From the NCBI RefSeq assembly GCF_004028235.1, contig NZ_CP035037.1, forward strand, positions 3,100,001-3,164,000: a stretch of 64,000 nucleotides of DNA, given 5' to 3'. This stretch comes from Leucobacter muris. Lineage in GTDB: Bacteria > Actinomycetota > Actinomycetes > Actinomycetales > Microbacteriaceae. A program made the position numbers and the translations under genes. The notes under the pieces were generated by a model. It was not told where the DNA came from. It was given only the letters and a program-made list of their open reading frames with translations, and did not search any database. Positions 1 through 64,000 of this stretch are shown here, piece after piece. The stretch's first letter is position 1. Every line of letters begins with the position of its first letter.

Positions 1-1111
1 AGGGGGACGCGGTCGCCCCTTCGGCGCGCTCGGGGGCCGACGGCTCGCCGGGCTCGGAGGGCGGCGCGGCGAGCGCTCGCCGATGCTTCTTCGGCAGGAT
101 GCGCATGCCCGCCATCGACATGATCGCCGGGGTGAGGGTCACCGAGATGAGCACCGCGACCGCGACGGCGGCGGCCGCGGCCACGCCGAGCGCGGTCAGG
201 AAGGGGATGCCGGCGACCGAGAGGCCCACGAGCGCGATGATCACGGTGAGTCCCGCGAACACGACCGCCGATCCGCTGGTCGCCGTGGCGCGCGCGATCG
301 ACTCCTCGACCTCGGCCCCGGCCCGCAGCTGCTCCTGGTGCCGGCTCACGATGAAGAGCGTGTAGTCGATGCCCACGGCGAGGCCGAGCATGAGGGCGAG
401 CATGGGGGTGGTCGAGGTGAGGTCGGCGAAGGCCGTGACGAGGAACATGCCCGCGATCGAGACGCCCACGCCGAGGATCGCGATGAGCAGCGGCATGCCG
501 GCCGCGATGAGCGAGCCGAGGGTGAGGATCAGCACGATGAACGCGATCACCACGCCCACCGCCTCCGTGGGGCTGATGCCGGGCACCGCGGCGGAGAAGG
601 CCTCGCCGCCGTAGGAGGCCTCGGCGCCGGTCGGCAGGCGATCCCGGATCTGCTCGGTGACCTGCTCGATGCCCTCGACGGTGGCGTCGGAGACGCTGCT
701 GACCTCGCCTTCGAGCTGCACCGTGATGAGCGCGGCGCTGCCGTCGTCGGCGAGGCCGCCGCTCGCCTGCTCGCTGAAGGGGGTCTGCACCGCGGTGACC
801 GCGTCCACGCCCTCGAGCTCGCTCGCGGCGTCGTCGATGATGCGCTCGTAGGAGGGGTCGTCGGCCCGCTGGCCGTCTGCGGCGACCACGATGATGGTGG
901 CGCTCGTGCCGCTCACCTCGGGGAACGTGCGCCCGAGTTCGGTGATGGCCTGCTGCGACTCGGTGCCGGGAATGGTGATGGGCGCGTTGGCGCCCTGACC
1001 GAAGAGCGCGGCGCCGGCGCCCAGCAGGGCCAGCAGGGCGATCCAGAGAGCGAGCACGAGAACGCGGGCGCGGGTCGCCCAGCGGCCCAGGGCGTAGAGC
1101 AGCGTGGACAT
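1..1111 (-). CDS. MMPL/RND-type exporter, partial (C-terminus outside window)
   Basis: Membrane protein of the MMPL (RND superfamily) exporters, which export lipids or drugs using the proton gradient. About 370 residues are visible; the gene runs off the left edge. Read from an ATG at 1109-1111, it begins MSTLLYALGRWATRARVLVL, a first membrane helix. A periplasm-type soluble domain follows, then several helices with the family motif GIDYTLFIVSRHQEQL. A GAAAGG ribosome site sits 6 bases before the ATG, which fixes the start. It is divergent from a TetR gene, and three palindromes fill the gap, so TetR repression is likely. The substrate cannot be read from the sequence. Family assignment is firm. 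Confidence 0.85.
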   Translation of the reverse strand, partial: MSTLLYALGRWATRARVLVLALWIALLALLGAGAALFGQGANAPITIPGTESQQAITELGRTFPEVSGTSATIIVVAADGQRADDPSYERIIDDAASELEGVDAVTAVQTPFSEQASGGLADDGSAALITVQLEGEVSSVSDATVEGIEQVTEQIRDRLPTGAEASYGGEAFSAAVPGISPTEAVGVVIAFIVLILTLGSLIAAGMPLLIAILGVGVSIAGMFLVTAFADLTSTTPMLALMLGLAVGIDYTLFIVSRHQEQLRAGAEVEESIARATATSGSAVVFAGLTVIIALVGLSVAGIPFLTALGVAAAAAVAVAVLISVTLTPAIMSMAGMRILPKKHRRALAAPPSEPGEPSAPERAEGATASP

Positions 1112-1140
1112 GCGTGCCTTTCGGTGGCGGGGGCGGGCTC

Positions 1141-1201
1141 CGATGCACGCGTGCATCGACTCGATACACCAGTGTATCGGGGACGATACACGCGTGTATC
1201 C
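1141..1201. promoter_or_regulatory. Three tandem TetR-type operator palindromes
   Basis: Three related inverted repeats lie between the divergent MMPL and tetR genes: CGATGCACGCGTGCATCG (1141-1158, perfect), CGATACACCAGTGTATCG (1162-1179, only the two centre bases unmatched) and CGATACACGCGTGTATCC (1184-1201, inner 16 bases perfect). They start 21 and 22 bases apart, about two helical turns, so bound dimers would lie on one face. That they bind the adjacent TetR protein is inferred from position and symmetry. Confidence 0.75.
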
Positions 1202-1233
1202 GCGAGTTCTCAGCTTCGCGGGAGCGTGAGACA

Positions 1234-1935
1234 ATGGCAGGCATGTTCCCCGCCGAAGCCGACTCCTCAGCGATCGGCGCCGCAGCGGATCCGGCCCCCA
1301 GCGCGCGGCGCCGGGAGACCCGCAACCGGCTGCTCGACGCGGCCGCCGAGGTGTTCACCGAGGAGGGCCTGCAGGGCGCCACCGTCGAACAGGTGTGCAG
1401 CCGCGCCGGTTTCAGCCGCGGCGCCTTCTACTCGAACTTCTCGAGCAAGGAGGAGCTGTTCCTCGCGACGCTGCAGCACCAGTACGAGCTGCGCGCGGCG
1501 CAGCTCACCCGTCGGGCCGAGGAGCTGATCCCCGACCTGCAGAGCTGCAGCGAACCTCTGCGGCCCGCTGAGGTGGCCGGCTACGTGCAGGAGTTCCTGG
1601 CGCCCGTCGACGCCGAGTCGGCGTGGTTCGCGCTCGAAACGGAGTTCATGCTGCTCGCGATGCGGGATCCCGAGCTCGCGCCGCCCGGTTTCGCGGGCTT
1701 CCTCGACGCGCTGAAGGGCGATCTCGCCGAGGTCGTCGAGAAGCTCGTCGACGCGGCCGGCCGCCGCTTCGTCCTGCCGGTCGAACGAGCGCTCGCCGTC
1801 TTCGACGGCCTCTACGACCGCGCGGCCCGGCTCGCGGCGATCTCCGGAGGCGCCGCCTCGGAGGGGTCGGAGGAGCTCGGGGACCGGATCACGGAGCTGC
1901 TCTTCGTGATCACCGAGGAGGCGCAGGGCGAGTGA
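1234..1935 (+). CDS. TetR/AcrR family transcriptional regulator
   Basis: A 233-residue DNA-binding repressor. The N-terminal helix-turn-helix is at about residues 28-75, with a typical recognition segment SRGAFYSNFSSKEELF, followed by an all-helical ligand domain. The ATG at 1234 has GGGAG about ten bases upstream; an in-frame ATG at 1243 is an alternative. An open frame runs further upstream through the operator region but has no family similarity there. It is divergent from the MMPL exporter gene, so it probably represses that exporter and itself and is released by the exporter's substrate. The ligand is unknown. Confidence 0.88.
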   Translation: MAGMFPAEADSSAIGAAADPAPSARRRETRNRLLDAAAEVFTEEGLQGATVEQVCSRAGFSRGAFYSNFSSKEELFLATLQHQYELRAAQLTRRAEELIPDLQSCSEPLRPAEVAGYVQEFLAPVDAESAWFALETEFMLLAMRDPELAPPGFAGFLDALKGDLAEVVEKLVDAAGRRFVLPVERALAVFDGLYDRAARLAAISGGAASEGSEELGDRITELLFVITEEAQGE

Positions 1936-2021
1936 CCGGACTGCGCCCCCGCTTCTCGCGCCTCGCCACCGCCTCGACGGACGCTTCGACGGCCGATGCG
2001 AACGCCGCATAGAATCGACTC

Positions 2022-2627
2022 GTGCTGCTCTCCGATCACGACATCAACGCCGAACTCGAGTCCGGGCGCATCGGCCTCACCCCGAGCGAGGCGTCGATGG
2101 TGCAGCCGTCGAGCGTCGACGTGCGCCTCGACCGCTACTTCCGGCTCTTCGACAACCACAAGTACGCGGTCATCGATCCCGCCGCCGAACAGCCCGAACT
2201 CACCCGGCTCATCGAGGTCGATCCCGCCGAGGGCTTCATCCTGCACCCGGGCGAGTTCGTGCTCGGCTCGACCTTCGAGAAGGTTTCGCTGCCCGACGAC
2301 ATCGCGGCGCGCCTCGAGGGCAAGAGCTCGCTCGGCCGCCTCGGTCTGCTCACGCACTCGACGGCGGGCTTCATCGACCCCGGCTTCGAGGGGCACGTCA
2401 CCCTCGAGCTCTCGAACGTGGCCACGCTGCCGATCCGGCTCTGGCCGGGCATGAAGATCGGGCAGCTCTGCTTCTTCAGGCTCTCGTCGCCCGCCGACCG
2501 ACCCTACGGCGCCGGCGCCACGTTCTCCCGCTACCTGGGCCAGCGTGGGCCCACCGCCTCGCGCTCGCACCTCAACTTCCACCGCGCCGACGTGACGGTC
2601 ACCGCCGAGGGCGCCCCGGGCGAGTAG
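2022..2627 (+). CDS. dcd: dCTP deaminase (probably bifunctional deaminase/dUTPase)
   Basis: Deaminates dCTP to dUTP, feeding thymidylate synthesis in the cytosol. The 201-residue protein starts with GTG and [18 protein letters not shown]. It carries the trimeric dUTPase-fold signature [20 protein letters not shown] (residues 100-119), and Glu129 sits in the HVTLEL segment at the catalytic position. The N-terminus, the [11 protein letters not shown] segment and the C-terminal QRGPTASRS tail closely resemble the M. tuberculosis enzyme, which both deaminates and hydrolyses the triphosphate to give dUMP. Bifunctionality here is inferred from that likeness. Confidence 0.93.
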
Positions 2628-2648
2628 CCCGCCGACCCGCATCGCATC

Positions 2649-3290
2649 ATGACGTTCGAGCAGGCCGTACTGGGATTCGCCGTCGTCGCAGCCCTGCTCA
2701 CCGTCGTGCCCGGCGTCGACACGGCGCTGGTGCTGCGCAGCTCCATCTCGCACTCGCGCGGCTACGCCGCCGCCACGGCCCTCGGTGTGCTGAGCGGCAC
2801 GATCGCCTGGGGCATCGCGGCCGCCGTCGGGGCGACCGCGCTGCTCGCGGCCTCGACGCTCGTCTACCGGGTGTTCAGCCTCGCGGGGGCCGTCTACCTC
2901 GCCTGGATGGGTGCGAGGTTCATCGTCAAGAGCTTCCGCGGCGGGGTCGCGCAGGATGCCGAGCTGCCGGCGCTGCGGGGCAGCGCCCGGCGCGGCTTCA
3001 CGACGGGGCTCGTCACCAATCTGCTGAACCCCAAGGTGGGGGTGTTCTACCTGGCGGCGATCCCGCAGTTCCTGCCCGAGGGCGTCTCGCCCATCGTGAT
3101 GGGCACGGTGCTCGCGCTCGTGCACAACGCGTTCGGGCTCGTGTGGTTCGCGGCGCTCATCCTGGCCGGCTCAGCGCTCGGCGCTCGACTGCGCTCGCCC
3201 CGCGTGATGCGCTGGCTCGATCGGGTCACCGGCGGCGTGCTGCTGCTGTTCGGCGTCCGCCTGGCGCTCGACTTCCGCTCGGCCCCCTGA
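2649..3290 (+). CDS. LysE/RhtB family amino-acid exporter
   Basis: A 213-residue inner-membrane protein of the LysE translocator family, which exports amino acids or their derivatives. The N-terminus reads FAVVAALLTVVPGVDTALVL, containing the family's PG-D motif, and a later NLLNPKVGVFYLAAIPQF segment is the second family hallmark. Five to six hydrophobic segments and the length match the family. It begins 22 bases after dcd and may be co-transcribed with it. A short C/G-rich hairpin (3284-3298) overlaps its stop codon and may help terminate. Substrate unknown. Confidence 0.87.
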   Translation: MTFEQAVLGFAVVAALLTVVPGVDTALVLRSSISHSRGYAAATALGVLSGTIAWGIAAAVGATALLAASTLVYRVFSLAGAVYLAWMGARFIVKSFRGGVAQDAELPALRGSARRGFTTGLVTNLLNPKVGVFYLAAIPQFLPEGVSPIVMGTVLALVHNAFGLVWFAALILAGSALGARLRSPRVMRWLDRVTGGVLLLFGVRLALDFRSAP

Positions 3291-3353
3291 CGCAGGGGCA
3301 CGAGCGGTCCCCGCGACCGCCGGTCTTCCCCGAGTACCCGGCGCCCGCGCGGC

Positions 3354-5414
3354 TCAGCCGCGGGTGCTCCGCGCCGCCGCCCGCTCGTCCCGCTCGGCCT
3401 GCGCGGCCAGCATCGCGTTGTAGGCCTCGAGCTCGGCCTCGCCCGAGCGATCCGCGGCGCGATCCTTGCGCTTCTGCTCCTTCGCGTCGCTGCGCGACCA
3501 CTGCACCGCGACCACCAGCGCGAGCGCGAGCGTCGGCAGCTCGCCGATCCCCCACGCGATGCCGCCCCCGGTCGACTGATCCTCGTGCGGCGTCGCCCCC
3601 CAGGTGCGGCCCATCGCCCCGTACCAGTCGGCGAGCAGCAGACCGTCGCCCGTCATCAGCGTCACGCCGAAGAACGCGTGCGACGCCATCGTGGCGAACA
3701 GCGTGACGAGCCGCAGCGGGTACGGGAAGCGGTAGGGCACGGGGTCGACGCCGATCATCGACAGGCTGAACAGGTAACCCGCGATGAGGAAGTGGATGAT
3801 CATCCACTGGTGCCCCAGGTGCTCCTGCGCCGCCCAGCGCGCGATCGGGGTGAAGTAGAACACCCAGAGCGACCCCGAGAACACCACCGCCGCCACCGCG
3901 GGGTGGGTGATGATCTTCGAGTAGGGGGTGCCGACGGCCCACAAGATCCACTCGCGGCCACCCCACGAGCCGTCGGTGCGGCGCTCGACGGCTCGCAGCG
4001 CGAGCGTGACGGGCGCACCCAGCACGAGTACGAGCGGGATGAGCATGGTGAGCATCATGTGGCCCAGCATGTGCACGCTGAACAGGTACTGCTCGTAGGC
4101 GTTGAGCGCACCGTTGGTCGTGTAGAAGAGCAGCAGCATGCCCAGCACCCAGGAGACGGTGCGGCCGACGGGCCAGCGGTCGCCGCGGCGGGCGAGGCGG
4201 ATCACGCCGGCCACGTACAGGGCGATGCCGAACGCGCAGACGAGCACCCAGGCGAGGTCGAACTTCCACTCGGTGAAGTACCGCTCGAAGACCAGCTCGG
4301 GGGGCAGCGGATCGCCGGTGAGCCACTCGGCCGGGCTGATGCGGCCGCCCTGATCGCGGGCGGGCTCGAGCGCGACCGGGGTGGCGGTGCGGCCGAGCGC
4401 CCCGGCGACACCGCTCGCGATGCCCATGACCGCGAGTTCGGCGACCACGAACCACGCGAAGACGCGCAAGCCGCTGCGCGCGATGCGGGGGATCAGGCGT
4501 GTGCGCTGCACCGCGCCGAACACGCCGAGCACCACGAGCGCCGCGGTCTTGAGCACGACCAGCTGCCCGTAGCCGGTGCCGAACAGCGCGTCGAGCGAGC
4601 CGATGCGCAGCCAGGCGCTCACCACGCCCGAGGCCATGACGCCGACGAAGGCGAAGAGCGCGAGCGTGGAGTAGCGCGCGGTGAGCACCGCGAGCCGCTG
4701 CCGGTCGACGACCCGCGCGACGAAGATCAGGGTGAGCAGCCCGCCCAGCCACACCGCGGCACCCAGCAGGTGCACGAGCAGCGAGTTGACCGCCAGGCCG
4801 TGCCCCGAGGCGCCCGCCGCGTGGCCCTGCTGCGCGAGCGGTAGGGCGGTGAGCAGCGCGGCGACGAGCACGAGCAGCGTGAGGCGGCGGCCTCGGATCG
4901 CGAACGCCAGCACCGTGGTGACCGCGGCCAGCAGCAGTTCGAGCATCCACAGCTGCCCGAGCTCGATCTCGGTGACGAACATGGCGAGTCCGGCGCCGAA
5001 CTGCGGGTCGGGCGAGAACGACTGACCGGACACGTCGACGTAGGTGAAGAGGATCGTCGCGGCGCTCGCGACGGTGAGCACGGCGGCGGAGGCGGCGGCG
5101 AGGTCCATCGCGGCGCGGGTCTCCGCGGGCGGCTCGCCCTGACGGCGGGCGTCGGCCGCGCGCGGCCCGGCCGCGTGACCGGCCGGGTTCGCGCCCGCGA
5201 GCGCCCAGACCGCCATCACGACCGAGCCGATGAGCCCCGCCATCGACACGTTCACCAGCGTGCGGGAGATCGGCACGCCGAAACGCACCAGCGCGCCGGG
5301 ATCCGCCAGCGTGCGCTCGTCGGCCGCGCCGCCGATGCCCAGCCCGACGAGCAGCGCCGCAAGGGTCGCCGCGAGCAGGATGGCGGGAGCGAGCACGCGC
5401 AGGTATCGGGGCAC
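3354..5414 (-). CDS. Fused CopD copper-resistance / CtaG cytochrome c oxidase assembly membrane protein
   Basis: A 686-residue polytopic protein. The N-terminal half has helices and segments typical of CopD copper import/resistance proteins, for example GLAVNSLLVHLLGAAVWLGGLLTL. The C-terminal half matches the caa3-type CtaG family, which delivers copper to cytochrome oxidase, with HMLGHMMLTMLIPLVLVLGAP and a TNGALNAYEQYLFSVHMLGH region rich in conserved His. The charged tail ends in a short Ala/Arg stretch. Actinobacteria commonly carry this fusion. The start is a GTG at 5412-5414. It faces convergent dcd-lysE and stands alone. Role: copper handling for respiratory oxidase maturation. Confidence 0.88.
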   Translation of the reverse strand: MPRYLRVLAPAILLAATLAALLVGLGIGGAADERTLADPGALVRFGVPISRTLVNVSMAGLIGSVVMAVWALAGANPAGHAAGPRAADARRQGEPPAETRAAMDLAAASAAVLTVASAATILFTYVDVSGQSFSPDPQFGAGLAMFVTEIELGQLWMLELLLAAVTTVLAFAIRGRRLTLLVLVAALLTALPLAQQGHAAGASGHGLAVNSLLVHLLGAAVWLGGLLTLIFVARVVDRQRLAVLTARYSTLALFAFVGVMASGVVSAWLRIGSLDALFGTGYGQLVVLKTAALVVLGVFGAVQRTRLIPRIARSGLRVFAWFVVAELAVMGIASGVAGALGRTATPVALEPARDQGGRISPAEWLTGDPLPPELVFERYFTEWKFDLAWVLVCAFGIALYVAGVIRLARRGDRWPVGRTVSWVLGMLLLFYTTNGALNAYEQYLFSVHMLGHMMLTMLIPLVLVLGAPVTLALRAVERRTDGSWGGREWILWAVGTPYSKIITHPAVAAVVFSGSLWVFYFTPIARWAAQEHLGHQWMIIHFLIAGYLFSLSMIGVDPVPYRFPYPLRLVTLFATMASHAFFGVTLMTGDGLLLADWYGAMGRTWGATPHEDQSTGGGIAWGIGELPTLALALVVAVQWSRSDAKEQKRKDRAADRSGEAELEAYNAMLAAQAERDERAAARSTRG

Positions 5415-5491
5415 CGAACCAGCCTAACGCGGCTAGCCGGGCGTCTCCTCGGCGCGCCCCGCCGAGCCCGCTGACGGCCGGCGAAACGCAG

Positions 5492-5527
5492 AAGACCCCG
5501 GCGACGACGAGCGTCGACCGGGGTCTT
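5492..5527 (-). terminator. Rho-independent terminator for the HU gene
   Basis: A hairpin starts 15 bases beyond the HU stop codon. The arms begin AAGACCCCGG and end CCGGGGTCTT, and pairing continues inward through CGACG/CGTCG with one bulged base. The downstream side reads GTTTCG in the transcript direction, a weak U-run. Confidence 0.75.
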
Positions 5528-5542
5528 CCGAAGGTGAAGAAG

Positions 5543-5821
5543 TTACTTCACGGCAGCCTTGAGCTTCGAGCCGACCGACACCTTCACGCGCTTGCCGGCG
5601 GGGATCTCGATGGTCTCGCCGGTGCGGGGGTTGCGACCGGTGCGGGCGGCGGTGGTCGCGGTCTCGAAGGAGATCCAGCCCGGGATCGACACCTTGTCGC
5701 CACCGGCGACGGTCTCGGAAACCGCGGCGAAGAGGCCGTCGATAACGCTCGAAACGGCGGCCTGGCTCTGGCCGGTCTCGGCCGCGATCTTGGCGACGAG
5801 CTCAGTCTTGTTGAGTGCCAT
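5543..5821 (-). CDS. hup: HU family nucleoid DNA-binding protein
   Basis: A 92-residue histone-like protein that bends and compacts DNA. It starts MALNKTELVAKIAAETGQSQ and has the DNA-contacting arm RTGRNPRTGETIEIPAGKRV near residues 55-74, a conserved HU signature. Length is standard, and the long Lys/Ala tail of mycobacterial HupB is absent. A GGAAGGA ribosome site is placed correctly before the ATG at 5819-5821; the longer open frame upstream has no family support. A terminator follows directly. Confidence 0.95.
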   Translation of the reverse strand: MALNKTELVAKIAAETGQSQAAVSSVIDGLFAAVSETVAGGDKVSIPGWISFETATTAARTGRNPRTGETIEIPAGKRVKVSVGSKLKAAVK

Positions 5822-6022
5822 GTTGTGTCCTTCCAGGGCATTGACGCGGGGCGTCCGCCCCTGATCTTGTTCAGTGTCCCCCACCCGTTGGGAGGGTCCG
5901 ATCGGTTGATCGCGTACGAATCTACCCTAATTCGGCGGAATCCTGCGGATCTCACGTCGATTTCGCCGCAGAAACCCGAAAAAGGGAGTGGAATCCCAGG
6001 GTGCGGGCGGCGGAAACGACAA

Positions 6023-6056
6023 AGCGGGCGCGGATCCCGAAGGATCCGCGCCCGCT
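6023..6056 (-). terminator. Terminator of the rpmB-rpmG-rpsN operon
   Basis: A perfect 15-base-pair hairpin (left arm 6023-6037, right arm 6042-6056) closes a CGAA loop, about 50 bases after the rpsN stop. In the transcript it is followed by CUUUGUC. It is the strongest intrinsic-terminator candidate in the left part of the window. Confidence 0.85.
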
Positions 6057-6108
6057 CGTCACCCGGTGGCGGCCGCGCTCAGCGGCACGCCCACCGGCGG
6101 ACGACGTG

Positions 6109-6414
6109 TTACCAGGACGACTTGGTGATGCCGGGCAGCTCGCCGCGGTGCGCCATGTCGCGGAAGCGGACGCGCGAGACGCCGTACTTCGACAGCACGC
6201 CGCGGGGGCGGCCGTCGATGACGTCGCGGCTGCGCACGCGCACCGGCGAGGCGTTGCGGGGCAGCTTCTGCAGGCCCACGCGGGCGGCCTCGCGGCTCTC
6301 GTCGGTGCCGCTGGGATCGACCAGGGCCTTCTTCAGCTCGGCGCGCTTCTCCGCGTAGCGGTCGACGATCGCCTGGCGCTGCTTGTTCTTCGCAATCATG
6401 CTCTTCTTCGCCAT
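6109..6414 (-). CDS. rpsN: 30S ribosomal protein S14, zinc-free type
   Basis: A 101-residue small-subunit protein that binds 16S rRNA in the head. It begins [20 protein letters not shown] and ends [24 protein letters not shown], the long S14 form. The CXXC zinc-ribbon pairs of the short S14 form are absent. It follows rpmG by two bases and is the last gene of a three-gene ribosomal operon ending in a strong hairpin. In several actinobacteria such cysteine-free paralogues are Zur-controlled, but no Zur-like box is visible upstream of this operon. Confidence 0.95.
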
Positions 6415-6416
6415 GA

Positions 6417-6584
6417 TTAACGCTCCTCTCGGAACTCGACGTGCTTGCGGATGACCGGGTCGTACTTCTTGAGCACGAGGCGATCGGGGGTGTTGCGACG
6501 GTTCTTCTTCGTCACGTAGGTGAACCCGGTGCCCGCGGTCGAGCGGAGCTTGATGATCGGACGTACGTCCTTGTCCTTCGCCAT
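6417..6584 (-). CDS. rpmG: 50S ribosomal protein L33, cysteine-free type
   Basis: A 55-residue protein beginning [20 protein letters not shown] and containing [22 protein letters not shown], the L33 signature. It has no cysteines, so it lacks the zinc ribbon of the C+ form. Its ATG at 6582-6584 shares one base with the rpmB stop codon, and rpsN starts two bases after its own stop, so translation is probably coupled. Confidence 0.95.
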
Positions 6585-6820
6585 TAGAACTTCACCCCAC
6601 GCTTCTGCAGATCAGCCACGACGGCCTCGATGCCACGGGCATCGATGACCTTGATGCCCTTGGCCGACAGGGTGAGGGTCACCTTGCGGCCGAGCGACGG
6701 CACGTAGTAGGTCTTCTTCTGGATGTTCGGATCGAACCGGCGCTTGGTGCGACGGTGCGAGTGCGAGATGTTGTGACCGAAGCCGGGAACGGCGCCGGTC
6801 ACCTGGCACACTGCTGCCAT
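6584..6820 (-). CDS. rpmB: 50S ribosomal protein L28, E. coli-like (no zinc-ribbon pairs)
   Basis: A 78-residue large-subunit protein, [20 protein letters not shown] at the start, then [18 protein letters not shown]. Only one cysteine (residue 5) remains, unlike the CXXC-bearing actinobacterial form, and the C-terminal [17 protein letters not shown] matches the E. coli type. The ATG at 6818-6820 has GAGGAAA upstream. It is the first gene of the rpmB-rpmG-rpsN operon. A promoter and a leader of about 140 bases precede it. Confidence 0.95.
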
Positions 6821-6964
6821 GGTGTTTCCTCTCATACCGTGAGACCGGACGGCCTCACCCAAGATTTCTTGTCTGCAGGAGCCCCGGCCTGACGAATCAC
6901 TCCGGTCTCGAAGCCGAGCGGCTCCCGCGGTCTGTGCACTGGGACGGCGCACAGCCAAAGATCG

Positions 6965-6993
6965 AGCCTAGACGAGGATCGCATCTTCCGCAA
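6965..6993 (-). promoter_or_regulatory. Promoter of the rpmB-rpmG-rpsN operon
   Basis: On the minus strand, a TTGCGG -35 box (6988-6993) and a TAGGCT -10 box (6965-6970) are separated by exactly 17 bases. This is a normal housekeeping actinobacterial promoter. Transcription would begin near 6958, leaving a leader of about 138 bases before rpmB that contains short inverted repeats such as CAAGATTTCTTG. Confidence 0.65.
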
Positions 6994-7049
6994 CATCCGG
7001 GCGTGTCGCGGCACGACGGGCGGCCGCGCGATGATCGCCGCTGCGACGC

Positions 7050-8330
7050 TCAACCGAGGCTGTGGCGCTGATCCGCTTCGCCGTCGACCATGTCGACGGT
7101 CTCGTCACCGGCGTCCTGCGCCTGCGCACCGAGTCTGCCCCGGGTGAGGCGATTCACGATCATCGCGATCGCGCCGTCGCCCGTCACATTGGTGGCGGTG
7201 CCGAAGCTGTCGAGCGCGATGTACGCGGCGAACATGAGGCCGACCTCCATCGCGCCGAAGCCGAGCATCTGCACGAGCAGGCCGGCCGCCGCGGCGATGG
7301 CGCCGCCCGGCACACCGGGAGCCGCGACCATCATCACGCCGAGCATGAGGATGAAGGGGAAGTACGCGCCGAACGTCACATCGCCGCCGGTCAGCAGCAG
7401 CACCGCGATCGAGAAGCAGGTGATCTTCACCATCGACCCCGAGAGGTGGATCGTCGCGCAGAGCGGCACCACGAAGCCCGCGACCGAGTCGGAGACGCCG
7501 TTCTTCTTGGCTGAGGCGAGCGTGACGGGGATCGTCGCGGCCGAGGAGGAGGTGCCGAGAGCGGTGAAGTACGCGTCGCGCATGTTCCACAGGGCCCGCA
7601 GCGGGTTGCCGCCGGACATGGCCCCCGCCACGCTGTACTGCAGCAGGAGCACCACGAGGGTGAGCACGAACGAGACGATCACGACGAGCAGGAACTTGCC
7701 GACGACCTCGAGCGCCGCGCCGCTCGCCGAGAGATCCATGAAGATGCCGAAGATGAAGAGGGGCAGAGCGGGCACGATGATGCGCCGGATCAGCGACTCG
7801 ATGATCGTGCGGAACTCCACTGCGCCGCGGAAGATGACGCGGCTGCGGAACGCCGTGAGCCCGATACCGATGACGAACGCGAGCACGAGCGCGCTCATGA
7901 CGTCGATGACCGGCGCCAGCACGATCTCGGTCGCCGCCCCGTCCGGCGCCGCAGTGACGGTGAAGTAGGGGGCGAACCCCGAGCCTCCCGCGTCGCCCAG
8001 CTCGCGCAGACCGCCGCCGGCCATCGACGCCGAGAACAGCCACCGGCTCACGAAGTAGGCGAGCAGACCCGCAGCGACGGTCGAGCCGTAGGCGATCGCG
8101 GCCGTGACCCCGAGCCATCTGCCCGCGCCCTTGCCGAGCTCGGCGATCGCGGGCGTCACGAGGCCGAGGATGATGAGCGGCACCGCGAAGCCGAGGAAGC
8201 CCGAGAAGACCGAGTTGTAGGTGAGGAACACGGCGCCGAGCCAGGCGGGCATCACCGGTCCGAGCAGGATGCCGAGCACGATCGCGAAGATGATCCAGCC
8301 GAGCAGCGGAATGGAGCGGAGCAGTTTCAT
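7050..8330 (-). CDS. Dicarboxylate/amino acid:cation symporter (DAACS family)
   Basis: A 426-residue secondary transporter that couples uptake of dicarboxylates or neutral/acidic amino acids to Na+ or H+. Visible hallmarks are the serine-rich re-entrant loop ALGTSSSAATIPVTL, the second hairpin region VPLCATIHLSGSMVKITCFS and the C-terminal IALDSFGTATNVTGDGAIAMIVNRL segment with substrate-binding Asp/Asn residues. The ATG at 8328-8330 is preceded by AAGGAA. Loss of the usual GATINMDG wording (here CATIHLSG) puts it nearer to serine/threonine-type or uncharacterised members than to GltP. It is a single gene. Confidence 0.87.
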   Translation of the reverse strand: MKLLRSIPLLGWIIFAIVLGILLGPVMPAWLGAVFLTYNSVFSGFLGFAVPLIILGLVTPAIAELGKGAGRWLGVTAAIAYGSTVAAGLLAYFVSRWLFSASMAGGGLRELGDAGGSGFAPYFTVTAAPDGAATEIVLAPVIDVMSALVLAFVIGIGLTAFRSRVIFRGAVEFRTIIESLIRRIIVPALPLFIFGIFMDLSASGAALEVVGKFLLVVIVSFVLTLVVLLLQYSVAGAMSGGNPLRALWNMRDAYFTALGTSSSAATIPVTLASAKKNGVSDSVAGFVVPLCATIHLSGSMVKITCFSIAVLLLTGGDVTFGAYFPFILMLGVMMVAAPGVPGGAIAAAAGLLVQMLGFGAMEVGLMFAAYIALDSFGTATNVTGDGAIAMIVNRLTRGRLGAQAQDAGDETVDMVDGEADQRHSLG

Positions 8331-8491
8331 AGGTTCCTTCGGGCCGGTGACGGGCGGATCGCGCGGCGCTCGACGGCTCCGGCGAGGGCGCGCCCCGGCT
8401 CGGAGCGCTCCAGACAGTGTAAGCGCCGAGGGCGGCGCGCCCGCCGGGCCTCCCGGCGCAGCAGCCCGCGGGGCGGGCGTAGGCTGGAGCG

Positions 8492-9271
8492 GTGGACGAA
8501 CAGCAGGCGGGGGCCGCGATCCGCTACGTGGCGATCGGCGACAGCTTCACCGAGGGCGTGGGCGATGAGCAGCCGGACGGATCGGTGCGCGGCTGGGCCG
8601 ACCTCGTGGCCCAGGGCCTCGCCGACGCCGCGGGTGAACCGATCCAGTACGCCAACCTCGCGATCCGGGGCCGCCTGCTCGGCCCGATCATCGCCGAGCA
8701 GCTGGAGCCGGCTCTGGCGCTCGGCCCCACACTCGTGACCTTCAACGGCGGCGGCAACGACATGCTGCGGCCCGGCACCGACCTCGCGTGGATCAGCGCC
8801 GAGACGGAGCAGGCGCTGCGCCGCATCGTCGACGCGGGCGCCGAGCCGCTGCTGCTCGCCGGCGCCAACCCCACCGCGGGCCTGCCGGGCGGCGCCCGCG
8901 TGCGGGCGAAGGGCGACGAGCTGGTGCGCGAGGCGCGCGGCATCGTCGAGCGGCTCGGCATCCGCTTCGCCGACAACTGGAGCGACGCCGAGCTCGCGGG
9001 GCGCCAGTACTGGTCGCCCGACCGCCTGCATCTCGCACCGGTCGGCCACCGCCGCGTGGCGGCGAACGTGCTGCGCGCACTCGACCGCCCCGCCCCGATC
9101 GACTGGGTGCTCGACGCGGCGCCGATCCCGAACCCCTCGCGGCGCGAGCAGCTGCGCTACACCCGGGAGCACGTGGTGCCGTGGATGAAGCGCCGCCTCA
9201 CCGGCCGCTCGAGCGGCGATGGGCGCACCGCCAAGTACGCCGACTGGACCTGGATCGCACCGCGCCCCTGA
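8492..9271 (+). CDS. SGNH/GDSL-family hydrolase
   Basis: A 259-residue esterase-fold protein. Block I GDSFTEG carries the catalytic Ser, GGNDM is block III with the oxyanion Asn, and SPDRLHL near residue 175 supplies the Asp-His pair. There is no signal peptide, so it is probably cytosolic; it may act as an esterase or deacetylase. The start is GTG with GGAGC just upstream. The C-terminal extension after the His (about 80 residues, including DWTWIAPRP) is typical of actinobacterial members. Substrate unknown. Confidence 0.85.
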   Translation: MDEQQAGAAIRYVAIGDSFTEGVGDEQPDGSVRGWADLVAQGLADAAGEPIQYANLAIRGRLLGPIIAEQLEPALALGPTLVTFNGGGNDMLRPGTDLAWISAETEQALRRIVDAGAEPLLLAGANPTAGLPGGARVRAKGDELVREARGIVERLGIRFADNWSDAELAGRQYWSPDRLHLAPVGHRRVAANVLRALDRPAPIDWVLDAAPIPNPSRREQLRYTREHVVPWMKRRLTGRSSGDGRTAKYADWTWIAPRP

Positions 9272-9358
9272 CCGGCCGCAGCGCTGCGCGGAGGGTCGGT
9301 GCCGCGCCCGCAGCAGCCGATGCGGGACAGCCCGCGGTCCGCCCTCCGGGTTTCCCGA

Positions 9359-9386
9359 TTCATACTTCGGGATGAGCCGAAATAGT
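9359..9386 (+). promoter_or_regulatory. Possible repressible promoter of the RND pump
   Basis: TTCATA (9359-9364) and AATAGT (9381-9386) are 16 bases apart. Between them lies TTCGG-N6-CCGAA (9366-9381), an inverted repeat in an operator-like position. The hexamers are only fair matches and the leader to the ATG would be about 140 bases, so this is tentative. The rest of the 263-base gap between the hydrolase and the pump shows nothing clear. Confidence 0.3.
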
Positions 9387-9534
9387 ACCCCGGGACGATG
9401 CGCGGGCCCGCGCCGCGCGCCAGGCTGGAAGCGTCGACCGAGCCGTGCGCGCAGCAGCCGCGGCGATCCGCCCGCAGCAGGCCCGGCGACCGCAGCCACG
9501 CGGCTGCGCGGGCCCGCTCACACCGGAAGAGCGC

Positions 9535-12500
9535 ATGTCCTTTCTCACCCGCACCAGTCTGAAGAACCGCCTGATCGTCGGGCTCGCCACCGTCGCCGTC
9601 GCCGTGCTCGGCCTCATCTCGATGGGCTCGCTCAAGCAGGAGCTCATGCCCTCGATGCAGGTGCCCGCCGCCTTCGTGTCGGTGCAGTCGCAGGGCCTCG
9701 CACCCGAGGAGATGGCCCGCACCGTCACCGAGCCCACCGAGCAGGCCCTCCGCGCCGTTCCCGGCGTGACCCGTGTGACCTCGAGCACCTCGAGCGGCAC
9801 CGCCGACGTCACGGTGGAGTGGCCCTTCGACGAGAGCGACGAGGAGACGCTGCGCGCCGTGCGCGCGGCGGCCGAGGCCCTGAAGCCGTCGTTCCCGAGC
9901 GGAACCGAGCTGCAGGTGTTCTCGGGCGGCGCCGACGACATGCCCGCGATGGTGCTCAGCGCCGGCACCTCGGGCGACGCCGCGGCGTTCGCCGATGCGC
10001 TCGCCCGCGAGGTCGTGCCCGCGCTGCAGGGCCTGAACGGGGTGCAGCGGGTCGAGCTCGCCGGTCGCGAGGAGCAGCGGATCCTCATCGCGCTGCGCCC
10101 GGCCGACGTCGAGCGGCTGAGGATCGACCCCGCGCAGATCGCGCCCGCGCTCGAGGCCCGCGGCGCGGCCATGCCCGCCGGTCAGGCCGACTCGGAGCGG
10201 GGCGAGCTCTCCGTCACCGTGGGCACGGGCCTCGGCTCCGTCGAGGAGATCGCCGCGCTGCCCTTCGCCGTCACCGCGGACGACGGCGCCGTCGCCCTCG
10301 TGCACCTCTCCGACTTCGCCGATGTGACCACCGAGACGGTGCCCGCCGACAGCATCTCGCGCGTCAACGGCAAGCCGGCGCTCACCCTGCAGGTGCTCCC
10401 CGCGCAGGGCGCCAACGTGGTCGACATCTCGCACGCCGTGACCGCCGAGCTCGATCGGCTCGCGCCCGCGCTGGGGGGCGAGTTCGTGACGATCTTCGAC
10501 CAGGCGCCCTTCATCGAGCAGTCCATCCACGACCTCTCGGTCGAGGGCGGGCTCGGCCTGCTCTTCGCGGTGCTCGTGATCCTCGCCTTCCTCGGCTCGT
10601 GGCGCTCGACCGTGATCGCGGCCGTGTCGATCCCGCTCTCGCTGCTCATCACCCTCATCGGCCTGTGGTGGAGCGGCAACACCCTCAACATCCTCACCCT
10701 CGGCGCGCTCACGATCGCCATCGGCCGCGTCGTCGACGACTCGATCGTGGTCATCGAGAACATCAGCCGACGCCGCGGCTCCGGGCCGCTCACGATCGCG
10801 GGGGTCGTCGCCTCCGTGCGCCAGGTGGCGGGGGCCATCACCGCGTCGACGCTCACCACGGTCGCCGTGTTCCTGCCCATCGCGCTCGTCTCGGGCATCG
10901 CGGGTCAGCTCTTCCGCCCCTTCGCCGTCACGGTGACGATCGCGCTGCTCGCCTCGCTGCTCGTCGCGCTCACGATCGTGCCCGTGCTCGCGTACTGGTT
11001 CATGCGCGGGCGGAGCCGGCGCGTCGGCCGGGCCCGGGCTGCGGACGCGGCGGAGCCGGACACGGTCGACGCCGTCGCGCACCCTGCGGCGGCGGACGCC
11101 TCCGCCGCCGAGACCCGGGTACTTCCGGCCGCGCCCGCCGCCGAGGCCGTGCCGACGCCCGGGGCGGGATCCGCGGAGCCTCACCACGACGACGAGCTGG
11201 CCGAGACCCGCTCCGCCCCCGACCGGCTGCAGCGCGCCCTCATGCCGGCGCTCGGCGCCACCCGCCGCCACCCCGTGCTCACGCTCATCGCCTCGACGCT
11301 GGTGCTCGTCGCGACGCTCGCGATGACACCCTTCCTGCAGACCGACTTCCTGGGATCGTCGGGCAACGAGAGCCTGCAGCTCACGCAGACCCCCGAGCAG
11401 ACCGGTGACGGCGCGCAGCTCGTGGCGGCCGCCGAGCCCGTCGAACGCGCCCTCGGCAAAGTGCCCGGCGTGCGCGACGTGATGACCTCGATCCCCGTCG
11501 GCGGCACCGCGGGCACGCCCACCAGCATCTCCTACGACGTGCAGCTCGACGACGGCGCCGACGCCGAGACCGTCGGCGACGCCGTCGAGCGCGCGCTCGA
11601 GCGGGTGCCCGACGCCGGCGACGTGCAACTGCTCACCCAGGACGCCTTCGTGGGCGGCGCCGGCGGCGGCATCGCCCTGCAGATCCGCGGCAACGACCCG
11701 GCCGCGCTGCGCGAGGCCAGCGAGCTGCTGGAGGCGCAGCTCGGCGAGTCGTCGAGCGTGCAGTCCGTACGGAGCGAGCTCACGGGAGAGCAGCCCGTGG
11801 TGCGCGTCAAGCTCGACGAGGATCGGGCCGCGCTGCTGGGCTTCGACCGCGCACTCGTGGCGGACGCCGTGCGCACCGCGCTCGAGGGCAAGACCGTCGG
11901 CCGAATGATGCTCGAGGGCCGCGAGCGCGACATCGTGCTGCGCACCCCCGGCGCCGAACGCACCGCCGAGCAGCTGGGGGCCGTCGTGCTGCCGGTCACG
12001 CCGCAGCAGACCGCGCAGGCCCAGAAGCTCGCCGCCGACGAACTCGAGCAGAAGGCCGAGGCCGAGGCCGAGACCCAGCGCGCCAAGGCGGCGGGCGAGC
12101 TCGCCGAGCAGCTGAACGAGGCAGGGGCGCAGCGCACTCAGCTCGTCTCCCAGCTGGGAGAGCTGAACGCGCAGCTCGCCGAGCTGCAGAGCCTGCCGGT
12201 CGTGCCGCAGCAGCCGCAGGATCCCGCCGATGAGGCCGTCGCGCGCGCCCACATGGAGCGCGCCGAGCAGCTCGCCGCGATCGAGGGCGCCATCGCGGGG
12301 GCGCGCAGCGGCATCGAGGGCATCGACGAGCAGATCTCGGCGCTGCGCCAGGCCCAGTCCGACGCCGCCGAGCAGCTCGTGCAGCAGCAGCAGGCCGAGG
12401 CCGAGCAGAAGGCGGCGGCACGGGTCAGCGGCACCGCGATCACCCTCGCCGACATCGCCTCCGTCGAGGAGGAGCTCACCGCCCCGACGATTACGCGGGC

Positions 12501-13221
12501 CGACGGCGAGCGCCAGGTCACCCTCACCGTCACTCCGCGCAGCGGTCAGCTCGACGCCGCGAACGCCGCCGTCGAACGCGCCATCGCCACCGCCGAGCTG
12601 CCCGCGGGCGTCGGCTTCGAACTCGGCGGCGTCAGCGCCGAGCAGGACGAGGCGTTCGCCCAGCTCGGCGCGGCGATGCTCGCCGCCATCATGCTGGTGC
12701 TGCTGGTGATGGTCGCCACGTTCCGCAGCTTCCGCGGCCCTCTCGTGCTGCTCATCTCGATCCCGTTCGCGGCGACGGGAGCGATCCTCGGCCTGCTGCT
12801 CACGAACACCCCGCTCGGGCTGCCCGCGCTCATCGGCCTGCTCATGCTGATCGGCATCGTCGTCACGAACGCGATCGTGCTCATGGACCTCGTGAACCGT
12901 CTGCGCGCCGCCGGCGCATCGCTCGAGGAGGCCGTCGAGCACGGCACCCGTCTGCGCCTGCGCCCGATCCTCATGACCGCCGCGGCGACCATCTTCGCCC
13001 TCGTGCCCATGTCGCTCGGACTCACGGGCGGCGGCGTGTTCATCTCGCGCCCGCTCGCCATCGTGGTGATCGGCGGCCTCGTCTCGTCGACGCTGCTCAC
13101 CCTGGTGCTCGTGCCGATCCTCTACACCCTCGTCGAGCGGCGCCGCGAGCGGGTCGCCCTGCGACGGGCGCGCCGCAGGGCGAAGCGCATCATCTCGCGG
13201 AGGAACCGGGCGGCGGCGTGA
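9535..13221 (+). CDS. AcrB/SwrC-like RND efflux transporter with a coiled-coil insert
   Basis: A 1228-residue HAE-type RND pump in a Gram-positive background. It starts MSFLTRTSLKNRLIVGLATV. TM4 carries the proton-relay pair Asp401/Asp402 in RVVDDSIVVIENI, and the last helices include LIGIVVTNAIVLMDLVNRL. Two unusual stretches stand out: an Ala/Glu-rich cytoplasmic linker near residues 495-560, and a Gln/Glu/Ala-rich segment near residues 823-965, predicted coiled coil, inside the second extracytoplasmic domain. No membrane-fusion or outer-membrane partner gene is adjacent. The closest known role is SwrC-type lipopeptide or drug export. The ATG at 9535 is chosen because family similarity begins there. 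Its 3' end overlaps gluD on the other strand by 32 bases. Confidence 0.88.
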   Translation: MSFLTRTSLKNRLIVGLATVAVAVLGLISMGSLKQELMPSMQVPAAFVSVQSQGLAPEEMARTVTEPTEQALRAVPGVTRVTSSTSSGTADVTVEWPFDESDEETLRAVRAAAEALKPSFPSGTELQVFSGGADDMPAMVLSAGTSGDAAAFADALAREVVPALQGLNGVQRVELAGREEQRILIALRPADVERLRIDPAQIAPALEARGAAMPAGQADSERGELSVTVGTGLGSVEEIAALPFAVTADDGAVALVHLSDFADVTTETVPADSISRVNGKPALTLQVLPAQGANVVDISHAVTAELDRLAPALGGEFVTIFDQAPFIEQSIHDLSVEGGLGLLFAVLVILAFLGSWRSTVIAAVSIPLSLLITLIGLWWSGNTLNILTLGALTIAIGRVVDDSIVVIENISRRRGSGPLTIAGVVASVRQVAGAITASTLTTVAVFLPIALVSGIAGQLFRPFAVTVTIALLASLLVALTIVPVLAYWFMRGRSRRVGRARAADAAEPDTVDAVAHPAAADASAAETRVLPAAPAAEAVPTPGAGSAEPHHDDELAETRSAPDRLQRALMPALGATRRHPVLTLIASTLVLVATLAMTPFLQTDFLGSSGNESLQLTQTPEQTGDGAQLVAAAEPVERALGKVPGVRDVMTSIPVGGTAGTPTSISYDVQLDDGADAETVGDAVERALERVPDAGDVQLLTQDAFVGGAGGGIALQIRGNDPAALREASELLEAQLGESSSVQSVRSELTGEQPVVRVKLDEDRAALLGFDRALVADAVRTALEGKTVGRMMLEGRERDIVLRTPGAERTAEQLGAVVLPVTPQQTAQAQKLAADELEQKAEAEAETQRAKAAGELAEQLNEAGAQRTQLVSQLGELNAQLAELQSLPVVPQQPQDPADEAVARAHMERAEQLAAIEGAIAGARSGIEGIDEQISALRQAQSDAAEQLVQQQQAEAEQKAAARVSGTAITLADIASVEEELTAPTITRADGERQVTLTVTPRSGQLDAANAAVERAIATAELPAGVGFELGGVSAEQDEAFAQLGAAMLAAIMLVLLVMVATFRSFRGPLVLLISIPFAATGAILGLLLTNTPLGLPALIGLLMLIGIVVTNAIVLMDLVNRLRAAGASLEEAVEHGTRLRLRPILMTAAATIFALVPMSLGLTGGGVFISRPLAIVVIGGLVSSTLLTLVLVPILYTLVERRRERVALRRARRRAKRIISRRNRAAA

Positions 13222-14113
13222 TCGCGATCTCGCCGCCCGCCTCGGCCGCGGCCGGGCCGGCCAGCCCCTTGGTCGCGCCCGCGCCGCGGCCGCCGCGCGC
13301 CGCCGCGAACCGGGCCATGCGTCGCCCGAACCACGACACCGTCAGGTTGATCGCGAGGTAGATGACCACCGCGACCACCCAGAAGGTGAAGAGGTAACGG
13401 TTGCCGTAGAACGTCGAGGCGTCCTTCACGGTCTTCGCGAGCTCGGAGTAGGCGACGATGTAGCCGAGCGACGTGTCCTTCAGCAGCACCACCATCTGCG
13501 CCACGAGGATCGGCAGCATCTGGGTGAAGGCCTGCGGGAACTCGATGAGCAGCCGCGTGCGCACCGGGGTGAGGCCGATCGACAGGCCGGCCTCGCGCTG
13601 CCCCTTGTTCAGCGCGAGGATGCCCGCCCTGAGCGCCTCGCCCACGATCGCGCCGTTGTAGATGATGAGCGCGATCACCACCGCCCAGAACGCGCCGGTC
13701 GACGCGACGAGCAGGATGAACAGCATCATGAGCAGCACGGGCATGCCGCGGAAGAACTCGAGGATCACGGCCACCGGCACGCGCACCAGCGCGCTGTCGG
13801 CGAGGCGTCCGAAGACGAAGAGCATGCCGAGCAGCATGGCGCCGACCATCGCCACCGCGGCGGCGCGGATCGTGTTCCACGCGCCCCGCCCGATGTACTG
13901 CCACACCTCCGAGTAGGCGAGCACGTCCCACCGGGAGGGGTCGAGCATGCCCGGCGTCTCGTTGCCGTTGACCGCCACCTGCGGCTGGATGAGCCGCCAG
14001 ACCACCCAGCCGAGCAGCGCGGCGAGCGCGAGCACGCCCAGCACCGAGATGATGCGCGACCGCGTGCGCGCCTTCGGGCCCGGCGCGTCGTAGAGAACCG
14101 TCGCCTGACTCAT
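13190..14113 (-). CDS. gluD: Glutamate-type ABC transporter permease (GluD)
   Basis: A 307-residue polar-amino-acid permease with the EAA loop GEALRAGILALNKGQREAGLSIGL, which docks on the ATPase. An N-terminal helix (residues 20-40) precedes a extracytoplasmic loop and the MetI-like core, as in Corynebacterium GluD. The ATG at 14111-14113 overlaps the gluC stop by four bases. Its C-terminus is Ala/Gly/Arg rich and overlaps the convergent RND gene. It works with GluA, GluB and GluC in high-affinity glutamate uptake; the substrate is inferred from the binding protein. Confidence 0.87.
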   Translation of the reverse strand: MSQATVLYDAPGPKARTRSRIISVLGVLALAALLGWVVWRLIQPQVAVNGNETPGMLDPSRWDVLAYSEVWQYIGRGAWNTIRAAAVAMVGAMLLGMLFVFGRLADSALVRVPVAVILEFFRGMPVLLMMLFILLVASTGAFWAVVIALIIYNGAIVGEALRAGILALNKGQREAGLSIGLTPVRTRLLIEFPQAFTQMLPILVAQMVVLLKDTSLGYIVAYSELAKTVKDASTFYGNRYLFTFWVVAVVIYLAINLTVSWFGRRMARFAAARGGRGAGATKGLAGPAAAEAGGEIAITPPPGSSAR

Positions 14114-14760
14114 CGCAGCACCCGCACTCTCTTCTCGATCTGCCCGGCGATGAGGCCGAGCGGAATGGTGATCAGCAGATAGAAGCAGGCGACGCCGATG
14201 AGGATCGGGATCACGGCCTGCCCGTTGGCGTTCGTGAGCTGCCTCGCGGTGGCGAACAGCTCGACCACGAAGAAGCCGCCCGCGACCGAGGTGTTCTTCG
14301 TGAGCGCGATGAACACGTTGATCAGCGGCGGCACCACCATGCGCAGCGCCTGGGGCAGCACCACCAGGGTGAGGGTCTGCCCGAAGGCGAGGCCGATCGA
14401 CCTGGCCGCCTCGGCCTGCCCCACCGGCACGCCGTTGATGCCGCTGCGCAGCGCCTCGGCGACGAACGGCGACGTGTAGATCGCGAGGCCGATCGAGGCG
14501 AGCACCTCGTAGGGCGGGCGGCTCGGCACGATGAGCGGCAGCACGAACACCATGAACATCAGCAGCAGCGTCAGCGGGGTGTTGCGCACCAGCTCGGTGT
14601 AGACCGTCGCGAAGGTGCGCAGCGACGCCACCGGCGAGATGCGCATGGTGGCCACCACGAGGCCGATGGCCATCGCTCCGAGGCCGCCGAAGACCAGCAG
14701 CCTGAGCGTCATCAGGAACCCGGCGAGGATGTCGCCGGAGTTCGCGATCAGCACGTCCAC
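14110..14760 (-). CDS. gluC: Glutamate-type ABC transporter permease (GluC)
   Basis: A 216-residue permease of the His/Glu/Gln/Arg family. Visible motifs are YTELVRNTPLTLLLMF near residues 54-70 and the EAA loop AEALRSGINGVPVGQAEAARSIGL. It uses a GTG start at 14758-14760 and is co-translated with gluD (ATGA overlap). A GC-rich hairpin separates it from gluB, which probably lowers its expression relative to the binding protein. Confidence 0.88.
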   Translation of the reverse strand: MDVLIANSGDILAGFLMTLRLLVFGGLGAMAIGLVVATMRISPVASLRTFATVYTELVRNTPLTLLLMFMVFVLPLIVPSRPPYEVLASIGLAIYTSPFVAEALRSGINGVPVGQAEAARSIGLAFGQTLTLVVLPQALRMVVPPLINVFIALTKNTSVAGGFFVVELFATARQLTNANGQAVIPILIGVACFYLLITIPLGLIAGQIEKRVRVLR

Positions 14761-14784
14761 GGTGCGGTGTCCTTCCTGCCGGAT

Positions 14785-14812
14785 CGGCGGGGCGGCTCGC
14801 GCCGCCCCGCCG
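14785..14812 (-). other. Intercistronic hairpin after gluB
   Basis: A perfect 12-base-pair stem (CGGCGGGGCGGC with its complement) closes a TCGC loop, five bases beyond the gluB stop and 25 bases before gluC. It has no U-run, so it looks like an mRNA-stabilising or partial-attenuation hairpin, a common way to over-produce a binding protein relative to its permeases. Confidence 0.6.
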
Positions 14813-14817
14813 ACGGA

Positions 14818-15696
14818 TCAGTAGCAGTCGATGGCCGGCGGCTCGGGCGTGGAGAGCACGGTGCCCGCCGTCTTGTCCCAGGCCGCGGCCCAGGCGCCGT
14901 CCTCGAACGACTGCTCCAGCACGTCGTTGATGAAGTCGCGGAACTCCTGGTCGTCCTTCTTCAGGCCGATGCCGTAGGGCTCCTCGGTGAACGGGTTGTC
15001 GACCACCTCGAACTCGCCCTCGTTCTGGTCGGCGAGGCCCGCGAGGATCACGTTGTCGGTCGAGACCGCGACGACGTCGCCCGAGCGCAGCGGCTCGAGG
15101 CAGTTGGAGTAGGTGTCGGTGGCGAGCACCTCGACACCGGCCTCCTTGAGGTTCTCCTCGGAGGTCGAACCGGTGACCGAGCAGACCCGCTTGCCCTTCA
15201 CGTCGTCGATGCCGGTGATGCCCTCGGGGTTGCCCTGCAGCACGAGCAGATCCTGGCCTGCGATGTAGTACGGACCCGCGAAGTCGATCACCTGCTTGCG
15301 GTCGTCGTTGATCGTGTAGGTGGCGACGACGATGTCGACCTCGCCGTTCTGGATGAACGGTTCGCGATTCGCCGAGACCGCTTCCTTCCACTCGATCTGG
15401 TCTTCGCTGAGGCCGAGATTCGCGGCGACGAGCTTGCCGATCTCGACGTCGAAGCCCTCGGGCTCGTTCGAGGCCGGATTCATGAGGCCGAAGAGCGGTT
15501 GATCGTATTTCGTGCCGATGGTGATCTTGCCGGCGTCGTGCAGCTTCGCCATCGTCGTGCCCTCGTCGAAGCTCACGTCCTCGGCCGGCGCGGGTGCGGC
15601 GTCATCGCCGGTCTCGTTCGGCGATCCCGACGCGCAGGCGGTGAGCAGCAGCGCTCCGGCGGCCGCCATGACCGCCGCGTACTTGGTGATTCGCAT
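14818..15696 (-). CDS. gluB: Glutamate-binding lipoprotein of an ABC transporter (GluB)
   Basis: A 292-residue extracellular solute-binding protein anchored by lipid on Cys21 (lipobox LLTAC). The mature part carries TIGTKYDQPLFGLMNP, DFAGPYYIAGQDLLV and DTYSNCLEPLRSGD, closely resembling Corynebacterium GluB. The second of two tandem ATGs (15694-15696) is preferred because it is five bases from the AGGA ribosome site; the first would add one Met. It is the second gene of a gluA-gluB-gluC-gluD operon. Confidence 0.9.
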   Translation of the reverse strand: MRITKYAAVMAAAGALLLTACASGSPNETGDDAAPAPAEDVSFDEGTTMAKLHDAGKITIGTKYDQPLFGLMNPASNEPEGFDVEIGKLVAANLGLSEDQIEWKEAVSANREPFIQNGEVDIVVATYTINDDRKQVIDFAGPYYIAGQDLLVLQGNPEGITGIDDVKGKRVCSVTGSTSEENLKEAGVEVLATDTYSNCLEPLRSGDVVAVSTDNVILAGLADQNEGEFEVVDNPFTEEPYGIGLKKDDQEFRDFINDVLEQSFEDGAWAAAWDKTAGTVLSTPEPPAIDCY

Positions 15697-15777
15697 CATT
15701 TCCTACTTTCTCTTCGTCGGTTCCGGGGGTGCCGGCCGTTCGATTTCGGTACGGACGCGCACGGTTGCGCGCCAGGA

Positions 15778-16554
15778 TCAGTGGCCCAGGATCTTCGACA
15801 GGAAGTCCTGCGCTCGAGACGTCTGGGGGTCGGTGAAGAACTGCTCGGGGGTCGCCTCCTCGACGATCTGGCCGTCGGCCATGAAGAGGATCCGGTCGGC
15901 GGCCCTGCGGGCGAAGCCCATCTCGTGCGTGACCGCGACCATCGTCATGCCGTCGTTCGCGAGGCCGATCATCACGTCGAGCACCTCGTTGATCATCTCG
16001 GGGTCGAGGGCGCTCGTCGGCTCGTCGAGCAGGATCAGCTTAGGCTCCATCGCGAGGGAGCGGGCGATCGCCGCCCGCTGCTGCTGACCGCCCGAGAGCT
16101 GGGAAGGCAGCTTGCGCGCCTGGTCGGCGATGCCCACCCGATCGAGCAGGGCCATTGCCCGCTCCTCGGCCGCCTTGCGGCCGAGGCCGCGCACCTTGAC
16201 GGGGCCGAGCGTGACGTTCTCGAGGATCGTCTTGTGCGCGAAGAGGTTGAAGGCCTGGAACACCATGCCCACGTCGGCTCGCAGCTTCGCGAGGCCCTTG
16301 CCCTCCTCGGGCAGCGGCACGCCGTCGATCGTGATGGTGCCGGAGTCGATCGTCTCGAGGCGGTTGATGGCGCGGCACAGGGTCGACTTGCCCGATCCCG
16401 ACGGCCCGAGCACGACCACCACCTCGCCGCGGCCGACCTGGGTGTTGATGTCGTTGAGCACGTGCAGCTCGCCGTAGTGCTTGTTGACCGCGTCCATGAT
16501 CACGAGCGGTTCGCGATCATCGCGGACTACTCTGACCGCTGTCGTCTTTCCCAT
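15778..16554 (-). CDS. gluA: Glutamate-type ABC transporter ATP-binding protein (GluA)
   Basis: A 258-residue ATPase. It contains Walker A GPSGSGKST, the Q-loop VFQAFNLFAH, signature LSGGQQQR, Walker B LILLDEPTSALD and a switch His in VTHEMGFA, all standard for polar-amino-acid importers. The ATG at 16552-16554 is chosen by length; it lacks a clear ribosome site, and a later ATG before DAVNKHYGEL is an alternative. It is the first gene of the glutamate uptake operon. Upstream bases to the zur stop (16555-16728) hold an outward-pointing promoter-like sequence on the other strand. Confidence 0.9.
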   Translation of the reverse strand: MGKTTAVRVVRDDREPLVIMDAVNKHYGELHVLNDINTQVGRGEVVVVLGPSGSGKSTLCRAINRLETIDSGTITIDGVPLPEEGKGLAKLRADVGMVFQAFNLFAHKTILENVTLGPVKVRGLGRKAAEERAMALLDRVGIADQARKLPSQLSGGQQQRAAIARSLAMEPKLILLDEPTSALDPEMINEVLDVMIGLANDGMTMVAVTHEMGFARRAADRILFMADGQIVEEATPEQFFTDPQTSRAQDFLSKILGH

Positions 16555-16728
16555 GGGCCGATCGTAGGCAGCGGCCTCAGCTCGGTGGGAGGGCTTGCGG
16601 CGGGAGGCGACACCTCTGTATAATTTGCCGAAACACCTGATCACAGGGCATAAATCACGCGCGTGGACCCGAATCGCGAGCTCGCGGCACCGAGGGCATC
16701 ACCCCCGACGGCAATCGTTATCGTTCTG

Positions 16729-17148
16729 TCACTCCCCGGCCGCGACCTGCGTCGACGCCTTCGCACGGCAGCGCTCGCAGAGGCCGAAGAGGTCGACCAC
16801 GTGCTCGATCTCGGTGAAGCCGTGCTCGGCCCCGACCTTGCGCGTCCACTCCTCGACCACGGTGGCGGAGAGCTCGCGGGTGTCGCCGCAGCTGCGGCAG
16901 ATGAGGTGGTGGTGGTGGCCCGTCATCGTGCACGAGCGGAACAGGTTCTCGCCCTCGGGCGACTGCAGCGAATCGGCCTCGCCCGTGTCGGTGAGGCTGG
17001 CGAGCGCGCGGTACACGGTCGCGAGACCGATCGTCGACCCGCCGTCGCGCAGCTCCTGGTGCAGCTGCTGCGCGCTCACGAACCCGCGCGCCTCGGCCAG
17101 GGCCGCGCGCACCGCCTCGCGCTGCCACGTGTTCCGTTTCGGCTGCAC
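16729..17148 (-). CDS. zur: Fur-family metalloregulator, probably Zur
   Basis: A 139-residue repressor of the Fur/Zur family. The winged helix includes STIGLATVYRALASL (residues 38-52). Metal ligands are visible in a four-His run (78-81), Cys84/Cys87 and Cys124/Cys127, the structural zinc site. It starts at a GTG (17146-17148) with a perfect AGGAGG six bases upstream; the open frame extends further but has no family similarity. It is the last gene after znuA-znuC-znuB-znuB, so zinc is the likely signal. A Fur or Mur identity is less likely. Confidence 0.88.
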   Translation of the reverse strand: MQPKRNTWQREAVRAALAEARGFVSAQQLHQELRDGGSTIGLATVYRALASLTDTGEADSLQSPEGENLFRSCTMTGHHHHLICRSCGDTRELSATVVEEWTRKVGAEHGFTEIEHVVDLFGLCERCRAKASTQVAAGE

Positions 17149-17244
17149 AGCGCGCCTCCTCTCCCGGGGAGCGACCCCCGCATCTGCCCTCAACCGTAGC
17201 GAAGTTCCCTCGATTCGGGCACCACGCGGGCGGGTGAGCACGGC

Positions 17245-18114
17245 TCAGCCCGGGTGCGATCCCGGCGCCTCCGGCACGCCCATCGCCGACGCGGCGCCCA
17301 CGGCGGCCCCGGAGCGCCCCGCCCCGCGGCGCGGCAGCAGGGCGCGGATCGCGAGCGCCACGAGGAACATCGCCGTCATCACGAGCCCCACGGATCCGCC
17401 CGCCGCGATCCCGAACTCCCGCGACGCCCACAGCCCGACGAGCCCGCCCGCGACGCCGATGCCGGCCGCGATCGGCGGCAGCCACTCGATCCGCGACGTC
17501 AGCGCCCGCGCTGCGGCCGCCGGGCCGATGAGCACCGCGACGCCCAAGATCGCCCCCACAGCCGGCATCGCCACCACCACCGAGGCGGCCACCACCCCCG
17601 ACACCACGAGCTCGACGGGCCAGGCGCGGAAGCCCGCGGCCGCGAACCCGACGGGGTCGAAGGTGTGGAACAGGATCGGGCGCCGCGCCGCCGCGAGCAC
17701 ACCCGCGACGAGCACCAGCACCACCGCGGTGACTCCCACGTCGCTCGCGGTCACCCCGAGCGGCGAACCCACGAGCAGCGCCTCGACCGGCACCCCGAGG
17801 CCCGGGTTGAGGCTCGACAGCAGTGTGCCCAGCGCGAAGCCGAGCGAGAGCACCACACCGCTCGCCACCTGCCGGCCCTGCCCCGGGATGCGCGAGAGCA
17901 GCGTCATCACCAGCACGAGCAGCAGCGCGAACAGGGCCTGCCCGAGCAGCAGATTCCAGCCGAGCACCGCGAAGACCACGCCCCCCGGGAACGTCGCGTG
18001 GCTCAGCGCGACCGCGAAGAACGAGCGGCGGCGCAGCACGATGAGCGTGCCGGCCAGACCCGAGAGCAGGCCGAGCAGGATCAGCTCGACGGCCGCGAGC
18101 GCGAAGTAGTTCAT
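17245..18114 (-). CDS. znuB: Zinc/manganese ABC transporter permease (second of two)
   Basis: A 289-residue permease of the ABC-3 family, MNYFALAAVELILLGLLSGL at the start and LRRRSFFAVALSHATFPGG early on, a family hallmark. Eight to nine hydrophobic helices are visible. The ATG at 18112-18114 overlaps the stop of the first permease by four bases. Two different permeases in one operon is the arrangement of Mn/Fe SitABCD or MntABCD systems, but the His-rich binding protein and Zur argue for zinc. A likely heterodimeric channel. Confidence 0.85.
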   Translation of the reverse strand: MNYFALAAVELILLGLLSGLAGTLIVLRRRSFFAVALSHATFPGGVVFAVLGWNLLLGQALFALLLVLVMTLLSRIPGQGRQVASGVVLSLGFALGTLLSSLNPGLGVPVEALLVGSPLGVTASDVGVTAVVLVLVAGVLAAARRPILFHTFDPVGFAAAGFRAWPVELVVSGVVAASVVVAMPAVGAILGVAVLIGPAAAARALTSRIEWLPPIAAGIGVAGGLVGLWASREFGIAAGGSVGLVMTAMFLVALAIRALLPRRGAGRSGAAVGAASAMGVPEAPGSHPG

Positions 18115-18971
18115 GCGCGCCCCCGATCCCGCACTGTACGCACCGCCGCCGCCAGCAGGTACACGGCGATGAGCAGCAGCACGACCACCGAGCCGGGCGA
18201 GACCGTCGCCCCCGCGCCGACCGACCACTCGAACGACAGCCACAGCCCCGCCGCGCCAGCGAGCAGCGGCAGCAGGATCGCGATCGGGATGAGCAGCGCG
18301 AATCCGCGCGAGATCAGGCGGGCCGCGGCCATGGGCACCGTCAGCAGCGCCACCACCATGAGCACGCCGAGGGCCTGCACCCCGGCCACCGTGAGCAGCG
18401 CCACCGCGACGCCGAGCGCGAGGTCGGTGCGCAGCGTGCGGAACCCCGCGGCCTCGAAGCCGGCCGGGTCGAAGGCGCGGAAGAGCTGCGCACGGCGCGT
18501 GACGAGCACGATCAGGATCGCCGCGACGGCCACCACCAGGATCTGCCAGAGCTGCGCCGACGTCACCGTGAGCAGGCGGCCGAAGAGCAGCTCCTGCAGC
18601 TGCGAGACGTAGCCCTCCTGTCGCGAGACGAGCACCACGCCCAGGCTGAACAGGCCCGTGAGCACCACCGCGATCGCCGCGTCGGCCCCGATCCCGCGCC
18701 GCTCGATCACCGTGAACAGCACCGCCGCCAGCAGGGCGGCGACCACCGCGCCGGGCAGCACGCCCGCGGTGCCGCCGAGCGCCGCCCCCACCACGAGCCC
18801 CGGGAAGACCGCGTGCACGAGGCCGTCGCTCACGAACTCGAGCTCGCGGAAGCTGATGAAGAGGCCCACCACCCCCGCTGCGACCGCGAGGATCGCAACC
18901 GTCACGAGCGCGCGCCACATGAACGGCAGTGCGAAGATCTCGAGCGCGGACGACGCGATCAGAGCGACCAC
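18111..18971 (-). CDS. znuB: Zinc/manganese ABC transporter permease (first of two)
   Basis: A 286-residue ABC-3 family permease. The N-terminal SFRELEFVSDGLVHAVFPGL is the family motif equivalent to the SHAxxPG segment, and ALGVLMVVALLTVPMAAARL is a typical later helix. The GTG start at 18969-18971 shares one base with the znuC stop, showing tight translational coupling. It is paralogous to the following permease and probably forms a heterodimer with it. Confidence 0.85.
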   Translation of the reverse strand: MVALIASSALEIFALPFMWRALVTVAILAVAAGVVGLFISFRELEFVSDGLVHAVFPGLVVGAALGGTAGVLPGAVVAALLAAVLFTVIERRGIGADAAIAVVLTGLFSLGVVLVSRQEGYVSQLQELLFGRLLTVTSAQLWQILVVAVAAILIVLVTRRAQLFRAFDPAGFEAAGFRTLRTDLALGVAVALLTVAGVQALGVLMVVALLTVPMAAARLISRGFALLIPIAILLPLLAGAAGLWLSFEWSVGAGATVSPGSVVVLLLIAVYLLAAAVRTVRDRGRA

Positions 18972-19774
18972 TACTCGGTCTCCCGGGTCGTGGTGACGGT
19001 GTGGTGGTCGAGCTCGACCGTGGTGTCCTGGAAGGCGTGCTGCACCGCGTCGAGCGTGAGCGCCTCGTCGAGCGGGCCGAACGCGGCGGGGTGCCCCGGC
19101 TGATCCGGCGTGTGGCCGCTCGCCAGCAGCAGCACGTGCGTGCAGGCCTGCTGCGCGATCTCGAGGTCGTGCGTCGACACGATCACGGTGCGGCCCTCGT
19201 CGCGCAGCTCGCGCACCAGGCGCAGCAGCGCATCGCGGTTCTCGCGATCCAGTCCGTTGAACGGCTCGTCGAGCAGCAGCAGCTGCGGATCCGACACGAG
19301 TGCCCGGGCCAGGATGCCGCGCTGCTGCTGGCCGCCCGACAGCTCGCCGAAGCGGCGCCCCGCGAACGCGGCGAGCCCGACGCGCTCCAGAGCCGCGGCC
19401 ACCGCGGCGCGCCCCTCGCGACCGATGGGTCGCAGCGCCCCCCGCGAGCGGTACAGCCCCATCGTCACCACCTGGCGCAGACTCACCGGCAGCGTCGTGT
19501 CCCGGCTGTCGGTCTGCGGCAGCGTGCCGATGCTGCGCCGGGCCCGATCCGGCGAGCCGCCCAGCACGCGCACCTCGCCCGCCGTGAGCTCGGCCAGCCC
19601 CAGGATGCCGCGCAGCAGCGTCGACTTGCCCGAGCCGTTGGGACCGATCAGCGCCACGGCCGCACCGCGCGGCACGTCGAGCGAGAGCCGCTCGACGCGG
19701 GTCTCGCCGGCATAGCCGAATGCCGCGCCGTCGAGGACGAGCGCGGCTTCGGAGGCGGAGGGTGCGGCTGTCAC
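18971..19774 (-). CDS. znuC: Zinc ABC transporter ATP-binding protein
   Basis: A 267-residue ATPase that powers metal import. Walker A GPNGSGKST, signature LSGGQQQRG, Walker B LLLLDEPFNGLD and switch His in VSTHDLEIA are all present. The C-terminal tail is His/Thr rich. The GTG start (19772-19774) overlaps the znuA stop by four bases (GTGA). It is the second gene of the znuA-znuC-znuB-znuB-zur operon. Confidence 0.9.
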   Translation of the reverse strand: MTAAPSASEAALVLDGAAFGYAGETRVERLSLDVPRGAAVALIGPNGSGKSTLLRGILGLAELTAGEVRVLGGSPDRARRSIGTLPQTDSRDTTLPVSLRQVVTMGLYRSRGALRPIGREGRAAVAAALERVGLAAFAGRRFGELSGGQQQRGILARALVSDPQLLLLDEPFNGLDRENRDALLRLVRELRDEGRTVIVSTHDLEIAQQACTHVLLLASGHTPDQPGHPAAFGPLDEALTLDAVQHAFQDTTVELDHHTVTTTRETE

Positions 19775-20919
19775 CCTTGCAGACTAGCGGGAAGCGGCTC
19801 GGGCGCAACGCCCCAGGCTTCGAGGATCACACGCGTGTTGTGCACGGTGGCACCGATGTAGGTGTCGGTGCTGACGTCGCCGTCGCCGTCGCCCGGAGCG
19901 CCGAGCGAGTCGGCGTAGAGCGACTCGGCGTCGACGACCTCGACGCCCGCCTCGGAGGCGATCGTCTGCGCCAGCTTCGGGCTCATCGACGACTCGACGA
20001 AGACGGCCTTCACGCCGTGCTCCTTGATCGAGGCCACGAGGGCGTCGATGTCGGCCGCGCTCGGCTCGGCGTTGTCCTCGAAGCTCGGCAGGATCGATCC
20101 CGCGAACTCGATACCGTAGTCGTGGAGGTAGTAGCGCAGCGAGTCGTGGCCGCTCACGAGCACGCGATCCTCGGCGGGCACGCGCTCGAACTGCGCAGTG
20201 ACCCAGGTGTCGAGGTCGCCGAGCTGCTGGAAGTACGCCTCGGCGCGCGCGGCGTAGTCGTCGGCGTGCGCGGGGTCGGCCTCGCCGAGGCCCGCGGCGA
20301 TCTCCCGCACCATGCCGGATGCGTTGCGGGGGCTGGTCCAGATGTGGGGGTTCACGTCGCCGTGGTCGTGGTCGTGCTCCTCCTCGGCGTGGTCGTCGTG
20401 AGCGTGGTCGCCCTCGGCCTCATCGTGGGCGTGCGCGTCGGCCTCGTCGGCGGCGTGCGCGTGATCCTCTTCGGCATGATCGTGATCATGATCGTGGGCC
20501 TCGCCGCCCTCCGCGGTGATCTCGCGCAGCAGCTCGGGATCGAGGCCGTCGGCCGCGGTGACGACCTCGCCGTCGAAGCCCGACGCCTCGATGGCGCTGT
20601 CGATGAAGGTCTCGAGCCCGGCGCCGTTGACGATGAGCACGTCGGCCTCGCCCAGGACGAGCAGATCGGCCGGGGTGGGATCGAAGTGGTGGGCGGAGCC
20701 TCCGGGGGCGAGCAGGCCGGTGAGCTCGATGTCGTCGCCGCCGACCTGTCCGGCGAAGTCGGTGAGCTGGGTGGTGGTCGCGACGACCTTGAGCTCGCCG
20801 GATCCGCCGCCGGCCTCGGCCGATCCGCTGCACGAGGCGAGCAGCAGAGCGGCGGCGAGCGCGGCGCCGCCGAGCACGGCGGGCTTCGCGAAACGGAGCG
20901 TGTGTGAGGTGTGGGGCAT
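19771..20919 (-). CDS. znuA: Zinc-binding lipoprotein of the Znu ABC transporter
   Basis: A 382-residue cluster A-I metal-binding lipoprotein. The signal peptide ends in LLASC (Cys30). His residues at 77/78 lie in the GGSAHHFDPTP segment. A very His/Asp/Glu-rich loop at about residues 142-186 contains roughly fifteen histidines, followed by NPHIWTSPRNA. The loop is diagnostic of zinc-specific members, where it captures zinc outside the cell. Its promoter carries two Zur-like boxes. First gene of the operon. Confidence 0.93.
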   Translation of the reverse strand: MPHTSHTLRFAKPAVLGGAALAAALLLASCSGSAEAGGGSGELKVVATTTQLTDFAGQVGGDDIELTGLLAPGGSAHHFDPTPADLLVLGEADVLIVNGAGLETFIDSAIEASGFDGEVVTAADGLDPELLREITAEGGEAHDHDHDHAEEDHAHAADEADAHAHDEAEGDHAHDDHAEEEHDHDHGDVNPHIWTSPRNASGMVREIAAGLGEADPAHADDYAARAEAYFQQLGDLDTWVTAQFERVPAEDRVLVSGHDSLRYYLHDYGIEFAGSILPSFEDNAEPSAADIDALVASIKEHGVKAVFVESSMSPKLAQTIASEAGVEVVDAESLYADSLGAPGDGDGDVSTDTYIGATVHNTRVILEAWGVAPEPLPASLQG

Positions 20920-20934
20920 GCTGCACTTTCTAGA

Positions 20935-20978
20935 TGAGAACGAGTATCACTCTAGCGGACTCTGATAATCGTTCGCAA
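20935..20978 (-). promoter_or_regulatory. znuA promoter with two Zur-like boxes
   Basis: Minus-strand -35 TTGCGA (20973-20978) and -10 TAGAGT (20949-20954) are 18 bases apart. Box 1, TGATACTCGTTCTCA (20935-20949), covers the start-point region; box 2, TGCGAACGATTATCA (20963-20977), covers the -35 box and spacer. Both resemble the actinobacterial Zur consensus (TGA-A--N--T-TCA). Zinc-dependent repression by the Zur encoded in the same operon is inferred. Confidence 0.7.
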
Positions 20979-21082
20979 CAACGGCGATGCAGGCGCCCGC
21001 GCCGCTTCCCCCTCCACGACCCAGCCGTACCCCGCCGCGCCTCGGGAGGCGAGCGCGGAAGACCAGCGCTTAGAGTGGCGGT

Positions 21083-22489
21083 ATGAGCGAATTCCCCGGC
21101 ACCGCCGTCGACCTGCAGACCGCCCTGCGCACCGGCGGGATCTCCGCGCGCGAGACCGCCGAGCACTTCCTCGGCCGCATCGCCGAGCGCCCCGACCTCG
21201 GCGCCTTCGTCACCGTGACCGCCGAGCAGGCGCTCGCCGAGGCTTCGGCCGCCGACGCCCGGTTCACGGCGCTCACGCCCGAGGAGCGCGCCGTGCCGGG
21301 CGCTCTGCCCGCGCTGCACGGTCTGCCGATCGCGCACAAGGACCTCGTCGAGGTGGCGGGCGCTCCCACCACGCGCGGCACGGCCGCCCTGCCCGCGGTC
21401 GTCGCCGAGCACGATCACACCGGCGTCGCCGTGCTGCGCGCAGCCGGAACCGTCTCGCTCGGCAAGACGCAAGTGCCCGAGCTCGGCCTCAACGCCTACT
21501 CCGAGAACCTGGTCGCGGCGCCGGCGCGCAACCCGTTCGACCCCGAGCGCACGCCCGGCGGCTCGTCGGGCGGCAGCGCCGCCTCGGTCGCCGCCGGCCT
21601 GCTGCCCGTCGCCCCGGGCAGCGACGGGGGCGGCTCGATCCGCATCCCCGCCCTCGCCTGCGGGCTGATCGGACTGAAGCCGGGCCTCGGCACCGTGCCC
21701 ACCGACGTGATCGGCGGCCCCCTCGACGACTTCGGGGCGCCGAAGCTCGTGGTGAGCGGCCCGCTCGCCCGCACGGTCGAAGACGCGGCGCTGCTGCTCG
21801 ACGCCATGACGGGCTCGCCGACGCCCGCTCTCGCCGCCGTGCGCGAGGCGGAGGGGCTGACGGCCCTGCGCATCGGCATGAGCGCCGCCTCGCCCTTCGA
21901 AGCGGCGCACCCCACCCCGATCTCGGCAGAGGCGCGCGCCGCCTACGAGGCCGCCGCGGCCGGGCTCGCCGCGCACGGGCACCACGTCGAGCAGGCGTCG
22001 ATCGCCTACGACCCGCGCTACACCGAGGTCTTCACGAGCTGCTGGATGGCCGGGCTCTCGCTCATCGAACTGACCCCCGAGGCCGAGGCGCGCCTCACGC
22101 CGTTCACGCGCGTCTTCCGCGAGCGCGCCCTCACGACGCCCCGCGAGACCCACCTGCGCGCCGCCGAGGAGCTGCGGGGCATCGCGGCGGGCCTGCGCGC
22201 CGAGTGGGGCCGGTACGACGTGGTGCTCACGCCCGGCCTCGCAGCGCTGCCGCCGCGCATCGGGGCCTTCGCCGAGCTCGACGCCGACGCCGACTACCGC
22301 GCGCAGTGCGAGTGGACGCCCTTCACCTCGATGGTCAACGTCTCGGGCCTGCCCGCGATCGCGGTGCCGATGCTCGACGCGCCGAACCCCGACGGGGCCG
22401 GGCGGCTCCCGATGGGCGCCCAGCTGATCGGCCGCCCCGGCTCGGAGACCCTGCTGCTGCAGCTCGCGGCGCAGCTCACCGCGGCCTGA
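21083..22489 (+). CDS. Amidase-signature family hydrolase
   Basis: A 468-residue cytosolic amidase. The Ser-cisSer-Lys triad is visible: Lys86 in LPIAHKDLVE, the cis-Ser in TPGGSSGGSAASVAAG (161/162), and the nucleophile Ser185 in GSDGGGSIRIPA. Length and motif order match the family. It could hydrolyse simple amides or act in amino-acid or nylon-type amide metabolism; the GatCAB context (gatB, gatC) is absent, so tRNA amidotransferase is unlikely. It is divergent from znuA and convergent with the sugar region, where CGTCCCG...CGGGACG (22513-22537) may terminate both sides. Confidence 0.88.
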   Translation: MSEFPGTAVDLQTALRTGGISARETAEHFLGRIAERPDLGAFVTVTAEQALAEASAADARFTALTPEERAVPGALPALHGLPIAHKDLVEVAGAPTTRGTAALPAVVAEHDHTGVAVLRAAGTVSLGKTQVPELGLNAYSENLVAAPARNPFDPERTPGGSSGGSAASVAAGLLPVAPGSDGGGSIRIPALACGLIGLKPGLGTVPTDVIGGPLDDFGAPKLVVSGPLARTVEDAALLLDAMTGSPTPALAAVREAEGLTALRIGMSAASPFEAAHPTPISAEARAAYEAAAAGLAAHGHHVEQASIAYDPRYTEVFTSCWMAGLSLIELTPEAEARLTPFTRVFRERALTTPRETHLRAAEELRGIAAGLRAEWGRYDVVLTPGLAALPPRIGAFAELDADADYRAQCEWTPFTSMVNVSGLPAIAVPMLDAPNPDGAGRLPMGAQLIGRPGSETLLLQLAAQLTAA

Positions 22490-22550
22490 GCGGCCCGGCA
22501 TCCGCCTCAGCGCGTCCCGAGCCCCCGCCCCGGGACGTGTCCGGCAACCC

Positions 22551-23594
22551 CTACGGCAGCGGGTCGATCGGGTCGCCCATCAGCTCGCGCGCCTGCTCCA
22601 TGAGCGCGAGCGTCGCGAGCGTCCGGTCGAGCGGGCGCAGCGGCGACTCCGTGAGCCCGGCGTCGATGCAGCGGGCCGCCTCGAGCGCCTCCCAGAACAG
22701 CTGGGTGTGCGCGAGCGCGGGCTCCTCGTAGCGCAACTGCTCGCCGTCGTGGAAGCGCACCGCCACCCCGCCGGGCTGGTAGAAGGGCGCGTCGAGCGAG
22801 AGCGTCGCCTCGGTGCCCGCGATGTAGGCCGTCGTGGGCGTATCCGCCAGCATCGAGGCGCTCACGGTCGCCTGGCGATCCGCGTCGTCGCCCAGCAGCG
22901 CGTGGAACTGACCGATCGCGCCCCGCCCCTGCGCCCCGGGGGCCGCGCAGCGCTGCCCGTGCGCGGCGAGCACCCGCAGGCCGGGCAGCGCCTCGTTCGC
23001 GAACATCATCACGTAGGTGCCGATGTCGTTCATCGCGCCGCCGCCCTGCGCGGGGTCCATCGCGCGGTGATGGCCCACGAGTCGCTCGCCGAGGTTCGCG
23101 TGCACCTCGACGACGTCGCCGAGCAGGCCCCGCTCGAGCACCTGGCGCACCACCGAGAACCGCGGCAGCGCGAGCGACCACACCGCCTCCATGGCGAACA
23201 GCCCTCTCGATCGCGCGTAGGCCGCGAGCGCTCGCGCCTCGGCGAGCCGCGGCGTCATCGGCTTCTCGATGAGCACCGGCTTGCCGGCCGCGAGCGCGAG
23301 CGACGCGTGCGCGAAGTGGTCGAGGTGCCCGGTCGCCACGTAGACGATGTCGGCATCGCTCGCCACGAGTTCCTCGTAGCCGCCGCAGGCCCGCTCGATG
23401 CCGTACCGGGCCGCGAACTCCTCGGCGCGGGCAGCGGTGCGCGATCCGACCGCGACGACGCGCTGCGAGGTGTGCTGCTGCAGCGCCTCCACGAAGCGGG
23501 CCGCGATCCAGCCGGTGCCGAGGATCGCCCAGCGCAGCGAGGGGCCGGCGTGCGGGTCGGGCACGACCGGCTGCGGCATCACCCGCTCGCTCAT
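22551..23594 (-). CDS. Gfo/Idh/MocA oxidoreductase, dihydrodiol-dehydrogenase-like
   Basis: A 347-residue NAD(P)-dependent sugar dehydrogenase-fold protein. Rossmann motif ILGTGWIA near residue 25, catalytic-type VLIEKPMTP segment, then RGLFAMEAVWSLALPRF, a wording seen in trans-dihydrodiol/xylose dehydrogenase-like members. The ATG at 23592-23594 overlaps the preceding gene's stop (ATGA). It is the last gene of an operon running from 28850. Substrate probably a cyclic polyol or sugar; not determinable from sequence. Confidence 0.87.
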   Translation of the reverse strand: MSERVMPQPVVPDPHAGPSLRWAILGTGWIAARFVEALQQHTSQRVVAVGSRTAARAEEFAARYGIERACGGYEELVASDADIVYVATGHLDHFAHASLALAAGKPVLIEKPMTPRLAEARALAAYARSRGLFAMEAVWSLALPRFSVVRQVLERGLLGDVVEVHANLGERLVGHHRAMDPAQGGGAMNDIGTYVMMFANEALPGLRVLAAHGQRCAAPGAQGRGAIGQFHALLGDDADRQATVSASMLADTPTTAYIAGTEATLSLDAPFYQPGGVAVRFHDGEQLRYEEPALAHTQLFWEALEAARCIDAGLTESPLRPLDRTLATLALMEQARELMGDPIDPLP

Positions 23595-24676
23595 CGCGCG
23601 CCCCCGGCCTGCGCCACGGGCGCGAACGCGCCGCCGGCCCGCATCGACGCCACCGCGGCGGCGGCGACGCGGGTGGCGGTCGCGCCGTCCTCGACGGTCG
23701 CGAGCGCGGGTGCGCGGCCCTCGTTCAGGGCGGTCACCCACTCCTGCAGCTCGAGGCGGTACGCCTCCGCGAAGCGGGGCCTGAAGTCGTCGGGGATGCC
23801 GGTGCTCGTGGTGAGCGCCGACGAGACCGCGAGCCGGTGCGGCTCGGTGATCGCCACCGCGCCCGTCTCGCAGACGACCTCGCAGCGCATGTCGTAGCCG
23901 TAGCGCGCGTTCAGGAAGATCTCGACGGTCGACAGCGCGCCGTCGGCCGTGCGCAGCAGCAGCAGGAAGGGGTCGCGCAGGCCGCCGCCCGTCGCGCTCG
24001 GCGCGGCCGGCGCGTGCCAGCTCACCTCGGTCACGGGCGAGTCGAGCAGCCACGGCACGAGGTCGAGGTCGTGGATCGCCGAGTTGAAGATCACCGACTC
24101 GTCGGTGGCACCGGGGCCCGACGAGACGCCGCGCCCCACCGAACGCACCATCACGGGCCGGCCGTGCGCGCCGGAGGCGACGGCGCGCTTCTGCGCGACG
24201 TAGTCGGGGTCGAAGCGGCGCATGAAGCCCTGGTGCACGAGCGGAATGCCGGCGCCTCGCGGCGCGCCGTGGGCTGCCGAAGCGACCGCACCGGTCGCGC
24301 CCTCGGACGCCGCGCGCCCTCGGGATCCGCCCTCGCCCACCGCCGCACGGTGCGCCGCCACCACCCGCTCGGCCTCGTCGACCGAGTACGAGAGCGGCTT
24401 CTCGCAGAGCGTGGGCTTGCCCGCGGCGATGCAGGCGAGCGTCTGCTCGGCGTGCAGGAAATCGGGCGACGCGATGAGCACCGCGTCGACCTCGGGGTGG
24501 GCGATGAGTTCGTGCGGGTCGCTCAGCGCGATCGCGCCGATCGCGGCCGCCGCGGCGCCGGCGCGCTCGGGGTCGGGATCGGCCACCGCGGTGACCGTCG
24601 CACCCGAGACCTGCGCGTGCAGGCACTGCGCGTGGAAGGCTCCCATCACACCCGTGCCGATGATGCCGATCCTCAT
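23591..24676 (-). CDS. Gfo/Idh/MocA oxidoreductase, inositol 2-dehydrogenase-like
   Basis: A 361-residue NAD-dependent dehydrogenase. Rossmann GIIGTGVMG at residues 4-12, LCEKPLS for the catalytic Lys, HQGFMRRFDPDY and NSAIHDLDLVPWLL with the His/Asp pair, the pattern of inositol 2-dehydrogenase and scyllo-inositol dehydrogenases. There is an unusual Gly/Ala/Arg-rich insertion after the EKP region (residues 115-145). Start ATG at 24674-24676 with GAGGAGC upstream. Paired with the following family member by a 4-base overlap. Confidence 0.87.
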   Translation of the reverse strand: MRIGIIGTGVMGAFHAQCLHAQVSGATVTAVADPDPERAGAAAAAIGAIALSDPHELIAHPEVDAVLIASPDFLHAEQTLACIAAGKPTLCEKPLSYSVDEAERVVAAHRAAVGEGGSRGRAASEGATGAVASAAHGAPRGAGIPLVHQGFMRRFDPDYVAQKRAVASGAHGRPVMVRSVGRGVSSGPGATDESVIFNSAIHDLDLVPWLLDSPVTEVSWHAPAAPSATGGGLRDPFLLLLRTADGALSTVEIFLNARYGYDMRCEVVCETGAVAITEPHRLAVSSALTTSTGIPDDFRPRFAEAYRLELQEWVTALNEGRAPALATVEDGATATRVAAAAVASMRAGGAFAPVAQAGGAR

Positions 24677-24725
24677 GCGCTGCTCCTCTGTTCTCACGAA
24701 TCCGCTCTCGATGATCGCCCGGCGT

Positions 24726-25553
24726 CTACTGATCGTAGGCGCCGGGCACGTTCTGGTCCCAGTCGATGATCGACCCCGTCACCACGCCGCTGCGCTCGCT
24801 CAGCAGGAACACGACCGCATCGGCGATCTCGTCCGGCTGCCCCAGCTTCCCCATCGGCTGCGCCGCCTCGGCCCGGGCGAGCCAGTCGGCGTCGGCGCCG
24901 TGGAACGTGCGCTGCGTGACCGTCTCGCCGGGCGTGGCCGTCCACCCGATGTTGAGGCCGTTGATGCGAACGCGGTCGAATCGGTGCGCGAACGCGGCGT
25001 TGCGGGTGAGCCCCGCGAGCCCGGCCTTCGACGCGGTGTAGGGCGCGAGGTAGGGCTGACCGCCGTGCATCGCCATCGAGATGATGTTCAGGATCGTGCC
25101 GGGCGCACCACGCCGCCGCATGTCGAGCACGGCTGCCTGCATCGTCATGAAGGGCGCCACGAGGTTCACGGTCAGGTGCTCGTCGAGCAGCTCCCGCGTC
25201 GTGTCGAGCAGGGTGCCGCGGCTCGTCGCGCCCGCGGCGTTCACCAGGCTGTCGACGCGGCCGAAGCGCTCGATCGTCTCGGTCACGGTGCGCTCGGCCT
25301 CGCCCGGGGCGGCCAGATCGGCCGCGATCGCCAGCACCTCGACGCCCGACTCGGCGCGCGCCGCGCCTTCGGGGCCGCCCCCGATCGCGCGATCCCGGAT
25401 CGCGGCCGCGGCCCGCTCGGCCTTCTCCGCGCTGCGGCCCACGATCGCGATCCCCGTCGCGCCCTCCCGTGCCGCCGCCTCGGCGATCGCGAGGCCGAGG
25501 CCCTGCGTGCCGCCGGTCACCAGCAGGATCTTGCCCGCCATCAGGTTCTGCAT
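24726..25553 (-). CDS. Short-chain dehydrogenase/reductase
   Basis: A 275-residue SDR. Cofactor motif TGGTQGLG near residue 13, NAAGA at the third beta strand, Ser in LNIISMAM, and the catalytic YTASK. It ends with IIDWDQNVPGAYDQ, in place of the usual DGG tail. GAGGAG lies before the ATG at 25551-25553. It sits inside a sugar oxidoreductase operon, so a polyol or keto-sugar is the likely substrate. A large perfect hairpin separates it from the upstream gene. Confidence 0.87.
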   Translation of the reverse strand: MQNLMAGKILLVTGGTQGLGLAIAEAAAREGATGIAIVGRSAEKAERAAAAIRDRAIGGGPEGAARAESGVEVLAIAADLAAPGEAERTVTETIERFGRVDSLVNAAGATSRGTLLDTTRELLDEHLTVNLVAPFMTMQAAVLDMRRRGAPGTILNIISMAMHGGQPYLAPYTASKAGLAGLTRNAAFAHRFDRVRINGLNIGWTATPGETVTQRTFHGADADWLARAEAAQPMGKLGQPDEIADAVVFLLSERSGVVTGSIIDWDQNVPGAYDQ

Positions 25554-25578
25554 GTGCGTTCTCCTCGCAAGTTCGGGT

Positions 25579-25641
25579 TCGGTGAGAGATCCGGCTTCGG
25601 TGAGAGAAACGGCGACGCACCGAAGCCGGATCTCTCACCGA
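25579..25641. terminator. Large perfect inverted repeat (24-bp arms), probable terminator or attenuator
   Basis: Arms at 25579-25602 and 25618-25641 are perfect complements with a 15-base loop. It begins four bases after the stop codon of the upstream gene. There is no clear U-run on either strand. The left arm and loop also contain TTCGGTGAGAGA twice as a direct repeat (25578 and 25597). It probably ends or attenuates transcription before the SDR gene. Confidence 0.6.
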
Positions 25642-25645
25642 GGGT

Positions 25646-26683
25646 TCAGTCGAGCCGGCCGGGGCGCAGCGGCAGGCCGCTCGCCGTGTAGATCGCATCG
25701 ATGAGCGCCATCGTGCGGCGGGATCGCGCGAGCGGCTCGGCGGGGCGCTCGCCGCCCCGCAGCTCGCGGCGGATCCTGCGCAGCTGGTACGCGTACGACG
25801 AGACCGTGCCGGCGCGCTCGACGCGCTCCTCGACACCGGCCCCCGTCGTCGTGCGCACGATCAGGCGGTCGTCCTCCTGCGGCTTCACGAAGTTCGGCAG
25901 CAGCACCTCGCCCAGGCTGCCCGTCACCCGCAGGCCGAAGTCCCACCGGGAGCTGTTCATGCTCGTGCGCACCGTCGCGGGCACGTCGCCGAGCGTCAGC
26001 CGCGCGTCGACGGCGGCGTCGACCCGCTCGTCGCCCGCGTACGGCTCCGCCTCCGCCGTCTCCAGCTCGACCGGCGCGCCCATCGCGTCGCCGAGCAGCA
26101 GCAGGGCGTTCAGGGCGTAGCAGCCGAGATCCATCATGGTGCCGCCGGCGAGCTCGAAGCTCCAGCGCGGGTCGCTCGCGGGCGGGGCGGGCATGTGCAT
26201 GCGCACCTCGACCTCGCGCAGCTCGCCGATGCCCTCCGAAAGGCCGGCTCCGGCGTCGCCGTGCCGCACCAGGTCGACCAGGCGCTGCACCGCGGGATGG
26301 TCGGCGTAGTGGAACGCCTCCCAGGCCCAGCCGCTCGAGCTCGCGAGCCGCGACGCGACGGCGTCGAACTCGGCCAGGTTCGCCGCGAAGGGCTTCTCGA
26401 CCAGCACCGAGCGCCCGGCTTCGAGCGCCCTCGCCGTCCACTCGGCGTGCAGACCGTTCGGCAGGCCGATGTAGATCAGGTCGAGCGAGTCGTCGGCGAC
26501 GAGCGCCTCGTAACTCTCGCGGATGCCGCCGTAGCCGTGCTCGGCGGCGTAGGCGCGGGCGCGCTCGGGATCCCGCGCCGCGACCGCGGCCCGCACATCG
26601 CCCGTCGCGCGGCTCGCGTCGGTGATCGCGAGTTCGGCGATGCGCGAGGCGCCCAGCAGTCCGATCCTCAGCGGCTCGCTCAC
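25646..26683 (-). CDS. Gfo/Idh/MocA oxidoreductase
   Basis: A 345-residue NAD(P)-binding oxidoreductase. Rossmann GLLGASRIA near residue 8, VLVEKPFAAN with the catalytic Lys, WEAFHYADHP, and MMDLGCYALN, a pattern close to dihydrodiol/glucose-fructose-type members. The GTG start (26681-26683) overlaps the preceding isomerase stop (GTGA), so the two are translationally coupled and probably act in consecutive steps. Confidence 0.85.
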   Translation of the reverse strand: MSEPLRIGLLGASRIAELAITDASRATGDVRAAVAARDPERARAYAAEHGYGGIRESYEALVADDSLDLIYIGLPNGLHAEWTARALEAGRSVLVEKPFAANLAEFDAVASRLASSSGWAWEAFHYADHPAVQRLVDLVRHGDAGAGLSEGIGELREVEVRMHMPAPPASDPRWSFELAGGTMMDLGCYALNALLLLGDAMGAPVELETAEAEPYAGDERVDAAVDARLTLGDVPATVRTSMNSSRWDFGLRVTGSLGEVLLPNFVKPQEDDRLIVRTTTGAGVEERVERAGTVSSYAYQLRRIRRELRGGERPAEPLARSRRTMALIDAIYTASGLPLRPGRLD

Positions 26684-27549
26684 GCCGCGACCGCCTGCCG
26701 GATGAACTCGACGCTGCGGCGCGCGTTGTCGAGCGCGCGCACCGCGTCGTCGTCGTTCTCGACCACCGTGTCCTGCTCGAGCACGTACCAGCCGTCGTAG
26801 CCCGCGCCGCGCAGGGCGGCGACGATCTCGCCGATGCGGGCGTCGCCGGAGCCGAGCGCCCGGTACATGCCCTGCCGCACCCCCTCGCGGTAGTCGATCT
26901 CGCCGGCGCGCACCCGGCCCGCGACATCGAGGCTCACATCCTTGAGGTGGGCGTGCACGATGCGGTCGGCGTGCCGCGTCACGAAGTCGACGGGGTCGCC
27001 GCCGCCCAGCGTGTAGTGGCCGGTGTCGAGGCAGAGTCCGATGCGCGACCCCTCGACCACGCGCGCGACCGCCTCGGGCGTCTCGACGACCGTGCCGAGG
27101 TGCGGGTGCAGGGTGGCCACGACGCCCACCGCGGCCGCGGCGTCGAGCGCGCGGTCGAGGTTCGCGAGCAGGGCCGCCCACTCCTCGTCGCTCAGCTCGG
27201 CGGCGCCGTCGTAGCCCTCCTCGCCCGTCACGGCCGACAGCACCATGGTGCCGGCGCCGGCCGCCGCGTACGCCTCGAGCTCGCGCTCGATCACGGGGAG
27301 CGGGTCCTCGTCGGCCCGGTGCAGCACCACGGGGAAGAACCCGCCGACCGCCTGCAGACCGGCCTCGGCGAGCGCCGCGGCCCGCTCGGCCGGCGCGTCG
27401 GGCAGGAAGCCCTCGGGCCCGAACTCGGTGGCCGCGATCCCGAGGCCCACCATCTCCGAGAGCACCCGCTCGCGGTCGAGCTGCACCCCCCAGTCGGGAA
27501 CCTCGATGACGCCCCAGCTGATGGGCGCGGATGCGATGCGTGCGTTCAT
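26680..27549 (-). CDS. IolE-like TIM-barrel (sugar phosphate isomerase/epimerase fold)
   Basis: A 289-residue xylose-isomerase-like barrel. It opens SAPISWGVIEVPDWG and carries GIAATEFGPEGFLP, TLHPHLGTVVETPE, LCLDTGHYTLGGGDP and VHAHLKDV. These match the metal ligands and spacing of inosose dehydratase IolE, which converts scyllo-inosose to a diketone. The ATG at 27547-27549 has GGAG upstream. It lies between two Gfo/Idh/MocA genes, the right context for an inositol-like route. True IolE activity is plausible but not proven. Confidence 0.85.
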   Translation of the reverse strand: MNARIASAPISWGVIEVPDWGVQLDRERVLSEMVGLGIAATEFGPEGFLPDAPAERAAALAEAGLQAVGGFFPVVLHRADEDPLPVIERELEAYAAAGAGTMVLSAVTGEEGYDGAAELSDEEWAALLANLDRALDAAAAVGVVATLHPHLGTVVETPEAVARVVEGSRIGLCLDTGHYTLGGGDPVDFVTRHADRIVHAHLKDVSLDVAGRVRAGEIDYREGVRQGMYRALGSGDARIGEIVAALRGAGYDGWYVLEQDTVVENDDDAVRALDNARRSVEFIRQAVAA

Positions 27550-27626
27550 GGTGACTCCTTCGTCGGTGCGGGTGCTCCCGCTCCCCCCGGGTCCGGCGAG
27601 GGGAGCGGCGGTGGGCTCGGGGCGGA

Positions 27627-28850
27627 TCAGACCCGCGTCGAGGCGGTCGTGCCGGCGACCGGGGAGCTCTGCTCCCAGCCGCGCGACTCGGCGGAGCGCT
27701 CGGCCGCGGTGACGACCTGCGCGGCCGACAGCGCGTCCTGGATGTTCGAGTTCAGCGCCTCGCGCCCGAGCACGGCCTGCAGGAACTTCTTCGCCTCGAT
27801 CACCTTGAGGTCGTCGTAGCCCATCGCGGTGCCGGCGCCGGGCTGGAAACGGCCGAAGTCGCCCATGCCGGGGCGGGCCATGATGCGGGTGTAGCCCTGG
27901 TTCTCGGCGCCGAGGCCGCCAGAGAGGTGCAGCTCGTTCATGCGTTCGAAGTCCCAGTGGGCCGAGCCCTCGGTGCCGTAGACCTCGATGCCGTAACTGG
28001 CGCGCGGGCCGACCGCGACGCGCGACGCCTCGAGCGTGCCGACCGCGCCCGAGGCCGAGGCGTCGTCCGAGAGGCGCACGAGCATCGCGGCGTAGTCCTC
28101 GTTCTCGACGGGCTTCATCTCGCCGTCCTCGATGACGGCGAAGTGCGTGCCGGTGCCCATGGGCAGCTCGGGGCGCTCGACGTAGACGGTCGAGGTGAGC
28201 GCACTGACCTCGCGGATCGGGCCGAGCGCGTACTGCACGAGGTCGACGAGGTGCCCCATCAGGTCGCCTAGCACCCCGTTGCCGGCGAGGCCGCGCACGA
28301 AGCGCCACGACAGCGCGCCGCGGGGGTCGGCCGAGTAGTCGGCGAACATCTGGCCGCGCACGTTGGTGATGCGGCCGAGCCGGCCCTCGGCGACGAGCTC
28401 GCGCAGGTACTCGACGGCGGGCGCGTGCCGGTAGTTGAATCCGATCGACGAGACGACGCCGGCCTCGGCCGCGGCCTCGGCCACCTCGCGGGTCTCGTGC
28501 TCACCTCGGCCGACGGGCTTCTCGATCCAGAAGTGCTTGCCTGCGCGCGCGGCGGCGACGCCGATCTCGGCGTGCAGGAAGTTGGGGGCGCAGATCGAGA
28601 CGACATCGACCTCGGGGTCGTTCAGCACGTCGCGGTAGTCGGCCGAGGCCCGCTCGTAGCCGAGCACCTCGACGGCCTCCTCGGCGCGGGCGGAGGCGGG
28701 GTCGGCCGCGTGCACGAGACGGGGGCGGATCTTGAGGTCGGGGTAGGCGTAGCGCAGGTTCGTGTAGGCACGGCTGTGCAGCTGCCCCATCCAGCCCACG
28801 CTGATGAGCCCGACGCCGATCGTGGTGGTGCCGTCTTCGTTCGTCTGCAT
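27627..28850 (-). CDS. Gfo/Idh/MocA oxidoreductase, long (about 400 aa) subgroup
   Basis: A 407-residue oxidoreductase. LISVGWMGQLHSRAY is its Rossmann start, FWIEKPVGRG gives the catalytic Lys, and GDLMGHLVDLVQYALG carries the conserved His/Asp. It resembles the proteins at 48883 and 55090 in length and in these motifs, a separate subgroup from the IolG-type members. ATG at 28848-28850. First gene of an operon driven by a promoter with a TTGGACCGGTCCAA operator, so LacI-controlled. Confidence 0.87.
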   Translation of the reverse strand: MQTNEDGTTTIGVGLISVGWMGQLHSRAYTNLRYAYPDLKIRPRLVHAADPASARAEEAVEVLGYERASADYRDVLNDPEVDVVSICAPNFLHAEIGVAAARAGKHFWIEKPVGRGEHETREVAEAAAEAGVVSSIGFNYRHAPAVEYLRELVAEGRLGRITNVRGQMFADYSADPRGALSWRFVRGLAGNGVLGDLMGHLVDLVQYALGPIREVSALTSTVYVERPELPMGTGTHFAVIEDGEMKPVENEDYAAMLVRLSDDASASGAVGTLEASRVAVGPRASYGIEVYGTEGSAHWDFERMNELHLSGGLGAENQGYTRIMARPGMGDFGRFQPGAGTAMGYDDLKVIEAKKFLQAVLGREALNSNIQDALSAAQVVTAAERSAESRGWEQSSPVAGTTASTRV

Positions 28851-28916
28851 GATCGTGGTTCTTTCAGTCGAGGTGCTGGGCACCGTGCGTCGTCGCGGGT
28901 CGGTCGGCTCGAATTA

Positions 28917-28959
28917 TGGACCGGTCCAAATTGTAAGGACAAGGCGTTGGGGCTGTCAA
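28917..28959 (-). promoter_or_regulatory. Promoter with LacI-type operator (site 1)
   Basis: Minus strand: -35 TTGACA (28954-28959), 18-base spacer, -10 TACAAT (28930-28935), immediately followed by TTTGGACCGGTCCATAA; the palindrome TGGACCGGTCCA is 28917-28928. The operator covers the expected start point, so bound repressor would block initiation. Same architecture as the site at 39825. Confidence 0.8.
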
Positions 28960-29032
28960 CACGGTCGGCTCGTCCCGCCCGCGCTTCGGAGCTCACCCGC
29001 ATCTCGGAGCGGATCGCGAGCCTCGATCCGAA

Positions 29033-30237
29033 TCATCGGTCAGCGCCGAAGAACGGGCCGCGGATCCCGCGCACCGCGAACAGCAGCAGCCCGATCCCGA
29101 GCAGCCCCAGCGCCCCATACGGCAGTGCGCCCGGGCCGACGCCCGCGAGCAGCCCCGCGCCCGCGAGCGACCCGACGAAGCTGCCGAGGTTCGCGGTGCC
29201 CGACGGCATCGACGACGCGAGCCGCGGAAAGCGGCGCAGCTCGCGCAGGAACAGCACCTGGCCCGCGGGACTGCCCCCGCCCAGCATCGCGCCGATCAGC
29301 AGCAGCCCCGCTGCCGCGCCCGCCCAGCCGATGCCCGGCACCAGCAGCAGGCACGCCCCAACCGCGCCCGCGCCTCCCGCGACCCAGAACGCAGCGACCG
29401 CAGCCCGATCCGCCAGCCACCCGGCGCCGAGGTTGCCGAGGTTCATGCCGATCCCGAACGCGAGCATCGCCCACGCCGTCGTCAGCAGACCCCCGCCGCC
29501 CTGCACCCACCCGATGACGGGGGCGACGTAGGTGACGACCGCGAACCCGCTCGCGGCGACCAGCACCGCCGCAGCCCCGAGCACGAACAGCCCGGGCGCC
29601 GGCCGATGGCCGCCGACCGCAGCCCCGGCTCGTACACCGCCCCCGCAGGCGGTGCGACGCGCAGCAGCGCCACGAACGGCACCGCGAACAGCAGCGACGC
29701 GCCGCCCACGATCAGCCGCCAGTCGGCCGCCTGCCCCATCGCCGTGAGCACCGGCACCCCCAGCAGGTTCGCCGCGGCGAGCCCGCCGTGCACGATCGCC
29801 GAACCCCGGCCGTAGCGCGTGTGCCCGAGCATGTGCGCGCCCGCCATCGCACCCACCCCGATGAAGCTCGCGTGCGTGAGCGCCGCGAGGAACCGCAGCG
29901 CGAGCGCCACCGGCAGCGACGGGGCGAACGCCGTGAGCACGGTGAAGAGCAGCATGCCGCCCGCGCAGACGAGCAGGGCGCCGCGCTCGGACAGGCATCG
30001 GATCACGATCGGCGTCGACACCATGCCCGCCACCACGCCCAGCGCGTAGGCCGAGGCGAGCCCGCCGCTCGCCGCCAGCGCCGCCTCCGGGCGACTCGCG
30101 TACAGCGTCGGCAGCAGATCCGCGGCGATCTGCGGCAGCAGCCCCATCACGATGAACTCGCTGACGCCGATCCCGAATCCCCCGCACACGAGGGCGGCGA
30201 TCAGGATCGCGCCCCGAAGACGGCGATGACCGGACAT
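29033..30237 (-). pseudogene. MFS transporter (DHA1-like) with a frameshift
   Basis: Start ATG at 30235-30237 with AGGAG upstream. The N-terminal half reads GVSEFIVMGLLPQIAADLLP and GHTRYGRGSAIVHGGLAAAN, typical of the 12-helix drug/sugar efflux MFS group. That frame breaks near 29600 in a G/C run. The remaining helices, beginning PGLFVLGAAAVLVAASGFAV and ending GIRGPFFGADR, continue in the next frame to a stop at 29033-29035. The pattern fits loss of one base. A restored protein would be about 400 residues. It could be a true pseudogene or a sequencing error. A terminator separates it from the ABC operon upstream. Confidence 0.75.
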
Positions 30238-30264
30238 GCGGGGCTCCTCTCGAACGGCGCGCAC

Positions 30265-30310
30265 GTGAACGGGGTGACCGCTCGAACGCTCGAGCGGTCA
30301 CCCCGTTCAC
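30265..30310 (-). terminator. Terminator of the frc-type ABC operon
   Basis: A perfect 21-base-pair stem (30265-30285 with 30290-30310) closes a 4-base ACGC loop, 12 bases after the ATPase stop. No strong U-run follows. It lies between the ABC operon and the MFS gene. Confidence 0.75.
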
Positions 30311-30322
30311 CACGGGGGCGGC

Positions 30323-31255
30323 CTATCGGCCGTCGTCCTCTTCCATGGGGATCGCCGTCACGGCCTCCGTGACCGGCACGTGGCCGACACCCGCGGCGGT
30401 GTCCCCTTCGATCTCGTTGCGGATCGTGCGCACCGTGTCGGTGCTGGTGCCCACCTGACGCAGCTCGTGCACCAGCTGCTCGAGCTCGGCGCCGCCCGCC
30501 ATCAGGCCGGTCAGCTCCTCGAGCGAGATCTCCGACTTCTCGTGGTAGCCGATGCTCTGGCCGCGCTTCAGCAGCAGGAACCGGTCTCCCACGGGGTAGG
30601 CGTGGTGCGGGTTGTGCGTGATGAAGATCACGCCCAGACCGCGGTCGCGCGCCTGGATGATGTAGCGCAGCACGACACCCGACTGCTTCACGCCGAGCGC
30701 GGCGGTCGGCTCGTCGAGGATCAGCACCTTCGCGCCGAAGTACACGGCTCGGGCGATGGCGACGCACTGGCGCTCGCCCCCCGAGAGGGTGCCGATCGGC
30801 TGATCCACGTCGCGCAGATCGATGCCCATGTCGAGCAGTTCCTTCTTCGCCGTCTTCCGCATGAAGTCGACGTCGAGCCGGCGGAACGGCCCCCACCCCT
30901 TCGTCACCTCGGAGCCGAGGAAGAAGTTGCGCCACACCGGCATGAGCGGCGCGACCGCGAGATCCTGGTAGACCGTGGCGATGCCGCGGTTGAGCGCCTC
31001 GCGGGGGGAGCCGAACTTCACCTCCTCACCCTCGACGAGATAGGCGCCCTCGGTGTTCTGGTGCAGACCCGCGATGATCTTGATGAGCGTCGACTTGCCG
31101 GCGCCGTTGTCGCCGAGCACGCACATCACCTCTCCCGGGCTCACCTTCAGGCTCACGTCGCGCAGCGCGATGATGTTGCCGTAGCGCTTGCCCGCCTCGC
31201 GAAGCTCGACGAGCGGCGCGCCGGTCTTCGGCTCGACCGTTGCGGTGGCGTTCAT
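30323..31255 (-). CDS. Sugar ABC transporter ATP-binding protein (single-domain, FrcA-like)
   Basis: A 310-residue ATPase. Walker [11 protein letters not shown]-loop [20 protein letters not shown], signature LSGGERQ, Walker [12 protein letters not shown] and switch His [12 protein letters not shown]. Unlike RbsA it has one nucleotide-binding domain, as in fructose/mannose FrcA. A C-terminal extension of about 50 acidic residues is unusual. ATG at 31253-31255 overlaps the permease stop by three bases. Third gene of the SBP-permease-ATPase operon. Confidence 0.88.
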
Positions 31256-32298
31256 TTCCTGCCTCCCTTGCCCGCGCGGCGCTGCAGCGTGAAGTTCAGC
31301 ACGGTCGCCCCGAGGAGCATCGCGCCGAGGAAGAACTTCAGCCAGTCGGGGTTCCACTCCGCGTATACGACGCCCTTGAGCGCCATGCCGTAGATGAGGG
31401 CGCCGATCGCGCCGCCGATCGCGCTGCCGTAGCCGCCCGTCATGAGGCAGCCGCCGACGACCGCGGCGATGATGTAGAGGAACTCGTTGCCGATGCCCTC
31501 GCCGGACTGCACCGTCTTGAAGGCGAACAGCTGGTGCATGCCGAGCAGCCAGGCGCAGAAGCTCACGCCCATGTAGAGGCCGATCTTGGTCCACACCACG
31601 GGCACGCCCACGGCGCGGGCCGCGTCCGGCGCGCCGCCGCTCGAGAAGATCCAGTTGCCGGTCTTCGTGCGCTGCAGGATCCAGGTCGCGATGATCACGA
31701 GCAGGATCCAGTAGAACACCGTGATCTTGACCTTGACGCCGAAGACGGGGATGTCGGAGGCGAAGACCGCCGCGGCCGACTCGAAGCCGGGCCACTGCTC
31801 GATCGAGGGGGCGGCGACGCCGCCCGTGATCGCGCGGGTCACGCCGAGATTCAGGCCGGTGATCATGAAGAACGTCGCCAGCGTGATGATGAAGCTGGAG
31901 AGTTTCGTCTTCGTGAGCAACCACCCGTTGACGAATCCGAGCAGCAGAGACGTGAAGAGGCCGACGATCACCCCGATCCACACGTTGCCGCCGAACCAGT
32001 ACAGGAAGAGCGACGCGGAGAGCGCCGAGAAGACCACGCCCACGCCGGCGGAGAGGTCGACCTCGCCGCCGATCATGAGCAGCGAGACGCCGACGGCCAT
32101 GATGCCGACGGTCGAGGCGCCGTAGAGGATCGTGGCGATCGACTCCGGCTTCGTGAACTGGGGCGCGACCGCCGCGAACATGATCACGAGGACCAGTGCT
32201 GCGGCGGTGGCGCCGGCCTCCGGCTTGGTGAAGAACCTGGTGAACAGGTTGCCGGAGGCCAGCCGCTCGTCAGCCTTGGGGGCTGTTGTCGTAGACAT
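31252..32298 (-). CDS. Sugar ABC transporter permease (FrcC/RbsC-like)
   Basis: A 348-residue permease of the branched-chain/ribose type. [20 protein letters not shown] and [22 protein letters not shown] are hallmark segments, and [26 protein letters not shown] is the ATPase-contacting C-terminal region. Ten helices are visible. It sits between the binding protein and the single-domain ATPase, giving a complete simple-sugar importer. Confidence 0.88.
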
Positions 32299-32319
32299 GT
32301 GAGAGATCCCGCCGCCTGC

Positions 32320-33318
<999 letters not shown>

Positions 33319-33643
33319 AGTTTCACTCCATCGTGTTTTTGAACTAATGTCGTTACAAAGCTTGCGCTCTGGATTTACAGTACCGCAACTTCCCGAGTCG
33401 GGCGACATCTACGGTAAAGGTTCGATAACGACCTGGCGACACCGCAATTCTGCCCCGAAACGCCTGCCCGCGCCTCGATTCGCCCCGCGCGCGGGGCGAA
33501 TCGCCGCCGACGCGCCCGGGATCGGCACCGCCTGATCCCTGTTCCCGAGATGAAACATCCTGGTAAACTTGGACCGGTCCAAATCATCACACGACCGCGC
33601 GGCGCTGTCAAGGACGGCTCCGCCGACCACACAGAGGAGCGAC
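33319..33643. other. 325-base intergenic control region
   Basis: Lies between the divergent ABC binding-protein gene and a TIM-barrel gene. It holds the motif AATGTCGTTACA (33346-33357) near the binding-protein start and the LacI-type operator site 2 (33569-33582) near the TIM-barrel start. Nothing coding is seen; the middle (33440-33540) shows only a C/G-rich repeat CGCGCGCGGGGCG. Confidence 0.6.
33564..33582 (+). promoter_or_regulatory. LacI-type operator (site 2) next to a -10 box
   Basis: TTGGACCGGTCCAA at 33569-33582 directly follows a TAAACT -10-like box (33564-33569). No good -35 is visible (TTCCCG at 33542-33547 is the best, 16 bases away). It faces the TIM-barrel gene at 33644 and could also affect the divergent ABC operon 250 bases away. 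Confidence 0.7.
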
Positions 33644-34519
33644 GTGAACCGCGAACCCAGACTGCTCGCCACCTGCTGGACCACGGCGGGCGCCGCCAGC
33701 CCCTCCGGGCCCCTCACCCGCAGCCCGTTCACGGTCGCCGACCGCATCGCCGCAGCCGCAGCCGACGGCTGGAGCGGCTTCGGGCTCGTGCACGCCGACC
33801 TCGTCGAGTTCCGCCGCACCCGCCCGCTCGGCGAGCTGCGCCGCCTGCTCGACGATCACGGCGTCGAGCACCTCGAGCTCGAGCTCATCGAGGACTGGGG
33901 GACCGACGGCGAGCGGCGAACCGCCTCCGACCGCGTGCGACGCGACGTCTTCGACGCCGCCGAGGCCGCGGGGGCGGCCACCGTCAAGGTGGGACCCGAC
34001 ACCTCGGCGCCCGCCGACCCCGATCGCCTCGCCGAGAGCTTCGCCACGCTCGCCGCCGAGGCGGCCGAGCACGGCACCCGCGTCGCGCTCGAGTTCCTGC
34101 CCTTCGCCGGCACCCTGCGCGACCTGCGGGCCGGCATCGACCTCGTGACGCGGGTCGGCCACCCGGCCGGCGGGCTCTGCCTCGACGTCTGGCACGTCGC
34201 GCGCCCCGGCACCGACTACGCCCTGATCGCCGAATCCCTGCCCGGCGAGCACCTCTTCGCGGTCGAGCTCGATGACGCTGCCGCAGAGCCCGTCGGCACC
34301 CTCTTCGAGGACACCGCGCAACGCCGCCTGCTGCCCGGGCAGGGCTCGTTCGACGTGCCAGCGTTCATCGCCGCCGTGCGCGCCACCGGTTTCGACGGGC
34401 CCTGGGGCGTCGAGATGCTCTCGGATCGGCACCGCGGCCTGCCCCTGCCGCAGGCGCTCCGCGAGGCGCGCGAGGCCGCGCTCGCCTGCTTCGCCGAGGC
34501 GGACCACCGCGCCGCCTGA
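33644..34519 (+). CDS. TIM-barrel sugar isomerase/epimerase-fold protein
   Basis: A 291-residue xylose-isomerase-like barrel starting at GTG (33644) with GAGGAGC upstream. Metal-site segments are VEHLELELIEDWG, VALEFLPFAG, GLCLDVWHVAR and WGVEMLSDRHRGLPL. It is clearly paralogous to the gene at 39955 (both have WSGFGL/WSGMGL, ...DLxE-K/FRRT and the C-terminal GPWGVEMLS). Alone on its strand with its own LacI-type operator. Reaction unknown; dehydratase or epimerase of a keto-sugar is plausible. Confidence 0.83.
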   Translation: MNREPRLLATCWTTAGAASPSGPLTRSPFTVADRIAAAAADGWSGFGLVHADLVEFRRTRPLGELRRLLDDHGVEHLELELIEDWGTDGERRTASDRVRRDVFDAAEAAGAATVKVGPDTSAPADPDRLAESFATLAAEAAEHGTRVALEFLPFAGTLRDLRAGIDLVTRVGHPAGGLCLDVWHVARPGTDYALIAESLPGEHLFAVELDDAAAEPVGTLFEDTAQRRLLPGQGSFDVPAFIAAVRATGFDGPWGVEMLSDRHRGLPLPQALREAREAALACFAEADHRAA

Positions 34520-34558
34520 GCGCCGGAGCCGATCTGCGCGCGTCGCGGGCCCGCGCGG

Positions 34559-35491
34559 CTACACCGCGGCCACGTGGGCCGGCGATCCGCCCGCGAGCGT
34601 CGCCGTCACCGCCTCCGCGGCCATGCGGAACGTAGCCGCCATGGCGCCCTCGGAGAGCCCGGTGGTGTGCGGGCTCAGCAGCACGCGCTGATCCCCCGCC
34701 AGGGGGCGGTCCCGCGCCGGCTCGACCTCGAACACGTCGAGACCGACGCCCGCGAGCAGCCCCTCGTCGAGGCCGGCGAGCAGCGTCGCCGCGCTCACGA
34801 GATCGGCGCGGGCGCAGTTCACGAGCACGAGCCCGGGCCGCGCCGTGCGTAGCAGCTCGATCGGCAGCAGCTCGCCGCCGCCGCCCGGCAAGTGCAGGGT
34901 GATCGCGTCGGCGAGGCGCACCGCTTCCTCGAGGCTCGCGTTCTCGTACTCCTCCGACCGCACGAACGGGTCGTGCACGATCACCCGCATGCCGAACGCG
35001 GCGCCGAAGCCCGCGATGATCCGCCCGATCCGCCCGAAGCCGAGCACGGCGAGGGTCTTGCCGAACAGGTCGCCGGGAACGGGCGCGGACCCGCTCCCCC
35101 AGTTCCCCGAGGCGACGAACGCGTTCGACTCCCCCAGCCGCTTGACGAGCGAGCAGACCATCGCGAACGCCCCCTCGGCGACGGCTCGACTGTTGCTGCC
35201 GGGCGTCACCGCGACGGCGATCCCCCGCTCGGCCGCCGCGGCCACGTCGACGCGTTCGACGCCCACGCCCGTGCGGGCCACGACCCGCAGCCGCGGCATG
35301 CGATCGAGCAGCGGGCGATCGACGTCGAACGCGGCGCGCACGATGGCCCCCTCGGCCACCGCGAGGTCGCCCGCCGAGGGATCGGCCACGAAGAGCGCGC
35401 CCTCGGGCAGGAACGGGCGCACGAGGGCGGGATCGACCGGGCCGAGCCCGACCACGACGGCGTCGGCTCCCCCTCGCGCCGGACCGGTCAT
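34559..35491 (-). CDS. D-2-hydroxyacid dehydrogenase
   Basis: A 310-residue NAD-dependent enzyme that reduces 2-keto acids or oxidises D-2-hydroxyacids. The nucleotide motif is VLGFGRIGRIIAGFG. The catalytic Arg is in NCARADLV, the Glu in DVFEVEP and the His in LSPHTTG. ATG at 35489-35491 overlaps the aldolase stop (ATGA). As the last gene after iolD and an HpcH/HpaI aldolase, it may reduce the 2-keto acid or hydroxypyruvate-like aldolase product. The substrate is inferred from context. Confidence 0.88.
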   Translation of the reverse strand: MTGPARGGADAVVVGLGPVDPALVRPFLPEGALFVADPSAGDLAVAEGAIVRAAFDVDRPLLDRMPRLRVVARTGVGVERVDVAAAAERGIAVAVTPGSNSRAVAEGAFAMVCSLVKRLGESNAFVASGNWGSGSAPVPGDLFGKTLAVLGFGRIGRIIAGFGAAFGMRVIVHDPFVRSEEYENASLEEAVRLADAITLHLPGGGGELLPIELLRTARPGLVLVNCARADLVSAATLLAGLDEGLLAGVGLDVFEVEPARDRPLAGDQRVLLSPHTTGLSEGAMAATFRMAAEAVTATLAGGSPAHVAAV

Positions 35492-36288
35492 CGCGGCGCC
35501 CCCACCCCATCGGGGATCGCGTCGCGCACGGTCGCGGCGAGCAGCGTGGCGTCCGAACCGACCGCGAGGAAGCCGAAGCCGCGCTCCAGGTACCGCTCGG
35601 CGCCCGCGCGGTCGTTCGCCAGGATGCCCGCCGTCTTGCCGTGCCTGCGGCACGCCTCGACCACGCGGTCGAGCACCCGCTGGAACCCCTCGTCGTCGAA
35701 ACGTCTCGGCACGCCGAGCGCGTAGCTGAGATCCTGCGGGCCCACGAAGAGCACGTCGGCGCCGTCGGTCGCTGCAATCTCGTCCAACTGCTCGACCGCG
35801 CCGAGCGTCTCGATCTGCACGATGCCGACCGTCTGCTCGTTCGAGCGGTCGAGCGCGGCCGTGTCGAGCGTCCAGCGCGCGGCGCGGTTGTAACTCGCCA
35901 CGCCGCGGTCGCCCTGCGGCGGATAGAGCTGATGCCGGCGCGCCTCGGCGGCCTCGGCCGCGCTCGAGATGCGCGGGAGCATCACCCCGGCGGCGCCCGC
36001 GTCGAGCACGCGGCCGATCCGGATCCGCTCCGGCTGCTCGACGCGCACCAGCGTGGCCGCGCCGTACGCGCCGGCGGCCGCGACGATCGCGCCCACCTGA
36101 TCCTCGTCTCCACCGCCGTGCTCGAGGTCGACGAGCACCCAGTCCAGGCCGGCGGCGGCGCAGACCTCGGCCGCGGTCACCGAGCCGAGGCCGAGGAACG
36201 TGCCGATCGTCGGCTCGCCCGAGAGCAGCCGCTCGCGCAGCCCGCGGCCGGCGGAGAGGGGGCCGGCGGCGCGATCCGGCCCGCTCAC
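35488..36288 (-). CDS. HpcH/HpaI family 2-keto-3-deoxy acid aldolase
   Basis: A 266-residue class II aldolase. TIGTFLGLGSVTAAEVCAAA opens the barrel, VLVDLEHGG follows, Arg in LVRVEQ binds the keto acid, and VQIETLGAVEQLDEI with VLFVGPQDLS supplies the metal ligands and the phosphate/carboxylate loop. It would cleave 2-keto-3-deoxy acids to pyruvate and an aldehyde. The GTG start (36286-36288) overlaps the iolD stop. In this operon it may replace IolJ, the usual last-step aldolase. Confidence 0.87.
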   Translation of the reverse strand: MSGPDRAAGPLSAGRGLRERLLSGEPTIGTFLGLGSVTAAEVCAAAGLDWVLVDLEHGGGDEDQVGAIVAAAGAYGAATLVRVEQPERIRIGRVLDAGAAGVMLPRISSAAEAAEARRHQLYPPQGDRGVASYNRAARWTLDTAALDRSNEQTVGIVQIETLGAVEQLDEIAATDGADVLFVGPQDLSYALGVPRRFDDEGFQRVLDRVVEACRRHGKTAGILANDRAGAERYLERGFGFLAVGSDATLLAATVRDAIPDGVGAPR

Positions 36289-38234
36289 CCGTGCCACCGC
36301 TGCATCGCGAAGCCCTCGCCGTACTCGGCCAGCTTCTCGGAGGTGTCGACCCGCTCCCACACCTCGGCGGGCGACACGTCCCACCACACCTCCGACGACG
36401 GCAGGTCGGCGTGGGGGATCGTGGGCACCACGATCACCACGGGCCCGCGCACCCCGCGGGTCTCGTCGAGCGCGACGCGCACCTCGTCGGCCGTGACGGG
36501 CCGGCGCACCTCGGCGCCGAGGCCCGCCGCGATCCGGGTCAGGTCGATCCGCAGGTAGTCGCCCTCGAGCCGGCCGGCGTCGGCCGCGGCGAGCGACCCG
36601 TCGCCCTCGCGGTAGCGGAACTCGTTGCCGAAGTGCTCGCCCGTGCGCCACATCTGCAGGCGCCGGATCACCTGGTAGCCGTGGTTCTCCGAGATGACCA
36701 CGGTGAACGGGATGCCCTCCTGCGCCGCGGTGACGATCTCGGTCGGCATCATGACGAAGGTGCCGTCACCGATGAACGCGGTGACCCGGTGCTCGGGATC
36801 GGAGTCGGCGACGCGCACGCCCATCGCGGCGGGCAGCTCGTACCCCATGCACGAGAAGCCGAACTCGAGGTGCGCGTGGCGCCCTCCCGTCGCGTCCCAC
36901 ACCTTCTGCAGGTCGCCGGGAGGGCCGCCCGCCGCGGCGACGATCGTGTCGCCGGGCCGCGCGTGCTGCTGCATGAGGCCGATGAGCTGGCCCTGGGTGA
37001 GCACGGCGTCGGTGTCGGGCAGCTCGGGGTGCTGCTGCTTCGGGAAGAGGGTGTCGGGATCGAGCGCGGCGTCGCGCACCGGCAGCCAGGCGGCCCGCGA
37101 GGCCTCGACCTCGTCGGCCCACGCGTCCGGCACACGGTAGCCGTCGAGTTCGGCGGCGAGCGCGGCGAGCGCGAGCCTCGCATCGGCGATCACGGCGGTG
37201 GCGCCCTGCTTCACGGCGTCGTGCTCGACCACGTTGATCGAGGCGAAGCGCACGTCGGGGTTCGCGAACAGCGACTGCGAGGCGGTGGCGAAGTCGGTGA
37301 GACGGGTGCCGACGTGCACCACCAGGTCGGCGCGCTCGGCGAGGCGGTTGGTGGTGGGGGCGCCCTCGAGGCCGACGCCGAAGACGCTCCACGGGCCGTC
37401 CTCGACGACGGCTCCCTTGCCTGCGAACGTCTCGCTGATGGGCAGCAGGGTGCGCCGGCCGAGTTCGGTGAGTTCGGCCTGGGCATCGGAGTAGATGACG
37501 CCGCCGCCCGCGATGACGAGCGGACGTTCGGCCCCCCTGATGAGTTCGGCGACGCCCGCGATCTCGGCGGGGTCGGGCACGCGCCGGCGGATCGCCCAGT
37601 CGCGATCCTCGAAGAACTCGGCGGGGAAGTCGAAGGCGTGCGACTGCACGTCCTGCGGCAGGGCGACCACCACGGCACCCGTCTCCTCGGGGTTGGCGAG
37701 CACGCGGAACGCCTGCGGCAGGGCGGTGAGCAGCTGCTCGGGCCGAGTGATGCGGTCGAAGAAGCGCGCCACCGGGCGGAAGGTGTCGTTGGCCGTCACG
37801 TCGGGGGTGCCGGGCAGATCGAGCTGCTGCAGCACGGGCCCCTGTCGACGGGTCGCGTAGGTGTCGCCGGGGAAGAGCAGCAGCGGGATGCGGTTCACGG
37901 TGGCGAGCGCGGCCGCGGTGACGAGGTTCGTGGCCCCGGGGCCGATCGACGCGGTCACGGCGAGGGTCTGACGGCGCTTCGACGCCTTCGCGAAGCCGGT
38001 GGCCATGTGCCCGAGCGCCTGCTCGTTGCGGCCCTGCACGAACGGCAGGCGATCCGCGTGCTCCGCGAGCGCCTGACCGAGGCCGGCCACGTTGCCGTGC
38101 CCGAAGATGCCGAGCGCGGCGGGCACGAAGCGGCGACGCTCGCCGTCGGCCACCGAGTGCTGGGCGGCGACGTAGCGCACGATCGCCTGCGCGACGGTGA
38201 GGCGCACGGTTCGCCCCGAGGTTCCCTGGACCAT
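36285..38234 (-). CDS. iolD: 3D-(3,5/4)-trihydroxycyclohexane-1,2-dione hydrolase
   Basis: A 649-residue thiamine-diphosphate enzyme that opens the inositol-derived diketone ring to 5-deoxyglucuronate. The N-terminal domain has the catalytic Glu71 in FVQGRNEQALGH and the IolD-typical ATLATVNRIPLLLFPGDTYA-like segment. The ThDP motif begins GDGTFVMM (about residue 488) and ends near SENHGYQVIRRLQ. Length matches IolD. It is a diagnostic enzyme of inositol catabolism. It follows the aldehyde dehydrogenase gene by 118 bases. iolB, iolC, iolJ are not nearby. Confidence 0.93.
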   Translation of the reverse strand: MVQGTSGRTVRLTVAQAIVRYVAAQHSVADGERRRFVPAALGIFGHGNVAGLGQALAEHADRLPFVQGRNEQALGHMATGFAKASKRRQTLAVTASIGPGATNLVTAAALATVNRIPLLLFPGDTYATRRQGPVLQQLDLPGTPDVTANDTFRPVARFFDRITRPEQLLTALPQAFRVLANPEETGAVVVALPQDVQSHAFDFPAEFFEDRDWAIRRRVPDPAEIAGVAELIRGAERPLVIAGGGVIYSDAQAELTELGRRTLLPISETFAGKGAVVEDGPWSVFGVGLEGAPTTNRLAERADLVVHVGTRLTDFATASQSLFANPDVRFASINVVEHDAVKQGATAVIADARLALAALAAELDGYRVPDAWADEVEASRAAWLPVRDAALDPDTLFPKQQHPELPDTDAVLTQGQLIGLMQQHARPGDTIVAAAGGPPGDLQKVWDATGGRHAHLEFGFSCMGYELPAAMGVRVADSDPEHRVTAFIGDGTFVMMPTEIVTAAQEGIPFTVVISENHGYQVIRRLQMWRTGEHFGNEFRYREGDGSLAAADAGRLEGDYLRIDLTRIAAGLGAEVRRPVTADEVRVALDETRGVRGPVVIVVPTIPHADLPSSEVWWDVSPAEVWERVDTSEKLAEYGEGFAMQRWHG

Positions 38235-38352
38235 GATGCTCCTTCTGTTGCTGTGTTCCTGCGGTCTGTAGAAGAGGTGCGGATGATGCTGGTGGCGCGC
38301 GGCCGGTCGGGCTGCTCGCGCGGAGTTCGATCGGGCGCGATCCCGATCCGGA

Positions 38353-39802
38353 TCACCCGTGCATCACGACGGTCTTCACTTCCGTCATCTCGTCGATCGT
38401 CGACCGCACGCCCTCCTTGCCGTATCCGCTGGCCTTGAAGCCGCCGTAGGGCATGAGGTCGGCCCGCCAGAGCGGCGTCCAGCCGAGGTGCACGCTGCCG
38501 GCGTCGATCTCGCGCATCGCGCGGATCCCCTCGGCGAGGGTGCCGCCGAACACGCCGGCGGCGAGGCCGTAGGGCGTGCCGTTCGCCGCATCGATGGCCG
38601 CGTCGAGGTCGTCGACCGCGGTGACGGCCACGGCGGGGCCGAAGAGCTCCTGCTGCGCGAGGGCCTGCCGGGTGTCGACGCCGGTCACGATCGCGGGCGA
38701 CACGAAGCCTCCGTCGCGCTCGCCTCCCGTGAGCAGGGTCGAGCCGTCGGCGACGGCCTGCGCGAGGCTGCGCTCGACTCGGCGCGCCTCGGTCTCGGTG
38801 ATGAGCGGGCCGAGGGTGACGCCCTCGGCGAAGGGGTCGCCGGTGCGGATCGCCTGCACCTTCGGCAGCAGCGCGTCGAGGAAGTCGGCCTCGACCTCGC
38901 GGTGCACGATCACCCGCTGCACCGAGATGCACACCTGGCCGGCGTTGACGTAGCCGCCGGCGGCCACGGCCGACGCGGCCTTCTCGATGTCGGCTCCGGG
39001 CAGGACGAGCGTGGGCGAGGAGGCGCCGAGCTCGAGCGAGAGCTTCTTCACTCCGGCGATCGAGGCGATGCGCTCGCCCACGCCGGTCGAGCCGGTGAAC
39101 GAGATCTTGCGCACGCGCGGATCCGTCACCAGCGCGTCGCCGAGCACGCCACCCGATCCGGTCACCACCGAGATGACGCCCTCGGGCACGCCGGCCTCGA
39201 CGAAGAGCTGCGCGAGAGCGAGGGCGGTGAGCGGGGTGGCCGCCGCCGGCTTGAGGATGACCGCGTTGCCGGCGGCCAGGGCCGGGCCAACCTTGTGCAG
39301 CACCAGCAACGCGGGGTAGTTGAACGGGGTGATGGCGACGACGATCCCGACAGGCTGGCGCAGCGTGAAGCCGACCTTGTCCTGCCCCGTACCCGGGTTC
39401 GCGTCGAGCGGCAGGCTGTCTCCGTAGAGCTGGCTGCCCTCGTGGGCCGAGAGGCGGATGATGGATCCGGATCGGCGCGCCTCGCCGAGCGCCTCGGCGA
39501 GCGGCTTGCCGTTCTCGGCCGAGATGGTGGCGGCGATCCGCTCGGCGCGGGCGTCGGCGAGGTCGGCTGCGCGGTTCAGGATCGCGGCGCGCTCGTGGGC
39601 GGGGGTGCGGCGCCAGACGACGGCTCCCCGCTCGGCGGCCGAGATCGCGGCGTCGACGTCGGCGGCGGTGGCGACGGCCACCTCGCCCACGGCGCGGGCG
39701 TCGTAGGGCGAGCGCACCGCTGCGCGCGCCATCGGCCGCCTCGCGCCACTCGCCGCCGATCAACAGACCGAAACTGCCGTACTCACGTGCCTGCGCGCTC
39801 AT
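38353..39802 (-). pseudogene. Aldehyde dehydrogenase, frameshifted near its N-terminus
   Basis: NAD(P)-dependent aldehyde dehydrogenase. An ATG at 39800-39802 with AAGGGG encodes EYGSFGLLIGGEWREAADGA, a normal ALDH N-terminus. The reading then needs a one-base skip near 39735, in a GCGCGCGC run, to continue into AAVRSPYDARAVGEVAVATA and the rest. The main frame, open from an internal ATG at 39730-39732 (459 residues), has the catalytic Cys in NAGQVCISVQRV and the Glu in LELGASSP. Restored length would be about 482 residues. It may be methylmalonate-semialdehyde-type (IolA role) or a lactaldehyde/SSADH-type enzyme. If the frameshift is real the product may still be made from 39732. Confidence 0.7.
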
Positions 39803-39824
39803 CGCCGCCCCTTCACCCTCGAAC

Positions 39825-39868
39825 TTGGACCGGTCCAAATTGTACGCGCGAGATCGCGGTCCCGTCAA
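39825..39868 (-). promoter_or_regulatory. Promoter with LacI-type operator (site 3)
   Basis: Minus strand: -35 TTGACG (39863-39868), 18-base spacer, -10 TACAAT (39839-39844), then TTGGACCGGTCCAA (39825-39838) over the start point. It drives the aldehyde dehydrogenase-iolD-aldolase-hydroxyacid dehydrogenase operon, 23 bases before the upstream ATG. Confidence 0.85.
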
Positions 39869-39954
39869 CCTCGCCACGCTCCGGAGGCGAGGACCGGGGC
39901 CCGCGAACTCACCATCCGCCTGCCCGGATCCCTCACCGCCGCCTCCGCGCACTC

Positions 39955-40830
39955 TCAACCGGATACGGCAGCGCCGCGTCGCACCAGGTACGGCAGCGCC
40001 GCGTCGCGGGCGACCCGCACCGCGTCCTCGAGCGGCAGCTTCCGGTACTCCCTGGACAGCATCTCGACGCCCCACGGGCCGGCGAAGCCCGTGGCGCGGA
40101 TCGCGTCCACGAGACCCTGCACGTCGAAGTCGCCCTCGCCGCAGAGCCGCCGGTTGTCGATCGTGTCGGTGAAGAGATCCGGCAGCGACTCAGCCGGGCA
40201 GTCCCCCATCTCCACCGAGAACACCTGCTCGCCCGAGACCGCTGCCGTGATCTCCGAGAACGGCGTGCCCGCGCGGAAGACGTGCCAGAAGTCGATGCAG
40301 ATCCCGACGTTCGGCAGTCCCGCCTCGCGCACGAGCGCCGCGCCCTTCGGCGTCGTGTCGACGCCCGAGAACGCGATCGGCTCGATCGCCACCCGCAGCC
40401 CCCGCTCGGCGGCCTCCCGCCCCAGCCGGCGGAACGGCTCGACCAGATACCCGAAGTCCTCCTCCGGGCCGTTGAACGCCGCCCCCACCTTCACGAACGA
40501 GGCCCCGATGGCCCCCGCCGCCTCGAGCAGCAGCTCCCACGTCTCGCGCCAGAGCTCCTCCTCCAGCCACCAGTCGTTCAGGAACTCGACCTCGCGGTAC
40601 TCCAGCCCCGCCGCATCGAGCCTCCTGCGCAGCTCCTCGAACCCGATCGTGCGCTTGATCTCGGCGAGATCGGCCTGGTTCAGCCCCATGCCGGACCAGC
40701 CCGTCTTCGCGAGCGCGGCGATCCGCTCGTCGATCGAATAGGTGCTGCGCTCATCCGGGTAGAGCGGAGCGACCGCCCCGGCGCTCGTCCAGCTCGACGC
40801 GACCACCTCGGCGTCCGGTGTCCGGCTCAT
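39955..40830 (-). CDS. TIM-barrel sugar isomerase/epimerase-fold protein
   Basis: A 291-residue barrel paralogous to the gene at 33644. Key segments are LEYREVEFLNDWWLEEE, RVAIEPIAFSGVDTTP, VGICIDFWHVFRAG and GPWGVEMLSREYRKLPL. The ATG at 40828-40830 overlaps the SDR stop (ATGA). It ends the eight-gene operon of the second ABC transporter. A dehydratase/epimerase step after SDR or ADH oxidation is likely; the exact reaction is unknown. Confidence 0.83.
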   Translation of the reverse strand: MSRTPDAEVVASSWTSAGAVAPLYPDERSTYSIDERIAALAKTGWSGMGLNQADLAEIKRTIGFEELRRRLDAAGLEYREVEFLNDWWLEEELWRETWELLLEAAGAIGASFVKVGAAFNGPEEDFGYLVEPFRRLGREAAERGLRVAIEPIAFSGVDTTPKGAALVREAGLPNVGICIDFWHVFRAGTPFSEITAAVSGEQVFSVEMGDCPAESLPDLFTDTIDNRRLCGEGDFDVQGLVDAIRATGFAGPWGVEMLSREYRKLPLEDAVRVARDAALPYLVRRGAAVSG

Positions 40831-41645
40831 AGCTCCTCCGGCAGTTCGCCCGCAGCCGCGGCGAAATCGAACTCGACGAACGCCATGCCGCCCGTCGCGC
40901 CGATCTCCTCCCCGGAGATGCTCCGCGCACCGTCGGACAGCAGGAAGCGGCAGAGCTCGCCGACTTCCTCGACGGTCTGCGGCCGGCCCATCGGGATCGG
41001 CTTCACGTGCTCGGCGAAGATCTCGTCCTCTCCGCGCCCGGTGGCCGCCGCGTCCTGCTCCAGGATGCGGTCCCAGATCGGCGTGCGCACCACACCGGGG
41101 CACACCGCGTTCACCGTGATGTTCAGCGGGCCCAGGTCGAAGGCGAGGCTCTTCGAGAACCCGATCACGCCGGCCTTCGACGCCGCGTATGCGCCCTGCA
41201 GCGCCGCCGGGGTGCGGCCCGTGATCGACGCGATGTTCACGATCGCTCCCCCGCCGTTGCTCCGCAGCACCGGGGCGACGGCCTGGCACGACCGGAAGGT
41301 GCCCTCGAGGTTGACGCGCAGGATCCGCGTCCACTCCTCCTCCGTGTTGAGCAGGAAGTGCTTCACGAGCGAGATGCCGGCCGCGTTCACGAGCCCCCAC
41401 AGGCCGTCGACCGATTCGGCAGCCTCGCGCAGCGCCGCTGTCGCGGCCGAGTCGCTCACGTCGGCGACCACCGTGCGCACGCGCTCGAACGAGGCCGCGA
41501 CCTCGTCGAGGCGGTCCGCATCGCGATCCGCGAGGATCACCCCGTAGCCGTCGTCGTGCAGAGCCCGGGCGATGCCCGCGCCGATCCCCGACGCGCCGCC
41601 GGTCACGAGGACCCAGCGCGCGCGCTCCTGATTTCCGATTGCCAT
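40827..41645 (-). CDS. Short-chain dehydrogenase/reductase
   Basis: A 272-residue SDR. TGGASGIG near residue 16, ADV, NAAGIS, the Ser in IVNIASITGR, catalytic YAASK, and NAVCPGVVRTPIW after it; the C-terminus has ISGEEIGATGG. The ATG at 41643-41645 is chosen because AGGAGG lies six bases upstream; an ATG six codons earlier is the alternative. It lies between a zinc alcohol dehydrogenase and a TIM-barrel gene in one operon. Confidence 0.88.
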   Translation of the reverse strand: MAIGNQERARWVLVTGGASGIGAGIARALHDDGYGVILADRDADRLDEVAASFERVRTVVADVSDSAATAALREAAESVDGLWGLVNAAGISLVKHFLLNTEEEWTRILRVNLEGTFRSCQAVAPVLRSNGGGAIVNIASITGRTPAALQGAYAASKAGVIGFSKSLAFDLGPLNITVNAVCPGVVRTPIWDRILEQDAAATGRGEDEIFAEHVKPIPMGRPQTVEEVGELCRFLLSDGARSISGEEIGATGGMAFVEFDFAAAAGELPEEL

Positions 41646-41659
41646 CGCTTCCTCCTGCG

Positions 41660-42717
<1,058 letters not shown>

Positions 42718-42721
<4 letters not shown>

Positions 42722-43218
42722 CGTTCATTCCTTTCCGTCTGAGCGGCCGTCGCCCGCGCCCGTTCCCCGGGCGTCGCGGCCTGGTACAGCTCGATGGTCA
42801 ATCCGAAGGGGTCCCTGCAGTACACCCACTGGTCGCCCTCCTGTCCGGGGGAGTCGGTGAGCAGGTTCGGGGCCGAGAAGAACTCGGCTCCTGCGGCCTC
42901 GAGCGCCGCAACCGCTTCGGCCATGTCCGGCACGGAGAGCGCCACGTGCCCGAGGCCAGGATCCTGCGTCCTCCGGCGTCCGGGCGAGACGGGGAGGTCG
43001 CGGAACTCGTGCAGTTCGAGGCGCACCGGTCCGAGGCCCAGGAACGCCCAGCGCAGTTCGACCCGATCGGCGTCGATCCCCAGCGGAGCGCCCTCGATCA
43101 CGGTCCACTCGGTCCGGCCCTCACGGCTCATCCCGAGGACGTCGGTGTAGAACCCGACCGCGCGGTCGAGATCCTCGACGACGAGGCCGAGATGATGCAG
43201 TGCGAAGCCCCGCGTCAT
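42718..43218 (-). CDS. VOC (glyoxalase/dioxygenase fold) protein
   Basis: A 166-residue vicinal-oxygen-chelate protein with two half-domains. The first starts FALHHLGLVVEDLDRAVGFY (metal His), the second DPGLGHVALSVPDMAEAVAA (metal His), and the last strand DPFGLTIELYQ carries the metal Glu. It overlaps both neighbours by four bases. Members include glyoxalase I, methylmalonyl-CoA epimerase and dioxygenases; in this operon an epimerase or lyase is plausible. Function not identified. Confidence 0.83.
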
Positions 43219-44393
43219 GCGGTCACCAGGCGGTTCGCACCCTGACCGCAGACGTTCCACCCGCGGCCGACGTCGCCGACGGCGCGGTAACCGCCCTCGG
43301 TCACGATGACCGTGTCCTCCAGCTTGATGAAACCTCTTCGTTCGTGCCACAGCGTCGTCTCCACGGACAGCACCATACCGGGCTGCAGCGGCGAATCGGC
43401 ATCCGTGTCCGGATACGGCACCGGCCCGCTCGCCGTGATTCGGGGCGCCTCGTGGCTGATAAGGCCCATCCCGTGCGTCACGTAGGCGAGCTTGTCGGAG
43501 AAGGGGCTCTGCGCCGCCCTGGCGTCGCCCGCGGCGATGACCTCGCGGCCGAGCGCACCGGCGACGATGACCTCGCGAGCCGCCTGCTGCACCGCGTCGA
43601 TCTCGGCGAGCGCCTCCTCGAGCTCCGCGTCGGGGGCGCCGAGCACCCCCATCCGCGCGAGATCGCCGATGTATCCGCGGTAGTTGCCGCCGGAGTCGAG
43701 GCAGATGACGTCGCCCTCCTCCAGCCGGTCGTCGGATGCGGCGCGATTGAAGTTCGATCCAGCCGAGACGAGGCAGTACTCGAAGATGAGCCCCCGCTCG
43801 ACCTCGGCCAGGCGCAGCCGCTCGACCGCGTCGCGCTTCGTCATACCGGGCTCGAGCTGCCCGAACACGTCGAGGATCGCGTCCACCGTGCGATCCGACG
43901 CCTGCTCGACGAGTTCGAGTTCCGTCTCGTTCTTGCACGCGCGCAACCGCTCCAGCAGGAACTCGGCGTCGGCGAGGTCGTACGATCCGCGGCTCTCGAG
44001 CACGGGCAGCGCGTCGATGGGGAGGAAGCTGGACTCAATCCCGAGCCGCGCGCGCGTGCCGAGTCGCTCGCGCACCGCTTCGAGCGCGAACTCCATCGCG
44101 TCGCGCACGCCCCAGGCCTCGGCCTTGATGCGCGGAACCCAGACGGGTTCGTTCTCGATCTGGAACCCCTCCATGGCGTTACCGACGAAGCACGAGGCCT
44201 CGGGGGCGCCGCGGAAGTAGACGACCACCGGCAGGTAGCGGCTCACCCCGACCGCGTCCATGTAGTCGAACCAGAAGAAGCGGTGCCCGCCGAGCAGGTA
44301 CTGCACGTTGTGCTTCGACGTGACGAGAAGCGCGTCGATGCCCTCCGCCGCCATCAGCTCGTCGAGATGGTGCGTCTTGAATGGAATGTCCAC
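43215..44393 (-). CDS. M24 family (Xaa-Pro peptidase/creatinase-fold) hydrolase
   Basis: A 392-residue two-domain pita-bread protein. All five metal ligands of the aminopeptidase P/prolidase group are visible: Asp233 (ICLDSGG), Asp244 (YIGDLAR), His307 (THGMG), Glu345 (LSVETT) and Glu359 (IKLEDT). The N-terminal creatinase-like domain includes ALLVTSKHNVQYLLGG. It starts at a GTG (44391-44393) with AAGGAG upstream. Inside a sugar-type ABC operon this is odd: it may be a dipeptidase or a creatinase-like C-N hydrolase acting on the imported compound. Confidence 0.88.
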   Translation of the reverse strand: MDIPFKTHHLDELMAAEGIDALLVTSKHNVQYLLGGHRFFWFDYMDAVGVSRYLPVVVYFRGAPEASCFVGNAMEGFQIENEPVWVPRIKAEAWGVRDAMEFALEAVRERLGTRARLGIESSFLPIDALPVLESRGSYDLADAEFLLERLRACKNETELELVEQASDRTVDAILDVFGQLEPGMTKRDAVERLRLAEVERGLIFEYCLVSAGSNFNRAASDDRLEEGDVICLDSGGNYRGYIGDLARMGVLGAPDAELEEALAEIDAVQQAAREVIVAGALGREVIAAGDARAAQSPFSDKLAYVTHGMGLISHEAPRITASGPVPYPDTDADSPLQPGMVLSVETTLWHERRGFIKLEDTVIVTEGGYRAVGDVGRGWNVCGQGANRLVTA

Positions 44394-44418
44394 AGATGTC
44401 TCCTTCGGGATTCGGGCC

Positions 44419-45477
44419 TCAGCCCGCTGTGACCTTGCGCCGCGCGAGGCGACGGCTGTTGAACGAATCGAGCAGCACAGCGAGGAAGATCATCGCGGCC
44501 TGCACGAACTGCACCCAGAACGGGCTCACGTTCAGCAGCGTGAGGCCGTTGTTGATCACGCCGATCAGCAGCACGCCGACGAAGGTGCCGAACATGCTGC
44601 CCTTGCCGCCGAAGAGGCTGGTGCCGCCGATGACGACGGCCGCGATCACCTGCAGTTCGAGCCCGGTGCCCGCGGTGGGCGTGGCCGAGCCGAGGCGCCC
44701 CACCAGCACGACCGCCGAGATGCCGGCGCAGAGGCCCGCGAACCCGTAGACGAAGAACAGGGTCTGGCGGTCCTTGATGCCCGAGAGGCGCGCGGCCTCG
44801 CGATTTCCGCCGGTCGCGTACACCTTGTGCCCGAAGACCGTGTTGTTCAGGATCAGGTGCCCCACGATGAACATCAGCACCGTGAGCACGGACGCGAACG
44901 GGATGCCGAAGACCGAAGCGCTGCCGATCCAGTTGAAGGCGTCGGGCAGATCGTAGACGCTCTGACCCTGGCTGAGTTGGAGCGTGAGCCCTCTGCCCAT
45001 GCCGAGTGTCGCGAGCGTCACGATGAAGGGCGCGAGATTGAGCCAGGCGACGGAGGCGCCGTTGAAGGCGCCGATCAGCGTCGAGACGAGCAGAGCGAGG
45101 ATCACCCCCAGCACACCGTCTCCGCCGCCCGCGACGAAGGTCGCCGCGACCATGCCGGAGAGCGCGATGTTGGATCCGACCGACAGGTCGATGCCCGCGG
45201 TGATGATCACCAGCGTGGCGCCGACCGCCGCGATGCCGACGATCGCCGACTGGTTGAGGATGTTCAGGATGTTGGCGGCCCTGAAGAACCGGTCGGTGAG
45301 CACCGACATCACGACGCAGACCAGGATGAGTGCGACGAAGATGGGGGTCGTCGGGCTCAGCTTGATGCGCCGCCAGGTGCGGGCGCCCCAGCCGAGCTGC
45401 CGCTCGGCGAGCGTCGGCAGCGCCGACGTCTCGGGCGGCAGCACCCGGTCTTCGAGCTTCTGTGTATTGAGATTCAT
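44419..45477 (-). CDS. Sugar ABC transporter permease (RbsC-like)
   Basis: A 352-residue ribose-type permease. TLVIITAGIDLSVGSNIALSG is the family signature, with NGASVAWLNLAPFIVTLATLGMGRGL and ELQVIAAVVIGGTSLFGGKGS further on. ATG at 45475-45477 with GAGGAAG upstream. Third gene of an importer operon (SBP-ATPase-permease) that continues into five catabolic genes. Confidence 0.88.
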   Translation of the reverse strand: MNLNTQKLEDRVLPPETSALPTLAERQLGWGARTWRRIKLSPTTPIFVALILVCVVMSVLTDRFFRAANILNILNQSAIVGIAAVGATLVIITAGIDLSVGSNIALSGMVAATFVAGGGDGVLGVILALLVSTLIGAFNGASVAWLNLAPFIVTLATLGMGRGLTLQLSQGQSVYDLPDAFNWIGSASVFGIPFASVLTVLMFIVGHLILNNTVFGHKVYATGGNREAARLSGIKDRQTLFFVYGFAGLCAGISAVVLVGRLGSATPTAGTGLELQVIAAVVIGGTSLFGGKGSMFGTFVGVLLIGVINNGLTLLNVSPFWVQFVQAAMIFLAVLLDSFNSRRLARRKVTAG

Positions 45478-45499
45478 GAGTTCTTCCTCAGGTAGAGAG

Positions 45500-46990
45500 T
45501 CAGCCGAGCGACGCGAGGTGCAGCGCGGTCTCCCGGTCGAAAGCGGCCCGGTCGACCTCGCCGACGATGCGGCCGGCCCGGAGCACGTAGGCGCGGTCGC
45601 TGACCGCGAGCACCTCGTCGGTGTCCGAGCTCGTGATGATCACGCCGGCCCCGCCCTCGGCGAGTTCGAAGACCTTCTCGTAGATCGCGGCCTTCGAGCC
45701 GACGTCCACGCCGCGCGTGGGATCGTCGAGCAGGATCACGCGCGGCTCGGTGGCGGCGTAGCGCGCCAGCACCACCTTCTGCTGATTGCCGCCCGAGAGC
45801 CTGCCCACCGCGCCGTTCGTGTCGGCGGTCTTGACCTCGAAGTCGGCGACCCACTTCTTGCAGAGCCTGGCGAGCTTGGTCTTGCGCACCCAGCCGAGCT
45901 TGGAGAAGAGTCCGTAGTTGCCGAACGCCATGTTGTCGCGCACGCTGCTCTCGAGCACGAGCCCGCTCTGCTTGCGGTCCTCCGTGACATAGGCGATCCC
46001 GGCGCCGCGGGCCGCGGCGATGCTGCCGGTCTTCACCTCGGCCCCGTCGATCTTCACCCCGCCGCTCTCCGGACGGTCGATGCCCGCGATCGCCCGCATC
46101 AGCTCCGTGCGCCCTGCACCGGCGAGGCCGATCAGGCCGACGACCTCACCGCCGCGCACGTGCACCCGCGCGTCCTTCACGCGAGGCGCGTTCAGCCCCT
46201 CGACGTTCAGCACGTCGTCGCCGAGACGCCGTTCCCTGAAGGGATAGGCCCGGCCCAGGTCGCGGGCCAGCATGGCGCGCACGAGTTGCTGCTCGTCCCA
46301 CTCCGCGGTCGGGCGCTGTTCGACCGCCCGGCCGTCGCGGAGCACGAGGATGTCGTCAGCGATCTCGAAGAACTCGTCGAGGTGGTGGCTCACGTACAGG
46401 ATGCCGAGGCCGTCGGCCTTGAGGCCCTTGATCACGGCCATGAGGATCTCGACCTCGCTCTCCGGGAGCGACGAGGTGGGCTCGTCGAAGACGAGCACCT
46501 TCGCATCGCGGGCGAGGCAGCGGGCGATCTCGAGCAGCTGGCGCTCGGAGAGCGTCAGGCTCGACACCGGGCGCCAGGGGTCGATGTGCGCGAGCCCGAC
46601 CCGCGCGAGCGATGCGCGGCTGAGCTTCTCCGCCTCGCGACGCCGGGTGAAGCCGGCACTGCTCGGGAACGCGCCCAGCAGCAGGTTGTCGGCGATCGAC
46701 ATGTCCGGCACGTCGGTGAGCTCCTGGTAGATGACGCTCACCCCGGCCTTGATGACCTCGCCGGGGTCGGCGGGAACCGGGTTCCCGCCGACCTCGACCG
46801 TGCCCTCGTCGGGCCGCACCGCGCCGGCCAGGCTCTTGATGAGCGTGGACTTTCCGGCGCCGTTCTCGCCGGCGAGCGCCAGCACCCTCCCCGGGAAGAT
46901 CTGCAGGCTGACATCGGTCAGCGCACGGACTCCCGGGTAGTGCTTGCTGACGCCTGCGAGCTTGACGAGTGGATCAGCCATCGACTTCAT
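45500..46990 (-). CDS. Sugar ABC transporter ATP-binding protein with two ATPase domains (RbsA-like)
   Basis: A 496-residue double-domain ATPase. The first half has Walker A GENGAGKST, signature LTLSERQ and Walker B LVFDEPTSSLP. The second half has a degenerate Walker A (GLAGAGRTE), signature LSGGNQQK and Walker B ILLDDPTRGVD, the RbsA/MglA pattern. Two candidate starts exist: ATG at 46988-46990 (used here) and ATG at 46979-46981 (MADPLVKLAG); both overlap the binding-protein gene's end. Neither has a strong ribosome site. Confidence 0.88.
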   Translation of the reverse strand: MKSMADPLVKLAGVSKHYPGVRALTDVSLQIFPGRVLALAGENGAGKSTLIKSLAGAVRPDEGTVEVGGNPVPADPGEVIKAGVSVIYQELTDVPDMSIADNLLLGAFPSSAGFTRRREAEKLSRASLARVGLAHIDPWRPVSSLTLSERQLLEIARCLARDAKVLVFDEPTSSLPESEVEILMAVIKGLKADGLGILYVSHHLDEFFEIADDILVLRDGRAVEQRPTAEWDEQQLVRAMLARDLGRAYPFRERRLGDDVLNVEGLNAPRVKDARVHVRGGEVVGLIGLAGAGRTELMRAIAGIDRPESGGVKIDGAEVKTGSIAAARGAGIAYVTEDRKQSGLVLESSVRDNMAFGNYGLFSKLGWVRKTKLARLCKKWVADFEVKTADTNGAVGRLSGGNQQKVVLARYAATEPRVILLDDPTRGVDVGSKAAIYEKVFELAEGGAGVIITSSDTDEVLAVSDRAYVLRAGRIVGEVDRAAFDRETALHLASLG

Positions 46991-48002
46991 CGGCCCAGAT
47001 GCCGAATTCCTTCACTTCGTCGCTGTCGATGTTGGCGGGCGTGATGAGCATCGAGGGCCACTCGACGAACCCCTCGACGGTCTCGCCGTTGTGCAGCTTG
47101 ACGATCAATCGTACGGCCTCCTCGGCCATGGCGATCGGCTGCTGGCTGATCTCGGCGTCCTGGATGCCGGCGCGGATGTTCTCGATCGCGGGCTTCGGGC
47201 CGTCGATGCCGATCACGAAGATGTGGCCGTCCTCGCCGATCGGCGCGAAGCGTCCGGCGGACTCGATCGCGCGGCTGACGCCGACCGCCTCGGCCCCGTT
47301 CCCCGAGAAGACCGCGTCGATCTCGGGCTGCGCCTGCAGGATGTCGGTCATGACCTCGTTCGAGATCGCGGTGTCCCAGCCCCCGTCGGCCGTCGCGACG
47401 ACCTGCACGTCCGGGTGGGCGTCCATGACCTCCAGGAAGCCCTTGTCCCGGTCGATGGCGGCGGGCGATCCGGCAGCGCCCTGGATGTTGACGACGTTGC
47501 CCTTCGCCTCGCCGTAGCGATCCTCCAGGAACGAGACGATCTCCTCGCCCGCCATCTTGCCCGCGTCGACGTGGTTCTGGCTGACGGTGAACGTGATCAG
47601 GTCGCTCGGGATCGAATCGGCCAGTGCGATGACGGGGATTCCCGCCGCGTCAGCCGCCCTGACGGCCGGCACGATGGCCTTGCCATCGGCCGGGTTGATC
47701 GCGATGTAGTCGACGCCCTGGGTGATCAGGTTCTCCACGTCGGTGACCTGCTGGTTCGGGTCGCCGTTCGCGTTGGTGGTGATCAGGGTCACCCCGGTCT
47801 CCTCGGCACCGCGCTCGAGCCCCTCGAGCAGGCCGGCGAAGAATGGGTTCGACACGGTGTATCCCGAGTAGCCGATGGTGATGCCGGCGTCACCCGCTCC
47901 GCCGCCCTCGCCGTTTCCGCCGCCCGATGAGCAAGCCGTCACTCCGACGAGCGCGCCGACTGCCGTGAGCGCCAGCGTTGCCTGTGCAAGCTTTCTGAGC
48001 AT
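46974..48002 (-). CDS. Sugar-binding lipoprotein of an ABC transporter (RbsB-like)
   Basis: A 342-residue type I binding protein, lipid-anchored at Cys24 (GVTAC). Segments ITIGYSGYTVSNPFFAGLLE, VDYIAINPADGKAIVPAV and DGGWDTAISNEVMTDIL match ribose/autoinducer-type binding proteins. ATG at 48000-48002 with GAGGAGA six bases upstream. First gene of an eight-gene operon. Promoter and a palindrome for a divergent GntR regulator lie upstream. Substrate unknown. Confidence 0.88.
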   Translation of the reverse strand: MLRKLAQATLALTAVGALVGVTACSSGGGNGEGGGAGDAGITIGYSGYTVSNPFFAGLLEGLERGAEETGVTLITTNANGDPNQQVTDVENLITQGVDYIAINPADGKAIVPAVRAADAAGIPVIALADSIPSDLITFTVSQNHVDAGKMAGEEIVSFLEDRYGEAKGNVVNIQGAAGSPAAIDRDKGFLEVMDAHPDVQVVATADGGWDTAISNEVMTDILQAQPEIDAVFSGNGAEAVGVSRAIESAGRFAPIGEDGHIFVIGIDGPKPAIENIRAGIQDAEISQQPIAMAEEAVRLIVKLHNGETVEGFVEWPSMLITPANIDSDEVKEFGIWADEVDG

Positions 48003-48065
48003 CAAGTTTCTCCTCTGTCTCTCCATTGAGCCGAAGCGAGTGGCTGTCGCCAGTCGTCAGTCGCC

Positions 48066-48101
48066 TGTATACACGTTAGGATGATTCCGATAGGTTGTCA
48101 A
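48066..48101 (-). promoter_or_regulatory. Promoter of the second ABC operon with a candidate GntR operator
   Basis: Minus strand: -35 TTGACA (48096-48101), 17-base spacer, -10 TAACGT (48073-48078). The palindrome TGTATACA (48066-48073) lies at the start point. FCD-type GntR proteins often bind TTGTATACAA-like sequences, and the divergent gntR begins at 48197. Binding is inferred. Confidence 0.7.
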
Positions 48102-48196
48102 TAAAACTGAAACTCCGCTGAAACGATCAGGAAACGCGATGGCACACGATTCGCGAGATCCTCGAGGATGCGGAGATCTGGAGACTGGTAACGAAC

Positions 48197-48886
48197 ATGA
48201 CTACGTTTCAGCCGGGAAGCGCGCTGCAGCGCGGCCCCTCGCTCGCCGAGCAGGCGTACGACGCGATTCAGGATCTGATCGTCTCCGGCACGATCACGCC
48301 GGAGACGATCCTGAGCGAGAACGATCTCGCGCGGCAGCTCTCGGTCAGCAGGTCGCCGCTCCGGGAGGCGATCCGTCGGCTCCAGGACGAGGGCATGCTG
48401 AACGAGTCGGGCCCGCGGGGGTTCAGCGTTCCGCCCATCACCTCGGAGTTCGTCACCCAGATCTACCAGGTGCGGCGCGCGCTCGAGGCGGAAGCCGCCT
48501 TCCTCGCGAGAGACATCCCCCCGGCGGCGATCGCCCGCGTGCGGGCGCTGATGGAGAAGGTGCGGTCGGAGCTCGCGACGGACGCGCCCCACCACTCCTT
48601 CAGCGAGGCCGACTTCGCCTTCCACGACCTGTACATCGAGCGGTGCGGCAACCCGATGCTGATCCACCTCATCGAGCGCCTCCATGGCCCGCTCGCGCGC
48701 GTGCGGGTCTTCGCTGACCCGCTGCACGAGCACCTACGCGCATCCATCGACGAGCACATGGTCGCGCTCGACGCCATGGAGGCGGGATCGCCGGAACTGC
48801 TGCGCGACGCCGTCGTGCAACACATCGACGGGATCGCGGCGCGCCTCCTCCGCCACATCAACTTCGGCACCGGCGCAGACGCATGA
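48197..48886 (+). CDS. GntR family regulator, FCD (FadR) subgroup
   Basis: A 229-residue regulator. The winged helix is residues about 15-80, with SENDLARQLSVSRSPLREAIRRL as the recognition region. The C-terminal FCD domain carries the metal-type residues in ADFAFHDLYIERCGNP and EHMVALDAM with a later QHIDG. It is divergent from the second ABC operon and overlaps a Gfo/Idh/MocA gene (ATGA), so it probably controls both in response to a sugar or acid ligand. Confidence 0.9.
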   Translation: MTTFQPGSALQRGPSLAEQAYDAIQDLIVSGTITPETILSENDLARQLSVSRSPLREAIRRLQDEGMLNESGPRGFSVPPITSEFVTQIYQVRRALEAEAAFLARDIPPAAIARVRALMEKVRSELATDAPHHSFSEADFAFHDLYIERCGNPMLIHLIERLHGPLARVRVFADPLHEHLRASIDEHMVALDAMEAGSPELLRDAVVQHIDGIAARLLRHINFGTGADA

Positions 48887-50055
48887 GCGCACGACGCTCC
48901 GCGGCCTCCTCGCCGTCGGCCGTCCGCGTCGCGGTGGCCGGACTCGGCTGGATGGGAGGGCTCCACGCGCGCTGCTACCGGCGCTTCGCCGAGGCCTACC
49001 CGGAGCTCGACGTCTCGTTCTCGCTCGCCGTAGCCGCCAGCCGGGCGGAGTCGCTGCGCGAGGAGGCCGAGCGGCGCTGGGGGTTCGAGCGGACCGTCGC
49101 GGCGCCGGGAGCGGCCGCGACGGCCGCCGACGTCGACCTCGTCTCGATCTGCACCCCGAACTCGGAGCACGCCGATCTCGCCGTCTCGGCCGCGAACGCC
49201 GGCAAGGCGGTCTGGATCGAGAAGCCGGTCGGGCGCACGCTCGAGGAGGTGCAGCGCGTCCACGACGCCGTGCAGCGCAACGGCACCGTCCTGGTGGTCG
49301 GGCACAACTACCGGTCCTCCCCTGCCGTGCGCGAACTGCGCACCCGCATCGCGGACGGCCGCATCGGCACCGTCGAGCACGTTCGCGGTCACTACGACGC
49401 GGGCTTCGCGACCGACCCGGCGGCTCCGCTCACCTGGCGGTTCTCCGAGGCCCAGGCCGGGGGCGGCGCCTCAAGCGACATCCTGAGCCACCTCATCGAT
49501 CTCGCGCAGTACCTGAACGGCCCCGTCGCCGAGGTCGTGGGAAGGCTGCGGACGGTTCACGCTTCTCGCCCGCTCCCGGCAGGCACGGGCGGCCACTTCG
49601 GCGGGCGGGCGCTCAACGAGGTCGGCGAGGTCGACAACGACGACATCGCGGTGACACTCGCGTCGTTCGCGAACGGGTCCTTCGGCACCCTCAACGCGAG
49701 CCGCGTATCCCGCTCGGGCGAGAACGCCCTCGTGATCGAGATCCACGGCAGCCTCGGCTACGCGAGCTGGAACTCGGAGCACCCCAACGAGTTCCTGTGG
49801 CGCGATCGCACCATGTCGGCGGTCTCGAAGGAGTACGTCGACGCGGGCATGCCCGAGTACGGTCGTTTCCTGCCCGGCCCGGGGCTCGGCATCGGTTTCG
49901 ACGACGTGAAGCTCATCGAGCTCGGCGAACTGGTGAAGCTGCTCCGCGGCATGCCGTCCGAGGCGGCGACCATCGACGACGCCCTGCGGGTCGCGAGGGT
50001 GGAGGATGCGCTCAGGCGGTCGACGGCATCGGGAAGCTGGATCGCGGTGAGCTAA
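48883..50055 (+). CDS. Gfo/Idh/MocA oxidoreductase, long subgroup
   Basis: A 390-residue oxidoreductase like the one at 27627. VAVAGLGWMGGLHARCYRRF is the Rossmann start, VWIEKPVGRT carries the Lys, and SDILSHLIDLAQYLNGPV the His/Asp. Both share the 380-400 residue length and the GxGxWxxD-type segments. Co-translated with the GntR gene; probably a step in the pathway of the divergent operon. Confidence 0.86.
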   Translation: MSARRSAASSPSAVRVAVAGLGWMGGLHARCYRRFAEAYPELDVSFSLAVAASRAESLREEAERRWGFERTVAAPGAAATAADVDLVSICTPNSEHADLAVSAANAGKAVWIEKPVGRTLEEVQRVHDAVQRNGTVLVVGHNYRSSPAVRELRTRIADGRIGTVEHVRGHYDAGFATDPAAPLTWRFSEAQAGGGASSDILSHLIDLAQYLNGPVAEVVGRLRTVHASRPLPAGTGGHFGGRALNEVGEVDNDDIAVTLASFANGSFGTLNASRVSRSGENALVIEIHGSLGYASWNSEHPNEFLWRDRTMSAVSKEYVDAGMPEYGRFLPGPGLGIGFDDVKLIELGELVKLLRGMPSEAATIDDALRVARVEDALRRSTASGSWIAVS

Positions 50056-50193
50056 GGGATTCGGCCGCATCGGCAACCGGGAGTCTCGTCGCGCCGGCGC
50101 CCCGAGGCGAAGCGGAGTGGCGCGCCCCCGTTCCTCGGCGGAGGGTCCGCGGCAGCGGAGGGCCGGGGGCCGGGCGCCGGGGCCGGGCGCCGC

Positions 50194-51246
50194 TCAGCCC
50201 GCGGTCGACCCGCGCACCACGAGGCTGGGCAGGATCAGCACCTCGCGCCCGCGGCGGAACGGGCCCGAGGCGGCGAGCAGCGCCTCGGCCGCCTCGCGCC
50301 CGATGCGACGGTTGTGCGGGTCGACGCTGGTGAGCGAGATGCGCGGGATCGCCGCGAGCGTCGAGTCGTCGTAGCCCGTCACGCGGCACCCCTCCGGCAC
50401 TCGCACGCCGCCCTCCTCGAGCGCGGCGATCACCCCGAGCGCGGTGAGGTCGTTCACCGCGACGATCGCCTCGGGCGGCGGGCCGGCCGCGAGGATGCGC
50501 TCCACCGCACGGCGGGCGCCGGCCTCGGTGAAGTCGGCGCGCTCCACCCGGGCCGACTCCCCGAGCCCGCGACGGCCCACGGCCGCCCGGAAGGCGCGCT
50601 CGCGCGACGCCGAGACCGTGCCGCCGTCGCCGCCCACGAAGACGATGCGCTCGAGCCCGCGGTCGACGAGGTGGTCGACCACGAGGTCGATGCCCGCGTC
50701 GTCGTCCGTGCGCACCGCCGCCACCGTGTCGTCGGTCGCGTCGATCGCGCTCGCCACGACCGTGGGGATCGTGGCGGTCAGGTCGGACAGCTCGGAGAAC
50801 TCGGGGATCGTGCCGACCGTCAGCAGCCCCGCGGGGCGGAGGTCGCGCAGCACCGCGAGGTTGTCGCGGTCGAGCACGGGCTCGCCGCTGCCGTCGTCGA
50901 CCTGGGCGGTCACGATCATGGTGCGCTGGCCGGCCTCGCTGAGGCGGGCCTTCGCGGCGCCCACGATGTCGGCGAAGATCGGATTCGAGAGATTGGAGAC
51001 GAGGATCGCCACGAGGTCGCGGCGCCCGGCCGAGAGCGACTGCGCGACCAGATTGGGCCGGTAGCCGAGCCGCTCGGCCGCGCGCAGCACGCGCAGCCTG
51101 CGCTCCTCGCTCACGTTCTCGCCGCCGTTGAAGACGAGCGACACGAGCGACTTCGAGACCCCCGCCTCCCGGGCGACGTCGCGGATCGTGGGCGGGCGAA
51201 CGGGCGCGGTCGGATCCTGCAGCCGATCCTGGGTCTGCTCCGCCAT
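50194..51246 (-). CDS. LacI family repressor (operator TTGGACCGGTCCAA, proposed)
   Basis: A 350-residue LacI protein. Helix-turn-helix TIRDVAREAGVSKSLVSLVF (residues 20-39), hinge PNLVAQSL (65-72) and a type I sugar-binding core with VGGDGGTVSASRERAF and VTGYDDSTLAAIPRISL. ATG at 51244-51246 with GGAGGTGA upstream. It ends an operon iolG-TIM barrel-small protein-lacI whose promoter region bears the operator, so it is probably autoregulated and is the best candidate for the four TTGGACCGGTCCAA sites. Confidence 0.88.
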   Translation of the reverse strand: MAEQTQDRLQDPTAPVRPPTIRDVAREAGVSKSLVSLVFNGGENVSEERRLRVLRAAERLGYRPNLVAQSLSAGRRDLVAILVSNLSNPIFADIVGAAKARLSEAGQRTMIVTAQVDDGSGEPVLDRDNLAVLRDLRPAGLLTVGTIPEFSELSDLTATIPTVVASAIDATDDTVAAVRTDDDAGIDLVVDHLVDRGLERIVFVGGDGGTVSASRERAFRAAVGRRGLGESARVERADFTEAGARRAVERILAAGPPPEAIVAVNDLTALGVIAALEEGGVRVPEGCRVTGYDDSTLAAIPRISLTSVDPHNRRIGREAAEALLAASGPFRRGREVLILPSLVVRGSTAG

Positions 51247-51317
51247 CGTCACCTCCGCCGCCTCACCGGTCGCCGCACTCCGCTGCGGCATCCCTCACAT
51301 CCTAGGGCTCGGCGCGG

Positions 51318-51497
51318 TCACTCGCCCGGGACCGGAGGCGCCGGAGTGCTCGCCGGATCGGAGAAGAAGCGGAAGATACCGCCCTCGCCCAGCCCCTCGC
51401 CGCCCTGGCCGAGATACCAGAGGAAGCCGAGCGCCCCGGCGATCAGCACGGCGAACACCACCGCGCGGTAGGCGTTGCGCTCACGATCCCCGCTCAC
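51318..51497 (-). CDS. Small single-helix membrane protein (59 aa)
   Basis: A 59-residue open frame, starting GTG (51495-51497) and ending at 51318. It reads MSGDRERNAYRAVVFAVLIA at first; residues about 13-30 form one membrane helix, followed by a Gly-rich segment and a Pro-rich tail. It begins nine bases after the TIM-barrel stop and ends 71 bases before lacI in the same direction. No strong ribosome site. Function unknown. Confidence 0.45.
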   Translation of the reverse strand: MSGDRERNAYRAVVFAVLIAGALGFLWYLGQGGEGLGEGGIFRFFSDPASTPAPPVPGE

Positions 51498-51506
51498 GAT
51501 CCGAGC

Positions 51507-52331
51507 CTACGCACTCGCGCCGGAGCCGGCGCCGGGGCCGTCGGCGCCCGGTCCCTCGCCGAACGCCGCCGCGAAGGCGTCGAGTGCGGCGTCCGGATCG
51601 CCGCTGGCCCAGGCCTCCATGCCGATCACGCCTTCGTAGCCGAGCCGGCGCAGCGCGGCGGCGACGGCTTCGTAGCGGATCTCCCCGGTGCCGGGCTCAC
51701 AGCGGCCGGGCACGTCGGCGACCTGGATCTCCCCGATCCACGGCAGGGCCTCGGTGACGAGCGAGACGAGGTTCCCCTCGCCGATCTGCGCATGGTACAG
51801 GTCGAGGTTGAGGCGCATGCCGGGCCGGTCGACCGCCCGCACGAGCGCGAGGGTGTCGGCCGCTCGCGCGAACGGGGTGCCCGGGTGGTCGACCGCGAGG
51901 TTGAGGTTCTCGAGCACGAAGGTGCGCCCCGTCTCCTCGCCGAGCGCGGCGAGCTCGCGCAGGGTGTCGGCGGCGCGGATCCAGTCGTCGCCGTCCACGC
52001 TCTCGCGGGGCACGACCGGCAGGCCGCCCTCGCCGAGACCCGTGCCGTGCAGGTTGAGGCGGGGCGAGTCGATGACCTCGGCGGCGCGCAGCGACTCCCG
52101 CGCGGTGGCGATCAGCTCGGCGCGGCCCTCGTCGGTCGTGAGGTCGCCGCGCAGGTAGCCCGTCATCGACGAGAACTCGGCGCCGGTCGCGGCGAGCGCG
52201 GCGAGGTCCTTCGAGCTCCAGTCCCAGATCTCGACGAGGAAGCCCCGGTCGTGGATGCGGCGCACGCGCTCCTCGAACGGCAGTTCGAGGAAGAGCATCT
52301 CCGCGCAGGCGGCGAGTCGGTAGGTCATCAT
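51507..52331 (-). CDS. Hydroxypyruvate isomerase-like TIM-barrel protein
   Basis: A 274-residue barrel. RTFVLENLNLAVDHPGTPFA, MRLNLDLYHAQIGEGNL and GEIQVADVPGRCEPGTGEI match the Hyi group, which interconverts hydroxypyruvate and tartronate semialdehyde, or related sugar isomerases. Two tandem ATGs exist (52329-52331 and 52326-52328); GAGAGGG precedes the first. It follows the inositol dehydrogenase gene by 43 bases. True substrate unknown. Confidence 0.84.
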   Translation of the reverse strand: MMTYRLAACAEMLFLELPFEERVRRIHDRGFLVEIWDWSSKDLAALAATGAEFSSMTGYLRGDLTTDEGRAELIATARESLRAAEVIDSPRLNLHGTGLGEGGLPVVPRESVDGDDWIRAADTLRELAALGEETGRTFVLENLNLAVDHPGTPFARAADTLALVRAVDRPGMRLNLDLYHAQIGEGNLVSLVTEALPWIGEIQVADVPGRCEPGTGEIRYEAVAAALRRLGYEGVIGMEAWASGDPDAALDAFAAAFGEGPGADGPGAGSGASA

Positions 52332-52374
52332 CGGCCCTCTCGGTGGACGTGGTGGTGCGGTCGGCGGGGCCGGC

Positions 52375-53382
52375 TCAGAGCTCGACGGGCACCGCGACGC
52401 CCTCCACGGCGGAGCGCTGGGCGGCATCGGCGAGGACGAGGGCGGCGCGACCGTCCTCGAACGTGGGGCTGGTCGACGCCTCGCCCCGCACGAGCTTCAC
52501 GAACTCCACGAGCTCATCGGCGTAGGCCTGCGCGTAGCGCTCGAGGAAGAAGGCGCCGAAGGCGGGCTTCGCGTCGACCGCCGCGGCCGTCGAGGCGCTC
52601 ACGAGGCTGGTGGGCGCATTGGCGACCTGCAGCATGCCGTTGGCGCCGAAGGCCTCGATCCGCTGGTCGTAGCCGATCGCGCTGTGCCGCGAGTTGACGA
52701 TGGTGACCACCGCGCCCGAGGCGGTGCGCAGCGTGGTGACGGCCGTGTCGAAGTCGCCGTGCTGGCGGGCGCCGGGGTCGAAGGCCTGCGTGCCGGTGGC
52801 GCTGACCGACACGATCTCGGGCAGGAAGAAGCGGGCCATGTCGAAGTCGTGGATCGTCATGTCGCGGAAGATGCCGCCCGAGACCGCGACGTAGTCGGCC
52901 GGCGGGGCGGCCGGGTCGCGGCTGATGATGATGAGCTGCTCGAGCTCGCCGATCTCGCCCGCGGCGACGCGGGCCCGCACCGCGGCGAAGTCGCGGTCGA
53001 AGCGGCGGTTGAAGCCGAGCGCGACGGGCACGCCGCTCGATGCCACCAGCGGGCGCAGTGCATCGACGCGAGCGATGTCGAGGTCGATGGGCTTCTCGCA
53101 GAGCACGGGCAGGCCGGCCTTGACCGAGGCCTCGATGAGATCGACGTGGGTGGGGGTGGGCGAGGCGATGAGCACGGCGTCGATCTCGCCCGACGCGATG
53201 AGCGCTTCCGGAGAGTCGGTCGCGGTGCCGCCGAAGCGCTCGACCACACCGCGGGCGCCGTCGACGAACGGGTCGGCCACCCACGAGAGCGCCGCGTCGG
53301 GGGCGGCGGCGATGCTGGCGGCGTGCACCTGGCCGATGCGGCCGGTGCCGATGAGTCCGAAACGAACCGGGGTCTGCGTCAT
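52375..53382 (-). CDS. iolG: Inositol 2-dehydrogenase (Gfo/Idh/MocA family)
   Basis: A 335-residue NAD-dependent dehydrogenase converting myo-inositol to scyllo-inosose. GLIGTGRIGQVHAASI is the Rossmann start, VLCEKPIDLDIAR the Lys segment, LGFNRRFDRDF the substrate loop and GGIFRDMTIHDFDMARFF the catalytic Asp/His motif, wording typical of IolG. ATG at 53380-53382. It heads a four-gene operon ending in lacI, and operator site 4 lies 90 bases upstream. This is the most IolG-like of the nine family members. Confidence 0.9.
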   Translation of the reverse strand: MTQTPVRFGLIGTGRIGQVHAASIAAAPDAALSWVADPFVDGARGVVERFGGTATDSPEALIASGEIDAVLIASPTPTHVDLIEASVKAGLPVLCEKPIDLDIARVDALRPLVASSGVPVALGFNRRFDRDFAAVRARVAAGEIGELEQLIIISRDPAAPPADYVAVSGGIFRDMTIHDFDMARFFLPEIVSVSATGTQAFDPGARQHGDFDTAVTTLRTASGAVVTIVNSRHSAIGYDQRIEAFGANGMLQVANAPTSLVSASTAAAVDAKPAFGAFFLERYAQAYADELVEFVKLVRGEASTSPTFEDGRAALVLADAAQRSAVEGVAVPVEL

Positions 53383-53471
53383 TGCGTGGTTCCTCTGGGT
53401 CTGGGCCGGGCTGCGAGGATCACCCTCGCCCGGTTTGATAAGACAATTGGGTCGCGATCAGTATACGACTA

Positions 53472-53485
53472 TTGGACCGGTACAA
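53472..53485. promoter_or_regulatory. LacI-type operator (site 4), one-base variant
   Basis: TTGGACCGGTACAA differs from the other three sites by one base in the right arm. It lies 90 bases before iolG and just upstream of TATACT on the minus strand. It probably controls iolG-TIM-small protein-lacI. Confidence 0.7.
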
Positions 53486-53560
53486 ATAGAGCCGCGTCGC
53501 CGAGCCCCGGCGGTCGTCGCCCACGGCGCTCCGGAGCCGCGCCGAGCACCGGGCTTCCCG

Positions 53561-53690
53561 CGCCCCCGGCCCCAGCCCCGACCCCCAACCCCGGCCCCAA
53601 CCCCCAACCCCCAACCCCGACCCCAATCCCCAAACCTCCAACCCCCCAACCTCCAGACCCCCAAACCTCCAAACCTCCGAATCCCGCCTT
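53561..53690. repeat. C-rich low-complexity tract (CCCCAACC-like)
   Basis: About 130 bases in which the plus strand is almost only C, A and T, built from repeated CCCCAACCCC/CCAAACCTCC units. The minus strand therefore carries many GGGG/GGTTGGGG runs, capable of G-quadruplex formation. Strand asymmetry this strong is seen nowhere else in the window. Confidence 0.8.
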
Positions 53691-53851
53691 CCAGCACCGA
53701 TCGACCCTCAAGCACCGAATGGAGCGGGACAACGGGTGCTCGTGCGTCGATCGGTGCTGTTGGGGGCGGCGGGCCGCAGGGGGGCGCGAAGGGATCGCAG
53801 GGGGCGCGGAGGGATCGCCGGAGCGCGACAGCGCGACAGCGCGGCAGCGCC

Positions 53852-54946
53852 TCAGGCGCGCGCGGCCGTCGAGCGCCGCAGCACGAGCCCGGGAGTGAGC
53901 AGCCCGCCCGCATCGGGCTCGCCGCCCGTCGCGTCGGGGTCGACGAAGCCGCCCCCGCGCGCGACCGAGGCACGATCGGCGGCCTCCTCTGAACCCGGAC
54001 GCTCCGCTCCGCCCGCGATCAGCGCGACGAGCGCGCGACCCGCAGCCTCGCCCAGCTCTCGCGGGTCACCGCTCACGGAGGTCAGCGAGACGAGCTCGTA
54101 TGCCGCGAGCGGCGAGTCGTCGTAGCCGACCACTGACAGGTCGCGCGGCACCTCGAGGCCGCGATCCCGGGCCGCGCCGATCACACCCACCGCCATCGGG
54201 TCGTTCACGGCGAACACCGCGGTGGGGGGCGATTCGGAACCGGTTCGGGATCCGGATCCCGCGAACAGCCCGGCCGCAGCCGCGCGCCCCGCGGCCTCGC
54301 TCGTCTGCTGCGCCCGCAGCACCCGCGGGGGCAGGCCGCGATCCCGCATCTCGGCGAGATAGCCCGCCTCGCGAGTCGCAGCGCTCGCGCCGGGCCCGCC
54401 GACGCACACGATGTCGCGGTGCCCGAGGTCGGCGAGGTGCGCGGTGGCGAGCCGGCCCCCCGCGGTCTCGTCGCTCGCGATGACCGGCGCCCCCGGCAGA
54501 CGGAGCGATCGTGTGCCGAGCACCACCGCGGGCACGCTCAGCCGCGCGGCGGACTCGGCGGGCGCCTCGCCGGCGAGCACGACGCCGTCGACCCGCAGCG
54601 AGCGGAACACCTCGAGCGGGTCGAGCCCGAGATGAGCGTTGAGGGCGGCGTCGGCCACGCTGAGGCTGTAGCCGCCGTCGGCGACGGCCGCGCGCAGCCC
54701 GGCGAGCGCGGGCGCGAACCACAGGTTCTCGAACTCGTCGACGACCACGCCGATGCCGCGCGTGCGCGTTCCGGCGAGCCCGGCCGCGAGGCGGCTCGGC
54801 GTGTAGTCGAGCTCGGCGACGGCCGCGAGCACCGCCGCGCGCTTCTCGTCGCTCACCCGGGGGGAGTCGCGCAGCACGAGCGAGACGAGGGACTTCGAGA
54901 CGCCCGCGCGCTCGGCCACGTCGTAGATGGTGGGCGGTCTGCGCAT
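53852..54946 (-). CDS. LacI family repressor (operator TTGGAGCGCTCCAA, proposed)
   Basis: A 364-residue LacI protein. Helix-turn-helix TIYDVAERAGVSKSLVSLVL (residues 6-25) shares the SKSLVSLV recognition helix with the other LacI; hinge near PSRLAAGL (50-57). The core has VCVGGPGASAATREAGYL and VVGYDDSPLAAYELVSL. A Gly/Asp/Glu-rich insertion of about 30 residues lies near the C-terminus (ERPGSEEAADRASVARGG on). Divergent from the Gfo/Idh/MocA gene at 55090, with a perfect palindrome between them. Confidence 0.88.
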   Translation of the reverse strand: MRRPPTIYDVAERAGVSKSLVSLVLRDSPRVSDEKRAAVLAAVAELDYTPSRLAAGLAGTRTRGIGVVVDEFENLWFAPALAGLRAAVADGGYSLSVADAALNAHLGLDPLEVFRSLRVDGVVLAGEAPAESAARLSVPAVVLGTRSLRLPGAPVIASDETAGGRLATAHLADLGHRDIVCVGGPGASAATREAGYLAEMRDRGLPPRVLRAQQTSEAAGRAAAAGLFAGSGSRTGSESPPTAVFAVNDPMAVGVIGAARDRGLEVPRDLSVVGYDDSPLAAYELVSLTSVSGDPRELGEAAGRALVALIAGGAERPGSEEAADRASVARGGGFVDPDATGGEPDAGGLLTPGLVLRRSTAARA

Positions 54947-54971
54947 CGGGATCTCCTCTCGGTGTTTCGCG

Positions 54972-55023
54972 TTGACAGCGGCGACCAGTCAAGGTTAGCG
55001 TGATCCTCATTGGAGCGCTCCAA
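54972..55023 (+). promoter_or_regulatory. Promoter with LacI-type operator TTGGAGCGCTCCAA
   Basis: Plus-strand -35 TTGACA (54972-54977) with -10 TAGCGT (54996-55001, 18-base spacer). The perfect 14-base palindrome TTGGAGCGCTCCAA (55010-55023) covers the start-point region. It faces the operon at 55090 and is divergent from the second lacI. Confidence 0.8.
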
Positions 55024-55089
55024 CGCAATGTGACATACGCGCTCCGCCGTCTCCGCACCCCTCCACCGCCCTCCGAAAGGACCAGATCC

Positions 55090-56280
55090 GTGACCGCATC
55101 ACTCGGCGTCGCCGTCATCGGCGCAGGCATGGCCGGCAAGGCCCACGCCGCCGCCTACCGCGCAGCCTCCACGCTCTACAAGCCCACGCTGCCCCCCATC
55201 CGCCTCGCCTCGATCGCCGACATCAACGTCGAACTCGGCGCCGAGGCCGCCGCTCGCTACGGCTTCGAACGCCACGACTCCGACTGGCGCGCCATCGTCG
55301 ACGACGACGGCATCGACGTGGTGAGCGTGGTCGTGGCGAACTTCCTGCACCGCGAGATCGTCGAGGCCCTGCTCGCCGCGGGCAAGCACGTGCTCTGCGA
55401 GAAGCCGCTGAGCGACACCATCGACGACGCGCGCGCCATGGCCGAGGCCGCGCGCGCCGCCGCAGACCGAGGCGCGCTCGCCCGCATCGGCTACAGCTAC
55501 CTGCGCGCCCCGGGCATCGCCTTCATTCGCAGCCTCATCGACGACGGTCGCCTCGGCGACGTGCTGCACTTCTCGGGTCGCTACTGGACCGACTACGGCT
55601 GCCGACCCGACGCGCCCATGAGCTGGCGATACCAGGGCCCCGCCGGATCGGGCGCCCTCGGTGACGTCGGCAGCCACCTCAGCTACATCGCCGAGTACCT
55701 CTGCGGCGACGTTCAGCGGGTCTCGGGCGGCCGCTTCCACACCTCGATCACCGAGCGCCCGAAGCCGCTCGGCGCCGTCGTCGGTCACACCCGCGGCAAC
55801 GTGAGCGACGAGCTCGCGCCGGTCGAGAACGACGATTACGCCACCTTCAATGCGCAGTTCGAGCGCTGCGTCGGCACGCTCGAGGTATCGCGCGTCGCCG
55901 CCGGGCACCCGAACGACCTCTCCCTCGAGATCTTCGGCTCGAAGGGCGCCGCACGCTGGAGCCAGACCAATCCCGGCCAGGTCGAGGTCATGCTGCACGA
56001 CGAGCAGACCGACCTCGCCGGCTACCGTACCGTGCCGCTCGGCCCCGAGCACCCCCACTACGCCGGGGGCTGGGCGATGGATGCACCGGGTGTCGGCATC
56101 GGCCAGAACGACCTGTTCGTGCACCAGGCCCGCGCATTCCTCGAGGAGGTCGCAGGCATCCCGGAGGCCGAATCGCTGCCCCGCTGCCGCACCTTCGACG
56201 ACGGCGTGCACAACATGGAGTTCCTCGCCGCGGTGGCGGAGTCGGCCGCGCGGGGCGGATCCGAGATCACGGTGCGCTGA
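55090..56280 (+). CDS. Gfo/Idh/MocA oxidoreductase, long subgroup
   Basis: A 396-residue oxidoreductase, GTG start at 55090 with GAAAGGA upstream. VAVIGAGMAGKAHAAAYRAA is the Rossmann start, LCEKPLSDT the Lys segment and GALGDVGSHLSYIAEYLCGD the His/Asp. Similar to the proteins at 27627 and 48883. First gene of a LacI-controlled operon with a TIM-barrel gene and another family member, the pairing seen in keto-sugar pathways. Substrate unknown. Confidence 0.86.
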   Translation: MTASLGVAVIGAGMAGKAHAAAYRAASTLYKPTLPPIRLASIADINVELGAEAAARYGFERHDSDWRAIVDDDGIDVVSVVVANFLHREIVEALLAAGKHVLCEKPLSDTIDDARAMAEAARAAADRGALARIGYSYLRAPGIAFIRSLIDDGRLGDVLHFSGRYWTDYGCRPDAPMSWRYQGPAGSGALGDVGSHLSYIAEYLCGDVQRVSGGRFHTSITERPKPLGAVVGHTRGNVSDELAPVENDDYATFNAQFERCVGTLEVSRVAAGHPNDLSLEIFGSKGAARWSQTNPGQVEVMLHDEQTDLAGYRTVPLGPEHPHYAGGWAMDAPGVGIGQNDLFVHQARAFLEEVAGIPEAESLPRCRTFDDGVHNMEFLAAVAESAARGGSEITVR

Positions 56281-56449
56281 TCCCGCCCAGCACCGGCTCC
56301 GAGCCCCTTCCCCACCCGCCGCTCCCCCGCCCACCGGTGCGGCTCGCCAGTCCCGGCCCCCAACCGGCTTCGACGAGCGGGCAGCCAGTCGGGCAACCGA
56401 GCAACCAAGCAAGCCCCCGAGCAACCACCTTCAACAGAAAGCACCGCAC

Positions 56450-57445
56450 ATGAAACTCGGCGTCTACAACGCGATCCTGCACGACCGCAGCCTCCCCGAG
56501 GCGATCGCGGTCGTGCAGCGCCTCGGCCTCACCGGCATCGAGCTGAACACGGGCGGTTTCCTGCCCCCGGTGCACGTGCCGAACCGCGAGCAGATCCTCA
56601 CCTCCGACGCGGCCCGCGACGAGTTCCTCGGCCGGTTCGAGGGCACCGGCGTGCAGATCGCCGGCCTCAACTGCAACGGCAATCCGCTGCACCCGAAGCC
56701 GCTCATCGGCGACGCACACGCCGCCGACGTGCGCCGCTCGATCGAGCTCGCCGCGCGGCTCGGCCAGAACCGCGTGGTCACCATGTCGGGCCTGCCGGGC
56801 GGTGAGCCCGGCTCGACCGTCGTCAACTGGGTGGTCAACGCGTGGAACTCGGCCGCGCTCGACGTGCTCGACTACCAGTGGGACATCGCGGCGGCGTTCT
56901 GGCGCGAGATCGACCGCTTCGCCGCCGACCACGGGGTGAAGGTGGCGCTCGAACTGCACCCGCAGAACCTCGTGTTCAACTCGGCCGACGTGCACAAGCT
57001 CATCGAGCTGACGGGCGCGACCCACGTGGGGGTCGAGCTCGACGCCTCGCACCTGTTCTGGCAGCAGATGGACCCGGTCGCGGTCGTGCGGCACCTCGGC
57101 GAGCTGGTCTTCCACGCCGCCGCGAAGGACGTGCGCGTGAACCTTGAGTTCGCGCGCCTCAACGGCGTGCTCGACAACTCGTTCCGCCGTCTGTCGCCCG
57201 ACGAGCCCCGCACGAACCTTGGCGGCGACGAGTGGGCGAACGAGTGGCCGAAGCAGTCGGCGTGGGACTTCGTGGCGCTCGGCAGGGGCCACGACACGGC
57301 ATTCTGGACCGAGTTCCTGCGGGCGCTGCGCGACGTGGATCCCGAGATGTGGGTCAATATCGAGCACGAGGACGTGTCGCTCGGGCGCATCGAGGGCCTC
57401 GAGGTGGCCTCGCGGGTGCTGCGCGACGCCGCCGCCGCGCTGTAG
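56450..57445 (+). CDS. TIM-barrel sugar isomerase/epimerase-fold protein (331 aa)
   Basis: A longer barrel, MKLGVYNAILHDRSLPEAIA at the start. Metal-site segments are GLTGIELNTGGFLP, VKVALELHPQNLVFN, VGVELDASHLFWQQMDP and FHAAAKDV, and the C-terminal WVNIEHEDVSLG. An extra region around RRLSPDEPRTNLGGDEWANE is not in the 290-residue members. ATG at 56450, AGAAAG upstream. Second gene of the operon. The fold and context allow isomerase, dehydratase or glycoside-lyase roles; unknown. Confidence 0.83.
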   Translation: MKLGVYNAILHDRSLPEAIAVVQRLGLTGIELNTGGFLPPVHVPNREQILTSDAARDEFLGRFEGTGVQIAGLNCNGNPLHPKPLIGDAHAADVRRSIELAARLGQNRVVTMSGLPGGEPGSTVVNWVVNAWNSAALDVLDYQWDIAAAFWREIDRFAADHGVKVALELHPQNLVFNSADVHKLIELTGATHVGVELDASHLFWQQMDPVAVVRHLGELVFHAAAKDVRVNLEFARLNGVLDNSFRRLSPDEPRTNLGGDEWANEWPKQSAWDFVALGRGHDTAFWTEFLRALRDVDPEMWVNIEHEDVSLGRIEGLEVASRVLRDAAAAL

Positions 57446-57561
57446 GCGCGGGCCGGGCGGCGGGCGCAGGCGGGATCGCCGGCGGATCGGACCCGCCGAC
57501 CCCTGCCGCGTTCGCCGCCCCGGGTACGCTCGGAACCGCAGCACGTCTCGAAGGGAGCCCC

Positions 57562-58590
57562 ATGCGCATCGGACTCGTCGGCTACGGAGCCGGAGGCCGG
57601 CTCTTCCACCTGCCCTACATCCAGGCCGCGGCGGAGTGGCGGATCGCGGGTGTCGTCACCCGCTCGCCCGCGCGCCGCGCGCAGCTCGTCGAGGAGGCGC
57701 CCGGGGTGCCGGCCTTCGATTCGCTCGACGACCTCCTCGACGCCGGCGTCGACGCGGTGGTCACCTCCACGCCCCCGGGTACCCGCCGCGAGCTGGTGCT
57801 GCGAGCGCTCGCGCGGGGCGCGCACGTGGTGGCCGACAAACCGTTCGCCCCGCATCTCTCGGGCGCCCGCGAGTTGGCCGACGCCGCGCGGGCCGCGGGC
57901 CGGGTGCTGACGGTGTTCCAGAACCGGCGCTGGGACACGGATCTCGTCACGCTGCGCGGCGCGCTCGAGTCGGGCGCGCTCGGCACGCCGTGGCGCGCGG
58001 AGCTGGTGCTGGATCAGGACGACCCGGGCACACTCGAGTCCGGGCCCGACGACGGCCTGCTGCGCGACCTCGGGGCGCACGTCGTCGACCAGGCGATCCA
58101 GCTGTTCGGGCCGGTGGCCCGGTTCGACGGGCACCTCGACTGGCTCGACGTCGACGGCGGCAGGGTCGACGTCGGCTTCGCGCTCGGGCTGCACCACGGC
58201 TCGGGGGTCTACAGCGCAGTCTCGGCGAGCAAGCTGGGGCGCCGGTCGGAGCGCCGCATGGTGGTCTACGGCAGCGAGGGATCGTATGCGTCGCGCATGC
58301 ATGACGTGCAGTTCGACCGGATCATGGCGGGCGAGCGGCCCGCGGCGGCCGCGCAGTGGGGCGTGGAGCGGGAGGAGCGCTGGGGCGTGCTCTCGACTGC
58401 GGCGGGCGAGCGGCGGGTGCCCTCGGCCGCCGGTGACTACTCGGCGTTCTACCGCGGTCTGCACGCGGCGCTCGCCGAGGGTGCACCACTGCCGGTGCGG
58501 CTCGACGAGGCCCTGCACACGATCGCGGTGCTCGACGCCGCGAGGGAGAGCGACGCGCGGGGCCGCTCGATCGAGGTCGAGACCGCGTAG
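57562..58590 (+). CDS. Gfo/Idh/MocA oxidoreductase
   Basis: A 342-residue oxidoreductase. GLVGYGAGGRLFHLPYIQAA opens the fold, VVADKPFAPH replaces the usual EKP by DKP, FQNRRWDTDLVTL is the YvaA/YdgJ-type segment and DLGAHVVDQAIQLFGP carries the His/Asp. The wording fits the scyllo-inositol dehydrogenase (NADP) IolW/YdgJ group. ATG at 57562 with GGGAG upstream. Last gene of its operon; a bidirectional hairpin follows. Confidence 0.87.
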   Translation: MRIGLVGYGAGGRLFHLPYIQAAAEWRIAGVVTRSPARRAQLVEEAPGVPAFDSLDDLLDAGVDAVVTSTPPGTRRELVLRALARGAHVVADKPFAPHLSGARELADAARAAGRVLTVFQNRRWDTDLVTLRGALESGALGTPWRAELVLDQDDPGTLESGPDDGLLRDLGAHVVDQAIQLFGPVARFDGHLDWLDVDGGRVDVGFALGLHHGSGVYSAVSASKLGRRSERRMVVYGSEGSYASRMHDVQFDRIMAGERPAAAAQWGVEREERWGVLSTAAGERRVPSAAGDYSAFYRGLHAALAEGAPLPVRLDEALHTIAVLDAARESDARGRSIEVETA

Positions 58591-58639
58591 CCCGCGTCCC
58601 TCCCCCCCTCCCCGCACCCGCGCCCGCGCTCCTCCCCGT

Positions 58640-58695
58640 CGAGAGGCGAGAATCGCAGGCGGCTCGCCCGAACCACCTGCGATTCTCGCCTCTCG
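58640..58695. terminator. Bidirectional terminator between convergent genes
   Basis: A perfect inverted repeat, CGAGAGGCGAGAATCGCAGG (58640-58659) with its complement at 58676-58695, loop 16 bases. It lies between the convergent stops at 58590 and 58762, so it can end both transcripts. No clear U-run. Confidence 0.75.
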
Positions 58696-58761
58696 GCGGG
58701 TCCCCCGGGAAGCCCGGGCGGATCCGCGGTCCCCACCGCAGCCCGCCTCCGGGCGGCGGCG

Positions 58762-60201
58762 CTACTTCTGCGGCAGGTAGATCGCGCCGGTCGTGACGTC
58801 CTCCTCGAGCTCCTCGAGCGTGCGGCCGCGCGTCTCGGGCACGAACCTCCACACGAACAGCAGCGCCAGTGCGCCCACTCCGGCGAAGAGGTAGAACGTG
58901 CCCGTGATCCCGACCGCGTCGACGAGCGACAGGAAGTAGAGCGACAGGAACCCGTTGGTCACCCAGAGCATGAACACGGCGACGCCCATGCCGAAGCCGC
59001 GCATGTGCAGCGGGAAGATCTCGGAGAGGTAGACCCAGACGGCCACGTTGAGGAACGTCTGCATCGAGCCGACGAACAGCACGACGAGGAGCAGGATCAC
59101 CCAGGGTCGCGCCGGGTTGCCGACGGGCAGCGTCATGGAGGCGAGCGCGATCAGCAGGTGGCTCGCGGTGGTGAGCGTCAGACCGGTGATGAAGGTCTTG
59201 CGGCGATCGAAGCGGTCCATCATGGCGAGGGCGATGATGGCGCCCACCACGGCGATGACGCCGGGGGCGATGTTCGCGATGAGGGCGGCGCTCTCGTCGA
59301 AGCCCGACTCGACGAGCACCGTCTGGCCGAAGTACATGATCGAGTTGATGCCGGTGAGCTGCTGGGCGATGCCGACGCCGATGCCGATCAGCAGGATGCG
59401 CAGCAGGTTCTTGTTCGAGAAGACGGCGCGCCACCCGAGCTGGGTCTCGACGGCCTCCTCGGCGGTGATCCGCTCGAGGTCGCGCATCTCGGCCTCGGCG
59501 CGATCTTCGGATCGCACGGTCTTGAGCACCGCGAGCGCGTCGGCGCGGCGGCCCTTCTCGACGAGCCAGCGCGGCGATTCGGGCATGCGCAGCATGCCGA
59601 AGAAGAGCGCGATGGCGGGCAGCGCGCAGATCGCGAACATGATGCGCCAGACGCCGTCGAGGTGGCCGAGGGCGTTGCCGATGATCGCGTTGACGACGAA
59701 GGCGGCGAGCTGGCCGGTGACGATCATCAGCTCGTTGCGGCCCGCGAGGGAGCCGCGGATCTCGTAGGGCGCCATCTCGGCGAGGAAGACGGGCACCACG
59801 GTCGAGGCCCCGCCGACCGCGAGGCCGAGCAGCACGCGCCCGATCACGAGCACGGTGAGGCCGGGGGCCGCGACGACGAAGAGGGTGCCGACGAAGAACA
59901 GCACGGCGAGCAGGATGATGGTCTTGCGGCGGCCCCAGCCGTCGGAGAGACGGCCGCAGAGCATGGCGCCGATCGCGGCGGCGAAGATGAGCGAGCTGGT
60001 GACGACTCCCTCGGTGAAGGGGTTGAGGCCGAGTTCGGCGGCCATGGGCCGCAGCGCCCCGTTGATCACACCCGTGTCGTACCCGAAGAGCAGGCCGCCG
60101 AAGGTCGCGATCAGCGCGACGAGGCCGAGCCGCTTGCGGTGCGGGCCGCCGGTGAGCGGCGGCAGGGTCGATGTGCTCGGGTCTATGGATGCTGAGGCCA
60201 T
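58762..60201 (-). CDS. MFS sugar porter, probably myo-inositol/H+ symporter
   Basis: A 479-residue 12-helix sugar porter. FGGLLFGYDTGVINGALRPM in helix 1, DGWGRRKT and DRFDRRK loop motifs, PESPRWLVEKGR before the central loop, QQLTGINSIMYFG in helix 7 and PETRGRTLEELEE at the end. This is the IolT/GalP family. ATG at 60199-60201 with AAGGAG. An AATGT-N4-ACATT motif lies 62 bases upstream. Inositol is favoured by the iolG/iolD context, but not proven. Confidence 0.9.
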   Translation of the reverse strand: MASASIDPSTSTLPPLTGGPHRKRLGLVALIATFGGLLFGYDTGVINGALRPMAAELGLNPFTEGVVTSSLIFAAAIGAMLCGRLSDGWGRRKTIILLAVLFFVGTLFVVAAPGLTVLVIGRVLLGLAVGGASTVVPVFLAEMAPYEIRGSLAGRNELMIVTGQLAAFVVNAIIGNALGHLDGVWRIMFAICALPAIALFFGMLRMPESPRWLVEKGRRADALAVLKTVRSEDRAEAEMRDLERITAEEAVETQLGWRAVFSNKNLLRILLIGIGVGIAQQLTGINSIMYFGQTVLVESGFDESAALIANIAPGVIAVVGAIIALAMMDRFDRRKTFITGLTLTTASHLLIALASMTLPVGNPARPWVILLLVVLFVGSMQTFLNVAVWVYLSEIFPLHMRGFGMGVAVFMLWVTNGFLSLYFLSLVDAVGITGTFYLFAGVGALALLFVWRFVPETRGRTLEELEEDVTTGAIYLPQK

Positions 60202-60262
60202 GAAGAGACTCCTTCGTCGATCGCGCGCTCGAGTCGTAACGGAGCGCTCACCCGAGCTTAAC

Positions 60263-60276
60263 AATGTCGTTACATT
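60263..60276 (-). promoter_or_regulatory. AATGT-N4-ACATT palindrome upstream of the sugar porter
   Basis: AATGTCGTTACATT is an imperfect palindrome. The first 12 bases recur exactly upstream of the ABC binding-protein gene (33346-33357). It lies between TTGTCC and TTAAGC, a weak minus-strand -35/-10 pair 16 bases apart. A shared regulator of two importers is possible. Confidence 0.4.
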
Positions 60277-60310
60277 TGGACAAACTTGGGCGGGGGCATA
60301 GGGTGGCCCC

Positions 60311-61078
60311 GTGACGTCGTTGCTTCCGCACCTCGCGCCGCCCGCCTGGGCACTGCTCGCGCTCGCGGCGGTGCTCGTGGGCGTCTCGAAGACCGCGATC
60401 CCCGGCATCAACACACTCTCGATCGCAGTCTTCGCGGCCGTGCTGCCCGCGCGCGCATCGACGGGCGCGCTGCTCCTCCTGCTCATCGTAGGGGATCTCT
60501 TCGCGCTGCTCAGCTACCGGAGGCACGCCGACTGGCGCACGCTGATCCGACTCATCCCGGCCGTCGTCGCCGGCCTCGCACTCGGCGCCGGGTTCCTCGC
60601 CGTCGCCGACGACGCGTGGGTGCGCCGCGTGATCGGCGTGATCCTGCTGCTCATCATCGCGTTCACCCTCTGGCAGCGAGCGAGGCGCCGCCCCATCGGC
60701 GTCGAACCCGCGTCGGATCGCGCCGCCGCGCTCGCTCGCGTCGGCTACGGCTCGCTCGGCGGCTTCACCACGATGGTGGCGAACGCCGGCGGCCCCGTGA
60801 TGTCGATGTACTTCCTCGCCGCGCGCTTCCCGGTAAAGGCGTTCCTCGGCACCGCGGCCTGGTTCTTCGCCGTGCTCAACCTCGCGAAGCTGCCCGTGTC
60901 GGTGGGCCTCGGGCTCATCACGCCGGGTACGCTGCTGCTCGATCTGCTGCTCGTGCCCGGCGTGATCGGGGGCGCGATGCTCGGGCGCTGGATCGCCGAT
61001 CGCATCAGGCAGCAGGCCTTCGAGTGGGCCGTGATCCTGTGCACCGTGCTCGGCGCACTCTACCTGCTGCTGAGCTGA
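60311..61078 (+). CDS. TauE/SafE family sulfite/organosulfonate exporter-like protein
   Basis: A 255-residue membrane protein of the TauE/SafE family, about eight helices in two repeats. VLVGVSKTAIPGINTLSIAV and FTTMVANAGGPVMSMYFLAA are the paired signatures. GTG start at 60311. It is divergent from the sugar porter. Substrate unknown; no sulfur genes lie nearby. Confidence 0.87.
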   Translation: MTSLLPHLAPPAWALLALAAVLVGVSKTAIPGINTLSIAVFAAVLPARASTGALLLLLIVGDLFALLSYRRHADWRTLIRLIPAVVAGLALGAGFLAVADDAWVRRVIGVILLLIIAFTLWQRARRRPIGVEPASDRAAALARVGYGSLGGFTTMVANAGGPVMSMYFLAARFPVKAFLGTAAWFFAVLNLAKLPVSVGLGLITPGTLLLDLLLVPGVIGGAMLGRWIADRIRQQAFEWAVILCTVLGALYLLLS

Positions 61079-61141
61079 GCGGCGGGCACGGCGTTCCGCG
61101 GCCCGGCCGCCCCGCAGCCGGCCCGGCGGGATCCCCTCGGA

Positions 61142-62014
61142 TCACGCCGAGGCGATCAGCTCTTTGATCTTCGCGAGCTGGAACTTCGAGATCTCGTCGG
61201 CCCGCTCGTCTTCGGCGAACACGTTCGACACGATGAGCGCGTCCTCGCGGTCGAGGAAGCCCGTCTGCCGCAGCGTGCCGAAGAGCTCGGCCCAGTCGAC
61301 GTCGCCGTCGCCGATCGCGAGGTGCTGGTGCACGCGCACGGCGTTGCCGGGCGGGTTGGTGATGTAGCGCAGCGCGTTCGAGCGCGTGTGGTCGAAGGTG
61401 TCGGCCGCGTAGACGGCGCCCAGGCGATCGCCAACCTCGGGCAGCAGCGAGGCCGCGCGGTCGCCGTAGTGGAACGTGTGCGCACCCACGTAGACGAAGC
61501 CCACGCGGTCGGTGTTCAGACCGCGGATGATGCGCCACGCCTCGAGCCCGTCCTCGACGAAGTCGTCGGGGTGCGGATCGAAGTTGAGCGTGACGCCCTC
61601 GCGCTCGAGCACCGGCACCAGCGCCTCCATCGCGCGGTAGAACGCGAACTCCGACTCCTCCTCGCGCTCGGGGCGGCCCGAGAACTCGGTGTTGACGATG
61701 GGCGCCTCGAGCTCGGCCGCGATCTCGATGTAGCGGGTCGTGTTGAAGATCGCGGCCTGCACCTGGTGCTCTTCGGGCCCGCCGAAGCGCTGCACGGGCA
61801 GCACCGACGTGATCGTCACCCCGGCGTCGTTCGCGCGCTTCTTGAGCTTCGCGATCATGTCGCCGTCGACCTTCGGATAGTGGAAGTGGCGCCCGAAGTC
61901 GGGGTTCGGGGTGAGCTGCAGGTACTCGTAGCCGAGCCGCGCCACCAGGTCCGGGAAGTCGAGCAGGTGGACGGTGCCGTTGTAGGGGGTGGGATCGAGA
62001 GCGATGCGAACCAT
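61142..62014 (-). CDS. TIM-barrel sugar isomerase/epimerase-fold protein
   Basis: A 290-residue barrel, MVRIALDPTPYNGTVHLLDF. Segments LGYEYLQLTPNPDFGRHFHY, VTLNFDPHPDDFVEDG, VGFVYVGAHTFHYGD and AVYAADTFDHTRSN hold metal-type His/Asp/Glu. ATG at 62012-62014 with AAGGAG. Last gene of the right-edge operon, after an IolG-like gene. Reaction unknown. Confidence 0.83.
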   Translation of the reverse strand: MVRIALDPTPYNGTVHLLDFPDLVARLGYEYLQLTPNPDFGRHFHYPKVDGDMIAKLKKRANDAGVTITSVLPVQRFGGPEEHQVQAAIFNTTRYIEIAAELEAPIVNTEFSGRPEREEESEFAFYRAMEALVPVLEREGVTLNFDPHPDDFVEDGLEAWRIIRGLNTDRVGFVYVGAHTFHYGDRAASLLPEVGDRLGAVYAADTFDHTRSNALRYITNPPGNAVRVHQHLAIGDGDVDWAELFGTLRQTGFLDREDALIVSNVFAEDERADEISKFQLAKIKELIASA

Positions 62015-62042
62015 CGGGAGCTCCTTTGCTGTGCGGTGCGGG

Positions 62043-63059
62043 TCAGGCGTAGAAAGCGGGGCGCTCGGGCGCCTCGACGGGCACGATACCGCCCTCGTGC
62101 AGGGCCTTGACCCCGGCCTCGCACGACAGCGCGACGAGGTAGCCGTCCCACGCGTTGGGGCCGTCGATGAGGTCTCCGCGGCGCACGGCGTCGACCCAGC
62201 GCTGGATCTGCGCGTCGTAGGCGGCGGCGAACCGCGTGGTGAAGCTCTCATGCTCCCGCACGCGGAAGAACCCGGCGTCCCAGCGCTGCAGGCCCGACGG
62301 CTGGCCGATGCGGGCGATGCCCTTCTCGAAGACGGCCTCGGTGGCGACCTGGTAGCCGAACTGCACGCTGACGTTCATCTCGACGTCGACGAGCACGCCG
62401 TTCTCGAGCTCCATGATCACGAGGATCGGCTCGCGCAGGCGCTCCGGGGCGAGCGAGTTGCGGCGGGGGTGCTTCACCTCGACGCTCACGACGCGCGACC
62501 CGGCGAGCCACGGCACCACGTCGAACTCGTGCACCACCGAGTCGGTGATGAGCATGTCCTCGGTGTAGCTCTCGGGCACCGAGGGGTTGCGGTGCAGCGC
62601 GCGCACCATCAGCAGCTCGCCGCTCTCGCCCGAGGAGACGAGCTCGCGCAGGGCCTGGTACTCGTCGTCGAAGCGGCGCATGAAGCCGAGCTGGATGTGC
62701 GGGCGGTCGAGCTGCTGCTCGCGCTCGAGGATCTCGAGCGAGCTCTCCGAAGTCTGCGTGAGGGGCTTCTCGCACAGGATGGGCAGCCCCGCTTCGAGTG
62801 CCGGCTTCAGCACCGGCGCGTGGAACTGGCCGGGGGTCGCGATGAGCACCGCGTCCATGGCGCCGGCCTCGATCGCCTCCTCGAGGCGCGTGAAGGAGAG
62901 GGATCCCGGGGCGTCGGCCGCAGCCGCCTCTGCACGGCCGGCGTCGGGCTCGACGATGGCGGAGACGCGGGCGCCCGCGATGCGGTGCGTGATGCGCTTG
63001 ATGTGGTCGGCGCCCATCATGCCGGCGCCGACGACGGCGACGCGGAGTTCTTCAGTCAT
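62043..63059 (-). CDS. Gfo/Idh/MocA oxidoreductase, inositol 2-dehydrogenase-like
   Basis: A 338-residue oxidoreductase. VAVVGAGMMGADHIKRITHR is the Rossmann start, LCEKPLTQTSES the Lys segment, LGFMRRFDDEYQALRELV the substrate loop and TDSVVHEFDVVPWLAG the His/Asp, close to IolG. ATG at 63057-63059 with AAGGAG. Flanked by two TIM-barrel genes in one operon (gaps of 13 and 28 bases). Confidence 0.88.
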   Translation of the reverse strand: MTEELRVAVVGAGMMGADHIKRITHRIAGARVSAIVEPDAGRAEAAAADAPGSLSFTRLEEAIEAGAMDAVLIATPGQFHAPVLKPALEAGLPILCEKPLTQTSESSLEILEREQQLDRPHIQLGFMRRFDDEYQALRELVSSGESGELLMVRALHRNPSVPESYTEDMLITDSVVHEFDVVPWLAGSRVVSVEVKHPRRNSLAPERLREPILVIMELENGVLVDVEMNVSVQFGYQVATEAVFEKGIARIGQPSGLQRWDAGFFRVREHESFTTRFAAAYDAQIQRWVDAVRRGDLIDGPNAWDGYLVALSCEAGVKALHEGGIVPVEAPERPAFYA

Positions 63060-63072
63060 CTTTTCTTGCTCC

Positions 63073-63996
63073 TTAGGAGATTCGCGCCAGGTGGGTGCAG
63101 CCGAAGATGTGCTCACGGGTGCGCCGGGCGATCGGGAGGGGGCGGTCGACGTCGCAGCCGTACATGTCCTGCTCGACGATCGCGAAGATCTCGGGGTCGA
63201 TCTTCGCGACGGCCTCGATCACGGGTGCGAGGTCGGGGATGCCGTTCGGCGGCTCGATCATGATGCCGTCGGCGACGGCGTCGACGAACGACGTGTCGTT
63301 CTTCAGCACGTCGAAGAGCAGCGTGGGATCGACCTGCTTGAGGTGCAGGTAGCCGATGCGCTCGGGGCGCTGCTCGATGAGCTGCACGTTGTCGCCGCCG
63401 TAGTAGGCGAAGTGGCCGGTGTCGAGGCAGAGGTTCGTGTAGCGGGGGTCGGTCTCGTCGAGGAAGCGCAGCACCTCTCGCGTGGTGCCGATGTGGCTGT
63501 CGGCGTGCGAGTGGAACTGCTGCCGCATGCCGAACTCGTCGAGCAGCGCCTTCCCGAGGCGGTCGTGGCCGGCGGCGAGCTTCGTCCACTGCTCGTCGTC
63601 GAGCGTGCGGGGCTCGAGGTTCTCGCCGGTGACGTCGCTGCGCCAGAGGTCGGGGATCACGACGAGGTGCTCGGCGCCGAGCTTCGAGGCGAGGCCGGCG
63701 ACCGCGAGGGCCTGGTCCCAGGCCCGCTGCCACTGCTCGTCGCCCTTGTGGAAGCCCGTGAAGACGGTGCCGGCCGAGAGCTTGAGGCCGCGCGTGCCGA
63801 GTTCGTCCTCGAGCTGGTGGGGGTCGGTGGGCAGGTAGCCGTAGGGGCCGAGTTCGATCCACTCGTAGCCCGCCTGCACGACCTCGTCGAGGAATCGCCG
63901 CCAGGGCACCTGGCCGGGGTCGTCCGCGTGCCAGACGCCCCAGGAGTCGGGCGCCGTGCCGATGCGCAGTCCGGGGTTGTCGGTGATAGCTGCCAT
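63073..63996 (-). CDS. IolE-like TIM-barrel (probable inosose dehydratase-type)
   Basis: A 307-residue barrel. GTAPDSWGVWHADDPGQVPW opens it, then GYEWIELGPYGYLP, FHSHADSHIGTTREVLRFLD, LCLDTGHFAYYGGDN and GYLHLKQVDP. These line up with the HHHMGT/DTGH/HVHFKD pattern and metal ligands of IolE. The ATG at 63994-63996 is close to the right edge, so the promoter is outside the window. First visible gene of its operon. Dehydration of a keto-inositol is the likely reaction. Confidence 0.85.
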   Translation of the reverse strand: MAAITDNPGLRIGTAPDSWGVWHADDPGQVPWRRFLDEVVQAGYEWIELGPYGYLPTDPHQLEDELGTRGLKLSAGTVFTGFHKGDEQWQRAWDQALAVAGLASKLGAEHLVVIPDLWRSDVTGENLEPRTLDDEQWTKLAAGHDRLGKALLDEFGMRQQFHSHADSHIGTTREVLRFLDETDPRYTNLCLDTGHFAYYGGDNVQLIEQRPERIGYLHLKQVDPTLLFDVLKNDTSFVDAVADGIMIEPPNGIPDLAPVIEAVAKIDPEIFAIVEQDMYGCDVDRPLPIARRTREHIFGCTHLARIS

Positions 63997-64000
63997 GTGC

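Follow-up and report, generated by a model that had tools for sequence, protein, structure and literature searches.

An inositol/cyclitol supercluster in Leucobacter muris with a candidate phosphate-free lower branch

Gene content of the region

The window analysed, a stretch of 64,000 nucleotides from Leucobacter muris, a soil-type bacterium, contains nine oxidoreductase genes of the Gfo/Idh/MocA type (O1 to O9) and seven PF01261 barrels (B1 to B7), all present where a first-pass annotation had placed them (Table 1). Each of the nine oxidoreductases matches both PF01408 and PF22725. Profile searches of the genome (one contig of 3,211,982 bases, 3.21 Mb) retrieved 11 PF01408 loci, all above cut-off, nine of which are those listed here, and 11 PF01261 loci at E<=0.001, 10 of them above cut-off, which include our seven barrels. 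Uniform placement would give 0.14 oxidoreductases and 0.13 barrels in 41.4 kb, with binomial tails of 5e-16 and 7e-12 that are crude because operons cluster genes. That many of these genes are paired by overlap or operon holds for O1/O2 and O3/B1 (4-bp overlaps), B4-O6 (43-bp gap) and B6-O9-B7 (28 and 13 bp), with gene starts taken from a codon model built for this analysis; it fails for the barrels at 33644 and 39955, which have no adjoining oxidoreductase of that family. The 26680 barrel is flanked on the same strand by the oxidoreductase genes at 25646 and 27627.

Table 1. Genes and putative regulatory sites of the region (scores in bits; cut-offs are those of the models)
Feature	Position	Strand	Basis or remark
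O1, Gfo/Idh/MocA, Gfo6 xylose-dehydrogenase-like	22551..23594	-	Tyr replaces catalytic His
O2, IolG-subfamily oxidoreductase	23591..24676	-	Asn at catalytic Asp position
SDR1, short-chain dehydrogenase	24726..25553	-	PRK06198 362 > 240
O3, Gfo/Idh/MocA, Gfo6-like, Tyr type	25646..26683	-	Pfam, models
B1, IolE-like barrel	26680..27549	-	157, cut-off 290; closest solved structures are IolE
O4, dehydrogenase near LGDH/scyllo-inositol dehydrogenase; module core	27627..28850	-	models, PDB relatives
Putative operator ATGGACCGGTCCAA	28916..28929		upstream of O4-B1-O3-SDR1-O2-O1
ABC1, sugar ABC transporter ATPase	30323..31255	-	Pfam/model match
PERM1, permease	31252..32298	-	PF02653
SBP1, solute-binding protein	32320..33303	-	best PDB 4ru1 (272)
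Putative operator TTGGACCGGTCCAA	33569..33582		upstream of SBP1-PERM1-ABC1
B2, PF01261 barrel	33644..34519	+	98 bits; 46% identity to B3
HADH, D-2-hydroxyacid dehydrogenase	34559..35455	-	PGDH/glyoxylate-reductase-like, under every cut-off
HpcH, HpaI/GarL-type class II aldolase	35488..36288	-	under both equivalog cut-offs
IolD2, second trihydroxycyclohexanedione hydrolase	36285..38234	-	TIGR04377 753 > 715
ALDH2, aldehyde dehydrogenase	38353..39732	-	best model 460 < 650
Putative operator TTGGACCGGTCCAA	39825..39838		upstream of ALDH2-IolD2-HpcH-HADH
B3, QuiC/IolI-like barrel, inserted module	39955..40830	-	models, PDB relatives
O5, LGDH-like dehydrogenase, inserted module	48883..50055	+	models, PDB relatives
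LacI1, candidate regulator of the TTGGACCGGTCCAA regulon	50194..51291	-	Pfam, synteny
B4, hydroxypyruvate-isomerase-like barrel	51507..52331	-	TIGR03234 (Hyi) 113, below cut-off 353
O6, inositol 2-dehydrogenase	52375..53382	-	TIGR04380 375 > 355
Putative operator, 1 mismatch	53472..53485		upstream of O6-B4-LacI1
LacI2, divergent from O7	53852..54946	-	Pfam
Variant palindrome TTGGAGCGCTCCAA	55010..55023		between LacI2 and O7
O7, LGDH-like dehydrogenase	55090..56280	+	276, cut-off 650
B5, PF01261 barrel, 331 aa	56450..57445	+	Pfam, PDB match
O8, YdgJ/YvaA-like oxidoreductase	57562..58590	+	in 5/18 related regions
MFS sugar porter, IolT by position	58762..60201	-	Pfam, models
B6, barrel at IolH place of canonical iol operon	61142..62014	-	Pfam, models
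O9, canonical-operon IolG by position	62043..63059	-	best model 288, cut-off 540
B7, canonical-operon IolE by position	63073..63996	-	IolE model 130, cut-off 290

Four modules make up this inositol/cyclitol supercluster of Leucobacter: a canonical iol operon, a set of genes around IolD2, O7-B5(-O8), and a rare inserted module. Inositol is the common theme of the region, as one part of the first-pass substrate guess had it. The canonical operon starts at 61142 and continues beyond the end of the window, where B7 is followed by IolD1, IolB, IolA, a gene at the aldolase place and IolC. An IolCatGC is defined by at least three of iolB, iolC, iolD and iolE within one cluster (PMC9430895); here IolD1 (TIGR04377, 830 against 715), IolB (240 against 205) and IolC (362 against 300) exceed their cut-offs, and B7, at the IolE place, remains below its own. 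The cut-off of the IolE model TIGR04379 is reached by none of the barrels that scored with it, at 157 for B1, 130 for B7, 42 for B5, 20.5 for B6 and 20 for B4.

Phylogenetic placement, a check suggested in the first-pass annotation, puts the nine oxidoreductases in separate deep groups, in a tree that carries warnings of possible false long-branch joins; their orthologues from other species show 59-95% identity. Nine redundant IolG copies can be dismissed, given these groups and the fact that only O6 exceeds the TIGR04380 inositol 2-dehydrogenase cut-off, the other eight scoring 42-202. O1 has orthologues in 11/18 related regions. The Asn at the catalytic Asp position of O2 recurs in 10/10 orthologues.

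The O7-B5-O8 and inserted modules

A rival reading is a set of oxidation-elimination routes for C-glycosides, which the same annotation had proposed, or for levoglucosan. LGDH does rank first or second among the solved relatives of O4, O5 and O7, and the make-up of O7-B5-O8 (dehydrogenase, barrel, oxidoreductase) is that of lgdA-lgdB-lgdC (PMC10066097). However, the LgdA model NF052479 (cut-off 650) gives 286 for O4, 276 for O7 and 245 for O5, the single PDB match of B5 at E<=0.001 is 2zds (59 bits), and O7-B5 pairs of other genera (G071, three g14 genomes) lie within or adjoin canonical iol genes. A C-glycoside lyase subunit, which we take to be of the DUF6379 type, would be expected of a DgpA-style pair: no such match occurs among the 40 ORFs searched with Pfam, a part of those in the region, and none of the nine oxidoreductases passes a glycoside-dehydrogenase cut-off. 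We consider such routes most improbable here.

The inserted module (39955-50055) is present in 2/18 related regions. A single operon spanning 34559-48026 was ruled out, with the insert so rare and no palindrome site between 39838 and 53472. The ADH at 41660, within the insert, has IolM (NF041097) as its best match, at 204 against a cut-off of 450.

A second IolD module behind a common palindrome

The second set comprises IolD2, the IolE-like B1, O4, ALDH2, the D-2-hydroxyacid dehydrogenase HADH and the HpaI-type aldolase HpcH. The nearest solved structures of O4 include LGDH and scyllo-inositol dehydrogenase. HpcH shares its Pfam family with HpaI and GarL and belongs to another subfamily (TIGR02311, 182 against 369; TIGR03239, 168 against 407); its closest structures are 4-hydroxy-2-oxoheptanedioate aldolases, and it also matches 6r62, a hydroxyketoacid aldolase for which a hydroxypyruvate-bound form has been shown (PMC10099721). 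As the aldolase, HADH and ALDH2 are below every cut-off, their substrates are not fixed by the models. B4, the hydroxypyruvate-isomerase-like barrel, has an R.EP..GE..Y stretch in common with 3ngf and 1k77 and sits behind the same palindrome as the second set.

This palindrome, TTGGACCGGTCCAA, precedes the operons of the second set. At two mismatches or fewer it has five sites in the genome, every one in the present region, versus eight genome sites for a control pattern, the palindrome read backwards. An exact copy stands ahead of ALDH2 in 18/18 related regions. At nine loci outside the genus, a copy with at most one mismatch is found in six and is absent from three, and the six are exactly those with a LacI1 43-47% identical to ours. 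The palindrome is a putative operator, and LacI1 its predicted reader; the three loci without a copy and the larger number of control sites count against this.

Such an arrangement argues against many equal oxidise-then-eliminate routes: the operons of O1-O4 and O6 share one putative operator with a ring-cleaving IolD, and O9, B6 and B7 are explained by the canonical iol operon. The first-pass annotation also expected some undescribed routes, and one of the modules does appear to be new as a pathway.

Conservation of the second module

HADH, HpcH and ALDH2 are present in all 18 related regions chosen by IolD2, which are kin, so that counts across them are not independent. Loci outside the genus were chosen by HpcH, scoring the best 6 of up to 36 candidates per genome, with misses possible; they represent five genera and four families, and B1, HADH, O4, IolD2, ALDH2 and an O6-type gene occur in 9/9 (synteny labels are best tblastn matches). 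In one relative, ALDH2-IolD2-HpcH-O4-HADH-B1-O3 are consecutive on a single strand, the last six overlapping. The IolDs of the module form a single clade (14/14 rows, support 100/100), in a tree with a warning of possible false long-branch joins, including that of IolD2 with a third IolD type. No B4 was seen in the nine out-of-genus regions of 20 kb, and a hydroxypyruvate isomerase is therefore outside the module core. The search of plasmids for the aldolase gave no match at 1e-40; for IolD2, 154 plasmids had matches, none of which reached 60% identity. At least six genera, our own and five others, have the module next to a canonical operon. Gene families, synteny, the common palindrome and orthology of the six-gene module all rest on direct comparison.

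Does the second set merely duplicate the upper pathway? B1 and IolD2 would then deliver 5-deoxyglucuronate to the canonical IolB, IolC and aldolase, while ALDH2, HADH and HpcH would serve by-products or another nutrient. Canonical IolB is indeed found in all 28 carriers examined (18/18 in the genus, our own included, Nesterenkonia, and 9/9 outside), none of them lacking it, which weighs against a self-sufficient module. One carrier, G017, lacks IolD1, IolE1 and B6. It retains, at 87-96% identity, IolG, IolB, IolA, IolC and the gene at the aldolase place, and has exact palindrome sites ahead of the MFS gene and ahead of IolA(-IolB-IolG). We had considered G017 as proof of self-sufficiency and dropped it, since IolB and IolC are present there; with IolD2 as its sole IolD, it also fits IolD2 feeding IolB. 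Against mere duplication, a second IolD stands beside IolD2 in every carrier except G017 (G027 and G034 with partial matches only; the scan scored the best 12 of up to 28 candidates per genome, and misses are possible), and redundancy alone hardly preserves such a pair. HpcH, HADH and ALDH2, moreover, accompany IolD2 in 27/27 regions, and the aldolase occurs in 0/20 other IolD neighbourhoods, four of these control regions being shorter than 20 kb. We regard duplication of the upper pathway as rather unlikely.

A comparably low probability attaches to a module for another ring substrate, such as an O-methyl-inositol, a deoxy-inositol, a less common stereoisomer or an aminocyclitol (e.g. scyllo-inosamine), with an opened product that IolB could not use. 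Different substrates would predict the co-occurrence of two pathways, and oxidoreductases of several subfamilies do lie behind one palindrome; the best NCBIfam model of SBP1 is that of a rhizopine-binding protein, at 185 against a cut-off of 420, too low to assign a moc-type system. The six core genes, however, include no demethylase, aminotransferase or deaminase, and O6, whose score above cut-off makes it an ordinary inositol 2-dehydrogenase, is behind the same palindrome. Such a substrate is compatible with phosphate-free lower steps.

A candidate phosphate-free lower branch

The reading that we prefer, at a little under an even chance, is that the supercluster combines an ordinary phosphorylating iol operon with a LacI-controlled second pathway ending in hydroxypyruvate and malonate semialdehyde without phosphorylation. 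Its substrate and each of its reactions are predicted from sequence. A cyclitol would be imported by the CUT2 ABC transporter (SBP1) and converted to an inosose by the dehydrogenases O6, O4, O3 and SDR1, O1 and O2 being accessory. B1 would remove water in the fashion of IolE, and IolD2 would open the ring to a 5-deoxyhexuronate. ALDH2 may then oxidize the aldehyde to 2,3,4-trihydroxyadipate, replacing the IolB-IolC-IolJ steps, and HADH may oxidize the 2-(R)-hydroxyl of this compound. From the resulting 2-oxo-4-hydroxy acid (2-oxo-3,4-dihydroxyadipate), HpcH, as an HpaI-type aldolase, would release hydroxypyruvate together with malonate semialdehyde, and IolA would take up the semialdehyde. With slightly less confidence, a second, kinase-free cyclitol route of this kind may exist across several genera of Actinomycetes, standing in for IolB, IolC and the DKGP aldolase and controlled by a LacI of its own that reads TTGGACCGGTCCAA.

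The literature searched, which covers few subscription journals, yielded no description of inositol being broken down through an aldolase branch; names such as trihydroxyadip- and 5-deoxyglucar- are absent from it, and only dihydroxyadip- occurs, in a synthetic-chemistry paper. If the proposed branch is real, surveys that count iolB, iolC, iolD and iolE overlook a second lower branch, an unassigned subfamily of HpaI-type aldolases gains a function, and a kinase-free route leads to hydroxypyruvate and an acetyl-CoA precursor. The many Gfo/Idh/MocA genes per cluster would also be explained, several belonging to one second regulon.

Comparison with known systems

Inositol catabolism is usually drawn as a single phosphorylating pathway with dehydrogenases varying at the top. 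The IolG-IolM-IolN-IolO system of Thermotoga is an alternative inositol route, as is the one proposed here, and IolM is the best match of the ADH at 41660, well below cut-off. To our knowledge the Thermotoga route has no IolD, whereas IolD2 is central here and the ADH belongs to a separate inserted module.

Large inositol clusters of Leucobacter are already published: those of Leucobacter musarum and Nesterenkonia muleiensis are among the examples of figure 2b in Weber and Fuchs 2022 (PMC9430895), who also report a 76-kb fragment of Oceanobacillus whose 34 genes include 12 putative dehydrogenases. Our cluster is of the same kind as these IolCatGCs. It differs in the second IolD module, the palindrome and the six-gene core, none of which is known to us to be described there; the terms 'HpcH' and 'hydroxypyruvate' do not occur in the main text of that paper.

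O7-B5-O8 resembles LgdA-LgdB-LgdC of the levoglucosan pathway (PMC10066097) in families and make-up; unlike that system, its LgdA-like member, as well as O4 and O5, is far under the cut-off, and the module is tied to iol clusters. Finally, Corynebacterium glutamicum has seven inositol dehydrogenases, candidates with differing isomer preference (PMC9603128), and likewise illustrates multiple candidate enzymes within one actinobacterium. O2, O6 and O9 carry, as judged by eye, the GF(M/N)RRFD motif and the motif-V Tyr that mark its myo/D-chiro group (PMC9603128). Unlike the C. glutamicum set, the present one includes the LGDH-like O4, O5 and O7, the Tyr-type O1 and O3, and an O2 with Asn in place of the catalytic Asp.

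Density and diversity of the oxidoreductase and barrel genes

The first-pass annotation had counted nine Gfo/Idh/MocA oxidoreductase genes (O1-O9, in window order) and seven TIM-barrel genes (B1-B7), and all of them are present. Whole-genome searches of the single-contig genome (3,211,982 bases, the window being bases 3,100,001-3,164,000) found 11 PF01408 loci, of which these are nine, and 10 PF01261 loci over cut-off, of which these are seven; uniform placement would put about 0.14 and 0.13 loci, respectively, in the 41.4 kb concerned. One of the two Gfo/Idh/MocA genes outside the window has two PF01261 barrels 6-8 kb off, perhaps a further sugar cluster (locus L014).

The nine oxidoreductases differ in kind and are not one group. 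In a tree, the phylogenetic placement proposed with the first-pass annotation, they separate into distinct deep groups, and every one of these includes orthologues of its own from other species; some between-group joins are flagged as unsure. O6 alone exceeds the inositol 2-dehydrogenase cut-off (375 against 355). The nearest models are IolG/D-chiro for O2 (216) and O9 (288; cut-off 540), levoglucosan dehydrogenase for O4 (286), O5 (245) and O7 (276; cut-off 650), Gfo6 xylose dehydrogenase for O1 and O3 (69; cut-off 350) and the YdgJ type for O8 (166; cut-off 330). Among the 18 related regions (17 same-genus regions carrying IolD2 and one Nesterenkonia locus), stop-free orthologues at 59-95% identity (criterion >55%) number 11, 10, 16, 17, 2, 15, 14, 5 and 13 for O1 to O9. 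When the catalytic triad described in passages of PMC9603128 is mapped by motif, O2 and all 10 of its orthologues have Asn at the catalytic Asp position of DxxxH, and O1 and O3 have Tyr at the catalytic His position. According to the same passages, the C. glutamicum dehydrogenases OxiC and IdhA3, altered at this Asp, gave no growth on inositols and restoring Asp in IdhA3 brought no rescue; another enzyme with Glu at the position is cited as active (PMC9603128).

Positions and scores of the features discussed (window coordinates unless marked genome)
Feature	Position	Context	Score > or < cut-off
Metal ABC transporter	17245-20919	next to left edge of supercluster	224 < 350 (binding protein)
Palindrome site	28916	before O4	
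MFS transporter gene	29033-30237	two overlapping frames	
Palindrome site	33569	before SBP1	
B2 barrel	33644	+ strand	
IolD2	36285-38234		753 > 715
Palindrome site	39825	before ALDH2	
B3 to O5 block	39955-50055		
O6	52375		375 > 355
Palindrome site	53472	before O6	
Variant palindrome TTGGAGCGCTCCAA	55010	between LacI2 and O7	
TauE/SafE-family membrane protein	60311-61078		
B6-O9-B7	61142-63996	operon runs on past window end	
IolD1	beyond window	after B7	830 > 715
IolB	beyond window		240 > 205
Methylmalonate-semialdehyde dehydrogenase	beyond window	in IolA place	669 > 448.5
Protein in IolJ place	beyond window	weak aldolase-type matches	24 bits
IolC	beyond window		362 > 300
GntR-type regulator	beyond window	divergent from iol operon	
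L014 locus	genome 262414-270324		

A second IolD module beside the canonical operon

B6-O9-B7 and the genes that continue past the window end are an ordinary actinobacterial iol operon, before which lie the genes of an MFS porter and of a TauE-family protein; a TauE/SafE-family gene also occurs in 14 of the 18 related regions, mostly between the porter and the operon. The window holds a second, non-canonical set: IolD2 (44% identical to IolD1, the operon's own IolD), B1 (IolE-like), O4, an aldehyde dehydrogenase (ALDH2), a D-2-hydroxyacid dehydrogenase (HADH) and an HpaI-type aldolase (HpcH). In a scan with IolD2, nine records matched at 81-91% identity, eight from Leucobacter and the ninth from Nesterenkonia muleiensis. 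Orthologues (78-91%) occurred in 17 of 53 same-genus genomes sampled, whereas the same sample's seven other genomes of the family and 39 other genomes of the order had none. HADH, HpcH, IolD2, ALDH2 and the sugar ABC transporter genes SBP1, PERM1 and ABC1 are found in all 18 related regions, B1 and O4 in 17 (the eighteenth being a 9.7-kb contig), O3 and the short-chain dehydrogenase SDR1 in 16, O6 in 15 and B4 in 12. In one compared genome, G049, the run ALDH2-IolD2-HpcH-O4-HADH-B1-O3 lies on one strand, its last six genes overlapping by 4-10 bases.

Among 396 genomes of the order, our own included, nine others from five genera and four families have HpcH relatives (55-64% identity), each with B1, HADH, O4, IolD2, ALDH2 and an O6-type gene within 12 kb on the same strand. 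Twenty control IolD neighbourhoods of other types (16 outside the genus but within the family or order, four of a third IolD type within the genus) gave no HpcH match; two of the twenty had HADH matches. Phylogenetic analysis of 43 IolD proteins groups the 14 module IolDs used (our own, four from the 18 related regions, nine from outside the genus) in one clade (100/100), separate from a clade of 22 canonical ones (100/99). Two further weak blastp matches to HADH fall in third-type loci, one confirmed by Pfam as a 2-hydroxyacid dehydrogenase; since these loci pair IolD with an aldehyde dehydrogenase, with no IolB nearby, the IolD-ALDH-HADH combination also exists without the aldolase. The four (L167-L170, in other genomes of the genus) perhaps represent an aminocyclitol pathway; further genes at L170 encode a Gfo/Idh/MocA protein, hydantoinase A and B, an FAA hydrolase, a class-III aminotransferase and a 2-hydroxyacid dehydrogenase, and L168 likewise has a 2-hydroxyacid dehydrogenase, together with an amino acid permease.

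A palindrome before the module operons

A palindrome search of the intergenic spaces gave two copies of ACTTGGACCGGTCCAAAT, one in front of SBP1 and one in front of ALDH2. Its 14-base core, at up to two mismatches, has five sites genome-wide, every one inside the window, against eight for the backwards-read control pattern; at up to three mismatches the window has five sites against 1.5 expected, and three of 100 shuffles reach five. The count alone is not high, and the weight rests on placement and conservation. The 18 related regions contain 64 sites at up to two mismatches, 25 of them exact, the regions being kin and the counts not independent; 200 permuted palindromes averaged 4.6 and 0.005 (at most 38 and 1). 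An exact site precedes ALDH2 in all 18 regions. A site precedes O4 in 16; the only exceptions are G049, which has O4 within the ALDH2 operon, and G038, where the contig stops before O4.

Outside the genus, six of nine loci have the palindrome at no more than one mismatch, and these are the six with a LacI1 regulator 43-47% identical; the other three have a LacI1 match of 34-36% or none. The LacI1 gene stands behind O6 and B4, so that its product is the likely reader of the palindrome. The putative regulon would join O1-O4, O6, SDR1, B1, B4, IolD2, ALDH2, HADH, HpcH and the transporter.

Possible chemistry of the module

SBP1 best matches structure 4ru1 (272 bits), presumably a myo-inositol complex. 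Hydrolysis giving 5-deoxyglucuronate is established for IolD. In a phosphate-free lower branch, the aldehyde dehydrogenase would convert this product into 2,3,4-trihydroxyadipate, and the D-2-hydroxyacid dehydrogenase could oxidise its (R)-2-hydroxyl, the reverse of what 2-ketogluconate reductases do. The HpaI-type aldolase would then split the 2-oxo-4-hydroxy acid into hydroxypyruvate and malonate semialdehyde. Among solved structures, HpcH lies closest to 4-hydroxy-2-oxoheptanedioate aldolases; it also matched the hydroxyketoacid aldolase 6r62, crystallised with hydroxypyruvate according to passages of PMC10099721. The closest matches of B4, a Hyi-type protein (3ngf) and YgbM (1k77), would suit a hydroxypyruvate product, but B4 was seen in none of the nine out-of-genus regions and in only 12 of the 18 related ones.

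Alternatively, the IolD2 product may feed canonical IolB. All the carriers tested have IolB (in the genus 18 of 18, our own included, then Nesterenkonia and nine of nine outside), as do the four non-carriers tested. A second IolD is found in all carriers but G017, although G027 and G034 gave only partial matches. This retention counts against self-sufficiency of the module, which either depends on canonical lower steps or serves a different cyclitol beside them. The one-contig genome G017 has a single IolD over cut-off, IolD2; its canonical operon (L140) lacks IolD1 and the genes of the IolH and IolE places (B6 and B7) and keeps IolG, IolB, IolA, the aldolase-place gene and IolC at 87-96% identity. 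IolD2 and B1 can therefore be a cell's sole ring-opening pair of that kind, and 5-deoxyglucuronate as the IolD2 product fits this genome. Exact palindromes lie upstream of its MFS gene and in the space separating IolA from the aldolase-place gene, and a copy with one mismatch lies between O6 and O8; a canonical operon with the second pathway's palindrome would amount to a regulatory rewiring. G017 fits IolB feeding and also a proposed aldolase step that would make IolA necessary. The phosphate-free branch is a tentative reading, to which we give somewhat under an even chance.

Neighbouring modules and published clusters

O7-B5, with the LacI2 regulator gene and the variant palindrome in front, recurs in 14 of the 18 related regions, O8 alongside in five. 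Because homologous pairs lie inside or adjoin iol genes in G071 and three genomes of another genus (g14), inositol glycosides would be a better guess for its substrate than free levoglucosan. The B3 to O5 block is a separate, inserted module found in two of the 18 regions, with no palindrome site within it; it comprises B3 (QuiC/IolI-like), SDR2, an IolM-like ADH, VOC glyoxalase-fold and M24 peptidase-fold proteins, an ABC transporter, GntR and the LGDH-like O5. The AraJ/Cmx-type MFS gene looks broken in our genome, and homologous pieces lie beside O4 in nine of the 18 regions. The metal ABC transporter, whose binding protein is AztC/MntC-like and whose two permeases are of the AztB/anchored-repeat type, borders the supercluster in most related regions as well.

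The earlier reading of several parallel routes was half right: they exist, but instead of many glycoside routes there are one inositol-type regulon and, beside the canonical operon, two smaller modules. We found no description of the IolD2 module or its palindrome in the literature searched; the cluster as such is known, since large Leucobacter inositol clusters are already reported in passages of PMC9430895.
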